From assembly GCF_003635165.1 (NCBI RefSeq), contig NZ_ML058619.1, positions 186,001-250,000 on the forward strand: 64,000 bases of DNA, read 5' to 3'. The notes under the pieces were generated by a model. That model ran no database searches and was not told the origin of the DNA. It worked only from the letters and a program-made list of their open reading frames with translations. Numbering within the stretch: the first letter of the stretch is position 1; every line of letters starts with the position of its first letter. The stretch is from Burkholderia sp. Nafp2/4-1b (GTDB lineage Bacteria; Pseudomonadota; Gammaproteobacteria; Burkholderiales; Burkholderiaceae). The translations under genes were made by a program, and so were the position numbers. Positions 1 through 64,000 of this stretch are shown here, in pieces.

Positions 1-1893
1 CACCGGCAATTTCCCGGACGGATTCGTCACGCCGAACAGCAGGTCGGCGACGATATGCCCGTCCTCCTGCCCCGGAAACCACGCTTCGAGTATCGCGGCC
101 GGCGCGGACGCACCGCCTTTGAGCAGCGTCGCGTCGAGCGCCTCGACCGCGTTGTCCTTGAGCACCAGCACGGTCTTCGGGTTCGCGGCCACCACGCTCT
201 GGATCATCGCGAGCGTATTGCTGCTCCTGACGGTGCTGGTCGTCGTCAGCGCGCTGGCCTTCGGTCCGTACCAGTCGAGCGTGTTGAGATACTTGCCGGC
301 GTCGAGACTCAGGCCGGTTGCATCGACGAACGTCGTCTGATCGGCGCCCTCTTCCGAAATCGATCCGGCCATCACCACGACCGCATCGGCGCTGCCGATC
401 AACGACTGGGCCGCTGCAAACGTCGCTGCACTGCCGTCGATCGTCGCGTTCGCGTTCGCGTCGTCGACGAGCACGAGATGAACCTTTGCCGTCGTATTGC
501 CGAGATTCGCGAGCACGTCCCGCATCCCTTGCAGCGGCGAAACGGTGTAGAGCGCGACTACATCCGAACTCCCGCCGCCGGACCCCATCGGGTTGCCGAC
601 ACTGCTGCCGCCGGCCACTGCTTGCTGCGCGAACACCTGCGATGCCTTCCCGACGATCACGACGTTCTGCACGGCCTTGCTCAACGGCAGCGTGCCGTCA
701 TTCTGCAGCAGCACCGCGGATTGCTCGCCGATCGCTTTCGCCGCGGCGCCGTCAGCCACCGTATCGATCGGGGTTTGAACCAGCGGGCGGTCGAAGATGC
801 CGGCCTTGAACATCTGCGTATAGCGGCGCGGGATCGCCGTGTCGATATCCGACGTCTTGAGCGCGCCGGCCGCAAGCGCGGCGTTCAGCTTGTCGGCGGT
901 CCACCACGTCGCGACACCCGGGATGATCACGCCCGGCATTTCGTTGTCGAGCCCCGCGAGCATCGTCCCGGCGGTGCTGTGCGCGGCGAAGAAGTCCGAC
1001 TGCACGTAGCCGCCGAAACCCCATTGCCCGCGCAGCACGTCGGTCAGGACGTGCCGGTTCTCGCACATCGAGAAGCCGTTGACGGAGTTGTACGAGCACA
1101 TGACGGCGCCGACTTGCCCATCCTTCACGGCCATCTCGAACGGCAGCATGTACAGCTCGTGCAGCGTGCGGTCGTCGACGTTTTCCGAGATGGTCATCCG
1201 GTTCGTTTCCTGCTCGTTCGCGACGAGATGCTTCGCCATCGCGATCATCCCGTGCGACTGCACGGCCTGGATTTCAGCGACGCCCATCGTGCCGGTCAGA
1301 TACGGGTCCTCGCCCATGTATTCGAAATTCCGGCCGCCGACCGGCAGCCGGGCCAGGTTCATGCCCGGCGCTTCGAACACATGCAGCGCGAGGTTCGCGC
1401 CTTCCTTGCCGATCACGTCGCCGAATTGCGTCGCCACCGCGTGATCGAACGATGCTGCCACCGCGATCGCGGACGGCAGCGCGGTGGCTTTCGCCGACGC
1501 AGCACTCGTCAACGCCGCCGCGCCGCTCGACGCCGATCCGGCGGGAACGCAGTCGTTCTGGCCGATGCCGACCGGGCCGTTCGTGATGCGAAGCGTGGGG
1601 ATATGGTATTTCGGCAGCCCGGGAATGTGACGCGCGCCGAAGCACTGCGGAAGCTCGGCGACCACGCCGGGGGCGCCGACGAGTTGCTCTTCCTTGTCGG
1701 GGAGTGCCATTGCCGCGACGAGCAACGCCGCGCGCCGCTCGGGCTTCAACGACGTGTCCATCCACGGCGACGCACTGCCGGACGAGGTTGGCGACGATGC
1801 CGTCGAGTTGGCGTCGCTGCCGCCGCATCCGCTCAGCAGCACGGTGAGTCCCGCTGCGACACAGATCCCTGACTTCCTGATCGAATTTCCCAT
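1..1893 (-). CDS. GH3 family beta-glucosidase lipoprotein (3' end outside window)
   Basis: Glycoside hydrolase family 3 enzyme expected to release terminal sugars from beta-glucosides or oligosaccharides outside the cytoplasm. 631 codons are visible and the C-terminus runs off the window. A basic N-terminus, a hydrophobic stretch and the lipobox LLSGC (Cys about 23) make a lipoprotein signal. The GH3 N-domain shows KHLVANEQETNR, the nucleophile aspartate lies in QSDFFAAH (about residue 300) and the acid/base glutamate is probably in SISEEGAD (about 514). The ATG is fixed by an AGGAGG box at 1901-1906. The lacI gene lies upstream on the same strand and two LacI-type operators sit in the gap, so induction by a sugar is likely. 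Family call is sure; substrate is not. Confidence 0.93.
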   Translation of the reverse strand, partial: MGNSIRKSGICVAAGLTVLLSGCGGSDANSTASSPTSSGSASPWMDTSLKPERRAALLVAAMALPDKEEQLVGAPGVVAELPQCFGARHIPGLPKYHIPTLRITNGPVGIGQNDCVPAGSASSGAAALTSAASAKATALPSAIAVAASFDHAVATQFGDVIGKEGANLALHVFEAPGMNLARLPVGGRNFEYMGEDPYLTGTMGVAEIQAVQSHGMIAMAKHLVANEQETNRMTISENVDDRTLHELYMLPFEMAVKDGQVGAVMCSYNSVNGFSMCENRHVLTDVLRGQWGFGGYVQSDFFAAHSTAGTMLAGLDNEMPGVIIPGVATWWTADKLNAALAAGALKTSDIDTAIPRRYTQMFKAGIFDRPLVQTPIDTVADGAAAKAIGEQSAVLLQNDGTLPLSKAVQNVVIVGKASQVFAQQAVAGGSSVGNPMGSGGGSSDVVALYTVSPLQGMRDVLANLGNTTAKVHLVLVDDANANATIDGSAATFAAAQSLIGSADAVVVMAGSISEEGADQTTFVDATGLSLDAGKYLNTLDWYGPKASALTTTSTVRSSNTLAMIQSVVAANPKTVLVLKDNAVEALDATLLKGGASAPAAILEAWFPGQEDGHIVADLLFGVTNPSGKLPV

Positions 1894-2210
1894 GTCCGCT
1901 CCTCCTGTGTCCCGGTAGGCGATGTTCCGGCTTCGCCTTGATTGATGTTCTGTAGTACTTATTCATTGTGAAAAACGCTTGCCCGTGCCGACGAGCTGCC
2001 GTTGGACGGGCCGGCTCCCGGCCGACACCACCCCAGATCGCGTGACGCCACCCATGCAAGGATTCGGCACCGAAGCTCGCCGCCGTGCAGCACGCGCGCC
2101 GACGCGCCGCACTCACGCGACAGCGAAGCCACTGCGCCTGCGCGCCGGCAACCGTGCGCGTCACCAACCTGCCGGCACGCGCCGGACCCGATCAGAAACG
2201 CGCCAGGTAG

Positions 2211-2230
2211 TTGGGAAAACGTTTATCCAA
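2211..2230. promoter_or_regulatory. LacI-family operator 1
   Basis: A 20-base imperfect palindrome, 16 of 20 positions symmetric, centred on CG with the core AAACGTTT typical of LacI/GalR operators. It lies upstream of the GH3 gene and downstream of the lacI gene at 2501-3499. Confidence 0.7.
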
Positions 2231-2322
2231 GAGTAGGTCCGGTGGGTTTGTTTGACTAGTCGGTATTAACGCTACCTGATCCAGCGCGTGGACTGGCAAA
2301 GAGGCCGTCATGGCGCGAAACG

Positions 2323-2338
2323 GGTAATCGTTTATCCG
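2323..2338. promoter_or_regulatory. LacI-family operator 2
   Basis: GGGTAATCGTTTATCC, a 16-base partial palindrome (12 of 16 symmetric) centred on CG. It matches the core of operator 1 at 14 of 16 positions, about 110 bases away, a spacing that would allow looping by a tetramer. Confidence 0.6.
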
Positions 2339-2426
2339 CCGGGATGTCAGTTACCCGTTATTTCGTCAGAGGAATCACCGGGAAGCGGAGACGGAAGACG
2401 CACGGCCCGCCGAATACCGTTCGAAC

Positions 2427-2450
2427 GGCGTAACGGCGTAACGGCATAAC
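2427..2450. repeat. 8-base tandem repeat, three copies
   Basis: GGCGTAAC twice, then GGCATAAC, directly head to tail between the lacI stop and the operators. No known role. Confidence 0.6.
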
Positions 2451-2500
2451 GCCTCCGCCCCTCCGAACCAGCCGTCGCGCCTCGCGCTGAAACGCCGGTG

Positions 2501-3499
2501 TCAGGATCCGGTGCGGCGGGACGTCGATTCTCGCACGACGAGACGCGGTTCGAGCATCAGATGCGCGGCATCATGCTGGCCGGACAGCGCCTCGAACACC
2601 TTCCGGGTCGCAAGCTCGCCCATTCGTTCGCTCTGCGTGTCGACGGTGGTCAATGCAGGCTCGGAATATTCGCCGTAGGGAGCGTTGTCGATGCCCGTGA
2701 TCGCAAGGTCCGTGGGCAACCGAAATCCGAGAGTCTTCGCGCCTTTCATGAATCCCAGCGCGATCAGGTCGTTGTAGCAGATCACGGCCTGCGGACGCCG
2801 CGGTCCCAGCAGGATCCTGGAGCACGCCTGCTCGCCCGCCACGGACGTCGGCGCATGCGCGTCGTACACGTCGAGCGTGAGTCCGGCTTCGGCCAGGCAT
2901 TCGGTCGCGCCGCGAATACGCTCGACATCGATCGATGCGTGACTGAATCCGAGGTAGGCGATCTTCCGGTGCCCGAGATCGAGCAAATGCCGAGCGAGCA
3001 TATAGGTGGCGAGACGATTGTCGATGCCGACCGTCGGGATCGGCAGCTCGTGCAGGTGTCGCAACATCACGACCGGCTTCTTCAAATCGAGCATCCACCC
3101 TGCCTCGTCCTCGGCCAGCCGCGAACTGATGATCAATCCGTCCACGCGTTGCGCGAGGGCCTCGATCAATGACCGCTCGCGGGCCGGGTCTTCTTCGGTA
3201 TCGACGAGCAGCAACGTGTAGTCGTGCGCCAGCGCCACCCGATTGGCACCCTTCACGACACTGGCGAAGTGCGGATTGCTGATGTCCAGGACCGCGAGCC
3301 CGATGGTGCGCGTGCGCCCGGTGATCATCGAGCGTGCGAGCGGGCTCGTCTGGTAGCCCAGCCTTTCGATCGTCGCCTTCAGGCGGGATTCCACTTCCGG
3401 CGAGAAGCGCTTGGTTCCGTTGACGTATTTCGAAACTGTCGCGACCGAGACCTCTGCTGCCATCGCCACATCGCGGATCGTCGGAGTCGCGTTCTTCAT
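2501..3499 (-). CDS. LacI family transcriptional regulator
   Basis: 332-residue repressor of the usual family length. The N-terminal helix-turn-helix reads TIRDVAMAAEVSVATVSKYV, followed by the hinge helix region (SPLARSMITGRTRTIGL) and a periplasmic-binding-protein-like ligand domain (LDISNPHFASVVKGA at about 70-90). It is transcribed in the same direction as the GH3 gene downstream, and the gap between them carries two palindromes of LacI operator type, so the GH3 gene is its likely target. The ligand is probably a sugar released by that enzyme (inference). Confidence 0.92.
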   Translation of the reverse strand: MKNATPTIRDVAMAAEVSVATVSKYVNGTKRFSPEVESRLKATIERLGYQTSPLARSMITGRTRTIGLAVLDISNPHFASVVKGANRVALAHDYTLLLVDTEEDPARERSLIEALAQRVDGLIISSRLAEDEAGWMLDLKKPVVMLRHLHELPIPTVGIDNRLATYMLARHLLDLGHRKIAYLGFSHASIDVERIRGATECLAEAGLTLDVYDAHAPTSVAGEQACSRILLGPRRPQAVICYNDLIALGFMKGAKTLGFRLPTDLAITGIDNAPYGEYSEPALTTVDTQSERMGELATRKVFEALSGQHDAAHLMLEPRLVVRESTSRRTGS

Positions 3500-3587
3500 A
3501 ACAGGGGAGCGGATTCAGGAATCCGGCAATTGTCGCAGATCGCGGGTCACTCCCGGAAATTGGCCCGTGCCGTGAACGGTCTGGATG

Positions 3588-3623
3588 GCTTCCATATTTC
3601 GATGACAGCCGAAATATGGAAGC
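3588..3623. repeat. Perfect 14-base inverted repeat in a divergent promoter region
   Basis: Left arm GCTTCCATATTTCG (3588-3601), right arm CGAAATATGGAAGC (3610-3623), spacer of 8 bases, no mismatch. It is AT-rich against its surroundings and sits between divergent genes, lacI (minus) and a sensor kinase (plus). It has no T tract, so an operator for a dimeric regulator is more likely than a terminator. Confidence 0.75.
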
Positions 3624-3791
3624 AATGGAACCAAGGTTTTGTGACGAGTCGCCAATGTTTCTGATAGCGTCGTAACTGGCGAGCGTGGGGCCGGATTGAG
3701 CCAAACGTCTGACGTAATCGCCCTGCCGGTATTCGTCGTTGCCGTGCGCGACACAAAAGCACTCACCGTTCATTTCGTCATGAGGGGCGAC

Positions 3792-4913
3792 ATGCGTCTA
3801 GCCGATTTCATCGTTCGCAACATGGAGCCGATCCTGGTGCAATGGGAAGCGTTTGCCGCCACGCTGCTGCCGGCTGCGAGGAGCATGGGTTCGCTGGCGC
3901 TGCGCGATCACGCGCGCCAGATCCTGGAGGCCGTGGCCAAGGACATATCGAGCCCGCAAACCAAGGAAGAGCAACGAGACAAATCGCTCGGACGCGCGAT
4001 CGAACCGGCGAACGCGCCCGAGACCGCCGCGCAGACGCACGCCGTCCTGCGCGCCCGCCGCGGCTTCAACATCAACCAGCTGGCGGCCGAGTATCGAGCG
4101 CTGCGTGCCAGTGTGCTGAGCTTGTGGATCGACGCGTGCCGGCCGAACCCGCCTTATCTGCAGGACATGATCCGCTTCAACGAGGCGATCGATCAGGCGC
4201 TCGCGGAATCCGTGGCTTACTTCACGGAGCAGGTCGAGCAGGCTCGCAACCTGTTGCTGGGCATGCTCGGTCACGACATGCGTACGCCGCTGCAGACCAT
4301 TCAGCTGACCGCGACCTATCTTGCGGCGCTCAATGCAGGGGAGAAGGTGTCGGAGGCCGCCGCCAGGCTGATCAGAAGCGGCGGTCGCATGCAGGCGCTC
4401 CTCGACGATCTCTGCGACTTCAATCGGACCCAGCTCGGGCTAGGCATCAACGTCGTTCCTCGCCACATCGATCTCGCGAACGTCATCGCCAACGTGGTGG
4501 ACGAATTGCAGGGGGCCCATCCCGATCGGGAGATCAACGTCGACGTCAGCGGCGACCTCCACGGCAACTGGGACGAGCCGCGCATGCAGCAACTGCTGAG
4601 TAACCTCGTGAGCAACGCGCTCAAGTACGGGACGCCCGATACGCCGATCCGGGTGGCCGCGAAGGCGGCGGAAACCCACGTGCTCATCGAGGTAACCAAC
4701 AACGGGCCGGCGCTGGATCGGCTCACGCTCGACCGCATCTTCGATCCGCTGCAGCGCGGCGCCGACCAGCGCGAGCGAACGGGCGAGGATGCCGGACTGG
4801 GGCTCGGCCTGCACATCGCCAGCGAAATCGCCAACGCACATCACGGTCGTATCGACGCACGATCCAATTCGGCGGAAACGGTATTCACGGTGCAGCTGCC
4901 AAGAGGTACGTGA
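3792..4913 (+). CDS. Sensor histidine kinase with RsbRD-like N-terminal domain
   Basis: 373-residue cytosolic kinase with no membrane segment. The first 150 residues (MRLADFIVRNMEPILVQWEA onward) are helical and resemble the RsbT co-antagonist type sensory domain. Then comes HisKA with the phospho-histidine in LGHDMRTPL (about residue 160), an N-box NLVSNALKYG and a G2 box GLGLGLHIASEIANAHHG; the G1 box is relaxed (EVTNNGPAL), as in this subgroup. The ATG at 3792 is preferred over upstream in-frame starts because AGGGG lies 5 bases before it. No response regulator is adjacent. The stop codon falls inside a tandem 10-base repeat. Confidence 0.88.
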   Translation: MRLADFIVRNMEPILVQWEAFAATLLPAARSMGSLALRDHARQILEAVAKDISSPQTKEEQRDKSLGRAIEPANAPETAAQTHAVLRARRGFNINQLAAEYRALRASVLSLWIDACRPNPPYLQDMIRFNEAIDQALAESVAYFTEQVEQARNLLLGMLGHDMRTPLQTIQLTATYLAALNAGEKVSEAAARLIRSGGRMQALLDDLCDFNRTQLGLGINVVPRHIDLANVIANVVDELQGAHPDREINVDVSGDLHGNWDEPRMQQLLSNLVSNALKYGTPDTPIRVAAKAAETHVLIEVTNNGPALDRLTLDRIFDPLQRGADQRERTGEDAGLGLGLHIASEIANAHHGRIDARSNSAETVFTVQLPRGT

Positions 4914-4943
4914 AGGTACGTGACGGCACGCGAACGCACGTGA
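4904..4943 (+). repeat. 10-base tandem repeat spanning a stop codon
   Basis: Four units: AGGTACGTGA twice exact, then CGGCACGCGA and ACGCACGTGA diverged. The TGA of the kinase gene is the end of the first unit, so slippage could move the C-terminus. Confidence 0.65.
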
Positions 4944-5131
4944 AGCGAGTTTTCTCGAGCGGGCGCCGCGCCGCCTCGGAGCGGGATCGCTCACCGCGCA
5001 GCATGGGTGGGCCCCGTCAGGCGGCTCGCCGGGACTGCCGCGGCACCGTGTATCGCGGCAGACGGCGGCGGCGCCGAGCGCACGCATGCGCGATGGTGGC
5101 GACGCGCCCCAATGCCCGGGCTGCCCCACGA

Positions 5132-5383
5132 TCATGACCATTCCTCCGGCGGCACCTCCCCGCTGTCGTCCTCCCAAAGCGGCTTACCCTCCTGTTCGAC
5201 CTTGCTGGTCGTAATCGGCCCGTTCCGGCCGCCACGCTCCGCCTTCCGCGTGCCGTCATGCGATGTCGCCGCACGCACACGGGCCCGCGTGCGGGTCGGC
5301 GCGACGGTCCGCTGGCCGCCGCTGCGGCGCTCGTCGGTCGATGCGGTGTCCTTGCCCTGTTGCGCATTCGAAGCTGCGTTCAT
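5132..5383 (-). CDS. Small hydrophilic hypothetical protein
   Basis: 83 residues, starting MNAASNAQQGKDT, basic and Arg/Thr-rich in the middle, with an acidic tail ending PLWEDDSGEVPPEEWS. No transmembrane segment, signal or known domain. GGGAGAG precedes the ATG, and a good -24/-12 site lies 52 bases upstream (5435-5448), which argues that it is real. It is divergent from the decarboxylase gene at 5508, sharing a 125-base control region. Confidence 0.65.
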   Translation of the reverse strand: MNAASNAQQGKDTASTDERRSGGQRTVAPTRTRARVRAATSHDGTRKAERGGRNGPITTSKVEQEGKPLWEDDSGEVPPEEWS

Positions 5384-5434
5384 ATGTGCTCTCCCGATCA
5401 TTGAAAGTTGAAGGAAACCGGTCGTGCAAGCGCA

Positions 5435-5448
5435 GCAATTCGGATGCC
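5435..5448 (-). promoter_or_regulatory. Sigma-54 promoter for the gene at 5132-5383
   Basis: Read on the minus strand: TGGCATC-CGAA-TTGCT, GG and GC 10 bases apart. Predicted leader of about 41 bases. Back to back with the plus-strand site at 5457. Confidence 0.75.
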
Positions 5449-5456
5449 ACGGTTCG

Positions 5457-5470
5457 GGCAAGCGCCTTGC
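5457..5470 (+). promoter_or_regulatory. Sigma-54 promoter for the PsiD-like decarboxylase
   Basis: GGCAAGCGCCTTGC with correct -24/-12 spacing and T after -12. ATG of the next gene is 38 bases downstream. Confidence 0.7.
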
Positions 5471-5507
5471 TATATCCGTTTGATCCCAACCCGTTCCGGA
5501 GCCGACC

Positions 5508-6758
5508 ATGCCGGCAGACCGCAGCCCGCCGCCCGCCACGCGCCATCGCATCGGCGAATGGATGGCCCGCGAGGAATCGCACATGGCCGACTACCGCGAG
5601 AGAATCGCCAAGGATGCGCGCGCGCATGCCGGCGAACGATTGCGCACGCCCGCCGTGCAGGAACTCGCGCGGCTGTTCGACGACAACGCCGTGCTGCGCA
5701 TGAGCCTCACCCGCGCGATCGACGAAGCGCTCGACTCCGGCCGCAAGCTCGGCTACGCGTCGATCGGCGAACTGATGACCGTGATCGACCACCTGATGAC
5801 GTACACGCCTCCATTCAGCGAAGCGAGCCTGGTCGTGTGTCCGTTGAACGCATTCCTCGACTGGCCGATGTGCATGCCGTCGGGCCACGCGGTGTTTCGC
5901 GACGCGGCGGTCAACGCGCATCTGAAGCAGGTGCTGAACGTATGGTGCGACTTCCTCGGCGGTCCGCACTCGCGCACGCATCTCGACACGTCGCCACCCG
6001 ACGGCTGGTTCTGCGACGAAGCGCACCAACGCCTCGGGCTGCCGCAGTTCGAGTATCGCGAGGACGAACCGCACGGGGGCTTCGCTTCGTGGAACGACTT
6101 CTTCACGCGGCGCTTTCGCGCGGGCGCGCGGCCCGTCGCGGCGCCGGACGATTCACACGTGATCGTCAGCGCATGCGAAGCCGCGCCGTATCACACCGAA
6201 ACGAACCTGAAGATCCGCGACAAATTCTGGATCAAGGGCCAGCCGTATTCGCTGCGCGACATCTTCACGCCCGCGCGGCTGCCGCTCGCCGAGCGCTTCG
6301 TCGGCGGCGACCTGTACCAGGCGTACCTGAGCGCATACAACTATCACCGCTGGCATGCGCCGGTGCGCGGTACCGTCACGCACGCGTACCGGGTCGACGG
6401 CACCTACTATTCGGTCGCCGAAGCGGAAGGCCCCGACCCGGCCGGGCTCAACGACTCGCAGGGCTACATGACGGCCGTGGCCGCGCGCGCGGTGGTCGCG
6501 ATCGACAGCGACGATCCCGGCATCGGCACGGTGGCGGCCGTATTCGTCGGGATGGGCGACGTGTCGTCGTGCGTGATCGAGGTCGTGCCGGGGCAGCGCG
6601 TCGACAAGGGTGACGAGATCGGCTATTTCCAGTACGGTGGCTCGACCTATTGCCTGCTGTTCGAACCCGGCGTGATCGACCGCTTCCTGTGTGCGCCCCC
6701 GTTCGACGGCGAGACGCCGGTCGTGCAGGTCAACGCGTCAGTGGCCATCGCGCGCTGA
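5508..6758 (+). CDS. PsiD-like phosphatidylserine decarboxylase family protein
   Basis: 416 residues, longer than housekeeping Psd because it has the N-terminal PSDC/tryptophan-decarboxylase-like domain (about 1-170) ahead of the pyruvoyl decarboxylase domain. The self-cleavage site is YGGSTYC near residue 384; in this family the chain is cut before the serine, which becomes the pyruvoyl group. ASWNDFFTRRFRAGARPV and NYHRWHAPVRGTV are family hallmarks. Relatives decarboxylate phosphatidylserine or an aromatic amino acid; which applies here cannot be read from sequence. GGAG precedes the ATG, and a sigma-54 site lies just upstream. It stands alone, convergent with the next small gene. Confidence 0.87.
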   Translation: MPADRSPPPATRHRIGEWMAREESHMADYRERIAKDARAHAGERLRTPAVQELARLFDDNAVLRMSLTRAIDEALDSGRKLGYASIGELMTVIDHLMTYTPPFSEASLVVCPLNAFLDWPMCMPSGHAVFRDAAVNAHLKQVLNVWCDFLGGPHSRTHLDTSPPDGWFCDEAHQRLGLPQFEYREDEPHGGFASWNDFFTRRFRAGARPVAAPDDSHVIVSACEAAPYHTETNLKIRDKFWIKGQPYSLRDIFTPARLPLAERFVGGDLYQAYLSAYNYHRWHAPVRGTVTHAYRVDGTYYSVAEAEGPDPAGLNDSQGYMTAVAARAVVAIDSDDPGIGTVAAVFVGMGDVSSCVIEVVPGQRVDKGDEIGYFQYGGSTYCLLFEPGVIDRFLCAPPFDGETPVVQVNASVAIAR

Positions 6759-6774
6759 ACCGCGCGCGGCGCCA

Positions 6775-6999
6775 TCACGCATCGACGCTGCCGAAGCCGC
6801 GCCCGACGTGCCGCTGCATGCATTGCACGATCGAGAGGCCGTCCGGTGTCAGCGCCAGGCGGCTCTTGCCCGATTCGTCGGCACGCATCTCGATCAGGTG
6901 TTGTTCCACCAGCGACACGATATCTTCGCGGTCGGGCTGTATCTGTTCCGGCGCGCGGTACACCAGGAACAGCGCGGCAAATTCATGTGCGGTCAGCAT
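6775..6999 (-). CDS. Small hypothetical protein, possibly winged-helix-like
   Basis: 74 residues starting MLTAHEFAALFLVY. A helical first half and a second half reading HLIEMRADESGKSRLALTPDG, which has the look of a winged-helix tip (helix, beta hairpin) but is too short to assign. A strong GGGGGAG lies before the ATG. A sigma-54-type site at 7089-7102 and a palindrome at 7187-7202 lie upstream. Function unknown. Confidence 0.65.
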   Translation of the reverse strand: MLTAHEFAALFLVYRAPEQIQPDREDIVSLVEQHLIEMRADESGKSRLALTPDGLSIVQCMQRHVGRGFGSVDA

Positions 7000-7088
7000 G
7001 TTGTCTCCCCCATTGGCGGCTTGACGCGATGCGGCAGCAGCATCGCGACGTCGCGGGCGCGAATCGTGCGCCTCAAACAAGGAGATAC

Positions 7089-7102
7089 GCATGGACCGTG
7101 CC
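7089..7102 (-). promoter_or_regulatory. Sigma-54 promoter for the gene at 6775-6999
   Basis: Minus strand TGGCACG-GTCC-ATGC: perfect -24 box, -12 box with A in place of the first T. Leader about 79 bases. Confidence 0.6.
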
Positions 7103-7186
7103 AGTATGTGGGAAGCAGCCGCTTCATCTACGGCCGGCTCCCGGCACGATCTGTCGCTTTGGGCCGCGCGGGCGCGGCTGCAAAGT

Positions 7187-7202
7187 TTTCAACGGCGTGT
7201 AA
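7187..7202. promoter_or_regulatory. Enhancer-like palindrome (copy A)
   Basis: TTTCAACGGCGTGTAA, 12 of 16 matches to the palindrome TTACAACGCGTTGTAA. Lies 85 bases upstream of the sigma-54 site at 7089-7102. Its flank CTGCAAAG is shared with copy B. Confidence 0.5.
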
Positions 7203-7286
7203 CCGGGCGGCGGCGACGCACCGGCTCGGGGGCTGGATCGCTGCGACACGCGCAGGCGCCGCATCGGCGTCCCGTCGTGCGGTTTG

Positions 7287-7628
7287 TCAGGGCTTCCGCG
7301 AACGAAACAGCCCGGCCCGCGCAGCATTACCCGCCGCCTTGTCGCGCACGCGGAAATAGCCGCTGTGCAGTTCGACGCCGCCCTTCCCATCGGCGAGCAC
7401 TTCCTCGCAAGCCGTTTCGATTCGCGCACGGCCGCGCTCGAATGCGTCGCGCAGGTCGGCTTCGAGCGCGGAGCGCGCACCGAAATGATCCTCGAGCGCC
7501 TCCACGGTGATAGAGCAAGTCATCGGCTTCCCGTCGACGTCGACGACGAAGCGCATCTGCAGCGCCGCGCCGTCGAACACCGGCGGATCGTCGGTCAGCG
7601 TCACGTGGCGAACGGGTTCGACCGGCAT
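7287..7628 (-). CDS. DUF1488 family protein
   Basis: 113 residues. The pattern MRFVVDVDGKPMTCSITVEA followed by LEDHFGARSALEADLRDAFE is typical of DUF1488, a small cytosolic family of unknown function in beta-proteobacteria. Starts 3 bases after the stop of the DJ-1/PfpI gene, so the two are one transcript. No catalytic motif is visible. Confidence 0.8.
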   Translation of the reverse strand: MPVEPVRHVTLTDDPPVFDGAALQMRFVVDVDGKPMTCSITVEALEDHFGARSALEADLRDAFERGRARIETACEEVLADGKGGVELHSGYFRVRDKAAGNAARAGLFRSRKP

Positions 7629-7631
7629 CGT

Positions 7632-8180
7632 TTACGCCCCCCGCTGCGCCAGGCGCTGCACCAGCGCGCCGTTGAAGGCGGGCAGGTCGTCGGGCTTGCG
7701 GCTCGTGATCAGGTCGCCGTCGCGCACGACTTCCTGGTCGACCCACTTGCCGCCCGCGTTGCGGATGTCGTCCTGCAGGCTCGGCCAGCTCGTCATCGTG
7801 CGCCCTTCCACCAGCCCGGACGATACGAGCAGCCAGCCGCCGTGACAGATCGCGGCGATCGGCTTGCCCGCGCCCACCGCCGCCGTCACGAATTCGCGCG
7901 CGGCCGGCAGCATCCGGATCGCATCGCCGTTGACGACGCCGCCCGGCAGCACGACCGCGTCGTAATCGCCGACGCGCGCATCGTCGAATGTATGGTCGAC
8001 CTTCACGCGATCACCCTTGTCGACGTGCCTGAGCCCCTGGATCTCGCCGCCCTTCTGCGAAATCACGTCGACCTGCGCGCCTTCGGCCTCGAGCGCGCGC
8101 TGCGGTTCGACGAGCTCGGCTTCCTCGAAGCCGTCGACCGCGAGTATCGCTACCTTGCAATGGTCCAGCTTGCCCGTCAT
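7632..8180 (-). CDS. DJ-1/PfpI family protein (YhbO/Hsp31-like deglycase or protease-like)
   Basis: 182 residues, the normal size for the single-domain type 1 glutamine-amidotransferase-like family. The nucleophile cysteine lies in the elbow AAICHGGWLL, the conserved acidic residue in DGFEEAELVEP, and VVLPGGVVNGD completes the fold signature. Relatives protect against carbonyl or heat stress; direct activity is disputed in the family. It is first gene of a pair with DUF1488 and has a sigma-54 site 53 bases upstream. Confidence 0.9.
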   Translation of the reverse strand: MTGKLDHCKVAILAVDGFEEAELVEPQRALEAEGAQVDVISQKGGEIQGLRHVDKGDRVKVDHTFDDARVGDYDAVVLPGGVVNGDAIRMLPAAREFVTAAVGAGKPIAAICHGGWLLVSSGLVEGRTMTSWPSLQDDIRNAGGKWVDQEVVRDGDLITSRKPDDLPAFNGALVQRLAQRGA

Positions 8181-8232
8181 GGAACGCCTCCCTGTTGCGT
8201 TGCGGCACCGGTCGTGCCGTGCCGGTCTCCGA

Positions 8233-8246
8233 GCAATCGGCGTGCC
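8233..8246 (-). promoter_or_regulatory. Sigma-54 promoter for the DJ-1/PfpI-DUF1488 operon
   Basis: Minus strand GGCACG-CCGA-TTGCT; leader about 41 bases. Confidence 0.75.
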
Positions 8247-8384
8247 GCGCCTCCGTGCACACCCCGCCGGGTGGCCCGCCGTTAATGGGTCGCGACCGCA
8301 ATGGGTGGATGTCGCACCCGCGTCGCTCTCGCCGCGTGAGCCGCGCGACGATAGTCACGCCGCGCCACGCGACGTCTGCAAAGA

Positions 8385-8400
8385 TTTCAACGGGATGTAA
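8385..8400. promoter_or_regulatory. Enhancer-like palindrome (copy B)
   Basis: TTTCAACGGGATGTAA, 13 of 16 matches to TTACAACGCGTTGTAA, about 139 bases upstream of the sigma-54 site at 8233-8246. Preceded by CTGCAAAG as in copy A. Confidence 0.5.
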
Positions 8401-8499
8401 TGCGACTGCTTCCGGAAGCGCCCCCGGCGACTGCCCCGGCGGCAGCGGCCGGCCTGCGGGCAAAGCCACGCCCGCCGCGGGCCCGCACCCGAGCCACGC

Positions 8500-8865
8500 T
8501 TACTGAAGATGACGCGCGACGTCCAGCATCGCGTCGGTCAGTTCGACGGTCAGGGTGAGATCTTCGGTGATGTCCGGCAACGCCTCCAGCGTGGTCTGCA
8601 CGCTGTCGTGCAGCATCGCGTGCACGCGCATCCGCGCGCCTTCGTCGAGGTCGGCATAGCGTTCCATGGTGTCGCAGTCGAGCGCGAGTATGACGGAGTG
8701 CCGCGCCGTGGTCGGCGGCACATCGGGCGCCAGCGCCCATGCCGCATGAAACGTGATCCTGCCCGTCTCGATGTCCAGATGAACGGTCGTGTCGAGATCG
8801 TCGGTATCGGCCGCTTCGGTGTCCATGTCGCTGTCGTCCAGCAAGGTCCGGGAGTTCGATTGCAT
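8500..8865 (-). CDS. Small acidic conserved protein, paralogue of the gene at 17661-18047
   Basis: 121 residues starting MQSNSRTLLDDSDMDTEAAD. The first 35 residues are acidic and disordered. The body (ITFHAAWALAPDVPP, then an LDCDTMERYADLDEGARMRV helix) aligns by eye with the 17661-18047 protein and more loosely with 20557-20868. The family resembles the Burkholderia DUF3022-type proteins, but I am not certain of that label. It probably shares a transcript with the Gly-rich protein upstream (91-base gap). Function unknown. Confidence 0.7.
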   Translation of the reverse strand: MQSNSRTLLDDSDMDTEAADTDDLDTTVHLDIETGRITFHAAWALAPDVPPTTARHSVILALDCDTMERYADLDEGARMRVHAMLHDSVQTTLEALPDITEDLTLTVELTDAMLDVARHLQ

Positions 8866-8955
8866 GATCTTCTCCTGCGTGGTGGTGGCAGGCCGGCCCG
8901 CGGCCGGCATCAGCCATCGCGCCGCGCCGGCCGGGCCGGCGCGACACCGTCATCG

Positions 8956-9489
8956 TCAATAACCGCTGGAACCCGCGCTGCCCGTGCCGCCCGCGCCGCC
9001 TCCGCCGGAGCCTGTGGCACCCGACGACCGGCCTGCGCCGGCGCCCGCGCCGGTGCCGCCCTGGGCGCCACCCACACCGCCCATGCCGGCGCTCCCGCTG
9101 CCACTGCCGGTTCCCTCCCCGGTGCCGCCCATCCCGGCGCTGCCGCCGCCGGCCGCCCCGCTCATACCGCCGGTGCCCCCGCTGCCGCCGGTCCCGGCGC
9201 CGCTCGGGCCGCCCGGTTTCTGGCGCATCTGCGGCTTGGCCTGCGAACGCGTGCCGCGCGGCTCCTGCATGCGGGTCGCGGGCGGCGGCGCGGCCGTATT
9301 GCCGTTCGACATGGTGCCGCCCATCCCTTGCGCGGACGTATCGGGCGGCGACAGGATCGGCGCGCCGGTGCCCTCGTCGGAGCGTTGCGAGTTCTGGGCC
9401 CACGCGGCCGGTGCCGCCGCGATGAGCGCGACGGCCGTACACGCAAGAATCCGGCGCGCGCCAGATTTCGATTCGGATGCTGGTTTCAT
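8956..9489 (-). CDS. Secreted glycine-rich low-complexity protein
   Basis: 177 residues with a clear Sec signal peptide (hydrophobic core ILACTAVALIAAAP, cleavage after AWA at about 31). The mature part has a Pro/Gln/Arg middle and then about 85 residues of almost pure Gly with Ala, Ser, Thr and Met in GG-T/S/A-GG periods. Such tails are flexible or extracellular. A strong RBS, a sigma-54 site at 9546-9559 and the signal peptide support it as real although the opposite strand is also open. Confidence 0.7.
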   Translation of the reverse strand: MKPASESKSGARRILACTAVALIAAAPAAWAQNSQRSDEGTGAPILSPPDTSAQGMGGTMSNGNTAAPPPATRMQEPRGTRSQAKPQMRQKPGGPSGAGTGGSGGTGGMSGAAGGGSAGMGGTGEGTGSGSGSAGMGGVGGAQGGTGAGAGAGRSSGATGSGGGGAGGTGSAGSSGY

Positions 9490-9545
9490 GGAGCGTTCTC
9501 CTCAATAGAACCGCTGTTCGTGGAATTTCCTGCGCCTACGGTTCA

Positions 9546-9559
9546 GCAAGGCGCGTGCC
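9546..9559 (-). promoter_or_regulatory. Sigma-54 promoter for the secreted Gly-rich protein
   Basis: Minus strand GGCACG-CGCC-TTGCT; leader about 46 bases. Only 13 bases separate it from the divergent site at 9573. Confidence 0.8.
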
Positions 9560-9572
9560 GTCAGTGATGCGC

Positions 9573-9586
9573 GGCACGCGACTTGC
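9573..9586 (+). promoter_or_regulatory. Sigma-54 promoter for the DUF3175 gene
   Basis: GGCACG-CGAC-TTGC, exact spacing, 45 bases before the ATG at 9632. Confidence 0.8.
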
Positions 9587-9631
9587 GGCGCCGACAGGTC
9601 ATTCACCACGATCCCGTACGGAGCCGCTGCC

Positions 9632-9988
9632 ATGCCTTCAGCTTCCGCGTCCCACTCGCACGGCAAGCGCGCAGCGCGCGCGCCGGGCCGCGCACGCAGC
9701 AACCATCCGCAGCGCCGCAAGCGCTGGTCCGCCGACGTGATGCAAAAGAGCGATGCGCTCGACCTCGAACCCGACATCTTCAAGTCGGACGATCCGGGCC
9801 AGATCGCCGCCTCGCTCAAGCGCTCGGCCGAACACAGCCGCCGCCGCAAGGCGACACCGTTCCAGTCGGCGATGTCGATGCTGAACTTCTATGTGAACCG
9901 CGCAGGCCGCAACCTGCCGAAAACTCGCCGCGCGACGCTCGAACGCGCGAAGCGGAAGCTGCGCGAGGCGTTCGGCCGCAAGCCGTAA
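9632..9988 (+). CDS. DUF3175 family protein
   Basis: 118 residues, very basic. After a 28-residue Arg/Ala/Ser tail comes the family core: KRWSADVMQKSDALDLEP, FKSDDPGQIAASLKRSAEHS and MSMLNFYVNRAGRNLPKTRR. Small DUF3175 proteins are often found beside stress genes in proteobacteria; their role is unknown, and the charge suggests nucleic acid contact. Starts from a sigma-54 site and is followed after 42 bases by an antiporter gene that is probably on the same transcript. Confidence 0.88.
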   Translation: MPSASASHSHGKRAARAPGRARSNHPQRRKRWSADVMQKSDALDLEPDIFKSDDPGQIAASLKRSAEHSRRRKATPFQSAMSMLNFYVNRAGRNLPKTRRATLERAKRKLREAFGRKP

Positions 9989-10030
9989 CGGCATCCGCCC
10001 GCTCCGAATCGCTCCCCTCCGCCTGCTCGC

Positions 10031-11350
10031 ATGCATGAAACACTGTGGTATCTCATCATCGGCGCGGTGCTGCTGGGCATGGGCGTCGTGACGTCGGCGC
10101 TGCGCCATCTGCCCATCAGCAGCGCGATGATCTACCTCGCGCTCGGCGTCGCGCTCGGCCCATCCGGCGCCGGGCTCGTGCATCTGGACCTCGAGCGCGA
10201 CGCGACGCTGCTGCGCGAGATCGTCGAGGTCGCGTTGCTGGTGTCGCTGTTCGCGATCGGGCTGCGGCTGCGCGTGCCGCTGTCCGACAGACTGTGGCTG
10301 GTGCCGTGCCGGCTCGGGCTGCTCGCGATGGTCGTCACCGTGCCGCTGCTGGCCGGCTGCGCGGTGCTGACGCTCGGGCTCGGGTGGGGCCCGGCGCTGC
10401 TGATCGCGGCCATCCTCGCGCCGACCGACCCGGTGCTCGCGCACGACGTGCAGGTGCACGATCCGGGCGATCGCGACCTGGTGCGTTTTGCCCTGTCCGG
10501 CGAAGGCGGGATGAACGACGGGATCGCGCTGCCGTTCGCGCTCGCCGGCCTCGCACTGTGCGGCACCCCCGACACGCCGCACGTGCGCCCGGCACTCTCC
10601 GGCACGTTCGCGCTGGCCGCGGCGTGGGGCATCGTCGGCGCAGCGGCGATCGGCGGCGCGCTCGGCGCGGCGACCACCACGGCGATCGGCTGGCTACGCA
10701 CGCGCTACGCGCAGGCGCTCGGCTTCGAAGGCTTCTTCGCGCTCGCGCTGATCGTGCTGTCGTTCGGCGCCGCGCAGCTCGCGCACACGTTCGGCTTCAT
10801 CGCGACGTTCGCCGCGGGCGTCGCGATGCGCCGCGTCGAGCATCGCGCGAGCGGCGACCGCCCGCCGCGCGAAGTGATCGGCCGGATCGATTCGGAAGAC
10901 GTGGTCGCAACGGAAAAGCACCCGGAGAAAGTGCATGCGTTCATGGCCGAATCGGTGCTCGATTTCACGATCGAGCTCGAGCGGATCGCGGAGGCGGTCG
11001 TGATGACGATGATCGGCAGCGTGCTCGGCACGTTGTCGGCGCCGCTCGTCACGTGGGGCGCGCTCGGGCTGGCGGTCGTGCTGTTCGTCGCCGTGCGGCC
11101 GATCGCGGTGCTGCTGACGCTCACCGGCTCGCGCGCGACGCTTGCGCAACGGCGGCTGATGGCGTGGTTCGGGATCCGCGGGATCGGTTCGTTCTACTAC
11201 CTGCTGTTCGCGCTCGAACACGGGCCGTCGAGCGCGGTGCGGCCGCTCGCGGCGCCGGTGCTGGCCGTCGTGTCGGCGTCGGTGATCGCGCACGGCGTAT
11301 CGGCGACGCCGCTGATGGACTGGTACTACCGTCTGCAGAATCGCCGCTGA
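10031..11350 (+). CDS. Cation:proton antiporter, CPA1/NhaP type
   Basis: 439 residues with about 12 hydrophobic segments beginning LWYLIIGAVLLGMGVV. The ion-binding region reads ILAPTDPVLAHDVQV and the partner helix SGEGGMNDGIALPFALAGL, both typical of NhaP-like Na+/H+ or K+/H+ antiporters. A short cytosolic loop at about 285-310 interrupts the last helices. Expected to extrude cations for pH or salt homeostasis at the inner membrane. It follows the DUF3175 gene and is convergent with ligD. Confidence 0.9.
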   Translation: MHETLWYLIIGAVLLGMGVVTSALRHLPISSAMIYLALGVALGPSGAGLVHLDLERDATLLREIVEVALLVSLFAIGLRLRVPLSDRLWLVPCRLGLLAMVVTVPLLAGCAVLTLGLGWGPALLIAAILAPTDPVLAHDVQVHDPGDRDLVRFALSGEGGMNDGIALPFALAGLALCGTPDTPHVRPALSGTFALAAAWGIVGAAAIGGALGAATTTAIGWLRTRYAQALGFEGFFALALIVLSFGAAQLAHTFGFIATFAAGVAMRRVEHRASGDRPPREVIGRIDSEDVVATEKHPEKVHAFMAESVLDFTIELERIAEAVVMTMIGSVLGTLSAPLVTWGALGLAVVLFVAVRPIAVLLTLTGSRATLAQRRLMAWFGIRGIGSFYYLLFALEHGPSSAVRPLAAPVLAVVSASVIAHGVSATPLMDWYYRLQNRR

Positions 11351-11361
11351 GGATGCATGCC

Positions 11362-11415
11362 GTGTGGCCGACGCAGGCGGTGTGGCCGACGCAGGCGGTG
11401 TGGCCGACGCAGGCG
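11362..11415. repeat. 18-base tandem repeat, three exact copies
   Basis: GTGTGGCCGACGCAGGCG repeated head to tail without mismatch between the convergent antiporter and ligD genes. A likely slippage product and strain-variable marker. Confidence 0.9.
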
Positions 11416-11445
11416 GTGCAGGTCGCGCAGGTCGCACTCACGGTG

Positions 11446-14280
11446 TCACGACTTGCCGAGCCGCGTGCGCATCTGCGCGGTGATGCGCTGCCGCGTGTCG
11501 TCATAGCCTTCCCACGGATCGCGCTTGAGGCGGTCGAGCCGTTCGTGCAGCGTGTCGATCGTCCATTGCGCGCCGCTCGTCGTGTCGGGCACCTCGTCCC
11601 AGCGCAGCGGCACCGACACGCCCATCCCGGGCCGCGCGCGCACCGAATACGCGGCGATCGTGCTCGCGCCGCGGCCGTTGCGCAGGTAGTCGATGAAGAT
11701 CTTGCCGCGCCGGTGGCGCGGGCCCATCGTCGCGGTGAAGCGATCGGGCAGCGCGCTCGCGACATGCTGCGCGACCGCGCGCGAGAATTCCTTCACGTCG
11801 TCCCAGCCCATGTGCCGCGTAATCGGTACGACGACGTGCAGCCCCTTGCCGCCGCTCGTCTTGCAGAACGACACGAGGCCGAGCTCGTCGAGCAGGCCGC
11901 GCACGAGTTGCGCGGCCTCGATCATCGTGCTCCACTGCAGCGTCGGGTCGGGGTCGAGGTCAAACACGATCCGGTCGGGCCGCTCGATGTTCGATACGTG
12001 CGCGTTCCACGTATGCAGCTCGATCGTGCCCATCTGCGCGGCGCCGAGCAGCGCGTCGACGCTGTCGAGCGACAGCAGCGGACCGCGGCCCGGATCGAGC
12101 CCTTCGTGTTGCGTGACGAACGGTATCTCGCGGCGCTCCGCGTGCTTCTGGAAGAACAGCTCGCCCGCGATGTCGCCGGGTGCTCGCACGAGCGACACCG
12201 GCCTGCCCTTCAGATCGCGCAGCAGCCACGGCGCGACCCATTGCCAGTAGCGTGCCAGATCGATCTTGCGCGTGCCGCTCTGCGGATCGATCACGCGCTC
12301 GGGATGCGTGATGCGCACGCGGCCGAGCTGGTCGGGACCGCTGTCGTCGCTCGCGCGACGGGCCGGTCCGGCGGATGAGCGCGAACGCGCGGGAGGCTGG
12401 CGATCGCTCGTTTCGCGCGCGCTGCTCGATGCGCGCTTGCGCTTGTCGTCGTGCGTGGTCTGACGTTGATCCATGGTCACCTCCGTTGCCGTGTGCTTCG
12501 GCACTTCGCGGACGATCTGCGACGCCGGTTTGTCGTCGCGCAAAGCGATGAACGCGGCCTGGCGCACGATCCCGTCGCCGGTCCATTCGGCGAATTCGCA
12601 TTCGGCGACGAGCGTCGGTTCGATCCAGTGCACCCGCGTGCGCGAGCGCTCGCGCGGCGGCGGATCGAACGGTGTGGTGTCGCGCTCGTGCTTGCGCAGG
12701 ATCGCCACGAGCTTGTCGAGCATGCGCGTATCGAAGCCGGTGCCGACACGGCCGACGTAGCGGAGCGGCGCCGGCCCGCGCCGCCGCTTGCCGTCGCCCG
12801 GGATCTCGTGCACGCCGAGCAGCAACGCGCCGAATCCGTTGCGGCTGCCCGACGGCTCGGTATAGCCGCCGATCACGAACTCCTGCCGGCGCCGGCATTT
12901 GAGCTTGATCCACGCGGGCGAGCGGCCGGCGCGATAGCGCGACGCCGCACGCTTGCCGATCAGCCCTTCGAGGCCCGTCTCGCACGCGCTCGCGATCAGC
13001 GACGCGACGTCGGCATCGAGATCCGGCGAGAAGCGCAGCCGCGCGGGATCGCTGTCGGCGAGCAGCGGTTCGAGCAGCGCGCGGCGCGCGGTGAGCGGCG
13101 CATCGCGCAAGTCGTAACCGTCCAGATAAGGCAGGTCGAACACGAACAGCGTGACTTCATCGGAACGGCCCGCGCCGAGCGCGTTCTGCAGCGCCTGGAA
13201 ATCGGGGAGTCCGTTCTTGCCGAGCACGACGGCCTCGCCGTCGAGCCACGCCTCGTCGACGTCGAGCGCGGCGAGCGCATCGCGTTGCGTGCGCAATTTC
13301 GCGGTCCAGTCGCGGCCTTCGCGAGTCATCAGCTTCACGTGCCGCCGTGCGCCCTTGCCCGAAATGCGCGCGAGCATCCGGTAGCCGTCGAACTTCAGTT
13401 CGTAGCGCCAGTCGTCCTGCGTGGGCGGGCCGTCGACGAGCGTCGCCAGTTGCGGCGCGACGCGCTCGGGCAGCGGCGCGCGCACCGCGCCTTCGATCGC
13501 GGACGGATCGGTCGGCGGGTTCCCATGATCGGCGCGGCCGTGGTCGTGACCGTCATGCCGCGCGGCACGCGTGCTGCGTTCGTCCGCCTTGTCGGCCCGG
13601 CCACGACGCGCGCCGCGCGTGCGCGCCGCGCCGCCGTTCGACTCCGCACGCGGCGCCGCTTCCGCCGCTCCCTCACCGTCATGCACACTCCCCGGCCGCT
13701 CGCCCACGACATCGAATTCGTCCATGCTGCGCGCGTCGTCGTCGCGCTCCTTGATCAGCAGCCACTGCTCCTGCCGGCCCTCCTGCCGCCCGCTGCGCAC
13801 GAGCGCCCAGCCGCCGTGCAGCTTGTGACCGTCGAGCCGGAAGCTGAGCTTGCCCGCGCGATAGCCTTCGCGGGCCTGCGCGAGCCCGCCGTCGGGCGTC
13901 CACGTACCTTCGTCCCACACGACGACCGATCCCGCACCGTAATGCCCGGCCGGAATCTCGCCCTCGAACCCCGCGTATTCCAGCGGATGGTCCTCGACGT
14001 GCACGGCGAGGCGCTTCACGGTCGGATCGAAGCTCGGCCCCTTCGGCACGGCCCACGACTTCAGCGTGCCGTCCAGCTCGAGCCGGAAGTCGTAATGCAG
14101 GCGCCGCGCATGGTGCTCCTGGATCACGAAGCGCAGCGGATGGCCGGCCCGTGCGGCCGACCGCGAGCGCGCGGCGGGTTTCTCGTCGGCCTTCGTGCGC
14201 CGCCGCCCATGCGCGCCTTCGGGTTCCGGCGTCGCATCGAAGTGGCGTTTGCGGCGATAGGGATCGAGCTTGCCGGCCAT
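11446..14280 (-). CDS. ligD: Multifunctional DNA ligase D (NHEJ)
   Basis: 944 residues, three modules in the order seen in proteobacterial LigD. Phosphoesterase, about 45-200 (FVIQEHHARRLHYDFRLELD); ATP-dependent ligase, about 265-590, with the AMP-accepting lysine in YELKFDGYR near 295; primase-polymerase, about 655-940, with the metal-binding VFDLDPDP near 772 and LDELGLVSFCKTSGGKGLHV. It repairs double-strand breaks with Ku by trimming, filling and sealing ends. Linkers at 200-250 and 610-650 are Arg/Ser/Ala-rich. The start is 29 bases after the ku stop; the pair is clearly co-transcribed. Confidence 0.97.
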   Translation of the reverse strand: MAGKLDPYRRKRHFDATPEPEGAHGRRRTKADEKPAARSRSAARAGHPLRFVIQEHHARRLHYDFRLELDGTLKSWAVPKGPSFDPTVKRLAVHVEDHPLEYAGFEGEIPAGHYGAGSVVVWDEGTWTPDGGLAQAREGYRAGKLSFRLDGHKLHGGWALVRSGRQEGRQEQWLLIKERDDDARSMDEFDVVGERPGSVHDGEGAAEAAPRAESNGGAARTRGARRGRADKADERSTRAARHDGHDHGRADHGNPPTDPSAIEGAVRAPLPERVAPQLATLVDGPPTQDDWRYELKFDGYRMLARISGKGARRHVKLMTREGRDWTAKLRTQRDALAALDVDEAWLDGEAVVLGKNGLPDFQALQNALGAGRSDEVTLFVFDLPYLDGYDLRDAPLTARRALLEPLLADSDPARLRFSPDLDADVASLIASACETGLEGLIGKRAASRYRAGRSPAWIKLKCRRRQEFVIGGYTEPSGSRNGFGALLLGVHEIPGDGKRRRGPAPLRYVGRVGTGFDTRMLDKLVAILRKHERDTTPFDPPPRERSRTRVHWIEPTLVAECEFAEWTGDGIVRQAAFIALRDDKPASQIVREVPKHTATEVTMDQRQTTHDDKRKRASSSARETSDRQPPARSRSSAGPARRASDDSGPDQLGRVRITHPERVIDPQSGTRKIDLARYWQWVAPWLLRDLKGRPVSLVRAPGDIAGELFFQKHAERREIPFVTQHEGLDPGRGPLLSLDSVDALLGAAQMGTIELHTWNAHVSNIERPDRIVFDLDPDPTLQWSTMIEAAQLVRGLLDELGLVSFCKTSGGKGLHVVVPITRHMGWDDVKEFSRAVAQHVASALPDRFTATMGPRHRRGKIFIDYLRNGRGASTIAAYSVRARPGMGVSVPLRWDEVPDTTSGAQWTIDTLHERLDRLKRDPWEGYDDTRQRITAQMRTRLGKS

Positions 14281-14309
14281 CGCGTCACCTCAGGTTGTGT
14301 CGCGCGGCG

Positions 14310-15344
14310 TCATGCGGCGTGCTTGCGACGCGCGGCGGTAGACTTCTTCGCCGCATGCTCGCCAGCCGCCGGACGCTTCGCCGCAGGCCGTTTCGCCGCA
14401 GCGGTTTTCGTGGCCGCGCCCTTCGCGGCGGTTTTCGACGGCGCCTTGCGTCGCGTGCCGCCGCGCGCCGTCGATGACGACGACGCGTCCGTGTCCGCCT
14501 CCGCGTCCTCGTCGTCCTTACCGCGCAGGTCCGCCGCACGCGGGCCGCCGCCGCCCTTCAGGCTGCGCTTCAGCAACTCGGTCAGGTCGACCACGTTGGT
14601 CGCCGCGCGGCCCGTCTGCGCGGGGCGGTCCTCGATTTCCTCGATCTTGCCCGCGCTCACCTTGCGCTCGACGAGTTCGAGGATGTCGTCGCGAAACGTG
14701 TCGTGATACTCGTCGGGCGTCCACTTGCCGGCCATGTCGTCGATCAGCTTCTTCGCCATCGCGAGCTCGCGCGCGGTCACGCCCGCGCGCTTCGCATCCT
14801 CGGTCGGCACCGACAGCTCGTCGAGCGGCCGCAGCTCTTCCTGCCAGCGCAGCGTGTCGAGCGCGAGCACCGGCCCGACCGGGATCAGGGCGCCGAGATG
14901 CTGGCGATCGCGCATCACGACGAGCGCGATGCCGATCTTGCCGCTGTCCTTCAGTGCGTCGCGCAACAGCGCATAGACCTTCTCGCCCTTGCGGTCCGGC
15001 ACGAGGTAGTACGGCGTGTCGAGATAGAGGAACGACACCGCATCCTCGTCGACGAACGTCAGGATGTCGACCGTCTGCGTCGATTCGGGATTCGCCGCCC
15101 GGATCTCGTCGTCGGTCAGGACGACGTAGCGCTCCTTCTCGTACTCGTAGCCGCGCACGATGTCCTCGCGCGTGACTTCCTTGCCGGTGCGCTTGTTGAT
15201 CTGCCGATAGCCGATCGGATCCATCGAACGCTTGTCGAGCATCCGGAACGACGGCTTCACCGTGCGCGTTGCCGGGAACAGCTGCACCGGCACGTGAACG
15301 AGCCCGAAGCTGATCGCGCCTTTCCATATCATCCGCGGTGGCAT
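14310..15344 (-). CDS. ku: Non-homologous end-joining protein Ku
   Basis: 344 residues. The Ku core at about 8-260 begins WKGAISFGLVHVPVQLFPAT and includes YRQINKRTGKEVTREDIVRG and the bridge region. It forms a homodimer that rings DNA ends and recruits LigD. The last 80 residues are a Lys/Ala/Pro-rich extended tail of the kind that binds DNA and promotes end bridging in other bacterial Ku proteins. Located between katE and ligD with short gaps (58 and 29 bases), so a katE-ku-ligD transcript is likely. No sigma-54 site was found for this trio. Confidence 0.97.
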   Translation of the reverse strand: MPPRMIWKGAISFGLVHVPVQLFPATRTVKPSFRMLDKRSMDPIGYRQINKRTGKEVTREDIVRGYEYEKERYVVLTDDEIRAANPESTQTVDILTFVDEDAVSFLYLDTPYYLVPDRKGEKVYALLRDALKDSGKIGIALVVMRDRQHLGALIPVGPVLALDTLRWQEELRPLDELSVPTEDAKRAGVTARELAMAKKLIDDMAGKWTPDEYHDTFRDDILELVERKVSAGKIEEIEDRPAQTGRAATNVVDLTELLKRSLKGGGGPRAADLRGKDDEDAEADTDASSSSTARGGTRRKAPSKTAAKGAATKTAAAKRPAAKRPAAGEHAAKKSTAARRKHAA

Positions 15345-15402
15345 GTTGCCTCCTTGCTGCGTTCGCGCCCGCCGCGCGATGCGACGGGCGCCTCGTGCGG
15401 CG

Positions 15403-17511
15403 CTAGGCCGGCAGCTCGGCTGCCTGCTGCTCGCGCGCCCACACGCGATGCCGGCCGATCTCGTCCGAGAACGTGCGCAGGATCGCGTCGAGATCGACCG
15501 CCTGCCCGACGCACACGCCTTCGGCCGGATCCGGCAGGTGCGCGGCGCTCAACAACTGACGCCCGGAGCCGACCGCCGCGATCGGCTTCAGGTGCTTGAA
15601 CGCCTCGCGCACGAAGTGCCGCGCGTCCGCGCTGTGCGCGAGCCCTCGACCGTCGCCGTCGCCGCCGCACACGAACACCGCGTCGAACATCACCGAAGGC
15701 ATCCCGACCAGCGTCGCCTGCGGCACGATGCTGCCGATCGGCGCGAGCGTCGGCGCGACGATCGTGGGCACCGCGCCCGCGGCCGTCAGCGCGCCGCGCA
15801 CCTGCTCGACCAGCGTCTGGCTCACGCCCGGCGTCGCGATCAACGCGATCTTGCGCGAGCGGATCCCGGGCTTCGATCGCCCGATCAGGCTCAGCGACGG
15901 CGCGCGCTGCGCGACGGCCGGCGTCGTGGCCGTTTGCGGGGCAGGCAGCCCGAGCCGTTCCGCGACCTGCGCGGCGAGCCCCGCATCGAAGCGCGCGATG
16001 ATCTCGTTGACCACGCGTTCGCGAATCTCCTGCTTCGTCACCTTGCCGAGCTCGAAGCAGTACGCGTCGCGAATATGCCGCTGCTCGATCTCGGTCATGC
16101 TCTGATAAAACAGCGCGGGCTGCGAGAAATGGTCGGCGAACGTGTCGCTGCGCACGCGCACCTTGTCGCCTTCGAGCGGTTCGTGCACGGTCTCGAAGCC
16201 GCCGCCGGACGGTGCGGGCGGCGTCTCGCGCGGCCAGCCGCCGTTCAGCGAATTCGGTTCATACGACGCCTGCCCGACCGCGATCGTCTGCCGATGCATC
16301 GCATCGCGCTGGTTGTTCGCGAACGGACACAGCGGCCGGTTGATCGGCAGCTCGTGGAAGTTCGGGCCGCCGAGCCGGCTCAGCTGCGTGTCGGTGTACG
16401 AAAAGAGACGCCCCTGCAGCAGCGGATCGTTGGTGAAGTCGATGCCGGGCACGACGTGCCCCGGATGAAACGCGACCTGCTCGGTTTCCGCGAAGAAGTT
16501 GTCCGGATTGCGGTTCAGCGTCATGCGGCCGATCGGCTTCACGGGCACGAGCTCTTCCGGCACGAGCTTGGTCGGGTCGAGCAGGTCGAAGTCGAACTTG
16601 CGCGCGTCGGCCGGATCGATCAATTGCACGCCGAGCTCGAACTCCGGATAGTCGCCGCGCTCGATCGCCATCCACAAGTCGCGCCGGTTGAAGTCGGGGT
16701 CGTGGCCGGCGATGCGCTGCGCTTCGTCCCACAGCAGCGAATATGCGCCGCTCACCGGGCGCCAGTGGAATTTCACGAAATGCTCGGCACCCGCCGCGTT
16801 CACGAAGCGGAACGTGTGCACGCCGAAGCCGTCCATCGCACGATAGCTCGCGGGCAGCGCGCGATCGGACATCAGCCACAGCACGGTATGCGTCGTCTCC
16901 GGCACGAGCGACACGAAATCCCAGAACGTATCGTGCGCGGACGCACCGGTCGGCATCTCGTTCGGCGCCTCGGGCTTCACCGCGTGCACGAAGTCGGGAA
17001 ACTTGATCGCGTCCTGGATGAAGAACACCGGCATGTTGTTGCCGACCAGATCGTAGTTGCCCTCTTCGGTATAGAACTTCACCGCGAAGCCGCGCACGTC
17101 GCGGACCGTGTCGGCCGACCCGCGCGGGCCCTGCACGGTGGAAAAGCGCACGTACACCGGCGTTTCGGCGGCGGGATCCTGCAGGAACGCGGCCTTCGTG
17201 TAGTCGGCCATCGATTCGTAGACGCGAAACACGCCGTGCGCGGCCGAGCCGCGCGCATGCACGACCCGTTCGGGAATCCGTTCGTGGTCGAAGTGCGTGA
17301 TCTTCTCGCGCATGATGAAGTCTTCGAGCAGCGACGGGCCGCGCGCACCGGCGCGCAACGTGTTCTGGTTGTCGGCAATGCGCACGCCCTGGTTGGTGCG
17401 CAATGCCTCGCCGTCGGGCCGCAGCCGGTTCTCGTCCAGCTGACGCGACTTCGCGCTGTCGGCCTGCGGCGGATTCGACGGCGGGTTGCCGGCTTGAGGG
17501 GGATTCGTCAT
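15403..17511 (-). CDS. katE: Large-subunit catalase (HPII type)
   Basis: 702 residues, close to HPII length. The haem catalase core (about 45-550) has the distal histidine in [12 protein letters not shown] (His85), the region [18 protein letters not shown], and the proximal tyrosine in [14 protein letters not shown]. The C-terminal 150 residues form the DJ-1/flavodoxin-like domain of large catalases ([24 protein letters not shown]). It removes hydrogen peroxide in the cytosol. First gene of the katE-ku-ligD run; the upstream gap holds the terminator of the rpoN operon. I could not identify its promoter type. Confidence 0.96.
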
Positions 17512-17595
17512 CGGCGAGTCCTCGTTTTAGGTTCGGTTCGGTGAAAGACGGCGTCGTGCGCGACGATTTCCCGGCACGCACGACACGCCGGCGCG

Positions 17596-17631
17596 AAAAA
17601 AAACGGGCCCAGCGGCGCGCCGCACGGGCCC
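17596..17631 (-). terminator. Rho-independent terminator of the rpoN operon
   Basis: On the minus strand, CGGGCCC pairs with GGGCCCG around a GC-rich inner loop, followed by eight T. It lies 30 bases past the stop of the gene at 17661. Confidence 0.85.
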
Positions 17632-17660
17632 GGATGCGGTAGCCGATACGGGCGGCTGCG

Positions 17661-18047
17661 TCAGGGTGCCTGCAACGCGCGTTCGAACTCGGCGTGGGTC
17701 ACGTCGAGCGCGACGCTGCAGTCGATCGCGGCGTCCTCGATACGCGGCTTCTGCTCGTCCACCGCGCGCCGCGCGCGATCGCACAGCTGGGTGCGTACAC
17801 GCAGCCGGTCGGCCGCGCCGAGCGACCCGTAGCGCACGAGCACATCGGGATCGAGCCGCAGGTCGACCGCGCAGCGCCATGCGCGTGCGCTGTCGTCGGC
17901 CGGCACGCGCACCCATGACACGTGGATCGTCAGCCGGCCGGACACGTCGTCGGCATCCGTGACGACAGTCGATTCCGACGGAAAGCCGTTCGCGAGCGCA
18001 CTTTCGAGTTCAGCGATGCGCTGCGAACGGTCGGACAGGGCCGTCAT
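17661..18047 (-). CDS. Conserved hypothetical protein, paralogue of the gene at 8500-8865
   Basis: 128 residues starting [20 protein letters not shown]. The body reads [20 protein letters not shown] then an [20 protein letters not shown] helix, matching the layout of the 8500-8865 protein (beta strand, short loop, long helix). Its ATG overlaps the stop of the 53-residue membrane protein (ATGA), so the two are translationally coupled. Last gene of the rpoN operon. Function unknown; probably cytosolic. Confidence 0.78.
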
Positions 18048-18205
18048 CGTCGCACGACACCCAGCAGCAGCGTGACCAGGAAGATCACGACGAAGATGTA
18101 GAACAGGATCTTCGCGATCTCGGCCGCACCGGCCGCGATGCCGCCGAAGCCGAACACGGCGGCGATGATCGCGATGACGAAGAAAATGAGGGCGTATCGA
18201 AGCAT
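18044..18205 (-). CDS. DUF1328 (YtjA/UPF0391) small membrane protein
   Basis: 53 residues: [20 protein letters not shown], then [18 protein letters not shown] and a second hydrophobic stretch. This is the standard two-helix DUF1328 protein. Family members are small inner-membrane proteins often induced by stress; role unknown. AGGAGG stands just before the ATG. The stop overlaps the start of the next gene. Confidence 0.9.
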
Positions 18206-18251
18206 GAATTCCTCCTGGAGAACGGTGACCGTGGGCGCCTGTCGCCGGCGA

Positions 18252-18440
18252 TCAAGAATCGTGCTTGTGCTTGGGTTTGCCGCGGGTCGGCGTCGAAGCC
18301 ATTTTTTCGAGCTCCTTCTCGCTCATCGACTTGGCCATCGACTTCGAAGGCGGCTTCAGGTCCTTCATCTTGGTGTCGCCGCGCTTGGCCGACAGGGCGG
18401 CCCCCGCGGCGCGCTGCTGTGCCTGGGATTTGGCTGGCAT
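18252..18440 (-). CDS. DUF3008 family small basic protein
   Basis: 62 residues starting [20 protein letters not shown], with the typical middle [19 protein letters not shown] and a lysine/histidine-rich tail. This is a short DUF3008 protein, likely unstructured and of unknown function, common near stress genes in proteobacteria. It sits 70 bases after the rpoN stop and 46 bases before the DUF1328 gene on the same strand. Confidence 0.88.
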
Positions 18441-18510
18441 GGCTTTCCTCCTCTCGGTGGCGCGCGCGACGATCGCGGCACGCGGGCCGCGCGCGGTTCG
18501 AACGGTATCG

Positions 18511-19947
18511 TCATGCGGCGTCGCGCCGGCGCAGTTCGGCCGGCGGAATTTTCATCGCCTGGCGATACTTCGTGACGGTACGACGCGCAAGAAGGATGCC
18601 GCGGCCCGCGAGGTTCTGCGCGAGCGCGACGTCGGACAGCGGATCGTTGTGGCGCTCGGCCGCGATCATGTCGCGGATCAGGACCTTCGCGGCGGATGCC
18701 GAGCACACGCCCTTGCCGGCGGCCTCCAGCTTGCGCGGGAAGAAGTGCTTGAACTCGAAGGTGCCGTGCGGCGTGGCCATGTACTTGTTGCCCGTCGCGC
18801 GCGACACGGTCGATTCATGCAGGTCGAGCTCTTCGGCGATGTCGCGCAGCACGAGCGGCTTCATCGCGATCTCGCCGTAGCGGAAGAAATCGCGCTGCCG
18901 CGCGACGATGCATTCGCCGACCCGCTGGATCGTGTCGAAGCGCTTCTGCACGTTGCGGATCAGCCAGCGCGCTTCCTGCAGCTGCTGGCCGAGCGGCGAA
19001 TCGCGCTCGCCGCTCGACTGCGCGAACAGCGTCGCATAGCGTTCGTGCAGCCGCGCGCGCGGCAGCACCGCCGGGTTGATCGTCACGATCCATTCGTCGC
19101 GCACCTGGCGCACGATCACGTCGGGCACCACGTAGTCGCCGCGCGTGCTGCCGTAGTGGTTGCCCGGGCGCGGATCGAGCCCGCGCACCAGCGCGCATGC
19201 GGCCTGCATCGTCGCCTGGCTGCAGCCGACGCGCCGCTGGATCTCGGCGGTCTCGCGGCGTGCCAGCCGTTCGAGATGTTCGCGCGCGATCACCTTCGCT
19301 TCGGCGAGCGCCGGCGTGCCGGCCGGAATCGCGTCGAGTTGCAGCACGAGACACTCGGACAGCGAGCGCGCGGCGATACCCGGGCGGTCCAGCATCTGCA
19401 CGAGCCGCAGCGCGACCGCGAGATCCTGTTCGGACAACAGCAGCGCCGGATCGGCCGCGACCAGCAGCTCGGACAGCTCCTGACGCAGGTAGCCGTCTTC
19501 GTCGAGCGCGTCGATGATGAGGCGCGCAGCTTCGCGGTCGCGCCGGTTCAACGGATAGAGCCGCAGCGCGTCGTGCAGTTGCTGGTGCAGCGACGGCTCG
19601 GCCGCCATCCATTCGCCCGGCGACAGATCACCGCCGTCGTCGCCCTGGCGGCCTGCGCCGCGCGGCGCGGGGGCCGCCGTGTACGACACGTCCGCGTCCG
19701 GCGGACGCACGTCGTCGTCGCGCTCCGGCAACGGCTCGGGCTCAGCAGCGTCGGTTGTGGTTTCCGGCGCATCGGCGCTGACTTCGTCGTCGCCCTGGCC
19801 ATCTTCGAGAAACGGATTCGAGTCGAGCGCCTGCCGCAATTCCTGCTGGAATTCGAGCGAAGACAACTGCAGCAGACGAAGCGACTGCTGAAGCCTCGGC
19901 GTAAGTGCCAGATGCTGACGCATCTGCAGCGCAAGCGTGACGGACAT
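18511..19947 (-). CDS. rpoN: RNA polymerase sigma-54 factor (accessory RpoN)
   Basis: 478 residues with all parts of sigma-54. Region I is Q/L-rich (LALQMRQHLALTPRLQQSLR) and binds enhancer-binding proteins, an acidic region II lies at about 50-115, then the core-binding domain, the helix-turn-helix and the RpoN box ARRTVTKYRQ near the C-terminus (canonical ARRTVAKYRE, two changes). It directs polymerase to -24/-12 promoters. The context differs from the housekeeping rpoN, which lies in an lptB-hpf-ptsN-type cluster: here it leads an operon with DUF3008, DUF1328 and a small conserved gene. A -24/-12 site stands in front of the gene itself. I infer an accessory copy. Confidence 0.95.
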   Translation of the reverse strand: MSVTLALQMRQHLALTPRLQQSLRLLQLSSLEFQQELRQALDSNPFLEDGQGDDEVSADAPETTTDAAEPEPLPERDDDVRPPDADVSYTAAPAPRGAGRQGDDGGDLSPGEWMAAEPSLHQQLHDALRLYPLNRRDREAARLIIDALDEDGYLRQELSELLVAADPALLLSEQDLAVALRLVQMLDRPGIAARSLSECLVLQLDAIPAGTPALAEAKVIAREHLERLARRETAEIQRRVGCSQATMQAACALVRGLDPRPGNHYGSTRGDYVVPDVIVRQVRDEWIVTINPAVLPRARLHERYATLFAQSSGERDSPLGQQLQEARWLIRNVQKRFDTIQRVGECIVARQRDFFRYGEIAMKPLVLRDIAEELDLHESTVSRATGNKYMATPHGTFEFKHFFPRKLEAAGKGVCSASAAKVLIRDMIAAERHNDPLSDVALAQNLAGRGILLARRTVTKYRQAMKIPPAELRRRDAA

Positions 19948-19994
19948 CGATGCCCTCCTGACGGTGTGCGAAAAATTCCTGTGACGGAATCAAT

Positions 19995-20008
19995 GCAGCA
20001 TCCGTGCC
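19995..20008 (-). promoter_or_regulatory. Sigma-54 promoter of the rpoN operon
   Basis: Minus strand TGGCACG-GATG-CTGCA: perfect -24 box and a -12 box with C for the first T. Leader about 37 bases. Implies self-control by a sigma-54 factor. Confidence 0.75.
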
Positions 20009-20083
20009 AGCTCGGCAAAGCCCCGTCCGAAGCGGCTCTCCGGCGTTTTCACCCCATTATCCAAAGTCGTTGGGGCCGCTTTT

Positions 20084-20099
20084 TTACAAGCGCCGGGAA
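20084..20099. promoter_or_regulatory. Enhancer-like half palindrome (copy F)
   Basis: TTACAAGCGCCGGGAA: left half as in the consensus palindrome, right half decayed. It lies 76 bases upstream of the rpoN promoter. Confidence 0.35.
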
Positions 20100-20194
20100 G
20101 TTAGGGGGCACGAAATTCGCGCACGGCCTGGCGGCGCACGGAACGCCGTGCGGCGCGCCGCCGCCAGCGCGCTCGCGCGTTGCGTGGCGTCAGG

Positions 20195-20506
20195 TCAGTA
20201 CTGCATCGGCGGCGGCGTGCCGGGCAGCGGCCGGTCGCTCTGCGCGCTGTTCGCGCCCGGCGGCGGCACGTCGGCCGCCTCGCCGCCGGCCGCGCCTGCC
20301 GGCATGGTGTTGTGCGGCGACGGACGCGTGTCGTAGCGCGTATTCGCGTCCGGCATCGTCGTGGTCGGCGACGCGCCGTGGCCGTCCGGCGGGGCCGGCG
20401 GCGCACCGCGCGTGCCGTAGGGGCCCTGTGGTTGCGTGCATGCGCCCAGCGCGCACGCGGCGGCCAATGCACAGGCACCCATGCGTATCGTATGGATCTG
20501 TTTCAT
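20195..20506 (-). CDS. Small proline-rich lipoprotein
   Basis: 103 residues. The ATG at MKQIHTIRMGACAL has AGGGAGG upstream. A hydrophobic stretch ends in the lipobox LGAC (about residue 22), so the mature protein is lipid-anchored. The rest is Pro/Gly/Ala-rich with no fold visible. On the same strand as and 50 bases after the gene at 20557, so probably the third gene of an operon. Confidence 0.75.
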   Translation of the reverse strand: MKQIHTIRMGACALAAACALGACTQPQGPYGTRGAPPAPPDGHGASPTTTMPDANTRYDTRPSPHNTMPAGAAGGEAADVPPPGANSAQSDRPLPGTPPPMQY

Positions 20507-20556
20507 TTGAATCCTCCCTGGAGTCGACGACACCGAGCCGGCCTTCGCGGCACAGC

Positions 20557-20868
20557 TCAGAGCCGGTTGAAATGAAAATCGCCCGCATAAGCGGTTGGCG
20601 CGCGTCGCGCCATCATCGTGTCGAACTCAGCGGCGACGCGCGTCAGCGCACCGCGTTGCCGGTCGATGTCCGCCCGTTCGAGCGCGGCGAATGCGTCGGC
20701 GTCGAACGTCACAGTCAGCGACGCCGGATGGCCGTCGACGCGAAAGCCGAAATGCAGCGCACCGGCCGGCTGCTCCTCGACATGAAACGGCATTGCGCGC
20801 GCCTCGAAATGACGGCCGAGCGTTTCGGCCACGTCGCGCAGCATGCCGGGTTTCACTCGGATGCTCAT
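20557..20868 (-). CDS. Conserved hypothetical protein
   Basis: 103 residues starting MSIRVKPGMLRDVAETLGRH. The middle LHFGFRVDGHPASLTVTFDADAFAALER resembles, in strand-loop-helix order, the proteins at 8500-8865 and 17661-18047, but similarity is weak. GGAGGG precedes the ATG, and the start overlaps the stop of the Pro-rich gene by 4 bases. Function unknown. Confidence 0.7.
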   Translation of the reverse strand: MSIRVKPGMLRDVAETLGRHFEARAMPFHVEEQPAGALHFGFRVDGHPASLTVTFDADAFAALERADIDRQRGALTRVAAEFDTMMARRAPTAYAGDFHFNRL

Positions 20869-21122
20869 CGTGGGCCCTCCGTGAAGCGAGTGAACGCGAC
20901 CGGCGGCACGCCCGTTGGCGGCACGTGAATCGGCGGTTCGCGCGTCGGCGGCTCGCGTTCCGGCGGCGGATGCACGGGCGGGTCGCCCTCCGGATCGTGA
21001 TACGGTTCCGGCACGCCGGGCGGCAGGTCGTCCGGTACGGGCACGTCGGGGTCGGGTTCGCCGTCGGGCAGCGGCGGCTCCGGTCGGTGCAGCGATTGGG
21101 CGGGATCTGGGTTCATGGGCAT
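20865..21122 (-). CDS. Short proline-rich acidic protein
   Basis: 85 residues, about one-third proline, in PDPD, PPEREPP and PPTREPP blocks, certainly extended. No signal peptide or membrane segment. Two starts are possible (MPMNP or two codons later) and neither has a good RBS. It is backed by a -24/-12 site 86 bases upstream and by the 4-base overlap with the next gene. Confidence 0.6.
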   Translation of the reverse strand: MPMNPDPAQSLHRPEPPLPDGEPDPDVPVPDDLPPGVPEPYHDPEGDPPVHPPPEREPPTREPPIHVPPTGVPPVAFTRFTEGPR

Positions 21123-21207
21123 TCGAGCGTCGTTGCGTCGTCCTTACGGGATCGGATCTGCGGTGCGGCGTGCACTCGCCGTCTGCTGCTTTGCACATAC
21201 AAGGTCC

Positions 21208-21221
21208 GCAATGCATGTGCC
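21208..21221 (-). promoter_or_regulatory. Sigma-54 promoter for the 21122-20195 gene set
   Basis: Minus strand GGCACA-TGCA-TTGC, spacing exact; leader about 75 bases. Confidence 0.7.
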
Positions 21222-21329
21222 GCGCTGCACGTCGCCTCTGCGCGCGCCCACGTACGCGCATGCACGCCGCCGCGCCGGGCGCCGTGCCTTCGCTACACCG
21301 CGCGCTGCAATTCTTTCAAGTGCATCGCG

Positions 21330-21635
21330 CTACGCTTCGTACGCGGCCATCACGAGCCACAGCTCGCGACCGTCGTCGCGCACCGGCGCCGCCAGCGCAT
21401 ACGGATCGGACGGCTCGCAGGCACGCTGCAGCGCGAGCCGCGCCGGCTCGGTCGAGCCGAACGTCTCGTCGCCGAGCGGCCGCACATCGGCCTTGCCCTC
21501 GAACATCCGGCGATCGGGCCGGTAGATCAGCGGCTCCTGTTTCCACGCGCTGAAATGGCTCTTCACCGAGTCGAACCCGCCGCCGCAGACATTCACTTCG
21601 TAGCGCACCGTTGGCTGTCGTTTCGGAATTGTCAT
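21330..21635 (-). CDS. Hypothetical protein
   Basis: 101 residues starting MTIPKRQPTVRYEVNVCGGG, a compact alpha/beta-looking protein (FDSVKSHFSAWKQEPLIYRP; ELWLVMAAYEA at the end) without known motifs. GGGAGG stands before the ATG, and a sigma-54 site lies about 80 bases upstream. Divergent from the gene at 21798 with a shared control region. Confidence 0.72.
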   Translation of the reverse strand: MTIPKRQPTVRYEVNVCGGGFDSVKSHFSAWKQEPLIYRPDRRMFEGKADVRPLGDETFGSTEPARLALQRACEPSDPYALAAPVRDDGRELWLVMAAYEA

Positions 21636-21716
21636 CGTGCCTCCCGCTTCATGTTGGTGTGGTTGGTGTGCGCGCGGCACAAGGCACCGCACGTTGGCGT
21701 CGTCACCGCTCAGGCG

Positions 21717-21730
21717 GCAAGTCGCGTGCC
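21717..21730 (-). promoter_or_regulatory. Sigma-54 promoter for the gene at 21330-21635
   Basis: Minus strand GGCACG-CGAC-TTGC; leader about 70 bases. Divergent pair with 21745-21758. Confidence 0.8.
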
Positions 21731-21744
21731 GTCAGTGCACTGCG

Positions 21745-21758
21745 GGCACGGCGGTTGC
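21745..21758 (+). promoter_or_regulatory. Sigma-54 promoter for the gene at 21798-22052
   Basis: GGCACG-GCGG-TTGC, exact spacing, 39 bases before the ATG. Confidence 0.8.
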
Positions 21759-21797
21759 GCCTTTACCGCATCATCGTCACCGACACGGAGCCACGCC

Positions 21798-22052
21798 ATG
21801 AACGAATCGACCCGATCCGGCCGCGACGCGCCGGCGCGCGAGAAGCAATCCGACCAGTCGCCGCCGCTGAAGGATCAGGACCAGACGAAGACGCGCCACT
21901 CGGAGCGCCATATCGACAAGCAGCTCGAGGACACGTTCCCCGCGAGCGATCCGCCGGCGACCGGCGGCGTCACGCGCATCGAGCCCGATACGCCGCCGGG
22001 CACGCACGACGGCGGGCCGTGGGAAGACCCGGCCAAGCGCCGCGACGAATGA
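21798..22052 (+). CDS. Small hydrophilic conserved protein
   Basis: 84 residues, highly charged, with the central motif KQLEDTFPASDPPATGG that recurs in small stress-associated proteins of Burkholderia and rhizobia. The rest is disordered (KDQDQTKTRHSERHIDKQ). GGAG precedes the ATG. Probably followed on the same transcript or regulon by the CBS gene, which has its own sigma-54 site. Function unknown. Confidence 0.75.
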   Translation: MNESTRSGRDAPAREKQSDQSPPLKDQDQTKTRHSERHIDKQLEDTFPASDPPATGGVTRIEPDTPPGTHDGGPWEDPAKRRDE

Positions 22053-22104
22053 CGCGCGACGGCCCCATTCCGACGCCCGGCTCATGGCCGAACGGCGCGC
22101 CTCC

Positions 22105-22118
22105 GGCACGCCGCTTGC
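22105..22118 (+). promoter_or_regulatory. Sigma-54 promoter for the CBS-domain gene
   Basis: GGCACG-CCGC-TTGCT; full match to consensus apart from the base before GG. Leader about 29 bases. Confidence 0.82.
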
Positions 22119-22158
22119 TGAACCGGACGGCTCCGCTTGAACCGGCAAGGAGAACTAC

Positions 22159-22590
22159 ATGCATCGCGTGAACGAAATCATGTCGCGTGACGTCGTGCGC
22201 ATCGCGCCGACCGACTCGATCCGTCATGCAGCGCAACTGATGGAGCGCTACGACATCGGCGCGCTGCCCGTGTGCGACAACAACCGGCTGGTCGGCATGG
22301 TGACGGACCGCGACATCGCGGTGCGCGCGATCTCGGCCGGCAAGCCGCCGGAAACGCGGGTTCACGAAGTCGCATCGGGCCCGATCGAATGGTGTTTCGA
22401 GGACGACTCGCTGGAGGAGATCCAGCACTACATGGCCGACGCGCAACTGCGCCGCCTGCCCGTCGTCGATCATGACAAGCGTCTGGTCGGCATGCTGTCG
22501 CTCGCGGATATCGCGACCCGCAGCGCCGGCCCGGTGCGCGACGACGTCGCGAACACGCTGGAAGGCGTGTCGCAACCGAAGCAGACGTGA
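22159..22590 (+). CDS. CBS-domain pair protein
   Basis: 143 residues made of two CBS motifs: MSRDVVRIAPTDSIRHAAQL with GALPVCDNNRLVGMVTDRDIA, and DDSLEEIQHYMADAQLRRLP with VGMLSLADIA. Stand-alone CBS pairs bind adenine nucleotides and act as energy sensors on partners. The strong RBS AAGGAGA precedes the ATG. A hairpin without T tract follows at 22591-22613, then the PRC-barrel gene. Confidence 0.92.
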   Translation: MHRVNEIMSRDVVRIAPTDSIRHAAQLMERYDIGALPVCDNNRLVGMVTDRDIAVRAISAGKPPETRVHEVASGPIEWCFEDDSLEEIQHYMADAQLRRLPVVDHDKRLVGMLSLADIATRSAGPVRDDVANTLEGVSQPKQT

Positions 22591-22613
22591 CGGAGGGGCT
22601 TTTCGCCCGTCCG
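22591..22613 (+). terminator. Hairpin directly after the CBS gene (no T tract)
   Basis: CGGAGGGGC, loop TTTTC, GCCCGTCCG: 8 of 9 pairs. Without a T run it is more likely an mRNA-stabilising or attenuating hairpin than a full terminator. Confidence 0.4.
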
Positions 22614-22680
22614 CCAACCCGCGCGACCCGCAGGGCCCATTCCGGGCACGGTCGCGCTCCACACAGCCAGGAGGACAACC

Positions 22681-23163
22681 ATGCAGACTCCCGATAAAGG
22701 ACAGACCCGCATCGTAGGCAAGGGCGCCGCGACCGCAGCCGGTCCCGGTCCGGACGTGATGGCAGCTGACACGCTGGAAGGCAACAAGGTCTACACGACC
22801 GATGGCGACGACGTCGGCAAGATCAAGGACATCATGCTCGACGTACGCTCGGGCCGCGTCGCGTATGCCGTGCTGTCGAGCGGCGGCCTGCTCGGCATCG
22901 GCGACAAGTTGCTCGCGATTCCGTGGAGCGCGCTCACGCTCGATACCGAACGCAAGTGTTTCTTGCTGTCGGTCTCGTCGGAGCGCATCCGCAATGCGCC
23001 GGGCTTCGACAAGGATCACTGGCCGGCGATGGCCGATCCGCAATGGGCCGAGCCGCTGCACGAGTACTACGGCAGCACGCCGTACTGGAGCGCGAGCGAC
23101 GAGCTCGGGCTGACCGATCCGACCGAGGATCTGAACGATCCGCGCACGCGCGGCCCTCACTGA
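22681..23163 (+). CDS. PRC-barrel domain protein
   Basis: 160 residues. The PRC barrel at about 28-105 reads LEGNKVYTTDGDDVGKIKD, IMLDVRSGRVAYAVLSSGG and DKLLAIPWSALTLD. The acidic C-terminal 50 residues end in repeated DP/DL pairs. Such proteins are soluble and often stress-linked in rhizobia and Burkholderia. AGGAGG precedes the ATG. It lies 90 bases after the CBS gene and is followed by a strong terminator. Confidence 0.9.
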   Translation: MQTPDKGQTRIVGKGAATAAGPGPDVMAADTLEGNKVYTTDGDDVGKIKDIMLDVRSGRVAYAVLSSGGLLGIGDKLLAIPWSALTLDTERKCFLLSVSSERIRNAPGFDKDHWPAMADPQWAEPLHEYYGSTPYWSASDELGLTDPTEDLNDPRTRGPH

Positions 23164-23211
23164 TCGTTCAACTCGTCGCTCACGATTTGCCGGTGTAGTT
23201 GTAACCGACGG

Positions 23212-23237
23212 GCCCCGCCGAATGCGGGGCTTTTTTT
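23212..23237 (+). terminator. Rho-independent terminator after the PRC-barrel gene
   Basis: GCCCCGC, loop CGAAT, GCGGGGC, then seven T. Perfect 7-base stem. Confidence 0.93.
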
Positions 23238-23254
23238 GGTTCAGCGAGGATTAC

Positions 23255-23332
23255 CGGGTAGCGCAGCGCGTCGACCCGCAACGCGAACGCCGGGGTCGGC
23301 TGACAGCGGCTCGCGCAGTCCAGGTGGTAGCC
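23255..23332 (-). pseudogene. Remnant of a LysR regulator C-terminus
   Basis: The minus strand reads GYHLDCASRCQPTPAFALRV then DALRYP. This is recognisably the LysR ending of type GYHLYYPSRRQ-PxPAFALLVDALRY with point changes and no stop or upstream body. It lies directly upstream of the MHS symporter gene, where a divergent regulator would be expected. Confidence 0.6.
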
Positions 23333-23364
23333 CGCCATCCGGCGTGCGGGCCGGGCGATCGATA

Positions 23365-23397
23365 GATTGATTGATAACCAAACAACATCAATCGATC
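23365..23397. promoter_or_regulatory. Imperfect dyad upstream of the MHS symporter
   Basis: GATTGATTGAT and ATCAATCGATC, 10 of 11 complementary, 11-base spacer, about 100 bases before the ATG at 23497. A possible regulator site, perhaps for the lost LysR. Confidence 0.45.
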
Positions 23398-23496
23398 CAA
23401 AAATCGCACTTATCGTTTCCCCGTCTCCGGGCGAACATTGCCGAAACGACAAACAACAGCTCCCCGCGCCTTTCCTAGATTCCTGGAGACACCCTG

Positions 23497-24792
23497 ATGC
23501 ACCCCTCGCCCAGCCTTCCGACCGGACGTTCGAAGGCCGCCGCGGTATTCCGCGTGACGGCCGGCAACTTCCTCGAGCAATTCGACTTCTTCCTGTTCGG
23601 CTTCTACGCGACGCAGATCTCGGCCGTGTTCTTTCCCGCCGCAAGCGAGTTCGCGTCGCTGATGATGACGTTCGCCGTGTTCGGCGCCGGCTTCCTGATG
23701 CGGCCGCTCGGCGCGATCGTGCTGGGCGCGTACATCGACGACGTCGGCCGCCGCAAGGGCCTGATCGTCACGCTCGCCATCATGGCGAGCGGCACGATCC
23801 TGATCGCGTTCGTCCCCGGCTACGCGACGCTCGGCCTGCTCGCGCCCGCGCTCGTGCTGGTCGGGCGCCTGCTGCAGGGCTTCTCGGCCGGCGCGGAGCT
23901 CGGCGGCGTGTCGGTCTATCTCGCCGAAATGGCCACGCCCGGCCGCAAGGGCTTCTTCACGAGCTGGCAGTCCGCGAGCCAGCAGGTCGCGATCGTGATC
24001 GCAGCGGGCCTCGGCTTCGCGCTCAACCACTGGCTGAGCGCGTCGTCCATCGCCGCGTGGGGATGGCGCGTGCCGTTCTTCGTCGGCTGCATGATCGTGC
24101 CGTTCATCTTCATGCTGCGCCGCAACCTCGAGGAAACGCAGGAATTCCAGGCACGCCGGCATCGCCCCAGCATGAAGGAAGTGTTCAGCACGCTGGCGCG
24201 CAACTGGGGCATCGTGGTCGCCGGCATGATGCTGGTCGCGATGACCACCACGAGCTTCTACCTGATCACGGTCTACGCGCCGACCTTCGGCAAGACCGTG
24301 CTGCACCTGAGCACCGCCGACAGCCTGCTCGTGACGCTGTGCGTCGGCGTGTCGAACTTCATCTGGCTGCCGATCGGCGGCGCGCTGTCCGACCGGATCG
24401 GCCGCCGGCCGCTGCTCGTCGGGATGACGGTGCTCGCGATCGCGACCGCGTATCCGGCACTGTCGCTGCTCGCGCACGCGCCGTCGTTCGTCAACATGCT
24501 CCTCGTGCTGCTGTGGCTGTCGTTCATGTACGGGATCTACAACGGCGCGATGGTCGTCGCGCTGACGGAAGTGATGCCGGTGGAAGTGCGCGTCGCGGGC
24601 TTCTCGCTCGCGTACAGCCTCGCGACGGCCGTGTTCGGCGGCTTCACGCCCGCGATCTCGACCGCGCTGATCCACATGACCGGCGACAAGGCCGCACCGG
24701 GCTACTGGATGAGCCTCGCCGCCGTGTGCGCGCTGCTCGCGACGTTCGCGCTCTATCGCCGCCACCCGGCGAAGCTGACGCCCGCGCACTGA
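23497..24792 (+). CDS. MHS-family proton symporter (citrate/tricarballylate type)
   Basis: 431 residues with 12 hydrophobic segments, metabolite:H+ symporter branch of the MFS. Signature loops: [18 protein letters not shown] at the N-terminus, [13 protein letters not shown] in loop 2-3, [20 protein letters not shown] in helix 4, [12 protein letters not shown] in loop 8-9. Closest in feel to citrate or tricarballylate carriers of the inner membrane. The next gene encodes a periplasmic binding protein 51 bases later, a pairing seen for organic-acid uptake. Substrate inferred only. Confidence 0.88.
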
Positions 24793-24843
24793 AGCACGAC
24801 GCGCCATTCCGGCCCACCACCCCGATTCCGCACGACCACGACC

Positions 24844-25632
24844 ATGAAAATGAACAACCTGCTGCTGAAACTGTGCGCGACGGCGCTCGTCGCCACCTCC
24901 GCCGTCGCCGCGCACGTCCAGGCCGCCGAGCTGCACGTGATGAGCTCGGGCGGTTTCACCGCTGCGTACAAGGTGCTCGGCCCGCGCTACGCAGCGCAGT
25001 CGGGCAACACGCTCGACACCGCGCTCGGCCCGTCGATGGGCAAGTCGCCCGAGGCGATTCCGAACCGCCTGGCGCGCGGCGAACCGGCCGACGCGGTGAT
25101 CATGGTCGGCTATGCGCTCGACGACCTGATCAAGCAAGGCAAGGTGATTCCCGGCTCGCGCGTCGAGCTGGCCGATTCGCGGATCGGCATGGTCGTGCGC
25201 GACGGCGCGGCCAAGCCCGACATCAGCACGGCTGACGGCCTCAAGGAGGTGCTGCTGCACGCGAAGTCGATCGCGTACTCGGACAGCGCGAGCGGCGTCT
25301 ACATCGAGCGCGAGTTGTTCAAGAAGCTCGGCATCGAGGATCAGGTGAAGTCGAAGGCGAAGATGATTCCGCGGATTCCGGTCGCATCGGTGGTCGCGAA
25401 CGGCGATTACGAAATCGGCTTCCAGCAAGTAAGCGAACTGCTGCCCGTGAAGGGCGCGACCTACGTCGGCAAGATTCCCGAAGCGCTGCAGTCGGTCACG
25501 CGCTTCGCGGCCGGCATTCCCGTCGGCGCGCAGCATCCGGCCGAAGCGAAGGCGCTGCTCGACTATCTCGCGTCGCCCGACGTGCAGCCGGATGTGAAAT
25601 CGACCGGGCTGGATTCCGTCGCCGCCCATTGA
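24844..25632 (+). CDS. Periplasmic substrate-binding protein, ModA-like
   Basis: 262 residues with a Sec signal peptide (LCATALVATSAVAAHVQA, cut near 28). The mature protein is a type 2 periplasmic-binding fold: ELHVMSSGGFTAAYKVLGP, PADAVIMVGYALDDLIKQGK, SIAYSDSASGVYIERELFKK. It resembles the ModA-like proteins found next to organic-acid carriers rather than true molybdate binders, and no ABC permease is nearby. It may present an organic acid to the symporter upstream (inference). Confidence 0.82.
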   Translation: MKMNNLLLKLCATALVATSAVAAHVQAAELHVMSSGGFTAAYKVLGPRYAAQSGNTLDTALGPSMGKSPEAIPNRLARGEPADAVIMVGYALDDLIKQGKVIPGSRVELADSRIGMVVRDGAAKPDISTADGLKEVLLHAKSIAYSDSASGVYIERELFKKLGIEDQVKSKAKMIPRIPVASVVANGDYEIGFQQVSELLPVKGATYVGKIPEALQSVTRFAAGIPVGAQHPAEAKALLDYLASPDVQPDVKSTGLDSVAAH

Positions 25633-25656
25633 GCACGCGCGACGGGAACGCGCGCG

Positions 25657-26994
25657 TCAGACCGCGTTACCGTCGCGCCCGGTTTCGGCCCCGGCATCGT
25701 GGGCCCCCGCATCGTCGGCGCCGTTCGGGCGCGCAGGCCCGGTCCCGTTCAGCATCCGTGCGAGCCGCGCACGATCGCATGCCCCCTCCCACGACGACAC
25801 GAAGATCACCGCGCACGCATTGCTGATCACGCTCGTCAGCGCGCGCGCCTCGGACATGAAGCGATCGATGCCGACCAGCAGCGCGACCCCGGCCACCGGC
25901 AGGTCGGGCATCACGGCGAGCGTCGCGACGAGCGCGACGAGCCCGCTGCCGGACACGCCGGCCGCCCCCTTCGACGTCAGCAGCATCACGGCCAGCATCG
26001 CGGCGATCTGCGGCGCGGACAGCGGCACGTCGCAGGCTTGCGCGATGAACAATGCCGCGAGCGTCAGATAGATCGCGGTGCCGTCCAGGTTGAACGAATA
26101 GCCGGCCGGCAGCACGAGCCCGACGACACCCTTGTCGCAACCGAGCGCCTCCAGCTTGACCATCAATCGCGGCAATACGGGTTCCGTGGATGACGTCGCG
26201 AGCACGATCAGCAATTCCTCGCGCAGGTAGCGCAGCAACCGCCACAGCGCAAAACCGTGCGCTCGCGCGAGCGGCGCGAGCACCAGCGCGACGAACAGCA
26301 CGCATGCCACGTAGAACGACACCATCAGCCCCGCGAGCGAGCCCACCGAGCCGATGCCGAAGCGGCCCACAGTGAACGCCATCGCGCCGAATGCGCCGAG
26401 CGGCGCGAGCCGCATGATCATCGCGAGCACGCGAAAGACGACCTGCGCGACGCCGTCGATCAGCGCGAGCACGGGCCGGCCCGCTTGCGGATACGCGTTC
26501 AGCGCGAAACCGAACAGCAGCGACAGCAGCAGCACGGGCAGCACTTCGCCCTTCTGGAAGGCGCCGAGCATCGTGTCCGGAATCACGCTCAGCGCGAATT
26601 CGACGAGTCCGTGCGGTTGCGCGTGCAACGCATACTGGGCAAGGACGCTCGCATCGAGATGACGCACGTCGATGTGCATGCCGGCACCCGGCCGCAGCAC
26701 GAACGCGGTGACGAGCCCGAACGCGAGCGCGGCGGCGGTCAGCAGATAGAACAGCACCAGCGCCCGGACGATCGTGCGCCCGATGGCTTGTCCGTTCGCG
26801 AGCGACGTGATGCCGGAGACGATCGTGCAGAACACGATCGGCGCGATCATCATCCGCACGAGGCCGACGAATGCGTCGCTGAGCGGTTTGAGCATCGCGC
26901 CCACGGACGGCCAGAAGTGGCCGACGCTCACGCCGAGCACCATCGCCAGCAGGACCTGCACGTACAGCGAACGCAGCGGTATTGCGAGCCTCAC
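25657..26994 (-). CDS. DctA/GltP-type dicarboxylate or amino acid:cation symporter
   Basis: 445 residues from a GTG preceded by GCGAGGA; longer upstream frames exist but add a non-family Asp/Asn/Arg stretch. The family body begins RSLYVQVLLAMVLGVSVGHF; the re-entrant loop region has ATSSTEPVLPRLMVKLEALG and the substrate motif GYSFNLDGTAIYLTLAALF. It takes up C4-dicarboxylates or similar acids with protons or sodium. The LysR gene lies 61 bases upstream on the same strand. The last 30 residues are a Gly/Ala/Asp tail. Confidence 0.9.
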   Translation of the reverse strand: MRLAIPLRSLYVQVLLAMVLGVSVGHFWPSVGAMLKPLSDAFVGLVRMMIAPIVFCTIVSGITSLANGQAIGRTIVRALVLFYLLTAAALAFGLVTAFVLRPGAGMHIDVRHLDASVLAQYALHAQPHGLVEFALSVIPDTMLGAFQKGEVLPVLLLSLLFGFALNAYPQAGRPVLALIDGVAQVVFRVLAMIMRLAPLGAFGAMAFTVGRFGIGSVGSLAGLMVSFYVACVLFVALVLAPLARAHGFALWRLLRYLREELLIVLATSSTEPVLPRLMVKLEALGCDKGVVGLVLPAGYSFNLDGTAIYLTLAALFIAQACDVPLSAPQIAAMLAVMLLTSKGAAGVSGSGLVALVATLAVMPDLPVAGVALLVGIDRFMSEARALTSVISNACAVIFVSSWEGACDRARLARMLNGTGPARPNGADDAGAHDAGAETGRDGNAV

Positions 26995-27055
26995 GGTGCG
27001 GTGTTCCTCGCTGTTGCGGTCATAGTCGTTGCGGTCGTTGTATTGGCTGGCGTCG

Positions 27056-27979
27056 TCATGTCGATTCATCGCCGCGTGCGGCACCGTTGCGTTTCGCGTC
27101 GACGATCGCGCGGTGAAACTCCTCGGCGGCCGGCGTGAGCGCGCGTCCGCGCCGCTTCACGATGCCGACCCGGCGCTTGACCACCGGTTCGACGAGCGGC
27201 ACGCTCGTCAGCAGCGGATGATCGTGGCCGGGCATCGCCATCGACGGCACCGCGGCCACACCGAGGCCCGCTTCGACCAGCCCGAGCATGGTCGTCACAT
27301 GGCGTGTCTCGCACACGCTCGGCGCGCGCGGCGCGACCGCCGTCAGCGCCTGGTCGAGCAGCAGCCGGTTGCCGGACGTCTTGTCGACCGACACGTACTC
27401 GTATCCGTAAAGTTCGTCCCAGGTCACGCGCTTCTTGCGCGCGAGCGGATGGTCGCGCCGGCACGCGGCGACGAAGCGCTCCTGCAGCAGCAGCTTGAAT
27501 TCGATCTCGGGCTCCTGGCTGCCCATGAAGCTCACGCCGAAATCGGCTTCGCCGCTGATCACCGCGCTCAGCACCTCGTTCGCGCTCGCATCGAGCAGCT
27601 TGACGCGGATGCGCGGAAAGCGGCGATGATAATTCGCGATCACGGTCGGCAGAAAATAGTAGGCCACCGACGGCACGCACGCGATCGTCACATGACCGAG
27701 GCGGCTCGATGAAACGTCGCGGATCCCGAGCAGCGCGACGTCGAGATCGTGCAGCAGTTGCTCGGCGCTCTGCGCGAACACGCGGCCGACGGTGGTCAGC
27801 GCGACGCTGCGCGTGGTGCGCTCGAACAGGCGCACGCCGAGCGCGTCTTCCAGCTTGTCGATCCGGCGGCTCAACGCGGGCTGCGAAATGCTGATCGCAT
27901 CGGCGGCCTTGCGGAAACTGCCCAGTTCCACCACCGCGCGAAACGCCTGCAAGTCGGTCAAATCGAAATTGATGCCCAC
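27056..27979 (-). CDS. LysR family transcriptional regulator
   Basis: 307 residues from a GTG with GGAGA upstream, the usual LysR size. The N-terminal winged HTH reads DLQAFRAVVELGSFRKAADA then SISQPALSRRIDKLEDALGV; the effector domain starts near 90 (LGHVTIACVPSVAYYFLPTV). An upstream in-frame ATG would add 33 residues without homology. It is transcribed toward the DctA-type carrier, and the symporter/binding-protein pair lies beyond, so control of organic-acid uptake is likely. Confidence 0.92.
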   Translation of the reverse strand: MGINFDLTDLQAFRAVVELGSFRKAADAISISQPALSRRIDKLEDALGVRLFERTTRSVALTTVGRVFAQSAEQLLHDLDVALLGIRDVSSSRLGHVTIACVPSVAYYFLPTVIANYHRRFPRIRVKLLDASANEVLSAVISGEADFGVSFMGSQEPEIEFKLLLQERFVAACRRDHPLARKKRVTWDELYGYEYVSVDKTSGNRLLLDQALTAVAPRAPSVCETRHVTTMLGLVEAGLGVAAVPSMAMPGHDHPLLTSVPLVEPVVKRRVGIVKRRGRALTPAAEEFHRAIVDAKRNGAARGDEST

Positions 27980-28088
27980 GGGCCGCGTCTCCGCCTGTTC
28001 AGATGCCCGGTATTTTGCCCGATTCGCCGCGGCAGACCCAGCCGGGAAGATACCGGCCCCGATCCTCCGCGTACGCACGATGCCCGCG

Positions 28089-28184
28089 CTACGCGCGATG
28101 CCGCAACGCGTCGATCACGACCAAGAACGCGCGCGACGCCTGCCGGCGGCTCGGGTAATACGCGTGATAACCGGGAAAGGCCAT
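28089..28184 (-). pseudogene. Remnant of a second LysR regulator C-terminus
   Basis: The minus strand reads MAFPGYHAYYPSRRQASRAF then LVVIDALRHRA and a stop, about 31 codons matching the end of a LysR effector domain. The preceding sequence in this frame does not look like LysR, so the front of the gene is gone. Confidence 0.75.
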
Positions 28185-28344
28185 CGCGCTCGTGGGTGCG
28201 GCGTATCGACTGAGGCGACCGCGGTGCTGCTCGCGCTGGGGGGCCTGACCGGCACGGCCGCGGGGGTCGGCGGGTGGACGTGGCTCGCGCGCACGCCGCG
28301 CGCACCGCGCGGCCGAGTCCGCCGCCAGCCGGCCCGCCACCGTT

Positions 28345-28361
28345 TTACAAGCGTCGTGTAA
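28345..28361. promoter_or_regulatory. Enhancer-like palindrome (copy C)
   Basis: TTACAAGCGTCGTGTAA: perfect TTACA/TGTAA arms, one base longer in the centre than other copies. No sigma-54 site was found within 200 bases. Confidence 0.4.
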
Positions 28362-28384
28362 TGCGCCTGCGGCCTGCGTCTGCA

Positions 28385-28834
28385 TCATCGCCCGCCGCCG
28401 CAAGCCGATTCCAGGTAACGCAGCAGCCGGTGCGGTGTCAGCGGCTTCGCGCAATGCGCGTCGAAGCCCGCTTCCCGCGCACGCTCACGGTCGCGCTGCG
28501 ACGCGAACGCGCTGCACGCGATCAGCAGCATGTCGCCGGTGCGCGGATCGCCACGCAGCCGCGTCGCGAGCTGCAGGCCATCGAGGCCCGGCATCGCGAT
28601 GTCGAGCACGATCGCGAACGGCTGCCAGTCGCGCGCGAGATCGCAGACGACGAACGGGTCGTCCGCGACGCGGCATTCGAAGCCGCGCGCCTGGAGCAGC
28701 AGCTGCAGTGCGTCCGCGGCATCGCGATAGTCGTCGACGACCAGCACGCGGCGCGGCCGTAGCGGCACGCTATCGGGTGCGCGCCACAACAGCACGTCGT
28801 CGGCGCCTGGATCGTCGGCGGGGTGGGTGAGCAT
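28385..28834 (-). CDS. Single-domain response regulator
   Basis: 149 residues: a 27-residue leader and one receiver domain. Acidic pocket VVDDY, phospho-acceptor aspartate in IVLDIAMPGLDG, switch Ser in IACSAFAS and lysine in CAKPLT, so it should be phosphorylatable. There is no output domain; it may relay phosphate between a kinase and another protein. No kinase is adjacent; the hybrid kinases at 38.7 and 57.8 kb are candidates. A sigma-54 site is 35 bases upstream. Confidence 0.9.
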   Translation of the reverse strand: MLTHPADDPGADDVLLWRAPDSVPLRPRRVLVVDDYRDAADALQLLLQARGFECRVADDPFVVCDLARDWQPFAIVLDIAMPGLDGLQLATRLRGDPRTGDMLLIACSAFASQRDRERAREAGFDAHCAKPLTPHRLLRYLESACGGGR

Positions 28835-28868
28835 CACGTTTCTCCAGATGGTCGGATGCGGCCCCGAC

Positions 28869-28882
28869 GCAAACTGCGCGCC
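28869..28882 (-). promoter_or_regulatory. Sigma-54 promoter for the lone receiver gene
   Basis: Minus strand GGCGCG-CAGT-TTGC; -24 box has GCG for ACG. Leader about 24 bases. Confidence 0.6.
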
Positions 28883-28898
28883 CATATCGACTGCGTCC

Positions 28899-28912
28899 GG
28901 CATGCCGGTTGC
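28899..28912 (+). promoter_or_regulatory. Sigma-54 promoter for udgX and the NRAMP-like gene
   Basis: GGCATG-CCGG-TTGCT, exact spacing; 158 bases before the chosen udgX ATG. Divergent pair with 28869-28882. Confidence 0.6.
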
Positions 28913-29070
28913 TGCATGCCATCGATATCGTCGATACGGGAGCCGTTGATGCGCGCACTGCCGATGTTCCGGTCCGCCGGGGCCTTCGATCCGCCTGCCG
29001 CCGGCACGCGGACGTACCGGGCCGCGCGCTGCGCCGCGTACGGGCCACCGGCATGCGCGGGAGGCGCCGC

Positions 29071-29784
29071 ATGACGCGCGCGACGCACTCCCCGCGTTCA
29101 CCGTCGCCCAGGCCGTCGACGTCCTCGACGTCTTCCGGACGCACGAAACCCGCGACGGCCGCACCCGAACACGCCGGCGACGACACGCCGGCCACGCTCG
29201 ACGCGTGCCGCCGCTGCTCGCTGTGGGAGCACGCGACGCAGCCGGTGCCCGGCGCGGGGCCGGCCGATGCGCGGATCATGCTGGTCGGCGAGCAGCCAGG
29301 CGACCAGGAAGATCGCACGGGCGTCCCGTTCGTCGGCGCGGCGGGCCGCATGCTCGATCGCGCGCTCGACGAGGCCGGCATCGAGCGCGGGTCGGTCTAT
29401 CTGACCAATGCGGTCAAGCACTTCAAATGGGAGCCGCGCGGCAAGCGCCGGCTGCACAAGACGCCCGCGCAGCGCGAGGTGGCCGCGTGCCGCTACTGGC
29501 TCGAACGTGAACTCGATACGGTGACGCCGCGCGTGATCGTCGCGCTCGGCGCGACGGCGCTGCGCGCGGTGCTGCAGGACAACGACGCGACGCTGGAGCG
29601 CACGCGCAAGCCGGTGCGCACGCCGGACGGCAGCGTCGTCGTGGCGACCTATCACCCGTCGTACGTGCTGCGCACGCGCGGCGCCGATTCGCGCGAACAC
29701 GCGTACCGGACCCTCGTCGACGCGCTGCGCACCGCGTCGCGCCTCGCGCGCGGCACCGGCGGCGAGCACGGAGACGACGAATGA
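29071..29784 (+). CDS. udgX: UdgX-type uracil-DNA glycosylase (uracil-DNA cross-linking)
   Basis: 237 residues, family 4-like UDG fold with iron-sulphur cysteines beginning ACRRCSLWEHA (Cys46, Cys49). Motif 1 reads GEQPGDQEDRTGVPFVGAAG, and the R-loop insert GKRRLHKTP (His129) is the mark of UdgX. In the mycobacterial prototype (KRRIH) this histidine stays covalently bound to the DNA after removing uracil. The first 40 residues are a disordered Ser/Thr/Pro tail. GGAGG precedes the ATG. The NRAMP-like gene overlaps its stop by 4 bases. Confidence 0.92.
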   Translation: MTRATHSPRSPSPRPSTSSTSSGRTKPATAAPEHAGDDTPATLDACRRCSLWEHATQPVPGAGPADARIMLVGEQPGDQEDRTGVPFVGAAGRMLDRALDEAGIERGSVYLTNAVKHFKWEPRGKRRLHKTPAQREVAACRYWLERELDTVTPRVIVALGATALRAVLQDNDATLERTRKPVRTPDGSVVVATYHPSYVLRTRGADSREHAYRTLVDALRTASRLARGTGGEHGDDE

Positions 29785-31088
29785 GCGACCTGCGCAGCGA
29801 CGACGCGCGCGACACCGCTGCCGCCTCGTCCACCGCGGCCAAACCGTGGTACCGGCGGCTCGGCCCCGGCCTGCTCGCCGGCGCGTCCGACGCCGATCCA
29901 AGCAACGTCGCCGTCTATGCGCAGGCCGGCAGCCAGTTCGGCTTCCACATGCTGTGGATGATCGTCGTCACGCTGCCGATGATGGTGGTCGTGCAGCTCG
30001 CGTCGGCATTCGTCGCGCGCGCCAATCGCAAAGGCCTCGTCGCGGGCATCCGCGAGCACTTCTCCGTCCGGCTCGCGAAAACGCTGGTCGTCATGGTCGT
30101 GATCGTCAACGTGGTGAACGTCGGCGCCGATCTCGCCGCGATGGGCGACGCGACCGCCCTCGTCGCCGGCGGCCGCAGCTACTGGTATGCGCCGGTCTAC
30201 GGGATCGCATCGCTCGCGCTGCAGGTGCTGATGTCCTACGAACGCTACGCGCGCTGGCTCAAATGGCTGACGCTCGGCCTGCTCGCGTACGTGATCGAGC
30301 TCGCGTTCGTGCACGTCGACTGGGGCAGCCTGCTGCATGCGCTCGTGCTGCCGCACATCGCGTTCACGCACGACTATGCGACGACGGCGGTCGCGGTGCT
30401 CGGCACGACGCTGAGCCCGTACCTGTTCGTGTGGCAGGCCGCGCTCGAGGTCGAGGAGACCCAGGCCGAGCGCCGCAACGGCGACACCGCGTGCGCGCCG
30501 GGCGCGCGGCGCGAGACCGAACGGCGCATCACGATCGACACGTGGACCGGGATGATCGTGACCAATGCGGTGTCGTTCTGCATCATGGTGATCGGCGCGG
30601 CGGTGTTCTTCACGCACGGCAAGCACGACATCGGTTCGACCGCGCAGGCCGCGGAAGCGCTGCGGCCGATCGCCGGCGAAGCGGCATTTCTCGTGTTCGC
30701 GTTCGGCATCGTCGGCTGCGGGCTGCTCGCCATTCCTGCGTTCGCGGGCAGCGCCGCGTATGGCTGTGCCGAAGCGTGGCGGTTCCGCGAAGGCCTGAAC
30801 GAGCCGGTACGGCGCGCGCCGGCGTTCTATGCGGTCCTCGCGCTGTGCGTGATCGTCGGCATCGCGATCTGCTTCAGCCCGATCAATCCGATCAAGGCGC
30901 TGTACTGGAGCGCGGTGCTCAACGGCATCGCCGCGGTGCCGATGCTCGTGCTCGTGATGCTGCTGTCGCAGCGCCGCGATGCCGAAGGGCAGCCGGGCAC
31001 CGGTTTCGTGTCGAAGTGTTTCGGATGGCTGGCGGTCGTTCTGATGGCGGCGTCGGTGGTCGTGATGGTCGTGGATCTGTTGACGTGA
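29781..31088 (+). CDS. NRAMP-like metal ion transporter
   Basis: 435 residues, about 11 membrane segments, SLC11-like. The first helix motif is SDADPSNVAVYAQAGSQFG, i.e. DPSN where classical Mn/Fe NRAMPs have DPGN. Helix 6 lacks the metal-binding MPHN and reads TTLSPYLFVWQAALEVEETQ, as in a divergent subgroup whose ion is uncertain. A cytosolic loop at 225-250 is charged. Start overlaps the udgX stop (ATGA). May carry Mn or Mg during oxidative stress; that is inference. Confidence 0.85.
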   Translation: MSDLRSDDARDTAAASSTAAKPWYRRLGPGLLAGASDADPSNVAVYAQAGSQFGFHMLWMIVVTLPMMVVVQLASAFVARANRKGLVAGIREHFSVRLAKTLVVMVVIVNVVNVGADLAAMGDATALVAGGRSYWYAPVYGIASLALQVLMSYERYARWLKWLTLGLLAYVIELAFVHVDWGSLLHALVLPHIAFTHDYATTAVAVLGTTLSPYLFVWQAALEVEETQAERRNGDTACAPGARRETERRITIDTWTGMIVTNAVSFCIMVIGAAVFFTHGKHDIGSTAQAAEALRPIAGEAAFLVFAFGIVGCGLLAIPAFAGSAAYGCAEAWRFREGLNEPVRRAPAFYAVLALCVIVGIAICFSPINPIKALYWSAVLNGIAAVPMLVLVMLLSQRRDAEGQPGTGFVSKCFGWLAVVLMAASVVVMVVDLLT

Positions 31089-31212
31089 GCGTTGGAGATG
31101 CGTCGCAGATAGATCGGCTGGTTGCGTGCGCAACCGTGTAGAAAGAAAGCGGCGCGCGCGCGACAGGCAGACACGCATGCCCGGTACGAGCACGCGCCGG
31201 TACTACCGCACA

Positions 31213-31253
31213 TAAAACAGCCGGGCGCGCCGCCCGAGCGGCACGGCCCGGCT
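31213..31253 (-). terminator. Terminator after the ferritin-like gene, possibly bidirectional
   Basis: AGCCGGGC pairs with GCCCGGCT around a GC-rich loop; the minus strand continues TGTTTTA. Lies 16 bases past the stop at 31269. Confidence 0.7.
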
Positions 31254-31268
31254 GCCGGCCCGTCGCGG

Positions 31269-31880
31269 TTACATCATCTTGCCGCGCGACTTTTCGGCCC
31301 GCGCTGCATCGGCGGCCGACTCGACCTTCTTCACTTCCTCCGGCGGCGGCAGCACGGCCTTGAAGCCCATCGACTGGATCCACATCTCGCGCGCCCAGCC
31401 GCGGGTGTGGTACAGGTGGTGGTCCTCGTCGGCCTCGACTTCATCGTGCGCGGCCTTCAGCGCCTTCGCCGCATCGCCGTCCGGCAGTTGATCCGCCGCA
31501 TAGCCGATCAGTTCCCAGTTCAGGTGATCCTTGGTCTCGGCGAGCACCACGCACTCGGCCGCGACGACCTGTGCGACCGCCGGGTCGGCCTGCTTCTTCG
31601 CCTGCTCGATCACCTGCACGAGCGACTTGCCGGTCGCCGCCACCGCGGCACGCCCCGGCGACTGCGCGTTCGGATCGAGGCCGAGCGTTTCGAATACCTT
31701 GCGCAGCACTTCCTGGTGATGCATCGTTTCGCGGTGGTATTTCTCCCATTCCTTGTGGAGGTCCTCGTCGGTCGCGCACTGGATCGCGGCCTCGTAGATC
31801 TTCGCGCCGCCAAGCTCGGTCTCGTACGCCTGGCAGAGCAGTTCGAGGATGCCTTCGTGCTTCGATTGCCGTTGGGCCAT
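31269..31880 (-). CDS. Ferritin-like di-iron domain protein
   Basis: 203 residues in four long helices with ligand-type spacing: AYETELGGAKIYEAAI, HRETMHHQEVLRKVFE, ECVVLAETKDHLNWELI and HDEVEADEDHHLYHTRGWAR. Each pair supplies Glu and ExxH residues for a di-iron site. This family is cytosolic and may store iron or detoxify peroxide. Third gene after an SDR and DUF4142 on one strand; the gap to the previous gene is 59 bases and a terminator follows. Confidence 0.85.
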   Translation of the reverse strand: MAQRQSKHEGILELLCQAYETELGGAKIYEAAIQCATDEDLHKEWEKYHRETMHHQEVLRKVFETLGLDPNAQSPGRAAVAATGKSLVQVIEQAKKQADPAVAQVVAAECVVLAETKDHLNWELIGYAADQLPDGDAAKALKAAHDEVEADEDHHLYHTRGWAREMWIQSMGFKAVLPPPEEVKKVESAADAARAEKSRGKMM

Positions 31881-31939
31881 GACTGCTTCTCCGAAAAAGC
31901 GGGCCGCACGCGCGGCCCTGGGGTTGAACCGGGCGCGCG

Positions 31940-32551
31940 TTACTGCGCGCCCACCTTGCGTTGCAGCGTCTCTGCCATGCCCAGGTGATGCTTGAGCGTC
32001 GGCAGCGTGGATTGCGCGAACGCGCGCAATTGCGCGTCCTTGCCGTCGCGCGCCTCGTCCTCGAACAACGCGACCGCCTTTTTATGCGCATCGGGCCCGG
32101 CCGCCGCGACATACGCGACGTCGAAGTCGTGCCCCTGCTTGCCGCGCAGCGCCGCGACGTCCGGGTCGGAGATCTGTTCGACCTGCGGCTTCATGCCCTT
32201 GCGCGCCGCGATCTCGTTGAGCTTCGCGCCCGCCTTGCCGTGGTCGGCGACCATCCGTTTCGCGAACGCACGCACGTCCGCCGACTGCGCCTGCTTCAGC
32301 GCGAGCTGGCTCGCCTGCACCTCGGCCTTGCCCGACAGCGCGGCCTTGTCGACGAACTCCGCGTCGGTGCCTTGCGGCGCCTTCGCGATCCCTGGGTCGC
32401 CGGTGCCTGCGCCCGACGACGGGTTGATCACGCCGCCCGGCACGTGCGAATTCGATGCGGGCGGCTCGCTCGGCATCTGTGCATGCGCGAGCCCCGACAC
32501 GGCGAGTACGCCCGCGGCCAGCGCCGCGATCGTCCAGTTGGGTTGTTTCAT
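31940..32551 (-). CDS. DUF4142 periplasmic protein
   Basis: 203 residues with a Sec signal peptide (IAALAAGVLAVSGLAHA, cut near 24) and a Pro/Gly/Ser linker. The DUF4142 four-helix domain at about 63-200 reads DAEFVDKAALSGKAEVQASQ, VRAFAKRMVADHGKAGAKLN and LPTLKHHLGMAETLQ. The fold is ferritin-like and the family is associated with stress responses in soil bacteria. Begins 25 bases after the SDR stop. Confidence 0.9.
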   Translation of the reverse strand: MKQPNWTIAALAAGVLAVSGLAHAQMPSEPPASNSHVPGGVINPSSGAGTGDPGIAKAPQGTDAEFVDKAALSGKAEVQASQLALKQAQSADVRAFAKRMVADHGKAGAKLNEIAARKGMKPQVEQISDPDVAALRGKQGHDFDVAYVAAAGPDAHKKAVALFEDEARDGKDAQLRAFAQSTLPTLKHHLGMAETLQRKVGAQ

Positions 32552-32576
32552 GCGCTTTCTCCTGATGTGGGGGCGC

Positions 32577-33434
32577 TCAGCCGCCGACGATCGAGCCGCC
32601 GTTCGGATGCAACGTCTGTCCCGTCATGTAGCTCGCGCCTTCGGATGCGAGCAGCACGTAGCAGCCGATCAGTTCGTCCGGTTGTCCCGGCCGCTTGAGC
32701 GGCACGTTCGAGCCGAACTTCGACACCTGCTCGGGCGTGAAGGTCGACGGAATCAGCGGCGTCCAGATCGGCCCCGGCGCGACCGCGTTCACGCGGATGT
32801 CGCGCTCGGCCAGCTCGATCGACAGCGAGCGCGTGAATGCGACGATCGCCCCCTTGGTCGCCGAGTAGTCGGGCAGTTTGGGGCTGCCGTGATACGCGGT
32901 CACCGATGCGGTGTTGACGATGCGTCCACCCTCCTTCATGTGCTGCAGCGCGGCCTGCGTGCAGAAGAACATCCCGTACACGTTCGTGCGGAACGTGCGC
33001 TCGAGCTGCTCCTCGGTCACGTCCTCGATACCGGGCTGCGGATGCTGTTCGCCCGCGTTGTTCACCAGTACGTCGAGTCGGCCGAGTCGTTCGACCGTGC
33101 GCGCAACGGCGTTGCGCGCCTGGGTGCGATCGCCGATGTCGCATGCGATCGCCTCGCAACGTCGGCCCGCCTGCTCGATCAACTTCTTCGTGTGCGCGGC
33201 ATCGTCGGATTCGTTCAGGTACACGATCGCGACGTCCGCGCCCTCCTTCGCGAAACCGATCGCGACCGCGCGGCCGATCCCGCTGTCGCCGCCCGTCACG
33301 AGGGCGACCTTGCCGGCGAGCTTCCCGCTGCCGACGTAATCGGCCGCCTCGTCGCGCGGCTTCGGATTCATCTCCCGCTCGCTGCCCGGCTGCTGCGTCT
33401 GCTTCTGGGGCGGCGGCGTCTTTGCGGTGGTCAT
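32577..33434 (-). CDS. Short-chain dehydrogenase/reductase (YghA/YhdF type)
   Basis: 285 residues. A 45-residue Pro/Gln/Lys leader, then the Rossmann motif VTGGDSGIGRAVAIGFAKEG, NNAGEQHP, and the catalytic YSATKGAIVAFTRSL. The long leader and the GEQHP motif mark the stress-induced NADP aldehyde-reductase-like subgroup. It probably reduces reactive aldehydes in the cytosol. First gene of a three-gene operon; AAGGAGG before the ATG and a sigma-54 site 36 bases upstream. Confidence 0.92.
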   Translation of the reverse strand: MTTAKTPPPQKQTQQPGSEREMNPKPRDEAADYVGSGKLAGKVALVTGGDSGIGRAVAIGFAKEGADVAIVYLNESDDAAHTKKLIEQAGRRCEAIACDIGDRTQARNAVARTVERLGRLDVLVNNAGEQHPQPGIEDVTEEQLERTFRTNVYGMFFCTQAALQHMKEGGRIVNTASVTAYHGSPKLPDYSATKGAIVAFTRSLSIELAERDIRVNAVAPGPIWTPLIPSTFTPEQVSKFGSNVPLKRPGQPDELIGCYVLLASEGASYMTGQTLHPNGGSIVGG

Positions 33435-33469
33435 GGGGTTCCTCCTTGAACGGGTGTCGGGAACGCGTC

Positions 33470-33483
33470 GCAAGCCGCGTGCC
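33470..33483 (-). promoter_or_regulatory. Sigma-54 promoter for the SDR-DUF4142-ferritin-like operon
   Basis: Minus strand GGCACG-CGGC-TTGC, exact spacing; leader about 24 bases. Confidence 0.82.
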
Positions 33484-33583
33484 GGCTGCTGCGCCCGGGC
33501 CGGCACGCCGACGCGCACCGGCATGCGCTGCCGCCGTGCGTACGCGGGGCGCCTCGTCGCACGCGCATGCAGAATCGACGCGC

Positions 33584-34150
33584 TCAGCGCGGGCTGCCTT
33601 GCGTGGTGCCGTCCGGCCGACGGACCGGATCGAAGTCGCGCCACTCGCCGTCCTGCCAGTCGCCTTCGACGCGCTCGATCGACTGCGCACCGGTCGCGCG
33701 CAGCACGTCTTCGGCCGCGGCGGCCGTGGTGGGCGTCACGCGCGCGGCGAGAATCACGCCCGATTCGCTCTGCGCGAGCGTGCCCTTGCCTTCGGCCTGC
33801 TGGCCGCGCATCCTGCCGAGCGCACCGCCGAACGCGCCGAGATACGCGCCTGCCAGCGCGCCGGCAGCCGGCACGAACCAGTAGCGCAGGCCGACTGCAT
33901 AGATGATCAGCCCGACGACCACCCCGATCAGCAGCCCGCGCATCGCGCCGACCATCGCGCCGCGGCCGCCCGGCTTCGCCGCCGTGTCGGCATATACGTC
34001 GCCGCCGATCGGAAAGCGCGCGTGCTGGCCGCCGGGGTTCAGGAAAAAGATCGACACGTCGTCCGGGCCGAACGCGCGCTCGTAAAGGTGGCGCGCCCCA
34101 CCTTCCGCTTCATCGAACGTCGTGAAGCGGCCTGCGACGATCATCGCCAT
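33584..34150 (-). CDS. General-stress-type glycine-zipper membrane protein
   Basis: 188 residues. The N-terminal domain MAMIVAGRFTTFDEAEGGAR with an FFLN...GQHARFPIGGD loop is like heat/general stress protein YflT-type domains. A glycine-rich membrane segment pair follows (GAMRGLLIGVVVGLIIYAVG, then GALAGAYLGAFGGALG) and a soluble C-terminal alpha/beta piece ending DWQDGEWRDFDPVRRPDG. Last gene of the BON-SDR-DUF2795 run. It may act at the inner membrane; function unknown. Confidence 0.8.
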   Translation of the reverse strand: MAMIVAGRFTTFDEAEGGARHLYERAFGPDDVSIFFLNPGGQHARFPIGGDVYADTAAKPGGRGAMVGAMRGLLIGVVVGLIIYAVGLRYWFVPAAGALAGAYLGAFGGALGRMRGQQAEGKGTLAQSESGVILAARVTPTTAAAAEDVLRATGAQSIERVEGDWQDGEWRDFDPVRRPDGTTQGSPR

Positions 34151-34222
34151 GCTGGTGCTCCTTGTGACGGGAAAATGCCGCGCACGCGAACGCGCGCGCG
34201 GCGCGACGCGACGCGGCGGTAC

Positions 34223-34522
34223 TCACATCAGCCGCCCGAGTTCCTTCGACACCGAGGCCGGCGTCGTGTATTCGCGATCGGGAATCTGCCGGAGCATGTC
34301 GAGCACGCTCTGGTCCGCATGCGAGCGTTCGGCGCACTGGACGACGTCGGCCTTGCTCGCCGGATAGTCCATCCCCTTCAGCGCCTTCTGCACGTCGACC
34401 GGGCTCGGCGCCTTGCCGTGCCCCGTCTGGTGACCGCCCTTGTCGTGGTCCTGCTGGGTGCGCTCGCCTTCGTGCGCGCGCGAGTGGCTGTATTCGTGGC
34501 CCGTATGTTGTCGGGATGACAT
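34223..34522 (-). CDS. DUF2795 domain protein
   Basis: 99 residues. A His/Gln/Ser-rich first third (HTGHEYSHSRAHEGERTQQD) precedes a DUF2795 core: SPVDVQKALKGMDYPASKAD, VVQCAERSHADQSVLDMLRQ, IPDREYTTPASVSKEL. The core is a small helical fold often found in stress-related actinobacterial and proteobacterial proteins. GGAGG before the ATG. Between the second SDR and the glycine-zipper gene. Confidence 0.85.
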   Translation of the reverse strand: MSSRQHTGHEYSHSRAHEGERTQQDHDKGGHQTGHGKAPSPVDVQKALKGMDYPASKADVVQCAERSHADQSVLDMLRQIPDREYTTPASVSKELGRLM

Positions 34523-34560
34523 GGAAACCTCCTTCGATTGAAAAACGGAAAGGAACACGC

Positions 34561-35589
34561 TTACGTCGGCGCGCGGCGCGAGCGCGCGAGTGCGGCCACC
34601 ACCAGTGCCGCCGCCCCCAGCGCTACCGCGCGTGCGACCTTCGGCCGCTGCACCACCGCGTTGTACGCGCAGCCGCGCAGCACGAGCCCCTCCATCCCCT
34701 CCCGCTCGTGCAGCGCGTGGCGCGACTCGTACAGCGCGTTGTCGTCGCGCGGCCGTGCGGGACGCACCGTGCGCTGGCCGCGCGAGAACAGCGTGGCCGC
34801 GATGCGATCGAACAGGCGCGGCGCGTGGTAGGCGCCGGCCGACGTCAGCTTCGCGGCACCGCCGACGAACAGCGTGCGGCGCGGATGCGCGGCCGCGTAC
34901 AGGATCGCGTCGGCGACAAGCTCCGGGTCGTAGATCGGGGGCGCCAGCTTCGCTTCGACGTTCATGTAGTTCTTCGCGTGCATCACGAACATCGTGTCGA
35001 TCGCGGCCGGCTTGATCAGCGTGACCGAGACCGGCAGGTGATCCGATTCGAGCTCGAGCCGCAGCGAATCGGTGAAGCCCTTCACCGCGTGCTTCGACGC
35101 CACGTACGCGCTTTGCAGCGGCACGGGCGCGTCGGACGCCTCGCTGCCCATGTTGATGATCGCGCCGCCGTGGAAATCGCTCTTGCGCCGGAAATGGTCC
35201 GACGCGACGAGCGAGCCGTGCACGACACCCCAGTAGTTGGTGTCGAATAACCGGCGCTGATCCTCGAGCGGGACCGCGGCCGCCGTGCCGAAAATCGACA
35301 CGCCCGCGTTGTTGATCCACGTGTCGAAGCCGCCGTAGGTGTCGGCCGCCTTCGCGGCCGCACGCTGCAGATCCTCGAGATTGCCGACATCGCCTGCAAC
35401 CGCCACCGCCAGGCCGCCGTGCTGGCGAATCTCCTCGCACAGCGTGTTCAGCGCCTCTTCGTTGCGCGCGAACAGCACCAGCTTCGCACCGCGCCGTGCC
35501 GCCTTGCGTGCGGTAACGAGGCCGATGCCGCTCGTCGCGCCCGTAATTACGATCGTCTGCTCGCCGACCGGTTTGAGCATGCAATTCAT
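34561..35589 (-). CDS. Short-chain dehydrogenase/reductase with C-terminal membrane helix
   Basis: 342 residues. Rossmann motif VITGATSGIGLVTARKAARR at 15-34, NNAGVSIFG, and the active site YVASKHAVKGFTDSLRLE. After about 260 residues there is an extra segment with a hydrophobic stretch (VARAVALGAAALVVAALA) and a basic end, suggesting membrane anchoring. Substrate unknown. Starts 27 bases after the BON gene; the alternative start at the fourth codon is also possible. Confidence 0.88.
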   Translation of the reverse strand: MNCMLKPVGEQTIVITGATSGIGLVTARKAARRGAKLVLFARNEEALNTLCEEIRQHGGLAVAVAGDVGNLEDLQRAAAKAADTYGGFDTWINNAGVSIFGTAAAVPLEDQRRLFDTNYWGVVHGSLVASDHFRRKSDFHGGAIINMGSEASDAPVPLQSAYVASKHAVKGFTDSLRLELESDHLPVSVTLIKPAAIDTMFVMHAKNYMNVEAKLAPPIYDPELVADAILYAAAHPRRTLFVGGAAKLTSAGAYHAPRLFDRIAATLFSRGQRTVRPARPRDDNALYESRHALHEREGMEGLVLRGCAYNAVVQRPKVARAVALGAAALVVAALARSRRAPT

Positions 35590-35616
35590 TCGTGCACTCC
35601 TTCTACGGGGCAGCGG

Positions 35617-36030
35617 TTATTTCGGACGAATGGTCAGCTGGTCGCGCACGTCCTGCACGCCGTCGATCTTCCGGACGACGCCGACCGCCTGCGCGCGCTG
35701 CTGGTCGTCCGGCACGCTGCCCGTCAGCATCACGACGCCGTGGCGCGTCTTCACGTGGATGTCGCCGGCCGACAGGCCGCTCGTGCCGACCAGTTCGGCC
35801 TTGGCCTTGGTCGTGATGGTGGCGTCGCGGATCTTCGCGCCGGTACTCGAATGCGTCGACGACGACATGGACGACGATGACGATGCCGCGCCGTCGTCGC
35901 CGGCAGCGAACACGTTCGGCGCGACGACCAGGCAGCCGGCGGCCGCGGCGATGGCGATCGCCATCCCCAGACGCTTGGCCGGGTGACGGCGGAATCGCGG
36001 TGCGCGGGCTTGCAGCGGGAATACCTTCAT
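35617..36030 (-). CDS. Periplasmic BON-domain protein
   Basis: 137 residues. A long basic N-region then a signal peptide hydrophobic core (MAIAIAAAAGCLVVAPNVFA, cut near 42), a Ser-rich linker and one BON domain (KIRDATITTKAKAELVGTSG, VKTRHGVVMLTGSVPDDQQR). BON proteins such as OsmY bind membranes in the periplasm under osmotic or envelope stress. First gene of a four-gene operon under a sigma-54 site. Confidence 0.88.
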   Translation of the reverse strand: MKVFPLQARAPRFRRHPAKRLGMAIAIAAAAGCLVVAPNVFAAGDDGAASSSSSMSSSTHSSTGAKIRDATITTKAKAELVGTSGLSAGDIHVKTRHGVVMLTGSVPDDQQRAQAVGVVRKIDGVQDVRDQLTIRPK

Positions 36031-36079
36031 CGTGACCTCCTTTCATGAAGCCGGCAGCGCCGGCGGGTATCGCGGTGGC

Positions 36080-36093
36080 GCAAGCCGCGTGCC
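36080..36093 (-). promoter_or_regulatory. Sigma-54 promoter for the BON-SDR-DUF2795-zipper operon
   Basis: Minus strand GGCACG-CGGC-TTGC; leader about 38 bases. Confidence 0.82.
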
Positions 36094-36143
36094 GCGCGCA
36101 GGATGCCGCGCCCCCGCGCGGCAGCGCGATCAGACGCCCTTTC

Positions 36144-36159
36144 ATCCAACGCGTTGTAA
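36144..36159. promoter_or_regulatory. Enhancer-like palindrome (copy D)
   Basis: ATCCAACGCGTTGTAA, 14 of 16 matches to TTACAACGCGTTGTAA, the best copy. It sits midway between the divergent sigma-54 sites at 36080 and 36203, 44-51 bases from each. Confidence 0.55.
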
Positions 36160-36202
36160 TTTTTTCGGCGCATCAGGGGGGCGCTTGCCCCGCAAAGCGC
36201 CG

Positions 36203-36216
36203 GGCATGGCGATTGC
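36203..36216 (+). promoter_or_regulatory. Sigma-54 promoter for the GT4/UDP-xylose synthase operon
   Basis: GGCATG-GCGA-TTGC, exact spacing; leader about 43 bases. Confidence 0.72.
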
Positions 36217-36271
36217 CGAACAGGGACGCAACGGGGCCCATCGGCGCGGCCCCGACCTTGGGAGCAACACC

Positions 36272-37588
36272 ATGCAAAGAATCGCGTTGATCAGTGAACA
36301 TGCGTCGCCGCTGGGGGTGATCGGCGGCGTGGATGCGGGCGGCCAGAACATCTACGTCGCGAACGTCGCGAAGCAACTGGCCGAGCGCGGCCTCGACGTC
36401 GACGTCTACACGCGCTGCGACAACGCGCACCTGCCCGAAGTCGTGCAGATCGGCCCGCACATGCGCGTGATTCACGTGCCGGCCGGCCCGCCGGTCGACG
36501 TGCCGAAGGAACGGCTGCTGCCGTACATGGGCGCGTTCGCGGACTACATGGTCGCGCGGATGCGGCGCGAACCCGACCCGGTCGACGTGATGCATGCGAA
36601 CTTCTTCATGTCGGGCGAGGCCGGCCTGCGCGTAAAGAAGCGTCTCGGCATTCCGCTCGTCACGACGTTCCATGCGCTCGGCCGCGTACGCCGGCTCCAT
36701 CAGGGCGCGGCCGACGGCTTCCCGGACGCGCGCTTCACGATCGAGGACACGCTCGCACGGCGCTCGGACCGCCTGATCGCTGAATGTCCGCAGGACGCGC
36801 TCGACCTGACCACGCACTATCGCGCCGATGCCGCGCGCATCGAGATCGTGCCGTGCGGCTTCGACGCACGCGAATTCCGGCCGGTGCCGCGCGCCGCTGC
36901 GCGTGCGCGGCTCGGCTGGCCCGAGGATGCGTTCATCGTGCTGCAGCTCGGGCGTCTCGTGCCGCGCAAAGGAATCGACAACGTGATCGACGCACTGGCC
37001 CGGATGCCGCGCGACCCGCAACGCTCGACCCGGCTCTACATCGTCGGCGGCAGCCAGGCGACGCCCGACCCGGCACGCGACCCGGAACTCGCGCGGCTTG
37101 CCGCGCTCGCGCATGACACCGGCATCGCGGAGCGGGTGGTCTTCGTCGGCCGGCGCGATCGCGATGCGCTGCACCTCTACTACAGCGCGGCCGATGTGTT
37201 CGTGACGACCCCGTGGTACGAGCCGTTCGGCATCACGCCGGTCGAGGCCATGGCATGCGCGGCGCCGGTGATCGGCAGCGACGTCGGCGGCATCCGCACG
37301 ACGGTGGAAGACGGCGCGACCGGCTACCTGGTGCCGCCGCGCGACCCCGCCGCACTGGCCGAGCGGCTCATTCAGTTGCGCGCGCAACCGGATCTCTGCG
37401 CCGAGCTCGGCCGCGCCGGCTACCTGCGCGCGCACCGCTTCTATACATGGCAAGGCGTGACCGACCGCCTCGTCGACATCTACCGCGACGTCGCGCATCC
37501 GCTGCGCGCCGGCACCGCGGCCAGCAACCGCCGCACGCCCGTCGCGACCACGCCGGGCGTACTCGCGAACCGCAAGGAGAATGCATGA
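36272..37588 (+). CDS. GT4 family glycosyltransferase (MshA/sucrose-synthase-like)
   Basis: 438 residues, GT-B fold. N-terminal acceptor domain with [20 protein letters not shown] and [15 protein letters not shown]-terminal donor domain with [20 protein letters not shown] and the EX7E motif [20 protein letters not shown]. Relatives use UDP- or GDP-sugars. No membrane segment. The ATG is in an ATG-CAAAGA context with GGGAGC upstream. Its stop overlaps the next ATG (ATGA), coupling it to UDP-xylose synthase and suggesting a pentose- or hexuronate-containing glycan. Confidence 0.92.
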
Positions 37589-38634
37589 TGAAGGGCTACG
37601 ATCGCAAACGGGTGCTCGTCACCGGCGGCGCCGGCTTTCTCGGTTCGCATCTGTGCGAACGACTCGTGACGGCCGGTCACGACGTGCTGTGCGTCGACAA
37701 CTTCTATACGGGGACGAAGGACAACATCGCGCACCTGCTCGATGCGCCGAACTTCGAACTGATGCGGCACGACGTGACGTTTCCGCTCTACGTCGAGGTC
37801 GACGAGATCTACAACCTCGCGTGCCCCGCGTCGCCGGTGCACTACCAGCGCGACCCGGTGCAGACGACCAAGACCAGCGTGCACGGCGCGATCAACCTGC
37901 TCGGCCTGGCGAAGCGCGTGAAGGCACGCATCCTGCAGGCGTCGACAAGCGAGGTGTACGGCGACCCCGACGTGCATCCGCAGGACGAGCGCTACTGCGG
38001 GCGCGTGAACCCGATCGGCATCCGCGCGTGCTACGACGAAGGCAAGCGCTGCGCGGAAACGCTGTTCATGGACTATCACCGGCAATACGGCGTCGACGTG
38101 CGGATCGCGCGGATCTTCAATACGTACGGGCCGCGCATGCACCCGGCGGATGGCCGCGTGGTCTCGAACTTCATCACGCAGGCACTCGACGGCAAGCCGC
38201 TGACGGTATATGGCGACGGCAAGCAGACGCGCTCGTTCTGCTACGTCGACGACATGGTCGAAGCGCTGACGCGGCTGATGGCCGAACCCGGCGATGCATG
38301 CGAGCCGGTGAACCTCGGCAGCGACGACGAGATCGCGATGATCGACATCGCGCGCGAGGTCGTGCGGATCGTCGGCACGACGGTCGCGATCGAGTTCTGT
38401 CCGCTGCCGTCCGACGACCCGCGCCAGCGGCGGCCCGATCTCGAGGCCGCGCAACGGCGCCTCGGCTGGCGCGCGACGACGCCGCTCGCGAGCGGGCTCG
38501 CGCATACCGCGCGGTATTTCATCCATCGGCAGGCGGTGCACCACACGCCGGGCGATCTGGTGCGCAGCACGCAGATCGCGTCGCACATGCTCGCGCAGAT
38601 CAGCACGCAGAACCGGCCGACGACGGCGACGTGA
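37585..38634 (+). CDS. UDP-glucuronate decarboxylase (UDP-xylose synthase)
   Basis: 349 residues, extended SDR. NAD-binding [18 protein letters not shown], the [11 protein letters not shown] loop, STSEVYGDP, and the active site [20 protein letters not shown] with [20 protein letters not shown], a classic UXS set. It converts UDP-glucuronate to UDP-xylose via a 4-keto intermediate. Coupled to the GT4 gene by a 4-base overlap. The last 30 residues are an unrelated tail rich in Gln, His and Thr. Confidence 0.95.
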
Positions 38635-38661
38635 GCTTCATGTGACCGCACGCGCGACGCA

Positions 38662-40378
38662 TCAGGTGTCGCGCTGCGTCACCCGCGCGATCTTGTGCAC
38701 CAGCTCGCGCACGTCGACCGGCTTGCACAGATAGCCGTCGAAGCCCGCATCGAGCGCGCGGCGCTCGTCGGCGATACCTGCATGCGCCGTCACGGCCAGC
38801 ACGCGCAGATCGGGGGAAATCGCGGCGCGCACGTCGCCGTTGCGCAATGCATCGAGCAGCCAGAAGCCGTCGCCGTCGGGCATCGCGAGGTCGGACAAAA
38901 CGACGGTCGGCTGCACGTCGGCCACCACCGCGAGGGCTTCGCGACCCGACGATGCGATCGCGACGGCTGCGCCGAAGGTCGTCAGCGCGGCGGTCAGGCT
39001 CGCGCGCGTGGTGGGGTCGTCGTCGACGACCAGGATGCGCTGCGTGTCGAGCGACACCCGATCGCGGGGACTATCCGCTTGCGTGGGGTTCCATGCCATC
39101 GCGCCGACCGGTTGCCAGCCTGCCGGCAGCGTCACGCGGAACGTGGCGCCGCGATTGCGCCCCGCACTCTCGACGCGCACGTTGACGCCATGCAGCTCGG
39201 CGATGTGCCGCACGATCGACAGGCCGAGGCCCAGCCCGCGCCGCGACGACGCCGGCGAATCGTCCGCGCGGCGGAACATGTCGAATACGTATGGAATGAA
39301 TTCGGGTGCGATGCCCTGCCCGGTATCGGACACGGTGAGCACCGCGTGCGCGTCGTCGCGCGACAGCGTGACGGACACCGCGCCGCACGCACGGCAATTC
39401 GAACGGGCCGACCGCCTCGTGCATTGCGTCTAATGTGTCGACGAGCAGATTGCGCCGCAGCCAGCGCATGGCCACGAGCGTTTCGAGCGCGCACCCGGGC
39501 GCCTCGGTTTCGTCATACCCGAAGATCCGCTGCGCGGCCGCATTCCAGCTGACGATACCGCCGTTGCTGTCGATCCCGATGATCGCGTCCGGCGATGCAT
39601 CGACCACCGCGTGCCGCAGGCGCGACGCCTCGGCTAGCGCGCGCTCCGCACTCGCATCCCGCAGCAGGGGCACGGCGCCGTCGATGTTGCCGTGCGCATC
39701 GGCGATCGGCGATGCCGCCTCGACGATCGGCACGGGCGCACTGCCGTGCGCACGGTGCAGCCAGTGCCGGTCGGATCGCGCATGGGCGCCGCCGAGCGCC
39801 CGGTCGAGCGGAGTGGTCGGCACGCGCCGGTCGTCGTGATCGAAGACGTGCAGCACGTCACGCACCGGCAGGCCCGTCGCGGCTTCCACGCCGCAGCCTG
39901 CCAGTTCCGCGGCCGCCGCATTCACATAGGTCACCCGGCCATTCGCATCGGTCGCGACCACGCCGTGCGGCAGCGCCTGCAGCACGGCTTCGATCTGCCG
40001 CCGTGCGGCGACCTCGCGCCTGCGTGCGGCATCGTTCGTGAGCCGGGCGTGACGCAGCGTGGCCGCGAGCGCACACACCAGCGCGCCGACCAGCATGAAG
40101 GCGCCGAGCCGCACGAGCCGGTCGGACAGCGGCTCGGTATAGGCGATCGGATCGGACAGGAACAGCGTCCAGACCAGCAGCCCGCTGGCCACCGTCGACA
40201 CCATGCCGAACAGGAACGATGTCGCCCATGCGGCACCGGCGAGCATCGGGTAATACAGGAGGAGCGGCAGGTTCACGCCGCCGAAGCGGATCGCGAGCGT
40301 CTGCAGCACGGTGGCGGTCGCGACCAGCATCACGGCGGTTGCGTAATTTCCGGCCTGCGGCCGTGCAGTTTCAATCAT
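38662..40378 (-). pseudogene. Hybrid sensor histidine kinase, broken (internal deletion and frameshift)
   Basis: The front half (from ATG at 40378) has four membrane helices like MASE/DUF4118 sensors (VMLVATATVLQTLAI onward) and two PAS domains (ALPHGVVATDANGRVTYVNA; ASPDAIIGIDSNGGIVSWNA). Near 39440 the frame leaves homology and continues as noise to a stop at 39071. In another frame (39378 to 38662) a HATPase end appears (VLTVSDTGQGIAPEFIPYVF, RRGLGLGLSIVRHIAELHG), then an intact receiver (VVLSDLAMPDGDG, CKPVDV). The HisKA helix with its histidine and the N-box are missing in all frames, so about 150 codons are lost. A sequencing error alone would not explain this. Confidence 0.8.
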
Positions 40379-40444
40379 CGGAGACGCTCCTGCCGCACGG
40401 CCGGCAATGGCCGGCCAAAGGGATACGCACGGCGGATGCGCGCG

Positions 40445-40458
40445 GGCACGCCGCATGC
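40445..40458 (+). promoter_or_regulatory. Sigma-54 promoter for the PIG-L/GT2 pair
   Basis: GGCACG-CCGC-ATGC, exact spacing, A for the first T of the -12 box. Leader about 97 bases, including the 9-base repeats. Confidence 0.55.
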
Positions 40459-40496
40459 TCGTGCGCAACTTCGCCGGCCGGCACTGTCCGCCCGGG

Positions 40497-40541
40497 CACC
40501 GCTTGCACCGCTTACACCGCTTACACCATCTGCACCGCTTG
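40497..40541. repeat. 9-base tandem repeat in the leader of the PIG-L gene
   Basis: Five units: CACCGCTTG, CACCGCTTA, CACCGCTTA, CACCATCTG, CACCGCTTG. Ends 25 bases before the ATG, so copy-number change would alter the leader. Confidence 0.8.
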
Positions 40542-40566
40542 CCTGAATCACGGAGACTTTCACGCC

Positions 40567-41292
40567 ATGACCGCCTCGACCCGCTGGCTCGTCATCTCGC
40601 CGCATCTCGACGACGCCGTCTTCAGTTGCGGGCAACTGCTCGCGCAGGCGCCCGGCTCGGTCGTCGTCACGGTCTTCGCCGGCATCCCGGCGCGCGATAC
40701 GGCCGCGCCGCCATGGGATCGCCGCGCGGGCTTTCACACCGCCGACGAAGCGGTGCGCGCCCGTCGCGCCGAAGATCGCCGTGCGCTCGCGCTGCTCGAT
40801 GCGCGGCCCGTGTGGCTCGACTTCCTCGACGACCAGTACGGCACGCCGGCCGCATCGACGGCGATCGCCGCGCGCCTTGCCGACACGATCGACGCGCATC
40901 CGGGCTTCGGCGTGCTCGCGCCGGCCGGCCTGTTCCATCGCGATCACGTGCAGGTGCAGCGGGCGGCGCTCATGGTGCTGCGCGACGACGCTCGCGCCGG
41001 TGCCACGGCGCGCACGTGGCGCTTCTACGAGGATGTGCCGTACCGGCGGATCGACGGGCTGATGGCCAAGCGCGTGATCGGCTGGCGCGAGCACGGCTGG
41101 ATCGGCCACCCGGTCGGCGCGCCGACTGCCGACGGCAGCGACCGCGCCCACCGCACGGACAGCGCGGCAGCGAAGGCCGCGGCCGTGGACGCCTATGCGA
41201 GCCAGATTTCGCTGTTCGACCCTCATATGCGCGCCGATCTCCGTGAACCCGAAACGTACTGGCGGCTCGAATGCGATCGCACGTTCGCGTAA
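40567..41292 (+). CDS. PIG-L/LmbE family deacetylase
   Basis: 241 residues. Zinc-binding motif ISPHLDDAVFSCG at the N-terminus and HRDH near 130, as in N-acetylglucosamine or mycothiol-precursor deacetylases. Family enzymes remove acetyl groups from N-acetyl sugars. Overlaps the GT2 gene by 22 bases, so both likely act on the same glycan. Cytosolic, no signal peptide. Confidence 0.9.
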   Translation: MTASTRWLVISPHLDDAVFSCGQLLAQAPGSVVVTVFAGIPARDTAAPPWDRRAGFHTADEAVRARRAEDRRALALLDARPVWLDFLDDQYGTPAASTAIAARLADTIDAHPGFGVLAPAGLFHRDHVQVQRAALMVLRDDARAGATARTWRFYEDVPYRRIDGLMAKRVIGWREHGWIGHPVGAPTADGSDRAHRTDSAAAKAAAVDAYASQISLFDPHMRADLREPETYWRLECDRTFA

Positions 41293-42194
41293 CGCCCGCG
41301 CGGATTGCACTGCCGCCGCGCGAGGCGCGCGTGACTGCCGTGGTGCTCACCTACCGGCGTGCGGACGAGCTCGCGCGCACGCTTGCACGGCTCACCGACC
41401 TGCCCGACCGGCCGGCGATCGTCGTGGTCGACAACGGCGCCGACGAGGCAACGGCCGAACTCATGCGCAAAGGTTTTCCGCATGCGGTGCTCGTGCATGC
41501 GCCCGGCAATCCCGGCGCGGCCGGCCGCAATCTCGGCGTGGCCGTCGCGCGCACGCCCTACGTCGCGTTCTGCGACGACGATACGTGGTGGGCACCCGGT
41601 TCGATTGCCGAAGCCGCGAACCTGCTCGATGCGTACCCGCATGTCGCGGCCGTCACCGCGCGCGTGCTGGTTGGCCCGGACGAGCGCGAAGACCCGACCT
41701 GCCGGCTGATGGCGGAAAGCCCGCTCGATGCGCCCGTCGCGCTGCCGGGCCGCCCGATCCTCGGGCTGCTGGCCGGCGCGACCGCGTTCCGGCGCGACGC
41801 GTTCCTGCGCGCGGGCGGCTATCATCCGCGCTACTTCCTCGGCGGCGAGGAAGCGCTGCTCGCGCTCGACCTGTGTCGCGCGGGCGCGTGGCTCGTCTAT
41901 GCACCGCACCTGACGGTTCATCATTACCCTTCGATGCGGCGCGATGTGCAGACGCGCGGAAGCGTGTCGGCCCGCAACGCGGTATGGACCGCGTGGCTTC
42001 GCTGGCCGGCCGGTGCGGCGCTCGCGCACACGGCGCGGATGCTGCCGCGCCTGTGGCGCGATCGCGGTGTCACGCGCACGTTCGCCGGGCTGCCGTGGAT
42101 CCTGCGCGAACGGCGCACGCTGCCGCCGCATGTCGAACGCATGCGCCGCCGGCTCGACGCCGCCGCGCGCCGCCGCGACGGCGTGCGTGCATGA
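41271..42194 (+). CDS. GT2 family glycosyltransferase
   Basis: 307 residues, GT-A fold. AVVLTYRRADELARTLARL, nucleotide-binding VVDNGADEATAE, and the metal-binding FCDDDTWWAPGS; the acceptor side has GGYHPRYFLGGEEALLALDL. No membrane helix. Start is inside the PIG-L gene (22-base overlap). Likely adds a sugar to a deacetylated or lipid-linked acceptor; the exact donor is unknown. Convergent with the enhancer-binding protein gene 17 bases away. Confidence 0.9.
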   Translation: MRSHVRVTPARIALPPREARVTAVVLTYRRADELARTLARLTDLPDRPAIVVVDNGADEATAELMRKGFPHAVLVHAPGNPGAAGRNLGVAVARTPYVAFCDDDTWWAPGSIAEAANLLDAYPHVAAVTARVLVGPDEREDPTCRLMAESPLDAPVALPGRPILGLLAGATAFRRDAFLRAGGYHPRYFLGGEEALLALDLCRAGAWLVYAPHLTVHHYPSMRRDVQTRGSVSARNAVWTAWLRWPAGAALAHTARMLPRLWRDRGVTRTFAGLPWILRERRTLPPHVERMRRRLDAAARRRDGVRA

Positions 42195-42210
42195 CCGCGG
42201 CGGCGCGGCA

Positions 42211-43587
<1,377 letters not shown>

Positions 43588-43942
43588 CGAAGCTCCTTGT
43601 TATGCGGCCCGGCGCACCTATCGGCCGGAACCTCGGCGAGCATGCAGCGCGAGAATGCGGGGCCGGGGCACTCGGCGACGCATTCCACCATTGCATATGA
43701 ATGGGGCAGACCAGCAGTCCTGCCATGACAAAACGAGTGCTTAGCAGTATAGAAGAAGCGTCTCGCGCATTCCCGGTCCATCGAATAAATCTATCTGTTC
43801 GCGATGACTGCATTGCAAGATTCAATCTAGCGCCGACGGCATAAAAGGTATCCTGTTTATACGAAAAAGACGCGCGCACCGCGTCATTTTTTCCATCTTG
43901 TCTCGACGATTTCGGTCAATACTTCCCAACCTTTTCATATCC
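43588..43942. other. 355-base AT-richer intergenic region between two enhancer-binding-protein genes
   Basis: Base composition drops visibly from about 43680 to 43940 (for example ATAAATCTATCTG, GTATCCTGTTTATACG). It must hold the divergent promoters of both regulator genes. I found no -24/-12 site here; ordinary promoters are expected. Confidence 0.6.
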
Positions 43943-45013
43943 ATGTCGAAATCCGACGACGATGGCGCGCGACTGTTCGGCCGCTCGCGAACAATCCAGG
44001 AGCTGCTGCTGAAAATATCGCGCGTCGCCGCGACGCGCGTGAGTGTGCTCGTGGTCGGCGAAAGCGGTGCCGGCAAGGACATCGTGGCACGGCTCATTCA
44101 CGACATGAGCCCGCGTCGCCGCGGGCCTTTCGTGCCGGTCAATTGTGGTGCGATTCCAAAAGACATCGCGGAGTCACATCTCTTCGGTCACGAAAAAGGC
44201 AGCTTTACCGGCGCCGTCGCACAACATGTGGGCATGTTCGAAGCGGCGCGCGGCGGCACGCTGTTCCTCGACGAAATCGCTGAAATGCCCGCGGAATTGC
44301 AGGTAAAACTGCTGCGCACGCTCGAATCGAACACGATCATGCGCGTGGGCGGCCACGAAGCGATTCCGCTCGACGTGCGGATCGTCGCCGCAACCCATCA
44401 CGATCCGGTCGAAGCCGTGCGCAGCGGCCGGCTGCGCGAAGACCTGTTCTACCGGATCGCGACGATCGCGCTGCACGTGCCCGCGCTGCGGCAGCGTGAA
44501 GATGACGTCGGCGACATCGCGTTGCAGATCGTCGAGCGGTTGAATGCGCGGCACCGCACACGCAAACGTTTGTCGATGCAGGCGATGAAGGCGCTGCGCG
44601 CGTACTCGTGGCCCGGCAACGTGCGCGAGTTGCGCAACACGCTGGAACGCGCGTTCATTCTCGCGGACGAACAGATCGAACTGCAGTTGCCGCGCCGCCA
44701 GCCGCCGCGCGAGGAAGTGCGCCACAACGCGATGACGCTGCATATCGGCACGACGCTCGCGCACACGCAGCAGCGCTTCATCGTCGCGTCGCTGCGCCAT
44801 TTCAACGGCGACAAGCCGCGCACCGCGAAGGCGCTCGGCATCAGCCTGAAGACGCTGTACAACCGTCTCGCACTGCTGCCCGAACACGAGCGCAATGCGA
44901 CGAACGGCACCGCGGCGCCTGCGTCGGCGTCGGGAGGCGGTGGCTCGGGCAACGCGACTGGTTCCGCGAACACCGCGAGCGCGGTCGCGACGTCAGGCGC
45001 ACCGACCCCATAA
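43943..45013 (+). CDS. Sigma-54 enhancer-binding protein without sensory domain
   Basis: 356 residues. The AAA+ domain starts almost at once (LFGRSRTIQELLLKI), with Walker A GESGAGKD at 39-46, the GSFTGA loop at 86-91, Walker B GGTLFLDEI and SWPGNVREL. A Fis-type HTH follows (TAKALGISLKTLYNRL, about 290-306) and then a 45-residue Ala/Ser/Gly/Thr tail. There is no receiver, GAF or PAS domain, so activity would be set by expression or by a partner as in PspF or HrpS. A TTG 45 bases upstream is an alternative start. Confidence 0.94.
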   Translation: MSKSDDDGARLFGRSRTIQELLLKISRVAATRVSVLVVGESGAGKDIVARLIHDMSPRRRGPFVPVNCGAIPKDIAESHLFGHEKGSFTGAVAQHVGMFEAARGGTLFLDEIAEMPAELQVKLLRTLESNTIMRVGGHEAIPLDVRIVAATHHDPVEAVRSGRLREDLFYRIATIALHVPALRQREDDVGDIALQIVERLNARHRTRKRLSMQAMKALRAYSWPGNVRELRNTLERAFILADEQIELQLPRRQPPREEVRHNAMTLHIGTTLAHTQQRFIVASLRHFNGDKPRTAKALGISLKTLYNRLALLPEHERNATNGTAAPASASGGGGSGNATGSANTASAVATSGAPTP

Positions 45014-45066
45014 CCCCGTGAGCAAGCCCGGCACGGCCTCATCGTCGGCCGCGCCGGCCGCGCCGT

Positions 45067-46017
45067 CTACGACGTCACGTCGCGCAGCGCACTGTCCCAG
45101 TCTCGCGCGAACCGCTCGATCCCGAACCGCTCGCACGCGTCGCGCTTGGCCGCCGCGCCCCATTCGCGCGCGAGGTCCGCATCGCGGATCAGCATCCGCA
45201 TCGCATCGATCAGCACCTCGGGCCGCGTATCGGCGACGCCGTTGCGACCGCTGCGCACGAGCTGCGCCATCTCCGTCGTTGCGAGCGCAACGATCGGCAT
45301 GCCGATCATCATCGCCTCGATCACCGCGAGCCCGAGGCTCGTGTAGCGGATCGGATTGAAGAAGAACCGGTAGTGCGCGAGGAACTGCGGCAGCGCCGGG
45401 TTCGGCACCTCGCCGATCCCGCCGAGTTCGCTCGACCCCATCCCGACCAGATCGAGCGGCACGCTGCGACGCACGTTCTCGAACAGGTCCGCGCCGAGCC
45501 GCCGGCCGCGCTTCGCGAGGTTGTTCACCACCGTCACGCCCTTCGGCAGCGTGCCGTGATACTCGACACCGTCGGGCATCAGCACGCCGTGCTCGATCAC
45601 GCGGGTCGGCGTGACGCCGTTGTCCCACATCAGCGCGTTGAACGGCGTCACGTGCACCAGCAACACGTTCGGGTCCTGCACCGGATGCAGCGTATCGGTC
45701 GGATGCTCGCGCGGCGGGTCGTGCTCGACGAACAGCGTCGGCAGCGCGCGCTGCGCTTCACTCAGGAGCCGCACCCGGTCGTGCTCGTAATGACTGTGAT
45801 GCTGGTACAGCACGCAGTCGAATTCCGTGTCGCGCACGCATTCGGCGCCCACTTCGTGCACGTTCTCGCCCCACGGCAGGTGCCCGACCCGCCCCGCATA
45901 ACCGGGCGGGTTCTTGGGCTTCGTCACCAGGTAGAAATCGTGCGGCGCCTGCGACAGGTAGTACATATAGTTGCCATGCACGTGCCAGGTGAGCACGCGC
46001 AACCGCTTACGTGACAT
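45067..46017 (-). CDS. Glycosyltransferase, GT4-like
   Basis: 316 residues. Starts RLRVLTWHVHGNYMYYLSQA, has a central HHSHYEHDRVRLL and a C-terminal donor domain with YTSLGLAVIEAMMIGMPIVA, an EX-type motif of GT4 enzymes. No membrane segment. Last gene of the seven-gene glycan operon; its start overlaps the stop of the GT9 gene. Donor and acceptor unknown. Confidence 0.85.
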   Translation of the reverse strand: MSRKRLRVLTWHVHGNYMYYLSQAPHDFYLVTKPKNPPGYAGRVGHLPWGENVHEVGAECVRDTEFDCVLYQHHSHYEHDRVRLLSEAQRALPTLFVEHDPPREHPTDTLHPVQDPNVLLVHVTPFNALMWDNGVTPTRVIEHGVLMPDGVEYHGTLPKGVTVVNNLAKRGRRLGADLFENVRRSVPLDLVGMGSSELGGIGEVPNPALPQFLAHYRFFFNPIRYTSLGLAVIEAMMIGMPIVALATTEMAQLVRSGRNGVADTRPEVLIDAMRMLIRDADLAREWGAAAKRDACERFGIERFARDWDSALRDVTS

Positions 46018-47083
46018 GACGTCTCTCCTCGGCGAGCAGTTCGCCCGCGCGGTCGATCACGGCGTCGACGCCGATCGCGGTCGCGCACTCGTGCCCGTAC
46101 GGGCAGGAATCGAACATGCAGGGCCGGCACGCCGGGTAGCTCGCGAGCACGCGATGTCGTTCGGTGTCGAGCGGCGCCCAGCGGGCCGTATCGCTGCCGC
46201 ATGCGACGACGATGCTCGGCGTGCCGAGCGCCGCCGCGACATGCGACACGCCCGTGTCGTTGCACAACAGAAGCCGCGCACGGCCGATCAGCGCGGCCAG
46301 CGCGCCGAGCGGCGTGCGGCCGCACAGGTTCACGCACGGCCGCGCCAGATGTTCGGCGAACGCACCGGCGAGCGCCATCTCCGCGCGCGTGCCGGTCAGC
46401 ACGATCTGCCAGCCGTCGTCCGCGAGCTGCCGCGCGGCGCTCGCGAAACGCTCGACCGGCCAGCGCCGCGACGCCATCCGCGCACCGGGATGGACGATCA
46501 CGTAGCGCCCCGGATCGAGCGCGTGCTCGTCGCAGAGCACATGCCACAGTGCGTAGTCGAGGCCGCCGAGCGGAAATTCCAGGTAGTCGCCCCAGTCGGG
46601 GTAGCCGAGCTTGCGCATCAGCGCCAGGTAGCGCGTGACCTCGGGCTCGCCATCGCGCCAGACGATCGAGCAGTCGAGCGCGGTCGCGCCGCCGTCGGGC
46701 GGCACGAAGCCGGCCGTGCGCGTCGCGCCGAGCGATGCGACGATCGCGTTGGTCTGCGCGCCGCTGCCGTGCAGCTGGATCGCGAGATCGAAGTCGCGCG
46801 CGCGGCATTCGGCGATGAACGCCTCGCGCGCGGCCGGCTCGGCGGGCGGCTGCTCGCCGAGGCCCGGCGCGCCGGGAAACGCGATGAAGTTGTCGATGTA
46901 GTCCGAAAAGCGCGACGCGAATTCGCGCGCCCACGGCAGCCCGATCAGCGTGATGCGCGCATGCGGTTCGCCGCGCCGCAGCGCGCGCAGCGCGGGCACC
47001 GCGCACAACATGTCGCCGAGCTGCAGCGCGCGGAATACCGCGATGCGCATCGGGCCTGACGACGAAGCGGAATCGAGCATCAT
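46007..47083 (-). CDS. GT9 family (heptosyltransferase-like) glycosyltransferase
   Basis: 358 residues. RIAVFRALQLGDMLCAVPAL at the N-terminus and, in the donor domain, VIVHPGARMASRRWPVERFA, VLTGTRAEMALA and LLLCNDTGVSHVAAALGTP, the full GT9 set. Heptosyltransferases build the LPS inner core from ADP-heptose. A second GT9 and a GmhB-like phosphatase in this operon fit heptose use. The C-terminus has a CRPCMFDSCPYGHEC cluster. ATG overlaps the previous stop (ATGA). Confidence 0.92.
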   Translation of the reverse strand: MMLDSASSSGPMRIAVFRALQLGDMLCAVPALRALRRGEPHARITLIGLPWAREFASRFSDYIDNFIAFPGAPGLGEQPPAEPAAREAFIAECRARDFDLAIQLHGSGAQTNAIVASLGATRTAGFVPPDGGATALDCSIVWRDGEPEVTRYLALMRKLGYPDWGDYLEFPLGGLDYALWHVLCDEHALDPGRYVIVHPGARMASRRWPVERFASAARQLADDGWQIVLTGTRAEMALAGAFAEHLARPCVNLCGRTPLGALAALIGRARLLLCNDTGVSHVAAALGTPSIVVACGSDTARWAPLDTERHRVLASYPACRPCMFDSCPYGHECATAIGVDAVIDRAGELLAEERRHVT

Positions 47084-48081
47084 AGGAAGAGCACCCGGAA
47101 GTGAAGCGAGCCGCGTATGCGCCAATACAGCGACACGGGCGGAATTGCGATCGACGTGACGATCATCTCGGCCACATGCGACGGCGTGAGCCGCGTGCCG
47201 CGCAGCCGCTTCACGCAAAACGCGGCCGTGATCACGGCCCACGCGGTCGCGCATGCGATCGCCGGCTCGCGCCAGCCGGCCGCGAAGCAGCCGAGCGCGC
47301 CGAGCGCGAACAACACGGCCGCGTAGTAGTTCCAGGGCGGCATCGGCCGGATGTGACGCCGGTAGATCGCGCGATGTTTCTTGTACAGCAGCGCGTCGAA
47401 GTACACCTTCGACTGCTGGCCGATGCTCGCGCCCCAGTGCGCGGGACGCACCGGATGCACGATCCGCGCAGCGTCGACCTCGACGATCGGCCCCGCATGC
47501 TCGCGCAGCGCGAACATCAGGTCCGCATCCTCGCGCCACGCGCGCGTGAAGCGCTCGTCGAACCCGCCGACGCGCTCGAGCGCGGTGCGCCGCACGAAGC
47601 AGTTCGCGGTCGCGAACTCCGCATGCGCGAGGCCGGCCGCGTCGCGTTCGTAGTCGGTCGGGCGCGGCCGCAACGGCACGTCGATGCGCCCGGCCGCCGC
47701 GACCGCCGTCGGCTCGGCCAGCAGCGCGGCCGCGCCGTGCCGCAGCCAGGTCGGATCGGGAATCGTGTCGTCGTCGGTGAACGCGATCAGCGCGCCGCGC
47801 GCGCTGCGCCAGCCGACGTTGCGCGCGCCGGCCGGCCCCTGCGTGGCGGGCGCGGTCATGTAGCGGATCACCGGCACGTCGCTCACGCGCTCCCGGCACG
47901 CATCGACGACGGCGCGCGCGCTGCCCGCCGGGTCGTCGTCGACGACGACGATCTCGTAGGTCGTCGGATCCAGTACCTGCACGCACAGCGCATCGAGGCA
48001 GCGCTCGAGCAGGTCGGGCCGCCGATAGGTCGGCACGACCACCGACACCACGGGCGGCAGGTGCGTGTCACGCATGTTCAT
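47080..48081 (-). CDS. GT2 glycosyltransferase with C-terminal membrane helices
   Basis: 333 residues. GT-A motifs VSVVVPTYRRPDLLERCLDA, VVVDDDPAGSAR and FTDDDTIPDPTW; acceptor side GGFDERFTRAWREDADLMFA. After about 245, two or three hydrophobic segments (YYAAVLFALGALGCFAAGW; CATAWAVITAAF) anchor it in the inner membrane. Both ends overlap neighbours by 4 bases. Confidence 0.92.
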   Translation of the reverse strand: MNMRDTHLPPVVSVVVPTYRRPDLLERCLDALCVQVLDPTTYEIVVVDDDPAGSARAVVDACRERVSDVPVIRYMTAPATQGPAGARNVGWRSARGALIAFTDDDTIPDPTWLRHGAAALLAEPTAVAAAGRIDVPLRPRPTDYERDAAGLAHAEFATANCFVRRTALERVGGFDERFTRAWREDADLMFALREHAGPIVEVDAARIVHPVRPAHWGASIGQQSKVYFDALLYKKHRAIYRRHIRPMPPWNYYAAVLFALGALGCFAAGWREPAIACATAWAVITAAFCVKRLRGTRLTPSHVAEMIVTSIAIPPVSLYWRIRGSLHFRVLFL

Positions 48082-49823
48082 CTCGGCTTCTCCAGCAGGA
48101 ACGGGCCGATCACGAGCGCGTCGAGCGGCGACGTCCAGAAGCATTCGATCGCATCGCGCGGCGAACAGACGATCGGCTCGCCACGTGTGTTGAACGACGT
48201 GTTGACGAGCACCGGCACGCCGGTCAGCGCGTCGAACTCGGACAAGAGCGCATGCAGCAGCGGATGCTGGCTTTCGTCGACGGTCTGCACGCGCGCGGTG
48301 CCGTCGATATGGCGCACCGCCGGAATCGTCGTTTCGGTTCCGGGCGCGACGTCGTACACGAACAGCATGAACGGCGCGCGCAGCGGCGTGCGCTTGCCGC
48401 CGTTGAACCAGTGATGGGCCTTGCTTTCGAGCACGACCGGCGCAACCGGCCGGAAGTCCTCGCGATCCTTGATCTTGTTCAGCTTGCGCTGCATGTCCGG
48501 ATCGATCGGCGACGCCAGGATCGAACGGGCGCCGAGCGCACGCGGCCCGAACTCCATGCGGCCCTGGAACCAGCCGATCACGCGGTTCGCGGCCAGCAGC
48601 GCGGCCGTCTGCGCGGCGACGTCCGCCAGCCGCCGGTACGGCAGCTGCGCTTCCTTCAGGAACGCCTCGATCGCGTCGTCGCTGTACGACGGCCCGAGAT
48701 ACGCATGGTCCATCCGCCAGTCGCCGCGCGTGCCGCGCATCCGGAAATCGGTCCACAGCGCGGCGCCGAGCGCGGTACCCGCGTCGCCGGCAGCCGGTTG
48801 CACCCACACGTCGTCGAACGGGCCGCGATCGCGGATCTTCGCGTTCATCACGCAGTTCAGCGCGACGCCGCCCGCCATCGCGAGCTGCTGCTCGCCGCTC
48901 TCGGCCGCGAGCCAGTCGACCGCCTGCAGCGTCGTTTCCTCGAGCACCAGTTGCAGTGCATGCGCGATGTCGCAGTGATGCGGCTCGATCGGGCCACCGC
49001 GTTCGCGCGGCGCGCCGAACATCGCGGCGAGATCGCCTTCATCGATTTCGTAGCGGCCTTCGCCGTTGTAGCGCACCAGCTTGCGCATCTCGTCGGCGAA
49101 CACCGGCTTGCCGTACGACGCGAGCGCCATCACCTTGTATTCGTCGGACGAGTGCAGGAAACCGAGGTAGCGCGTCACGCGCTCGTACAGCAGCCCGAGC
49201 GAATGCGGCAGGTTGACCTGGCCGAGCCGCCGGTACGACTGCCCGTCGAACACGCCGTAACTGGTCGTCGCGCGTTCGCCGCGGCCGTCCATCGTCATCA
49301 CCGCGCAGCGCTCGTACGGCGCCGCGAGAAACGCGCTGGCCTCGTGCGCGAGATGGTGCTCGATGAAGTGCCAGCGGAACGGCCCGTCGTGCGCGACGCC
49401 GCGAAAGCGCCGCTGCAGGTGGTGCGGCGCGCCGCCCGCGAGCTGGCGCGGCGCGTTCACGATCGACGACAGGAACAGCGGATGCCACGGCGACGCGCCG
49501 TCGGCGCGCGGCGCATGCGCGGACGGCTCGAGCGGCAGCGTGAGCTCCTGCGTGTCGCCGTGACGATCGAGTTCGAGCCACGGGTCGTACGAATACGCGA
49601 CATGGTCCACGTCCGCGAGCGTGATGCCGGCTTCCGCGAGACAGTAGTCGATCGCGTGATACGGCAGCTCCCACGTCGAGAACGGCACCGGCCGCTTCGC
49701 GTGCTTCACGTGCGTGAAGCGTTCGTCTTCGGCGGCCGCGAGCACGACGCCATCGCGCACGAGGCACGCGGCGCTGTCGTGGAAGGCGGCGTTGATGCCG
49801 AGGGTATAAATCGGGTCCTGCAT
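48078..49823 (-). CDS. Carbamoyltransferase, NodU/CmcH family
   Basis: 581 residues, normal for the family. N-terminal Kae1-like ATPase part: TLGINAAFHDSAACLVRDG, EDERFTHVKHAKRPVPFSTW, and metal-binding HHLAHEASAFLAAPYE. C-terminal part: FGPRALGARSILASPID, FNGGKRTPLRAPFM and VNTSFNTRGEPIV. It would transfer a carbamoyl group from carbamoyl phosphate to a sugar hydroxyl, as in Nod factors and antibiotics. Located among glycosyltransferases, so it probably decorates the glycan they build. Confidence 0.95.
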   Translation of the reverse strand: MQDPIYTLGINAAFHDSAACLVRDGVVLAAAEDERFTHVKHAKRPVPFSTWELPYHAIDYCLAEAGITLADVDHVAYSYDPWLELDRHGDTQELTLPLEPSAHAPRADGASPWHPLFLSSIVNAPRQLAGGAPHHLQRRFRGVAHDGPFRWHFIEHHLAHEASAFLAAPYERCAVMTMDGRGERATTSYGVFDGQSYRRLGQVNLPHSLGLLYERVTRYLGFLHSSDEYKVMALASYGKPVFADEMRKLVRYNGEGRYEIDEGDLAAMFGAPRERGGPIEPHHCDIAHALQLVLEETTLQAVDWLAAESGEQQLAMAGGVALNCVMNAKIRDRGPFDDVWVQPAAGDAGTALGAALWTDFRMRGTRGDWRMDHAYLGPSYSDDAIEAFLKEAQLPYRRLADVAAQTAALLAANRVIGWFQGRMEFGPRALGARSILASPIDPDMQRKLNKIKDREDFRPVAPVVLESKAHHWFNGGKRTPLRAPFMLFVYDVAPGTETTIPAVRHIDGTARVQTVDESQHPLLHALLSEFDALTGVPVLVNTSFNTRGEPIVCSPRDAIECFWTSPLDALVIGPFLLEKPR

Positions 49824-49826
49824 GCG

Positions 49827-51035
49827 TCAGCTCCTGGTGATGACGTGCGCGAACGGAATCACGTTCGAGGCGTCCGCCGCGGCCGGCTCGTTGCCGTCGT
49901 GCTGCGCGGCGGCCCGTGCGGCCGCCCGCTGCGCATGGCGCTCGTTGCCGCGCAGCAGCGCGTGCGTCGCCGCGACGACCTCGTCGACGCCGACGCCGAG
50001 CAGGCACGGATGGCCCGGCTGGTTGCACACGCTGCGATAGCAGTTCCGGCACGGCACATCGACGTTCAACGCGCGGTGCGGCACACGCCACGGCGTGTGC
50101 TGGGGGTTGGTCAAGGCGTACAGGTCGACGACCGGCGTGCCGAGCGCGGCCGCGAGATGCACAGGGCCGCTGTTGTTCGACAGCAGCAGATCGGCCGTCT
50201 CGATCAGCGCGCCGAGTTCGCCGAGCGGCAGCGCGCCCGCCAGCGGCACCGCGCGCGGCCCGACGCGTTCGCACACCGCATCGACGAGCGCGCGCTCGCC
50301 GGCGCTGCCCGTCACCGCAATGCCGTCGAACAGCGGCGCGAGCTGCGCGGCAGCCGCGCCGAAGCGCTCCGCCGGCCAGCGCCGCGACGCCGCGCTCGCG
50401 CCCGGATGCACGACCAGCCACCGGCCATGCGCGGGGCCTGCCCGGCGCGGGCCGCCGATGCGCTGCAACGCGCCGCGCAGCCGCGCGTGCAATGCGCGTC
50501 GCGCCGCGTCGCCGGGGTCGAACGCCATCCGCCAGTCCGACGTCTTCGCGCCCACCGAGCGCACCAGCGCAAGCTGGCGCGCGACTTCGTGGCGCACGTG
50601 CGAATCCGGCTCGGTTTCGGGCACGCGATCGGTCAGGAGCTCATACGGATTCTCGCGGCAATGCGCGAGCCGCAGCGGAATGCCCGCGAGCCAGCACATC
50701 ATCGCGGCCGGCAGCGGGCTCTGGCTGTACACGGTGAAGATCACGGCGGCATCGAACCGGCCGCCCAGCAACTGGTCGATCATGTCGAGATCGGCAACCG
50801 GATCGCCGCGTGCATCCGGATGCTTGACCCACGGCGCATCGTAGGTCCACACGTCGTCGACCATCGGCAGGTGGTTCGCGAGAGCCGCGCCGGTGCGCGA
50901 CGTCAGCAGCGTGAGCCGGCGGCCGTGACCGCTCTCCTTGAGCGCGCGCATCGCGGGCGTCGTCATCAGCACGTCGCCGAGGCTGTCGAGCCGCACGCAC
51001 AGGATCCGGCGTGCACGATCCCACGCGGCGCTCAT
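49827..51035 (-). CDS. GT9 family (heptosyltransferase-like) glycosyltransferase
   Basis: 402 residues. ILCVRLDSLGDVLMTTPAMR, VVHPGASAASRRWPAERFGA, TGSAGERALVDAV and LLLSNNSGPVHLAAALGTP define GT9. CRNCYRSVCNQPGHPC near the end parallels the Cys cluster of the other GT9 here. An extra 35-residue Ala/Arg/Gln tail follows. Start overlaps the GmhB-like stop by 4 bases; the carbamoyltransferase starts 3 bases after its stop. Confidence 0.92.
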   Translation of the reverse strand: MSAAWDRARRILCVRLDSLGDVLMTTPAMRALKESGHGRRLTLLTSRTGAALANHLPMVDDVWTYDAPWVKHPDARGDPVADLDMIDQLLGGRFDAAVIFTVYSQSPLPAAMMCWLAGIPLRLAHCRENPYELLTDRVPETEPDSHVRHEVARQLALVRSVGAKTSDWRMAFDPGDAARRALHARLRGALQRIGGPRRAGPAHGRWLVVHPGASAASRRWPAERFGAAAAQLAPLFDGIAVTGSAGERALVDAVCERVGPRAVPLAGALPLGELGALIETADLLLSNNSGPVHLAAALGTPVVDLYALTNPQHTPWRVPHRALNVDVPCRNCYRSVCNQPGHPCLLGVGVDEVVAATHALLRGNERHAQRAAARAAAQHDGNEPAAADASNVIPFAHVITRS

Positions 51036-51643
51036 CGCCGCCCCCACAGGCCGTGGCGGCGTGCGGCCTCGCGCGCGACGATGTCGGCGGCCGAATCGAG
51101 GCGGTCGACCACGTGATGCGGCGTGCGCGCCGCATCGACCCGCCATTCGGTCTCGTTGCCGCAGTCGACGAGAATCGTGCTGCAGCGTGCGCCGCGACCG
51201 GCCTCGATATCGTCGAGGATGTCGCCGATCATCCAGCTCCATTCGGCGACGGCGCCGAGCATCGCGCACGCGCGGCGCACCATCCCGGGGCGCGGCTTGC
51301 GGCACAGACAGTCGCACGTGTAGCGCGGCACGCTGCCCGCCGGGTGATGCGGGCAGTAAAAAAAGTCCGCCAGCACCGCGCCGTTTGCTTCGAACAATTC
51401 GGCGAGACGCTGGCGGACCGCGCCAAGCTCACGTTCGGTGAAGTAGCCGAGCGCGACGCCCGGCTGGTTCGATACGACCGCGATCGGCATGCCGGTCGCG
51501 CCCAGCGTGCGCAGCGCGCGCGCAGCGCCGGGTGCGAGCCGCATCCGCGCGGGGTCGACGTTGTACGGCACGTTCTCGAGCAGCGTGCCGTCCTTGTCGA
51601 GCAGCACCGCGCCGGGCAGCCGCCGGTCGCGTCTCAGGGCCAT
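51032..51643 (-). CDS. HAD phosphatase, GmhB-like
   Basis: 203 residues. HAD motif I LLDKDGTLLENVPYNVDP, motif II VVSNQPGVALGYF, and the zinc loop CPHHPAG...CDCLCRKPRPGM found in D-glycero-D-manno-heptose 1,7-bisphosphate phosphatases. GmhB acts in ADP-heptose synthesis. With two heptosyltransferase-like genes next to it this is a coherent heptose module, although the housekeeping gmhB is normally elsewhere. Overlaps both neighbours. Confidence 0.9.
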   Translation of the reverse strand: MALRRDRRLPGAVLLDKDGTLLENVPYNVDPARMRLAPGAARALRTLGATGMPIAVVSNQPGVALGYFTERELGAVRQRLAELFEANGAVLADFFYCPHHPAGSVPRYTCDCLCRKPRPGMVRRACAMLGAVAEWSWMIGDILDDIEAGRGARCSTILVDCGNETEWRVDAARTPHHVVDRLDSAADIVAREAARRHGLWGRR

Positions 51644-52383
51644 GACGTCTCCTTCATCGGCAGCACCATCACCTCGGGCACGACGGTGCCGGGCGGCTGC
51701 GTCAGCACGAAACGCACGGCGGCCGCGACGTGCTCGGGCGGCTGCAGCGTGTCCTCGTCGATGTCGGGGAAGCGGTCGAGCAGGAACGGCGTACGCATCC
51801 CGCCCGCGACGATCGCCGACACGCTGACGCCGGCCGGCCGCAATTCCGCATGCAGCGCATGCGACAGGCCGAGCAGCCCCCACTTCGTCGCGTGGTAGGC
51901 CGATGCGTTCGGCCATGCGCGCTTGGCCGCCGTCGACGCGATGTTCACGATGTGTCCGCTGCCGCGCGCCTTCATCATCGGCACGGCCGCATGGCACATC
52001 AGGTAAGGGCCGAACAGGTTCGTCATCATCACCTGCTGCCATGCGGCGACGCTGACGTCGTCGATCGGCGCGGTCACGTCGATCGCGGCGTTGTTGACGA
52101 TGATGTCGAGATCGCCGAGCGCCTCGCGCGCGTCGTGCACCACCTGCAGCACCGACGTCTCGTCGCGCACGTCGAGCGGCCGTCCGACCGCCTTTCCGCC
52201 ATGCCGCTCGAGCCGCTGCGCGACAGCCGCCGCGCGATCGCCGTCGAGATCGGCGACGATCACGTGGGCGCCGTGTTGCGCCAGTTCCTCGCAGATGGCC
52301 TCGCCGAGGCCGCGGCCGCCGCCCGTGACGAGCGCGGTACGGCCGGCGAGCGGCGGTCGGGCGGAATCGTGAGTCGCGTTCAC
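51634..52383 (-). CDS. Short-chain dehydrogenase/reductase, first gene of the glycan operon
   Basis: 249 residues from a GTG with AGGAGG five bases upstream. ALVTGGGRGLGEAICEELAQ, NNAAIDVTAPID, IASTAAKRA and the catalytic YHATKWGLLGLSHAL. A classical SDR oxidoreductase, cytosolic, substrate unknown; in this place it may modify a sugar or a lipid carrier. Stop overlaps the GmhB-like start by 10 bases. Confidence 0.9.
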   Translation of the reverse strand: MNATHDSARPPLAGRTALVTGGGRGLGEAICEELAQHGAHVIVADLDGDRAAAVAQRLERHGGKAVGRPLDVRDETSVLQVVHDAREALGDLDIIVNNAAIDVTAPIDDVSVAAWQQVMMTNLFGPYLMCHAAVPMMKARGSGHIVNIASTAAKRAWPNASAYHATKWGLLGLSHALHAELRPAGVSVSAIVAGGMRTPFLLDRFPDIDEDTLQPPEHVAAAVRFVLTQPPGTVVPEVMVLPMKETSWP

Positions 52384-52456
52384 ATGCACCTCCTGTTGGC
52401 GTCCGAAGAATCGTGGCGATGACACTTGTCGTGACAAGCGTCGTACAAGAGGCAGA

Positions 52457-52470
52457 GCGAAAAGCGTGCC
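52457..52470 (-). promoter_or_regulatory. Sigma-54 promoter for the seven-gene glycan operon
   Basis: Minus strand TGGCACG-CTTT-TCGCT: perfect -24 box, C in place of the second T of the -12 box. Leader about 64 bases. Confidence 0.62.
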
Positions 52471-52523
52471 ACTGGGCGGACGGCCGCGCCGCATCGGGCT
52501 GGAGCGCGCGCGCGCTGGCTTTT

Positions 52524-52539
52524 TTATAACCGGCTGTAA
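52524..52539. promoter_or_regulatory. Enhancer-like palindrome (copy E)
   Basis: TTATAACCGGCTGTAA, 12 of 16 matches to TTACAACGCGTTGTAA, with extra flanking T/A symmetry (TTTTTATA / TGTAAAAA). It lies 54 bases upstream of the glycan operon promoter. Confidence 0.5.
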
Positions 52540-52561
52540 AAACGTGTCCGCGCGCCGTCGT

Positions 52562-53089
52562 TCAGATCGCGAGGCCGTCCGGCGTCGCCTGCGCGCGGTG
52601 CTTCGCGAGCGCGCGCAGGCAGTGCGCGATGCAGCCGGCGAACGCCTCGTCGAACCAGGGTTGCGCGCCCGATACGCCCACCACGATCCCGTGCAGCGCG
52701 ACCGCGCCCCACAGGTTCGTGTCGCCCGCGCGCAGCCGGTACGGCTCGAGCGCCTGCACGACGTGCCCGTCGCGGCCGGTTTCCCACGACAGCCGCGCCT
52801 TCGCCCGCGCGTACGCGCGATAGTCGGCATCCCAGTCCTTCGGGTCGGGCAGCGAGAACTCGTACAGGATGGCGTCCTCGAACGCCGCGTCGTGCGGCCC
52901 GAGCGCCGGATCCATGATCACGATGTGCAGGCAGCCGCTGTCGCCGACGAAGTCGCTCTGCAACGCGGCCGACAACGTCGGCAGCAGCAGCTCGACGGCT
53001 GCGACCGCCGCCTGGCGGTCGGCGAACGCGCTACCGCCGCGACGGTCGGTCAGCGCTGCGGTGGTCGTCGGATTCAGAAGGTTCGACAT
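52562..53089 (-). CDS. Hypothetical protein, possibly GlcG/HbpS-like
   Basis: 175 residues starting MSNLLNPTTTAALTDRRGGS. The C-terminal part (YARAKARLSWETGRDGHVVQ, DTNLWGAVALHGIVVGVSGA, QPWFDEAFAGCIAHCLRAL) has the helix-strand pattern and GVSG turn of GlcG/HbpS proteins, which may bind haem or small ligands; similarity is weak. The ATG has GGAGAG upstream and lies 58 bases inside the end of the ABC-fusion gene, so the two are coupled. Confidence 0.75.
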   Translation of the reverse strand: MSNLLNPTTTAALTDRRGGSAFADRQAAVAAVELLLPTLSAALQSDFVGDSGCLHIVIMDPALGPHDAAFEDAILYEFSLPDPKDWDADYRAYARAKARLSWETGRDGHVVQALEPYRLRAGDTNLWGAVALHGIVVGVSGAQPWFDEAFAGCIAHCLRALAKHRAQATPDGLAI

Positions 53090-55889
53090 GGATCTCTCCG
53101 GAGGAATACGCGAGCGCACGCAGCGCCGCGATCAGGTCGGCCGCTACCGCGGGCTTGGTCAGGTAAGCATGGAAACCCGCTTCGACCGCGCGCGTGCGAT
53201 CGCGGTCGCGCGCGTGGCCGGACAACGCGAGCGCCTCGAGCGGCGCGCGGCCGTCGCGCCCGCGTTCGGCTTCGAGCTGCCGCACGCGGCGCATCACCGC
53301 GTAGCCGTCTTCCTCGTCGTCGCCGAGGTCGATGTCGCAGACGAGCAGCGCCGGCCAGTCCGTGCGGGGCGTGCGCCACAGGTCGTCGAGCAATGCGTGG
53401 CCGGATTCGAACGCGCGGACGTCCGCGCCGGCCACCTTCAGCAGCGCGGTGAGCGCTTCGCGCGCCTCGTCGTGATCGTCGACGCACGCGACGAGCAGGC
53501 CGTCGAGCGGTTTCGCGTCTGCATGGGTCGCGACGCCGGCGCTCGCGGCGGCATTTGCCGCGCCGCCTTCGGCCGGTTGCACCGACGCCGGCGCCAGCGC
53601 GCACATCGGCAGCGACAGGTGCAACGTCACACCGATGTCGTTGCGTTCGCGCACGACGTAGCCGCCCGCGTCCTCGATCGCGCTCTGCAGCCGTTCGAGA
53701 TCGACCAGCGACAGCTCCGGCGCCTCGACGCCCGCGCACGTGATCGTGATCCGCGCTTCCGGGTCGTGCCGCGCGGTTCGCACCTCGATCTGACCGCCGC
53801 TGCTCGCATCGATCCCGCCGCGACACAACTCCCACACGAAGCGCCGCAGCGCGGCCGGGTCGGCCTTGACGACGAGATCCTCGCTCGACAGCTCGCGAAA
53901 CACCGGCACGCCGCGCTGCACGGCCGCGTCCGCGAGCGAATCGAGTACGTGCGCGACCAGCGGGTTGATCCGCACCGGCTGCAGCGCGAACTTCGCCTCG
54001 GTGCGCTCCAGTTCGCGCTGCTTCGCCTGCAGCGACCACATCTGCGCATACACGCCGTCGCTCTGCAGCAGCTCGTCGTGCGTCCCCTGCTCGACGAGGC
54101 GGCCGTGCTCCATCACGAGGATCCGGTCCGCTTCGACGATCGTCGACAACCGGTGCGCGATGATGAGGCTCGTGCGCTGCTGCGCGACGCGCATCAGCTC
54201 CTGCTGGATCGCGCGTTCCGAGCGCGTGTCGAGCGCCGACGTCGCCTCGTCGAACACGACGATCGGCGGCGCCTTCAGCAGCGCGCGCGCGATCGCGACG
54301 CGCTGGCGCTCGCCGCCCGACAGCCGCACGCCGCGCTCGCCGACGCGCGTGTCGTACGCATCGGGCAGCCGCTCGATGAACGCGTCCAGCTGCGCGCCAC
54401 GCGCGGCCGCGATCACCTCGCCGCGCGTCGCGTCGCGCTTGCCGTACGCGATGTTGTAGGCGAGCGTGTCGTTGAACAGGATCGTGTCCTGCGGCACGAT
54501 GCCGAGCGCATCGCGCAGGCTGCGTTCGGTCACGAGGCGCAGGTCCTGGCCGTCGATCCGGATCGTCCCCGCGTCGGGCTGGTAGAGCCGGAACAAGAGC
54601 CGCGCGAGCGTCGATTTCCCCGAGCCGCTGCCGCCGACGACCGCAACCGACTGGCCGGGCTCGATGCGAAACGACACGTCCCACAGGATCTGCCGGCTCG
54701 GCTCGTAGCCGAAGTCCACATGTTCAAACTCGATCGCGCCGCCGCGCACCGCAAGCGGGTGCGCGCCCGGCGCATCACCGTCCTCGCCGGGCTTGCCGCG
54801 CGCGTCGAGCAGCCTGAACAGCCGCTCGATGTTGGTCATCGCGTCGTTCGCCTCGCGGAACACGAACCCGAGCGCGTTCAGCGGCAGGCTGATCTGGATG
54901 ATGTATGCGTTGATCAGCACGAGGTCGCCGACCGTCATCGTGCCGCGCGCGACATACTGGCCCGCGAGCAGCATCACCGCCGCGATGCCCGCACCGATGC
55001 ACGCGCTTTGCCCGATGTGCAGCGTCGACAGCGCGTACTGGTTGTCGATGCCGGCCTCGCGCCAGTCGTCGAGCACGCGGTCGAGCCGGTCGCGCTCGAC
55101 GTCCTCCCGCGCGAAATACTTGACCGTATCGACGTTGAGCAGGCTGTCGACCACCCGCGAGTTCGATTCGGCCTCGAGGGCGTTCACGCGGCGCTGGTAG
55201 CGCATGCGCCGGCGCGTGAACACGATCGTATACGCCGCATACACGGCGAACGTGATCAGGATGATCGCGGTGAAGCCGCCGCCGTACTTGCTGATCACGA
55301 TCAACAGCACCGAACCGATTTCGAGCGCGGTCGGCACGATCGTGAACACCGCGACGCCGAGCAGGTAGCCGATCCCGGCCGTGCCCTTCTCGAGATCGCG
55401 CACGACGGCGCCGGTCTCGCGCTGCGAATGGAAGCGCGCGCCGAGCCGGTGCAGATGGCCGAACGTGCGCACCGTGAACGACGCGACCGTGTGCTGCGTG
55501 ACCTGCACGAACGTCATGTCGCGCACTTCGTTCAGCGCATTCGCCGCGAAGCGCACGACCGCATACGCGAACAGCAGCAGCACCGGCAGCGCGATCGGTT
55601 GACCGGCCGCGCGGCCCAGCCCGTCGACGATCTCCTTGAGCAGCAGCGGCACCGATACCGCCGCCGCCTTCGCGAGCACCAGCAGGACGATCGCGGCCAG
55701 CACGCGCGCGCGGTATCGCCAGATCGCACGCCACAGCTCGGCCGCGATGCGCATGCGCAGGCCGCGGCCGTCGTGGTCATCGCGATCGTGGGGGTGGCGC
55801 GGCGCGGCGCGGCCGCCGTCGGCGCGGCGCGCGCCGTTGCCGTGGGAATGACGGTCGTCGCGCGTCGGGTCGTCGGTGCCGGTCGTCAT
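53031..55889 (-). CDS. Atm1-type ABC exporter fused to a degenerate kinase-like domain and a receiver
   Basis: 952 residues. A 45-residue His/Asp/Arg leader; six membrane helices about 55-340 (AAIVLLVLAKAAAVSVPLLL onward); ABC ATPase about 370-600 with Walker A GGSGSGKST near 420 and signature LSGGERQR near 524. At about 625-770 follows a HATPase-like fold (INPLVAHVLDSLADAAVQRG, VKADPAALRRFVWELCRG) in which the N-box asparagine and DxGxG are gone and no phospho-histidine helix precedes. The receiver at about 800-930 is intact (VDDHDEAREALTALL, Asp in VCDIDLGDDE near 851, Lys in LTKPA near 911). No frameshift separates the parts. I know of no described protein of this design. Confidence 0.93.
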   Translation of the reverse strand: MTTGTDDPTRDDRHSHGNGARRADGGRAAPRHPHDRDDHDGRGLRMRIAAELWRAIWRYRARVLAAIVLLVLAKAAAVSVPLLLKEIVDGLGRAAGQPIALPVLLLFAYAVVRFAANALNEVRDMTFVQVTQHTVASFTVRTFGHLHRLGARFHSQRETGAVVRDLEKGTAGIGYLLGVAVFTIVPTALEIGSVLLIVISKYGGGFTAIILITFAVYAAYTIVFTRRRMRYQRRVNALEAESNSRVVDSLLNVDTVKYFAREDVERDRLDRVLDDWREAGIDNQYALSTLHIGQSACIGAGIAAVMLLAGQYVARGTMTVGDLVLINAYIIQISLPLNALGFVFREANDAMTNIERLFRLLDARGKPGEDGDAPGAHPLAVRGGAIEFEHVDFGYEPSRQILWDVSFRIEPGQSVAVVGGSGSGKSTLARLLFRLYQPDAGTIRIDGQDLRLVTERSLRDALGIVPQDTILFNDTLAYNIAYGKRDATRGEVIAAARGAQLDAFIERLPDAYDTRVGERGVRLSGGERQRVAIARALLKAPPIVVFDEATSALDTRSERAIQQELMRVAQQRTSLIIAHRLSTIVEADRILVMEHGRLVEQGTHDELLQSDGVYAQMWSLQAKQRELERTEAKFALQPVRINPLVAHVLDSLADAAVQRGVPVFRELSSEDLVVKADPAALRRFVWELCRGGIDASSGGQIEVRTARHDPEARITITCAGVEAPELSLVDLERLQSAIEDAGGYVVRERNDIGVTLHLSLPMCALAPASVQPAEGGAANAAASAGVATHADAKPLDGLLVACVDDHDEAREALTALLKVAGADVRAFESGHALLDDLWRTPRTDWPALLVCDIDLGDDEEDGYAVMRRVRQLEAERGRDGRAPLEALALSGHARDRDRTRAVEAGFHAYLTKPAVAADLIAALRALAYSSGEIHVEPSESDDHRSADRPSRR

Positions 55890-55935
55890 GCGCTCGATGG
55901 AGTGTCCGGGATCAGGGGGTTCCGTTCAGCGGCCG

Positions 55936-56904
55936 TCAGTGGCGCGATTCGCCGCCGGGGGTGCCGCTCGTCATGGTGCCGCTTGTCGTGGTGCCGCTTG
56001 TCACGGTCCCGCTCGTCGTGGTGCCGCTCGTCGTGGTGCCGCTGCCGGCGCCGCCGCTCGTGCTCGCACTGCTGCTCCCCGTGCCGGGCTCCGGATCGCG
56101 CGCCGCCGGCTGGGTCGGCGTGACGGTGCGTTGCGACGGATGCAGCACCATGCCGGTATCGTGTTCGCCGTCTCGCTGCACCCGCACGCGGTTCTCGACG
56201 TCGCGCACGCACATGCAGCTGTCGGCAATGTCCTCGATGTCGTGCTTCATCCAGCGCGACGGCACGGTGCCGTCGAGTTCGACGCGACCGTCGCGCACCT
56301 CCACCGTGACGTCGCTCACGTCGATATCGAGCGCATGCGCGAGCCGCTCGCAAACATCCTCGCGAATCCGCTCATCCGAGCGCGTATAGCCCTTCGGGCC
56401 GCGCCGCTCACGCATCGCCTGGCGCTGTGCATCGCTGCCGAAGCGCGACAGGTCGGGCGCGTCCGCGCGACGCGGATCGCGCGGATCGTAATCGCGCTCG
56501 CCGCCGTACCAGCCCATCCGGTGATGGCCGCGAAATCCCGGCCGGTCGCTGCCATAGCGGCCTTCGTCGCTTGGTCCGCCACCGCGATTGCCGTAGCCGC
56601 GTTCGGCCTCCCATGCCGCGTCGCGCGAGCCGGTGCGCATGTCGCGCCACTCGCCGCCGCCACGCGGGCGCTGCTCGGCGGAAGAGCGCGCCGAGCGCTC
56701 GCTCCACTCGCTGCCCCAGTCCTCGGGGCCGACGTCTTCGCTTGCGAAGCGCCGGTACGCGGATTCATAGTCGGCGTCGTGCCGTTCCGATTCATCGCCG
56801 CGGAAATCCCGCTCGCCGGCGCCCCGGTATGCGCGTTCTCCGCGCTCCTGCCAGTCCGGCGGGCCGCGTCGTTCGCCGTGCCGTCCGGTATATCGTCGTT
56901 GCAT
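55936..56904 (-). CDS. BON-domain protein with long charged N-terminus and TSG repeats
   Basis: 322 residues. About 165 disordered residues rich in Arg, Gly, Glu, Ser and Tyr (RGHHRMGWYGGERDYDP), a BON domain at 175-245 (RIREDVCERLAHALDIDVSD, VEVRDGRVELDGTVPSRWMK) and a C-terminal run of T-x-TSG units encoded by 15-base DNA repeats. No signal peptide is visible. AGGAGG precedes the ATG. First gene of an operon with the ABC-fusion exporter (46-base gap). Confidence 0.88.
   Translation of the reverse strand: MQRRYTGRHGERRGPPDWQERGERAYRGAGERDFRGDESERHDADYESAYRRFASEDVGPEDWGSEWSERSARSSAEQRPRGGGEWRDMRTGSRDAAWEAERGYGNRGGGPSDEGRYGSDRPGFRGHHRMGWYGGERDYDPRDPRRADAPDLSRFGSDAQRQAMRERRGPKGYTRSDERIREDVCERLAHALDIDVSDVTVEVRDGRVELDGTVPSRWMKHDIEDIADSCMCVRDVENRVRVQRDGEHDTGMVLHPSQRTVTPTQPAARDPEPGTGSSSASTSGGAGSGTTTSGTTTSGTVTSGTTTSGTMTSGTPGGESRH
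55962..56036. repeat. 15-base coding minisatellite, five copies
   Basis: On the plus strand GTGCCGCT-C/T-GTC-A/G-T/C-G repeats head to tail five times with a few changes. It encodes the Thr/Ser/Gly tail of the BON protein; copy number can change without breaking the frame. Confidence 0.85.
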
Positions 56905-56978
56905 CGTGTCCTCCTAGATCGCGCCTGTGCCGCGCACGGCCCCATTGTCGCGACGCGGCGCGCGTCGATCCGGGCGTT

Positions 56979-56992
56979 GCAAATCGCGTGCC
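56979..56992 (-). promoter_or_regulatory. Sigma-54 promoter for the BON/ABC-fusion operon
   Basis: Minus strand GGCACG-CGAT-TTGCA, full match including A after -12. Leader about 63 bases. A CTGCAA-N5-TTGCAG palindrome at 57101-57117 lies 108 bases upstream. Confidence 0.83.
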
Positions 56993-57145
56993 GCGCGACC
57001 GTCCGGCCCCCGCGCCGGAAAGCCGGCGCGCGGCCGACATTGCGAGTCAGCGCAGTCACGTATCGATCGGGTGGGTCTGCCGGCCTAAGGTCGTGCCTAT
57101 CTGCAACGCCATTGCAGTTTTTGCGCAAGGCGTGGTGCCAGGCCC

Positions 57146-57511
57146 TTACCAACGCCCCGCGCCCGGTTCCGGCGGCGCATCGGGGTCATCCGTGCTGCCG
57201 GGGTCGCTCAGCCGCTCGGTGCGATCCGGCTCGATGTCGGCGCCTTCCTCCAGCGTCGAATCGCCATCCGCGGACGCACGCTCGCCGGTACCCGCGCGAT
57301 CCGTATCGCTGTCGAGCGACGCATCGCCGCGTTCCAGCGCGTGATCGTCGAGCGGCGAATCGATGTCGAACGGATGACGCCGCGCGCCAGCCGTATCGCT
57401 GCCGCTGTCGGACGAGTCGCTCGGCCCCAGCGCGCGACCGTCGCGGCCGCGTGTTGCATTGTCGTCGTCCGGGCCGGCCGGTTCGTTGTCGGGGTTCAAG
57501 GTGCTGTTCAT
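57146..57511 (-). CDS. Acidic disordered protein
   Basis: 121 residues, strongly acidic (Asp/Glu/Ser/Pro), starting MNSTLNPDNEPAGPDDDN and ending PDAPPEPGAGRW. No fold, signal or membrane helix. GAGG lies before the ATG and a sigma-54 site 85 bases upstream. Such hydrophilic proteins may protect against desiccation or salt, but that is a guess. Confidence 0.68.
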   Translation of the reverse strand: MNSTLNPDNEPAGPDDDNATRGRDGRALGPSDSSDSGSDTAGARRHPFDIDSPLDDHALERGDASLDSDTDRAGTGERASADGDSTLEEGADIEPDRTERLSDPGSTDDPDAPPEPGAGRW

Positions 57512-57595
57512 GTCGGTGTCCTCGTGTAGCGTCGGGCTGCCGCCCGCCGGGCGTCTCTCGCCGGGCAAGCCGCGGCGTGCGGGTCGCCATGGGAT

Positions 57596-57609
57596 GCAAT
57601 CCGCATGCC
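57596..57609 (-). promoter_or_regulatory. Sigma-54 promoter for the acidic protein
   Basis: Minus strand GGCATG-CGGA-TTGCA, exact spacing. Leader about 73 bases. Confidence 0.75.
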
Positions 57610-57683
57610 GGATCGCCGCCGCCGGACGCGGGAAGCCCCCGATCAAGTGGACGCGCCGGCGCGGCACGCGCAATGCGCTCCCA

Positions 57684-57713
57684 TTGATCAGGTGAATTGA
57701 GTTCCCTTATGCT
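57684..57713 (+). promoter_or_regulatory. Possible sigma-70 promoter for the PAS hybrid kinase
   Basis: TTGATC, 18 bases, TATGCT, about 100 bases before the kinase start in a locally AT-richer stretch. Confidence 0.4.
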
Positions 57714-57810
57714 TTCGCGGGATTCAATCGGGTCTTAATGTTCGCCGCCGGTCAGACCGGCTGGCGACTGGGCGGAGTTCCTGTCCGCCCGCAACCGACA
57801 TGCCGTGCCA

Positions 57811-59400
57811 ATGAAGAAAGACGACGCTATTACCACTCTGCCCCCGCCGCTCGAGCCTGCCGATGCGCAGGACCTCCTTCACCGTTTCGCCGAGTTCCGG
57901 TTCGAGACCGTGGTCGGCGCGATCAGCGACTACGCCGTATTCATGCTGGATCCGCACGGCAACGTGGCGACCTGGAACCGCGGCGCGGAGCGCATCAAGG
58001 GCTACCGCACCGCCGAGATCGTCGGCCATCACTTCTCGCGCTTCTACCCGCCGGAAGCGATCGCGGCCGGCCGCCCCGCGCTCGGCCTCCAGGAGGCCGT
58101 CGCGCACGGCCACTTCGAGGACGAAGGCTGGCGCGTGCGCAAGGATGGTTCGCTGTTCTGGGCCAATGTGACGATCACCGCCGTGCGCGACCACGTCGGC
58201 CAACTGGCCGGCTTCATCAAGATCACGCGCGACATGACCGAGCGCAAGCGGCTCGCGGAACTCGAAGCGTCGACGCACCGGCTCAGCGTGTTCATCGCGA
58301 TGCTCGCGCACGAGCTGCGCAACCATCTTGCGCCGTTGCGCCATTCGGTCGGCGTGCTGCAGAGCCTGCCCGATCCCGCGCCCGCGCTCGCGCAGTGCCG
58401 CGACGCCGTGCACCGTCAGATCGGCCAGCTGACACGGCTGGTCGACGATCTGCTCGACGTCGGACGCATTACGGCCGGCAAGGTCGAGCTCGACTACGCA
58501 CCGGTGACGGTGCGCGACGTCGTGTGCCGCGGTGTGGAAAGCGTCCAGCCGAAACTCGCCGCGCGCGGCCAGCACATTCGCGTGGAATTGCCGGCCGATG
58601 GGGTCACGGTGCGCGGCGACGTCACACGGCTCGTGCAAGTGCTGCACAACCTGCTCGACAACGCGTCGAAATTCTCGCCACAGGGCGGGCGGATCGACGT
58701 CGGTGCGCAAGTCGAAGGGCCAGTCGTCGCGATTCGTGTGACCGATCACGGGGTCGGGATCGCGCCGAGCTCGCTCGAATCGATCTTCGAACTGTTCGAA
58801 CAGGAACGCAAACCGGACCTGCACCCGTCGGACGGCTTCGGGCTCGGCCTCGCGATCTGCCGCTCGTTCGTCGAACTGCACGGCGGGATGATCAGCGCCG
58901 AAAGCGACGGCCTCGGCCACGGCGCGACGTTCACGGTGCGACTGCCGATCGCGCCCGAGACACGTACCGCGCCCGCCGAAGCGCCCGCGCCGCGTGCGGC
59001 CGAACCGCGTGCCGACGCGCCGCTGCGCATCCTGGTCGTCGACGACAACCGCGACTCCGCCGACACGCTTGCCGTGCTGCTGCAGGTCAAGGGCCACGCG
59101 CCGCGCGCCGCATACGACGCGGACGCCGCGCTGGCGCTCGCGCGCGAAACCGTCCCGCACCTGATGCTGATCGACTTGTCGATGCCCGACATCGACGGCT
59201 ACACGCTGCTGCGCGAACTGCGCGCGATCGACACGCTGGCCGGCATGACGTGCGTCGCGCTGTCGGGTCATGCGAGCCCCACCGACCTCGCGCGCACCGC
59301 AAGCGAAGGCTTCGACGATCACCTCGTGAAGCCCGTCGAAATGGCGGTGCTCGACGCGCTGTTGCAGCGCGTCGCGCGCAAGGTGCGGGACGCGCGCTGA
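57811..59400 (+). CDS. PAS hybrid histidine kinase
   Basis: 529 residues, no membrane helix. PAS/PAC about 30-150 (YAVFMLDPHGNVATWNRGAE, FIKITRDMTERKRLAELE), HisKA with phospho-His in MLAHELRNHLAPL (near 168), HATPase with NLLDNASKFSPQGG and GLGLAICRSFVELHGG, then a receiver with Asp in LMLIDLSMPDIDG near 453 and KPVE. All key residues are present. A GTG two codons upstream is an alternative start. It could phosphorylate the lone receiver at 28.4 kb, the NtrC-type regulator at 42.2 kb or the receiver of the ABC fusion; this is inference from their common neighbourhood. Confidence 0.94.
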   Translation: MKKDDAITTLPPPLEPADAQDLLHRFAEFRFETVVGAISDYAVFMLDPHGNVATWNRGAERIKGYRTAEIVGHHFSRFYPPEAIAAGRPALGLQEAVAHGHFEDEGWRVRKDGSLFWANVTITAVRDHVGQLAGFIKITRDMTERKRLAELEASTHRLSVFIAMLAHELRNHLAPLRHSVGVLQSLPDPAPALAQCRDAVHRQIGQLTRLVDDLLDVGRITAGKVELDYAPVTVRDVVCRGVESVQPKLAARGQHIRVELPADGVTVRGDVTRLVQVLHNLLDNASKFSPQGGRIDVGAQVEGPVVAIRVTDHGVGIAPSSLESIFELFEQERKPDLHPSDGFGLGLAICRSFVELHGGMISAESDGLGHGATFTVRLPIAPETRTAPAEAPAPRAAEPRADAPLRILVVDDNRDSADTLAVLLQVKGHAPRAAYDADAALALARETVPHLMLIDLSMPDIDGYTLLRELRAIDTLAGMTCVALSGHASPTDLARTASEGFDDHLVKPVEMAVLDALLQRVARKVRDAR

Positions 59401-59404
59401 GCGC

Positions 59405-59737
59405 TCAGGCCATCGCGCGGCACATCGCCGCGCAGGTTTCGCAGGCCAGCGCGCAGCGGCGGCAATGGTCGTGCGCATGTCGCCGGCATTCGCTCGCGCA
59501 CAGGTCGCACGCATGCGCGCACAACGCGCACACGTGCGGCGCGAGCGCGCTGCGCCGCGCCATCGCGCCCGACGCGAAGCGGCACAGCTGCGCGCACTCG
59601 ATGTCGAGGGCGATGCAGTCGGCCAGCTTGTGCGCGTCGGGTTCGGCCAGACAGCCGGCCGTACATGAGTCGCACGCATGCGCGCACGCATCGCAAGCGG
59701 CCATGCAGTTGTCGTAGCAGGCGTTCGTCTCGTTCAT
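59405..59737 (-). CDS. Cys-rich four-helix copper-binding protein (Csp-like)
   Basis: 110 residues with about 17 cysteines in CxxC and CxxxC spacing along four helices: NACYDNCMAACDACAHACDS, CTAGCLAEPDAHKLADCIAL, DIECAQLCRFA, CALCAHACDLCASECRRH, CALACETCAAMCRAMA. This is the cytosolic copper-storage/four-helix-bundle copper-binding family. AGGAGC stands before the chosen ATG; an upstream ATG (59770) overlapping the dehydrogenase stop would add 11 residues. Expected to sequester Cu(I). Confidence 0.9.
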   Translation of the reverse strand: MNETNACYDNCMAACDACAHACDSCTAGCLAEPDAHKLADCIALDIECAQLCRFASGAMARRSALAPHVCALCAHACDLCASECRRHAHDHCRRCALACETCAAMCRAMA

Positions 59738-59766
59738 CGCGGCGCTCCTGGTTTCGGTTCGGGTCG

Positions 59767-60972
59767 TCATGGCGTCAACTTCACTTTCATCCAGCCGGGC
59801 TCGCGCACGTCGAATGCACGATACGCGTCGATCGCGTTGGTCAGCGGCTCGCAGCGCGTGAGCACCGACGCGGGATCGAACGCACCGCTGCGCACCAGCT
59901 CGATCAGATGCGGCGTGATGGTCCGGTGATTGCAGTTGCCCATCTTGATCGTCAGGTTCCGGTTCATCGCCTCGCCGATCGGAAATACGCGCGCCTGCGG
60001 CGGATACACGCCGATCACCGAGACCGTGCCCGCCTTCGCGACCGCGCGCACCGCCCATTGCAGCACCTGCGACGGCCCGTCGCCCGGCACCCAGTTGCGC
60101 CCGTCCGGCTTGCGGCGCGGCGCGACCGCGTCGACTTCGGCATCGAACGCGCGCGCGGCGTCATGATCGGCTGCCGCCGGCCCGTGCGTCGCCCGCATCG
60201 CGTCGACGCCCACCGCGTCGATCACGCGATCGACGCCGATTCCGCCGGTGAGCCGCAGTATCGTGTCGACCGGATCTTCCTCGGAGAAGTCGATCGTTTC
60301 CGCGCCTTGCGCGCACGCCATCTCGAGCCGCGACGCGATGCGGTCGATCGCGATCACGCGCCCCGCGCCCATCAGCTTCGCGCTCGCGATCGCGAACTGT
60401 CCGACCGGCCCGGCGCCGAACACCGCAACCGTATCGCCCGGCTTCACTTCCGCGAGCTGCGCACCGAAATAGCCCGTCGGGAAAATATCGGACATCAGGA
60501 TCGCGCGATCGTCGTCGATCGCGTCGGGCAACCGGATCAGGCTCGCATTCGCGAGCGGCGTGCGCGCGTATTCGGCCTGCAGCCCGTCGAACGGGCCCGT
60601 GTCGGCCGGGCCGCCGAAGAACGCGGTGCCGGCGCGCGGGCCGCCCGGGTTCGCGACGTCGCATTGGGCCGTGTAGCCCGCGCGGCAGTACACGCAGCTG
60701 CCGCACGCGATCGTCGATGGGATCAGCACGCGATCGCCGCGCTTCAGGTTGCGCACGTCGCGTCCGACCGTCTCGACGATGCCGACGCCTTCGTGACCGA
60801 GAATCGTGCCGGGCTTCATCCCGCCGAGCGTGCCGCGCACCATGTGCAGATCGGTGCCGCAGATCGCGCTGGCCGTCAGGCGCACGACCGCGTCGGTCGC
60901 CTGCGCGACTTCCGGGTCGGGTACCGTATCGATGCGAATGTCGCCGATGCCGTGAAATACGACTGCTTTCAT
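59767..60972 (-). CDS. Zinc-dependent alcohol dehydrogenase (MDR family)
   Basis: 401 residues. Catalytic zinc ligands in SAICGTDLHMV and GHEGVGIVE, structural zinc site CGSCVYCRAGYTAQC, Rossmann motif VAVFGAGPVGQFAIASAKLM. The insert at 260-300 and the GTAFFGGPADTGPFDGLQAE region fit the formaldehyde/glutathione-type branch of threonine-dehydrogenase-like enzymes. Substrate not certain. Its stop overlaps a possible start of the copper protein. A sigma-54 site lies 56 bases upstream. Confidence 0.92.
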   Translation of the reverse strand: MKAVVFHGIGDIRIDTVPDPEVAQATDAVVRLTASAICGTDLHMVRGTLGGMKPGTILGHEGVGIVETVGRDVRNLKRGDRVLIPSTIACGSCVYCRAGYTAQCDVANPGGPRAGTAFFGGPADTGPFDGLQAEYARTPLANASLIRLPDAIDDDRAILMSDIFPTGYFGAQLAEVKPGDTVAVFGAGPVGQFAIASAKLMGAGRVIAIDRIASRLEMACAQGAETIDFSEEDPVDTILRLTGGIGVDRVIDAVGVDAMRATHGPAAADHDAARAFDAEVDAVAPRRKPDGRNWVPGDGPSQVLQWAVRAVAKAGTVSVIGVYPPQARVFPIGEAMNRNLTIKMGNCNHRTITPHLIELVRSGAFDPASVLTRCEPLTNAIDAYRAFDVREPGWMKVKLTP

Positions 60973-61309
60973 GTGAGGCCCTCCTTGTCGAAAGCGGAAA
61001 CGGTGCAGATACCGTCGTGCTGTTCGAGCAAGGTGCGCGCCTGTCGGTGTGCGGGGTCGGCGGAGGCGCTCATGCCGCTCATGCCGCGCGCGCCGGTCGC
61101 ACCGTTAAGTCCCGCATTCGCCGGGCCGCGTCACGACGGGCGACGCACGCGCTTCTTCGCGGCGCGCCCGCACCTCGGGCCGGTACGCGCGCCGCGCGAT
61201 GCTGCTACGATCGACTCACCACTGGCGGCGGCCCGCGCGACGATGCGGTTGTGCTCGCGCACCGTATGGCCGCCGCGTCCTCGTTCGCCGGCGATGGAGG
61301 TACCGACCG
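60973..61309. other. 337-base intergenic region
   Basis: Carries the sigma-54 site of the alcohol dehydrogenase (61028-61041). The part toward the small plus-strand gene shows no clear promoter. Confidence 0.5.
61028..61041 (-). promoter_or_regulatory. Sigma-54 promoter for the alcohol dehydrogenase/copper protein pair
   Basis: Minus strand GGCGCG-CACC-TTGCT; -24 box has GCG for ACG. Leader about 45 bases. Confidence 0.62.
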
Positions 61310-61528
61310 ATGCAAGCAAGCGACACGTACATGGATCACGAGATTCGCGTCGAAGCGACGCGCAATGCGAACGGCGCGTGGGTCGCGCACGTGCGGATCT
61401 TCCGCGACGGCGCACCGATCGACCTGCCCGCGCCCGAACTCGTCACACCCGAATGGCTCACCTGCGACGAAGCGCTGCGCGGCGGCATCGACCAGGGCCG
61501 CGTGATGATCCGCACGCACGACCGCTAG
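61310..61528 (+). CDS. Small conserved hypothetical protein
   Basis: 72 residues starting MQASDTYMDHEIRVEATRNA, then ANGAWVAHVRIFRDGAPIDL and a helix DEALRGGIDQGRVMIRTH. It reads as a single beta-sheet plus helix domain like small proteins that follow DUF1488-type genes. GGAGG lies 9 bases before the ATG. No partner gene on its strand. Confidence 0.72.
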   Translation: MQASDTYMDHEIRVEATRNANGAWVAHVRIFRDGAPIDLPAPELVTPEWLTCDEALRGGIDQGRVMIRTHDR

Positions 61529-61693
61529 CCGCGTCCCATGTGGCGCCGGGCGTTATAAGCGGTGCACGGCTGCGTGCGCCGCGCACCCGATGGCGCTGCA
61601 CGTTACCAATCGGCAACCTGCGCAAAGGCGAGCGATCGCGTGAGCGTGAACGGCGGAATGAGGGGCGGGGCCGAGTCGCAAGACAGCCCGCAT

Positions 61694-63229
61694 TCACGCG
61701 TGCGGCGCGTCCTGCTGCTCGAGCGCCGCTTCCGCGCGCAGGCAGTCGAGATCGCGGCCGATCGTCGCGACCGCGAGCCGCTTGTTGCCGCGCCAGTACG
61801 TCACCGAACCGTCATGCGCGCGCAGGTCGCCGTCGATCTCGACACGATCCCATTGCTCGGCATGGCCCGCGTAACGCACCGCCAGGTCGTAGTGCTGGCT
61901 CCAGAAGAACGGCACGGCGTCGAACGGCCGTTGCTGGCCGAGCATGTTGCGCGCCGCGGCGATGCCCTGCCGCTCCGCGACAACCCAGTGCTCGACGCGG
62001 ATGCGCTCGCCCGTCAACGGATCCGGCCAGCGCGCGATGTCGCCGGCCGCGTAAATGTCGGGCGCGCTCGTCCGAAGGAAACGATCGACCGTCACGCCGC
62101 GATCGACGGCCAACCCCGCCTCCTGCGCAAGCGCGACGTCCGGATGCACGCCGATGCCGACCACCACGACGTCGGCGGGCAGTACGTCGCCGTTCGACAG
62201 CGTCACGCAGTCCGGCGCGATCTGCGTGAGCGTCGCGCCGAGATGGAACCGCACGCCATGCGACTCGTGCAGCGCGCGGATCGTGTCGCCGAGCGCGTCG
62301 CCGAGCACGCGCGCCATCGGATGCGCATCGGGCGCGACCACCTGCACGTCGAGCCCGCGCGTGCGCAGCGCGGCGGCCGCTTCCAGACCGATGAAGCTCG
62401 CGCCAACCACGACGCAGCGCTGCGCCGTCTTCAGCTTGCCGATCAACGCATCGCAATCGGCGCGCGAGCGCAGCACGCACACGTGCGGCAGATCGGCACC
62501 CGGCACGCTCAGCCGGTTCGGCTCGGCGCCGGTGGCGAGCAGCAGCGCGCCGTAGCCCACGCGGCTGCCGTCCGCCAGTTCGACCGCGTGCTGCGCGGGA
62601 TCGATCCGCGCGACACGCGTGCCGCAGCGCACGTCGATGCGCTGGTCGGCATAGAACGATGCGCCGCGCAGCGGCAACCAGTCGGCTTCGGCCGTGCCGG
62701 CCAGATAATCCTTCGACAGGTTCGGCCGGTCGTACGGCGGCTCGCCGTCGGCACTCAACAGCGTGATTGCATGCGGATAGCCCTGTTGCCGCAGCGTCAC
62801 CGCCCCTGCGATCGCGGCCGCGCCGCCGCCGACGATCACCACCGATGCAGGCAGCGCGGCCGCGTTCGGTATCGGCGGCGTTGCGGCGGGACGCGCATCG
62901 AGCACGACCGCGCGGCCGTCGCGGCGCTCGACACGCCAGCACGTCAGCCCGTCGAGCGCCGGCGCGCGCAGCATTGCGCCGGTGCGCAGGCAGAACGCCG
63001 CGTGATGCCACGGGCAGCGAATCGTGTCGCCAACCAGCAGCCCCTCGGCGAGCGGACCGCCGTAGTGCGGGCATTGCGCGCTCACGGCGAACAGTTCGTC
63101 GGCGCGGCGCACCAGCAGCACCGCTGCATCGCCGACCTGGCCCTCGATCATCGCGCCATCGGCGAGGTCGTCGAGCGCGATGCCCTGCGCGAGATCGGGA
63201 CGTGAAGACGAGGCGTCGCTTGCGGACAT
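61694..63229 (-). CDS. Rieske-FAD pyridine nucleotide-disulfide oxidoreductase (AIFM3-like)
   Basis: 511 residues. The N-terminal Rieske [2Fe-2S] domain (about 15-110) has ligands in AQCPHYGGPL and IRCPWHHAAF. The FAD/NAD reductase follows, with VVIVGGGAAAIAGAVTLRQQ near 125, NADH-binding RCVVVGASFIGLEAAAALRT and a C-terminal FAD-binding DIYAAGDIARWPDP. The layout matches AIFM3-like/Nfr reductases that pass electrons from NADH to an iron-sulphur centre. Physiological acceptor unknown. The ATG is at MSASDASSSRPDL; longer frames lack homology. Confidence 0.94.
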   Translation of the reverse strand: MSASDASSSRPDLAQGIALDDLADGAMIEGQVGDAAVLLVRRADELFAVSAQCPHYGGPLAEGLLVGDTIRCPWHHAAFCLRTGAMLRAPALDGLTCWRVERRDGRAVVLDARPAATPPIPNAAALPASVVIVGGGAAAIAGAVTLRQQGYPHAITLLSADGEPPYDRPNLSKDYLAGTAEADWLPLRGASFYADQRIDVRCGTRVARIDPAQHAVELADGSRVGYGALLLATGAEPNRLSVPGADLPHVCVLRSRADCDALIGKLKTAQRCVVVGASFIGLEAAAALRTRGLDVQVVAPDAHPMARVLGDALGDTIRALHESHGVRFHLGATLTQIAPDCVTLSNGDVLPADVVVVGIGVHPDVALAQEAGLAVDRGVTVDRFLRTSAPDIYAAGDIARWPDPLTGERIRVEHWVVAERQGIAAARNMLGQQRPFDAVPFFWSQHYDLAVRYAGHAEQWDRVEIDGDLRAHDGSVTYWRGNKRLAVATIGRDLDCLRAEAALEQQDAPHA

Positions 63230-63554
63230 GGCGGGGCTCCCTGGGTGTGAGGCAACGATTCGATTATCGGCGTCGTTCTCGAAAAGAACAGGTACAGACG
63301 ACCCCGCAGCGCACGCAAATGCGAACTGTAGGTAAGACGCGATCCGCGACCGGCGTAGAACGTCGACGACGTTGCGGTGCAACACGCAGCATGCGCCTGC
63401 GAGCGGCGGCCCGCGATGCAAAGCAAGCCGCGTGCCGCGTGGATCGATCACCGGCCGGTGCGGGATTCGCGCGCGTCCAGCCGAGCGCGTGACGTACACC
63501 GCGCGCACGTTGCGCATCGCCGTCCCGGTGCTCGATACCCCGCGTGTTCCTCCG
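63230..63554. other. 325-base intergenic region
   Basis: Contains the sigma-54 site at 63423-63436 for the Rieske/FAD gene. Otherwise nothing recognised; several open frames here are not protein-like. Confidence 0.5.
63423..63436 (-). promoter_or_regulatory. Sigma-54 promoter for the Rieske/FAD reductase
   Basis: Minus strand GGCACG-CGGC-TTGCT, exact spacing; unusually long leader of about 180 bases. Confidence 0.72.
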
Positions 63555-64000
63555 TCACCCGCGCGGGTTGCCCGCTTGCCGCCGCGTGCGCGCATCCTCC
63601 TCGACATCGTCGACTTCCGCCGGATAGCGATGCTGACCGAAACTGAGGATCAGCACACCCACCGCGAGCAGCACGATCCCGAACGTGGTCATCAGCATCC
63701 GCTCCGGGCTGTCGGTCGCGCCGCGCAGGATCAGGTCGCGCGCGAGCGACGTCATCGCGATGAACAGCGGAAAGCGCACCGGCAACCGGCCGAGCCGCAG
63801 GTAGCGCACGTCCATCGCGAGCACCTCGAGATAGAGAAACATCAGCAGCAGGTCGGTCAGCGACACCTCGCCCGCGAGCACGACCTTCCACGCTTCCTGC
63901 GTCATCGCGAACGCGGTCGCGAGCCCGATCACGATCAACCCGGCCAGTTCGGCCGCGTGGAGGAAATGGCCGAAGCAGCGGCGGATGCGCTCGGCGGCCG
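63555..64000 (-). CDS. PsiE-family membrane protein (5' end outside window)
   Basis: 148 codons visible, open to the right edge, so the start is missing. Four hydrophobic segments: HAAELAGLIVIGLATAFAM, LTDLLLMFLYLEVLAMDVRY, RFPLFIAMTSLARDLIL, and LMTTFGIVLLAVGVLILSFG; the charged YLRLGRLPVRFP loop is typical of PsiE (phosphate-starvation-inducible E). The hydrophilic C-terminus is EVDDVEEDARTRRQAGNPRG. Role unknown. Confidence 0.85.
   Translation of the reverse strand, partial: AAERIRRCFGHFLHAAELAGLIVIGLATAFAMTQEAWKVVLAGEVSLTDLLLMFLYLEVLAMDVRYLRLGRLPVRFPLFIAMTSLARDLILRGATDSPERMLMTTFGIVLLAVGVLILSFGQHRYPAEVDDVEEDARTRRQAGNPRG

Follow-up and report, generated by a model that had tools for sequence, protein, structure and literature searches.

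The 64,000-nucleotide stretch of Burkholderia cepacia complex DNA analysed here (the window; 69% GC, 0.8% of the 7.79 Mb genome) is best read as the core of a dedicated, self-amplifying sigma-54 stress regulon built round the accessory sigma factor RpoN2, a reading that we regard as probable. Sites, enrichment, conservation, placement, linkage and co-occurrence were computed here; the dependence of katE on RpoN2 was taken from the literature.

Density and placement of sigma-54 sites

Genes were called within the analysis, without use of an annotation (61 in the window), and family scans (Pfam, NCBIfam) covered 50/61 of the encoded proteins. The -24/-12 scan was performed with weights based on the sigma-54 consensus at cut-offs of 21.5 and 20.5, the reversed motif serving as control. 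The initial annotation had counted 22 exact fits to GGCACG-N4-TTGC; only 10 sites in the window are exact, compared with 72 in the whole genome (reversed control genome-wide: 36). From the rest of the genome 0.51 exact sites would be expected in the window (Poisson P 2e-10). Compared with the rest of the genome, the window has an approximately 48-fold higher density of exact sites in promoter position, a figure for which genes were called on stretches of 2.5-5.5 kb and some sites may be misjudged. When one mismatch at most was allowed, 39 sites were found, versus 13.0 +/- 3.6 in 100 shuffles (maximum 22).

The weighted scan of the window gave 23 real versus 6 reversed sites at 21.5 and 41 versus 14 at 20.5. 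Outside the window (367 kb in total) real and reversed counts were about equal: 18 and 18 in the rest of contig C23, 7 and 6 in 100 kb of C1/C20. Because the window is much denser than the remainder of the genome, the density is not equal across the genome. The high local density claimed earlier was thereby borne out.

The -12 GC lies 36-333 nt upstream of a called start, in the correct direction, for 19/23 weighted sites. Three lie inside genes (12242, 37922, 45972) and were left out of the promoter count, and one (5434, -) had no called gene, a reading frame with its start 52 nt downstream being found later. With the addition of three sites just below the cut-off (28868 -, 36202 +, 57662 +), 23 candidate promoters were obtained, each with the GG and GC dinucleotides at -24 and -12 and the fixed spacing before a gene. 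The earlier count of 22 is close to this number. Simple operon rules place 48/61 called genes behind candidate sigma-54 promoters, in keeping with the approximately 48 of 64 first estimated.

Candidate promoters and their conservation

Orthologous promoters were sought in 23 chosen regions, namely those of 22 of the 49 other RpoN2-bearing genomes of the genus and of G098, from another family. In what follows, fractions give the orthologs that carry the site, for which a chance control was supplied by column-wise alignment of 12 close relatives only. The site at 5434..5449 (-), taken from the weighted scan, precedes an 83-aa reading frame (5132-5383), and that at 5456..5471 (+) a phosphatidylserine decarboxylase-type gene (5508-6758; 10/10). 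The site at 7088..7103 (-) stands before the gene at 6775-6999 (12/12), and that at 8232..8247 (-) before genes for DJ-1/PfpI (7632-8180) and DUF1488 (7287-7628; 10/10 within 400 nt, nine at 65-83 nt). At 9545..9560 (-) a site precedes 8956-9324 and a DUF3022-like gene (8500-8865; 2/2 comparable orthologs), and at 9572..9587 (+) another precedes DUF3175 (9740-9988) and a Na/H exchanger (10031-11350; 13/15).

Three genes (20865-21122, 20557-20868 and 20195-20506) follow the site at 21207..21222 (-; 7/7). The sites at 21716..21731 (-), for the gene at 21330-21608 (12/13), and 21744..21759 (+), for that at 21798-22052 (15/15), stand back to back, with an offset of 26-28 nt in 10/10 close regions. 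The site at 22104..22119 (+) precedes a CBS-pair protein (22159-22590) and a PRC-barrel protein (22681-23163); it was found within 400 nt in 14/14 orthologs, 11 of them at 49-80 nt, and among the remainder two correspond to the site of the gene at 21798. A below-cut-off site at 28868..28883 (-) belongs to a receiver protein called at 28385-28903, the true start of which is probably near 28834, and the site at 28898..28913 (+) to a UDG-family (UdgX-like) gene (29245-29784, start uncertain) followed by Nramp (29781-31088; 9/9 within 400 nt).

The site at 33469..33484 (-) precedes an SDR (32577-33434), DUF4142 (31940-32551) and DUF892 (31269-31880; 8/9); a separate site before DUF4142 (31940; score 20.5) was rejected, as it is present in only 3/11 orthologs. 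A BON gene (35617-36030) with an SDR (34561-35589), DUF2795 (34223-34522) and 33584-34150 follows 36079..36094 (-; 13/13). Glycan-related units are a glycosyltransferase (36272-37588) and an epimerase (37585-38634) behind 36202..36217 (+; 10/10), PIG-L (40567-41292) and GT2 (41331-42194) behind 40444..40459 (+; 8/8), and an SDR/HAD/GT9/carbamoyltransferase/GT operon (45067-52383, by Pfam) behind 52456..52471 (-; 8/9). The remaining sites precede a BON gene (55936-56904) and an ABC-receiver fusion (53031-55889) at 56978..56993 (-; 11/11), the gene at 57146-57511 at 57595..57610 (-; 9/11), a PAS-kinase-receiver protein (57811-59400) at the weaker (20.5) 57662..57677 (+; 8/9), a zinc alcohol dehydrogenase (59767-60972) at 61027..61042 (-; 7/7) and a Rieske/FAD reductase (61694-63229) at 63422..63437 (-; 13/13 within 400 nt, 12 at 203-208 nt).

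In 20 promoters aligned over the 12 close relatives, identity was 0.96 in motif columns, 0.68 in the spacer and 0.52 in the flanks, and motif columns were more conserved than flanks in 20/20. Site densities were computed for 13 of the 23 relative regions: G098 has 14 sites versus 2 reversed at 21.5, an excess that shrinks to 27 versus 17 at 20.5, and in some distant RpoN2 regions no excess within 75 kb was seen at 21.5: G006 (5 versus 7), G008 (6 versus 7) and G051 (10 versus 10). The regulon may reach past the window to GlgE and MgtC on the same contig; these are candidates only, since site counts outside the window equal the control.

RpoN2, its operon and the activators

RpoN2 (478 aa, gene at 18511..19947, -) was identified by Pfam (PF00309, PF04963, PF04552), NCBIfam (NF009118, 820 bits) and a tree. 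It has the AID, core-binding and DNA-binding domains and the RpoN box of a sigma-54 factor. The box reads ARRTVTKYR instead of ARRTVAKYR, and this exchange of Ala for Thr is present in 17/17 members of the RpoN2 clade and 0/19 others in the tree. As judged from that tree, RpoN2 is a deep sigma-54 paralog that forms a distinct RpoN clade. The gene is located outside the housekeeping rpoN context, as had been noted initially. Its own site, 19994..20009 (-), was found in 21/23 orthologs at 52-75 nt (start of the 16-mer to start codon), in one relative at 193 nt and in one not at all, and is kept in relatives down to 51% protein identity. Its presumed role is autoregulatory.

The rest of the operon (11446..18440, -) comprises DUF3008, DUF1328, DUF3022, katE, ku and ligD. 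Among these downstream genes, only DUF3008 has a site of its own, a match that scores 20.0 and lies within rpoN2. A separate sigma-54 promoter for katE in the window was rejected, since no strict score over the 289 nt searched exceeded 16.5 out of 24.5; katE occurs in 7/23 relative regions, and the absence of a site of its own weighs against the RpoN2-regulon reading.

Two enhancer-binding proteins, as first reported, were confirmed by domain scan, and they are the only sigma-54 activators among the 50/61 window proteins scanned. bEBP1 (42211..43587, -; Pfam) has the NtrC-family receiver, AAA+ and Fis-type HTH domains, with a GAFTGA-type loop that reads GSFTGA in the translation. It is NtrC-type only, the identification as NtrC itself being rejected (TIGR01818, 385.6 versus a cut-off of 558.6 bits). 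bEBP2 (43943..45013, +), divergent from bEBP1 and present in 17/23 relative regions, has AAA+ and HTH domains (Pfam on 44045-45013, NCBIfam on 43940-45013); its start at 43943 is a candidate, and no sensory domain was found by Pfam or NCBIfam. Near bEBP1 lies the remnant of a hybrid histidine kinase (38662..40500, right end approximate, -), the frame of which is broken in this strain; about 0.59 kb, HisKA included, is missing in comparison with relatives, which counts against the dedicated-regulon reading.

About eight promoters of the window share similar AT-rich blocks at a distance of 45-145 nt on their upstream side. Expectation maximisation on 30 upstream regions beat six shuffles at each of four widths (width 16: 109.6 versus 67.9-86.8), with shared divergent regions entered twice and the shuffles run with 250 seeds versus 400. 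A motif trained on 17 window promoters without doubles failed to distinguish 10 held-out C23 promoters from 19 promoter-placed sites elsewhere (P 0.06). A common activator-binding motif upstream of the window promoters is thus a lead only.

RpoN2 and bEBP1 are present together in the same 50/61 Burkholderia genomes, and bEBP1 was not found at E 1e-120 in the 11 RpoN2-less ones; these counts ignore phylogeny, and the 11 include G031 (82% complete) and G005, G011 and G042, in which further weak sigma-54 matches exist. In 300 Burkholderiales genomes, again with phylogeny ignored, bEBP1 was found in 15/16 with at least two sigma-54 matches versus 10/284 others. RpoN2-type genes near bEBP1 also occur in other families and in Nevskia. 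Across relatives RpoN2 and bEBP1 form a constant core, and the target units vary as a mosaic. The site before DUF3175, seen in 13/15 RpoN2-bearing regions, is missing in 3/3 readable RpoN2-less genomes that keep the gene, and no SDR or BON orthologs above 50% identity were found in the 11. That these three examined targets are missing or site-free where RpoN2 is absent supports an RpoN2 regulon.

A sigma-54 polymerase stays closed until an AAA+ activator remodels the complex. The RpoN2 holoenzyme would likewise sit at the -24/-12 elements in front of some 23 transcription units in the window and stay closed until remodelled, with bEBP1 as the presumed conserved partner and bEBP2 as a possible second or downstream activator. 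RpoN2, rather than RpoN1, would be the main reader of these promoters, in response to a presumed triggering signal. Once active, it would drive its own operon (rpoN2-DUF3008-DUF1328-DUF3022-katE-ku-ligD) in positive feedback and turn on catalase, end-joining DNA repair, DJ-1 and the uracil-DNA-glycosylase-family protein, together with small proteins of the DUF, BON, CBS and PRC types, oxidoreductases, transporters for ions and metals and operons for envelope glycans.

Competing readings and known systems

That the sites arise from composition or chance has next to no probability: the motif itself is GC-rich, as is the window, but shuffles, reversed motif, genome control and column-wise conservation rule this out. 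The promoters might instead be real and be read equally or mainly by housekeeping RpoN1, with RpoN2 adding only dosage, which we consider unlikely. RpoN1 may read the same promoters too, for the consensus is canonical, and B. pseudomallei RpoN2 complements an E. coli rpoN mutant in the accessible text of PMC4745423, so that recognition probably overlaps and any specificity of RpoN2 over RpoN1 is presumptive. Moreover, in G001 and G003, which have RpoN1 but no RpoN2, a sister CBS gene that belongs to a sister mini-module is preceded at 48 nt by a sigma-54 site, and this weakens the claim of dedication. An equal or main role for RpoN1 is opposed by the absence of bEBP1 (at E 1e-120) and of two examined targets (above 50% identity) from the 11 RpoN2-less genomes, by the site-free DUF3175 genes (3/3 readable) and, according to the same text (PMC4745423), by the loss of katE transcription in an rpoN2 mutant that still carries rpoN1.

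Unlikely as well, and rated lower, is a pile-up of independent sigma-54 operons with many activators on one replicon and no single regulon. The mosaic units, the several kinases and receivers and the lack of an established single activator motif (held-out P 0.06) would suit it; the constant core of bEBP1 and RpoN2 amid varying targets, the two activators only in the scanned proteins and the similar AT-rich blocks speak against it. The dedicated RpoN2 regulon proposed at the outset is preferred in view of its conserved promoters, co-occurrence, the three examined targets, the site of rpoN2 and the distinct clade.

The general stress responses of sigma-S, sigma-B and EcfG command broad protective sets (catalase, end joining, DJ-1, BON/CBS/DUF proteins). 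By family annotation the window shares this content; its promoters, in a scan that covered -24/-12 elements only, are of the activator-dependent sigma-54 type and not of the sigma-70 class. The RpoN paralogs of Rhodobacter sphaeroides have roles in nitrogen fixation and in flagella and are not known to control stress genes. As is proposed here for RpoN2, each of these paralogs works with particular activators and promoters (PMC3162934, in the part available). The accessible part of PMC13207237 describes a megaplasmid-borne RpoNp of Bradyrhizobium sp. DOA9 that, like RpoN2, is a second RpoN tied to stress adaptation (22 predicted targets); unlike RpoN2, no local cluster is seen there round its gene. 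The lxa (low-oxygen-activated) locus of B. cenocepacia, also a large Burkholderia stress locus, has six universal stress proteins in the excerpts available (PMC9104464, PMC3759415, PMC6127331); the Usp family is absent from the 50/61 window proteins scanned, a point in which the window differs from that locus.

Beta-proteobacteria with several replicons generally carry two rpoN copies, and rpoN2 of Ralstonia solanacearum was dispensable for the traits tested there (PMC4371752, available in part). For B. pseudomallei, the accessible text of PMC4745423 places a second rpoN on a secondary replicon, as here, predicts an RpoN box before katE, finds that at 48-72 h katE is expressed only if rpoN2 is present, notes no nitrogen or amino acid phenotype and refers to earlier work in which KatE was controlled by RpoS. 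A 2024 study on RpoS and RpoN2 of that species in macrophages is cited in PMC12322963 (in the portion available). In that part of PMC4745423, katE is the one promoter-level target and a partial proteome changed by 21 spots, with no activator or regulon reported; katE in the window differs in lying within the rpoN2 operon and in having no separate site. RpoN2-dependent katE is therefore already known from B. pseudomallei, as far as this text goes (PMC4745423), and for the regulon around RpoN2 no description was found in open-licence PubMed Central papers. The initial remark that none was known applies to the regulon and not to katE.

More broadly, and quite tentatively, an RpoN paralog whose box is altered and which works with activators of its own may constitute a sigma-54 general stress response, a transferable self-amplifying master module found from Burkholderiales to Nevskia, beside sigma-S/sigma-B and EcfG. 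Through -24/-12 sites this module would have drawn in KatE, the end-joining repair genes, genes of the envelope and possibly GlgE and MgtC. The analysis names concrete targets and a candidate for their activator, and it offers a signature residue by which RpoN2-type factors can be sorted, so that the role of the second sigma-54 becomes directly testable. If the reading is true, survival functions of many kinds, in Burkholderia often encoded on the third replicon, would be governed by a sigma factor that depends on an activator and needs a signal and ATP, which suggests that the stress programme of these bacteria runs on different machinery than is usually expected.

Density and conservation of the sigma-54 sites

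The exact motif GGCACG-N4-TTGC was found 10 times in the window and 72 times genome-wide (reversed motif: 36 times genome-wide), and GGCATG-N4-TTGC added a further 4 sites in the window out of 35 in the genome. A weighted -24/-12 scan was carried out with GG and GC as obligatory positions, score cut-offs of 21.5 and 20.5, and the reversed motif as control. In the 64 kb window, 23 sites versus 6 reversed were returned at 21.5 and 41 versus 14 at 20.5; outside it, the counts were 18 versus 18 (267 kb of the same contig, C23) and 7 versus 6 (100 kb of C1 and C20). The initial annotation had listed 22 sites fitting GGCACG-N4-TTGC: the total holds, at about 23, but exact matches number only 10. Its claim of a high local density was borne out. 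All 10 exact sites in the window lie just 5' of a start, as do 6/6 on C23 outside the window (one of which overlaps the end of the gene before it), and 19 of the 56 outside C23 were judged promoter-placed; on these numbers, the window has an about 48-fold higher density of promoter-placed exact sites.

For ortholog comparison, 75 kb around rpoN2 was taken from 23 relatives. The site of rpoN2 itself recurs in 21 of them at 52–75 nt, and sites recur before the orthologous starts of a BON gene (13/13), a glycosyltransferase gene (10/10) and gene 21798 (15/15). When 20 promoters were aligned with 7–12 close relatives each, identity to the window averaged 0.96 in the motif columns, 0.68 in the N4 spacer and 0.52 in the 20-nt flanks, motif identity exceeding flank identity in every alignment (20/20). 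Because both elements are kept while spacer and flanks drift, the sites are interpreted as selected sigma-54 promoters. Divergent promoters occur back to back in four pairs (5434–5471, 9545–9587, 21716–21759 and 28868–28913; 16-mer starts 22, 27, 28 and 30 nt apart, respectively). Among 10 close regions compared by position, the 22-nt pair was present in 9 (21–22 nt), the 28-nt pair in 10 (26–28 nt) and the 30-nt pair in 5, the spacing of the 27-nt pair ranging from 27 to 45 nt. Enhancers of such pairs cannot in all cases be placed directly upstream for both partners.

RpoN2 and its presumed partner activators

RpoN2 (18511..19947, minus strand) shares 46% identity with RpoN1 of the same genome, the gene of which stands in the usual context (neighbours lptA/lptB, hpf and ptsN, identified by eye). 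In a tree of 36 sequences, the copies from Burkholderia, Paraburkholderia, G098 (a genome of another family) and Nevskia formed one clade (100/99), on which grounds RpoN2 is regarded as an old paralog, a recent copy being ruled out. The RpoN box reads ARRTVTKYR in 17/17 clade members and RRTVAKYR in the 19/19 others; this box contacts the -24 element, and a change in recognition is therefore possible. The NCBIfam model NF009118 cannot tell the two proteins apart, since RpoN1 (540 bits) also exceeds the cut-off passed by RpoN2 (820 bits).

An RpoN2 ortholog (66–100% identity) was found in 50 of 61 Burkholderia genomes and RpoN1 in all 61; in the other 11, the matches listed were all of the RpoN1 type, G005, G011 and G042 having further weaker, unlisted ones. 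The NtrC-type activator bEBP1 (42211..43587, minus strand) was present in the same 50 genomes and was not found in the 11 RpoN2-less ones at a threshold of E 1e-120. The bEBP1 matches at G047:C3:235487-236863 and G013:C33:862-2238 are listed with one internal TGA and as part of an open frame of >1270 aa. Among 300 genomes of the order, 16 had two or three sigma-54 matches, and a bEBP1 homolog (at least 52% identity) occurred in 15 of these 16 versus 10 of the 284 others (Fisher 7e-18, a statistic that ignores phylogeny). In at least six (G179, G098, G158, G198, G157 and G065) of the 23 bEBP1-bearing genomes outside the genus, bEBP1 has a sigma-54 gene no more than about 8 kb away. In the gammaproteobacterium Nevskia, RpoN2, bEBP1 (57%) and a kinase-receiver gene lie within about 8 kb at all three loci examined; a separate homolog (53%) of the second activator, bEBP2 (AAA+ plus HTH; 43943..45013, plus strand), occurs at L055 and L056, and at L057 the bEBP2 query matches the bEBP1 gene. 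The presence of the RpoN2 clade with bEBP1 in Nevskia suggests transfer between classes.

Predicted target genes and genomic location

Pfam was run on 50 of the 61 called window proteins. The rpoN2 operon encodes KatE, Ku and LigD; further families comprise DJ-1, a UDG family member, CBS and PRC proteins, two BON proteins, several DUFs, oxidoreductases (three SDRs, a zinc dehydrogenase and a Rieske/FAD reductase), transporters (Na/H exchanger, Nramp), a phosphatidylserine decarboxylase-type enzyme, a PAS kinase-receiver and glycan-type genes (GT4/GT9/GT2, epimerase, PIG-L, carbamoyltransferase). An ABC exporter with a fused C-terminal receiver (53031–55889) has a sigma-54 site upstream. With operons defined by gaps of ≤200 nt, 48 of the 61 called genes lie behind sites, in line with the roughly 48 of 64 proposed initially; the remainder includes bEBP1, bEBP2 and a broken kinase. 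This gene set resembles what sigma-S or EcfG runs elsewhere. On C23 outside the window, promoter-placed sites were found ahead of ten genes, including the MgtC (site at G000:C23:161612), GlgE (site at 166346), MEDS-kinase-receiver (sites at 63517/63672), NUDIX, MR/MLE, TPP-enzyme, SDR and NinX-like genes, which are only candidate regulon members because site counts there equal the control.

The genome comprises 7.79 Mb in 92 contigs, the window lying at G000:C23:186001-250000. Among named relatives, Burkholderia latens (96%) and B. ambifaria (95%) have the RpoN2 proteins most similar to that of the window, and the strain is on this kinship placed in the Burkholderia cepacia complex. The rpoN2 gene maps to chromosome 3 both in B. 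anthina AZ-4-2-10-S1-D7 and in Burkholderia sp. MS389. A B. cenocepacia record has it on a replicon of 1.1 Mb that is entered as a plasmid, and a B. stagnalis record on a 3.2 Mb replicon; the third replicon is thus often, not always, the home of the region. The left edge of the window (1–4913) is a separate segment that lacks sigma-54 sites at 21.5 and has no counterpart of at least 60% identity in the 23 relative regions; it contains a glycosidase-like gene and a LacI-type regulator (by eye) and a kinase with a weak RsbRD-like match under its cut-off.

RpoN1, the broken kinase and the proposed mechanism

Some observations count against the reading of a dedicated RpoN2 regulon. A sister module on C1 (about 878.6–886.3 kb; L292/L293, G000:C1:878630-886307) carries sigma-54-like sites and encodes proteins resembling 20557, 21798, CBS, PRC, 33584, BON, kinase and bEBP2 (by eye except CBS), with no general site excess over 40 kb (11 versus 8). 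Universal-stress-like genes lie close to it (by eye). For the CBS gene of this module, a site lies 48 nt ahead of the start in 5/5 further genomes, and since these include the RpoN2-less G001 and G003, RpoN1 is probably able to serve a gene of this kind. Other results point towards RpoN2. The DUF3175 site was present in 13 of 15 genomes with RpoN2; in RpoN2-less genomes the gene is kept and the site absent in 3/3 readable cases, a fourth being cut by a contig end. SDR and BON orthologs of >50% identity were absent from 11/11 RpoN2-less genomes. On the opposing side again, no local site excess was seen in the distant RpoN2 regions of G006, G008 and G051, so that dense clustering characterises only some members of the clade; G098 represents a second, diverged case, with 14 sites versus 2 at 21.5, 21 versus 2 at 21, but 27 versus 17 at 20.5.

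Near bEBP1, a hybrid histidine kinase (38662–40500; PAS, kinase, receiver) has lost about 0.59 kb, which includes its HisKA portion, and is out of frame. Of the three relatives aligned, G010 and G016, but not G017, show an overlap of 8–17 nt between the two flanking alignments at the junction. The defect is either a loss peculiar to this strain or an artefact of the assembly; with this kinase broken, either bEBP1 receives its input from a different kinase or the switch is changed in this strain.

From the parts, sites, conservation and linkage observed, the following mechanism is proposed. RpoN2 holoenzyme would wait at the sigma-54 promoters of the window, which it would serve in preference to RpoN1; a signal would reach bEBP1, the presumed activator, through its receiver domain, and bEBP1, perhaps together with bEBP2, would open the promoters. 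Its own site would let RpoN2 raise its own level, and katE, ku and ligD would follow in the same operon. Control of katE by RpoN2 is already known: in B. pseudomallei, rpoN2 is reported to be required for katE late in growth, without a nitrogen phenotype (PMC4745423). The reading of the region as a dedicated regulon is most likely right and, as far as searches of the openly available literature show, new.
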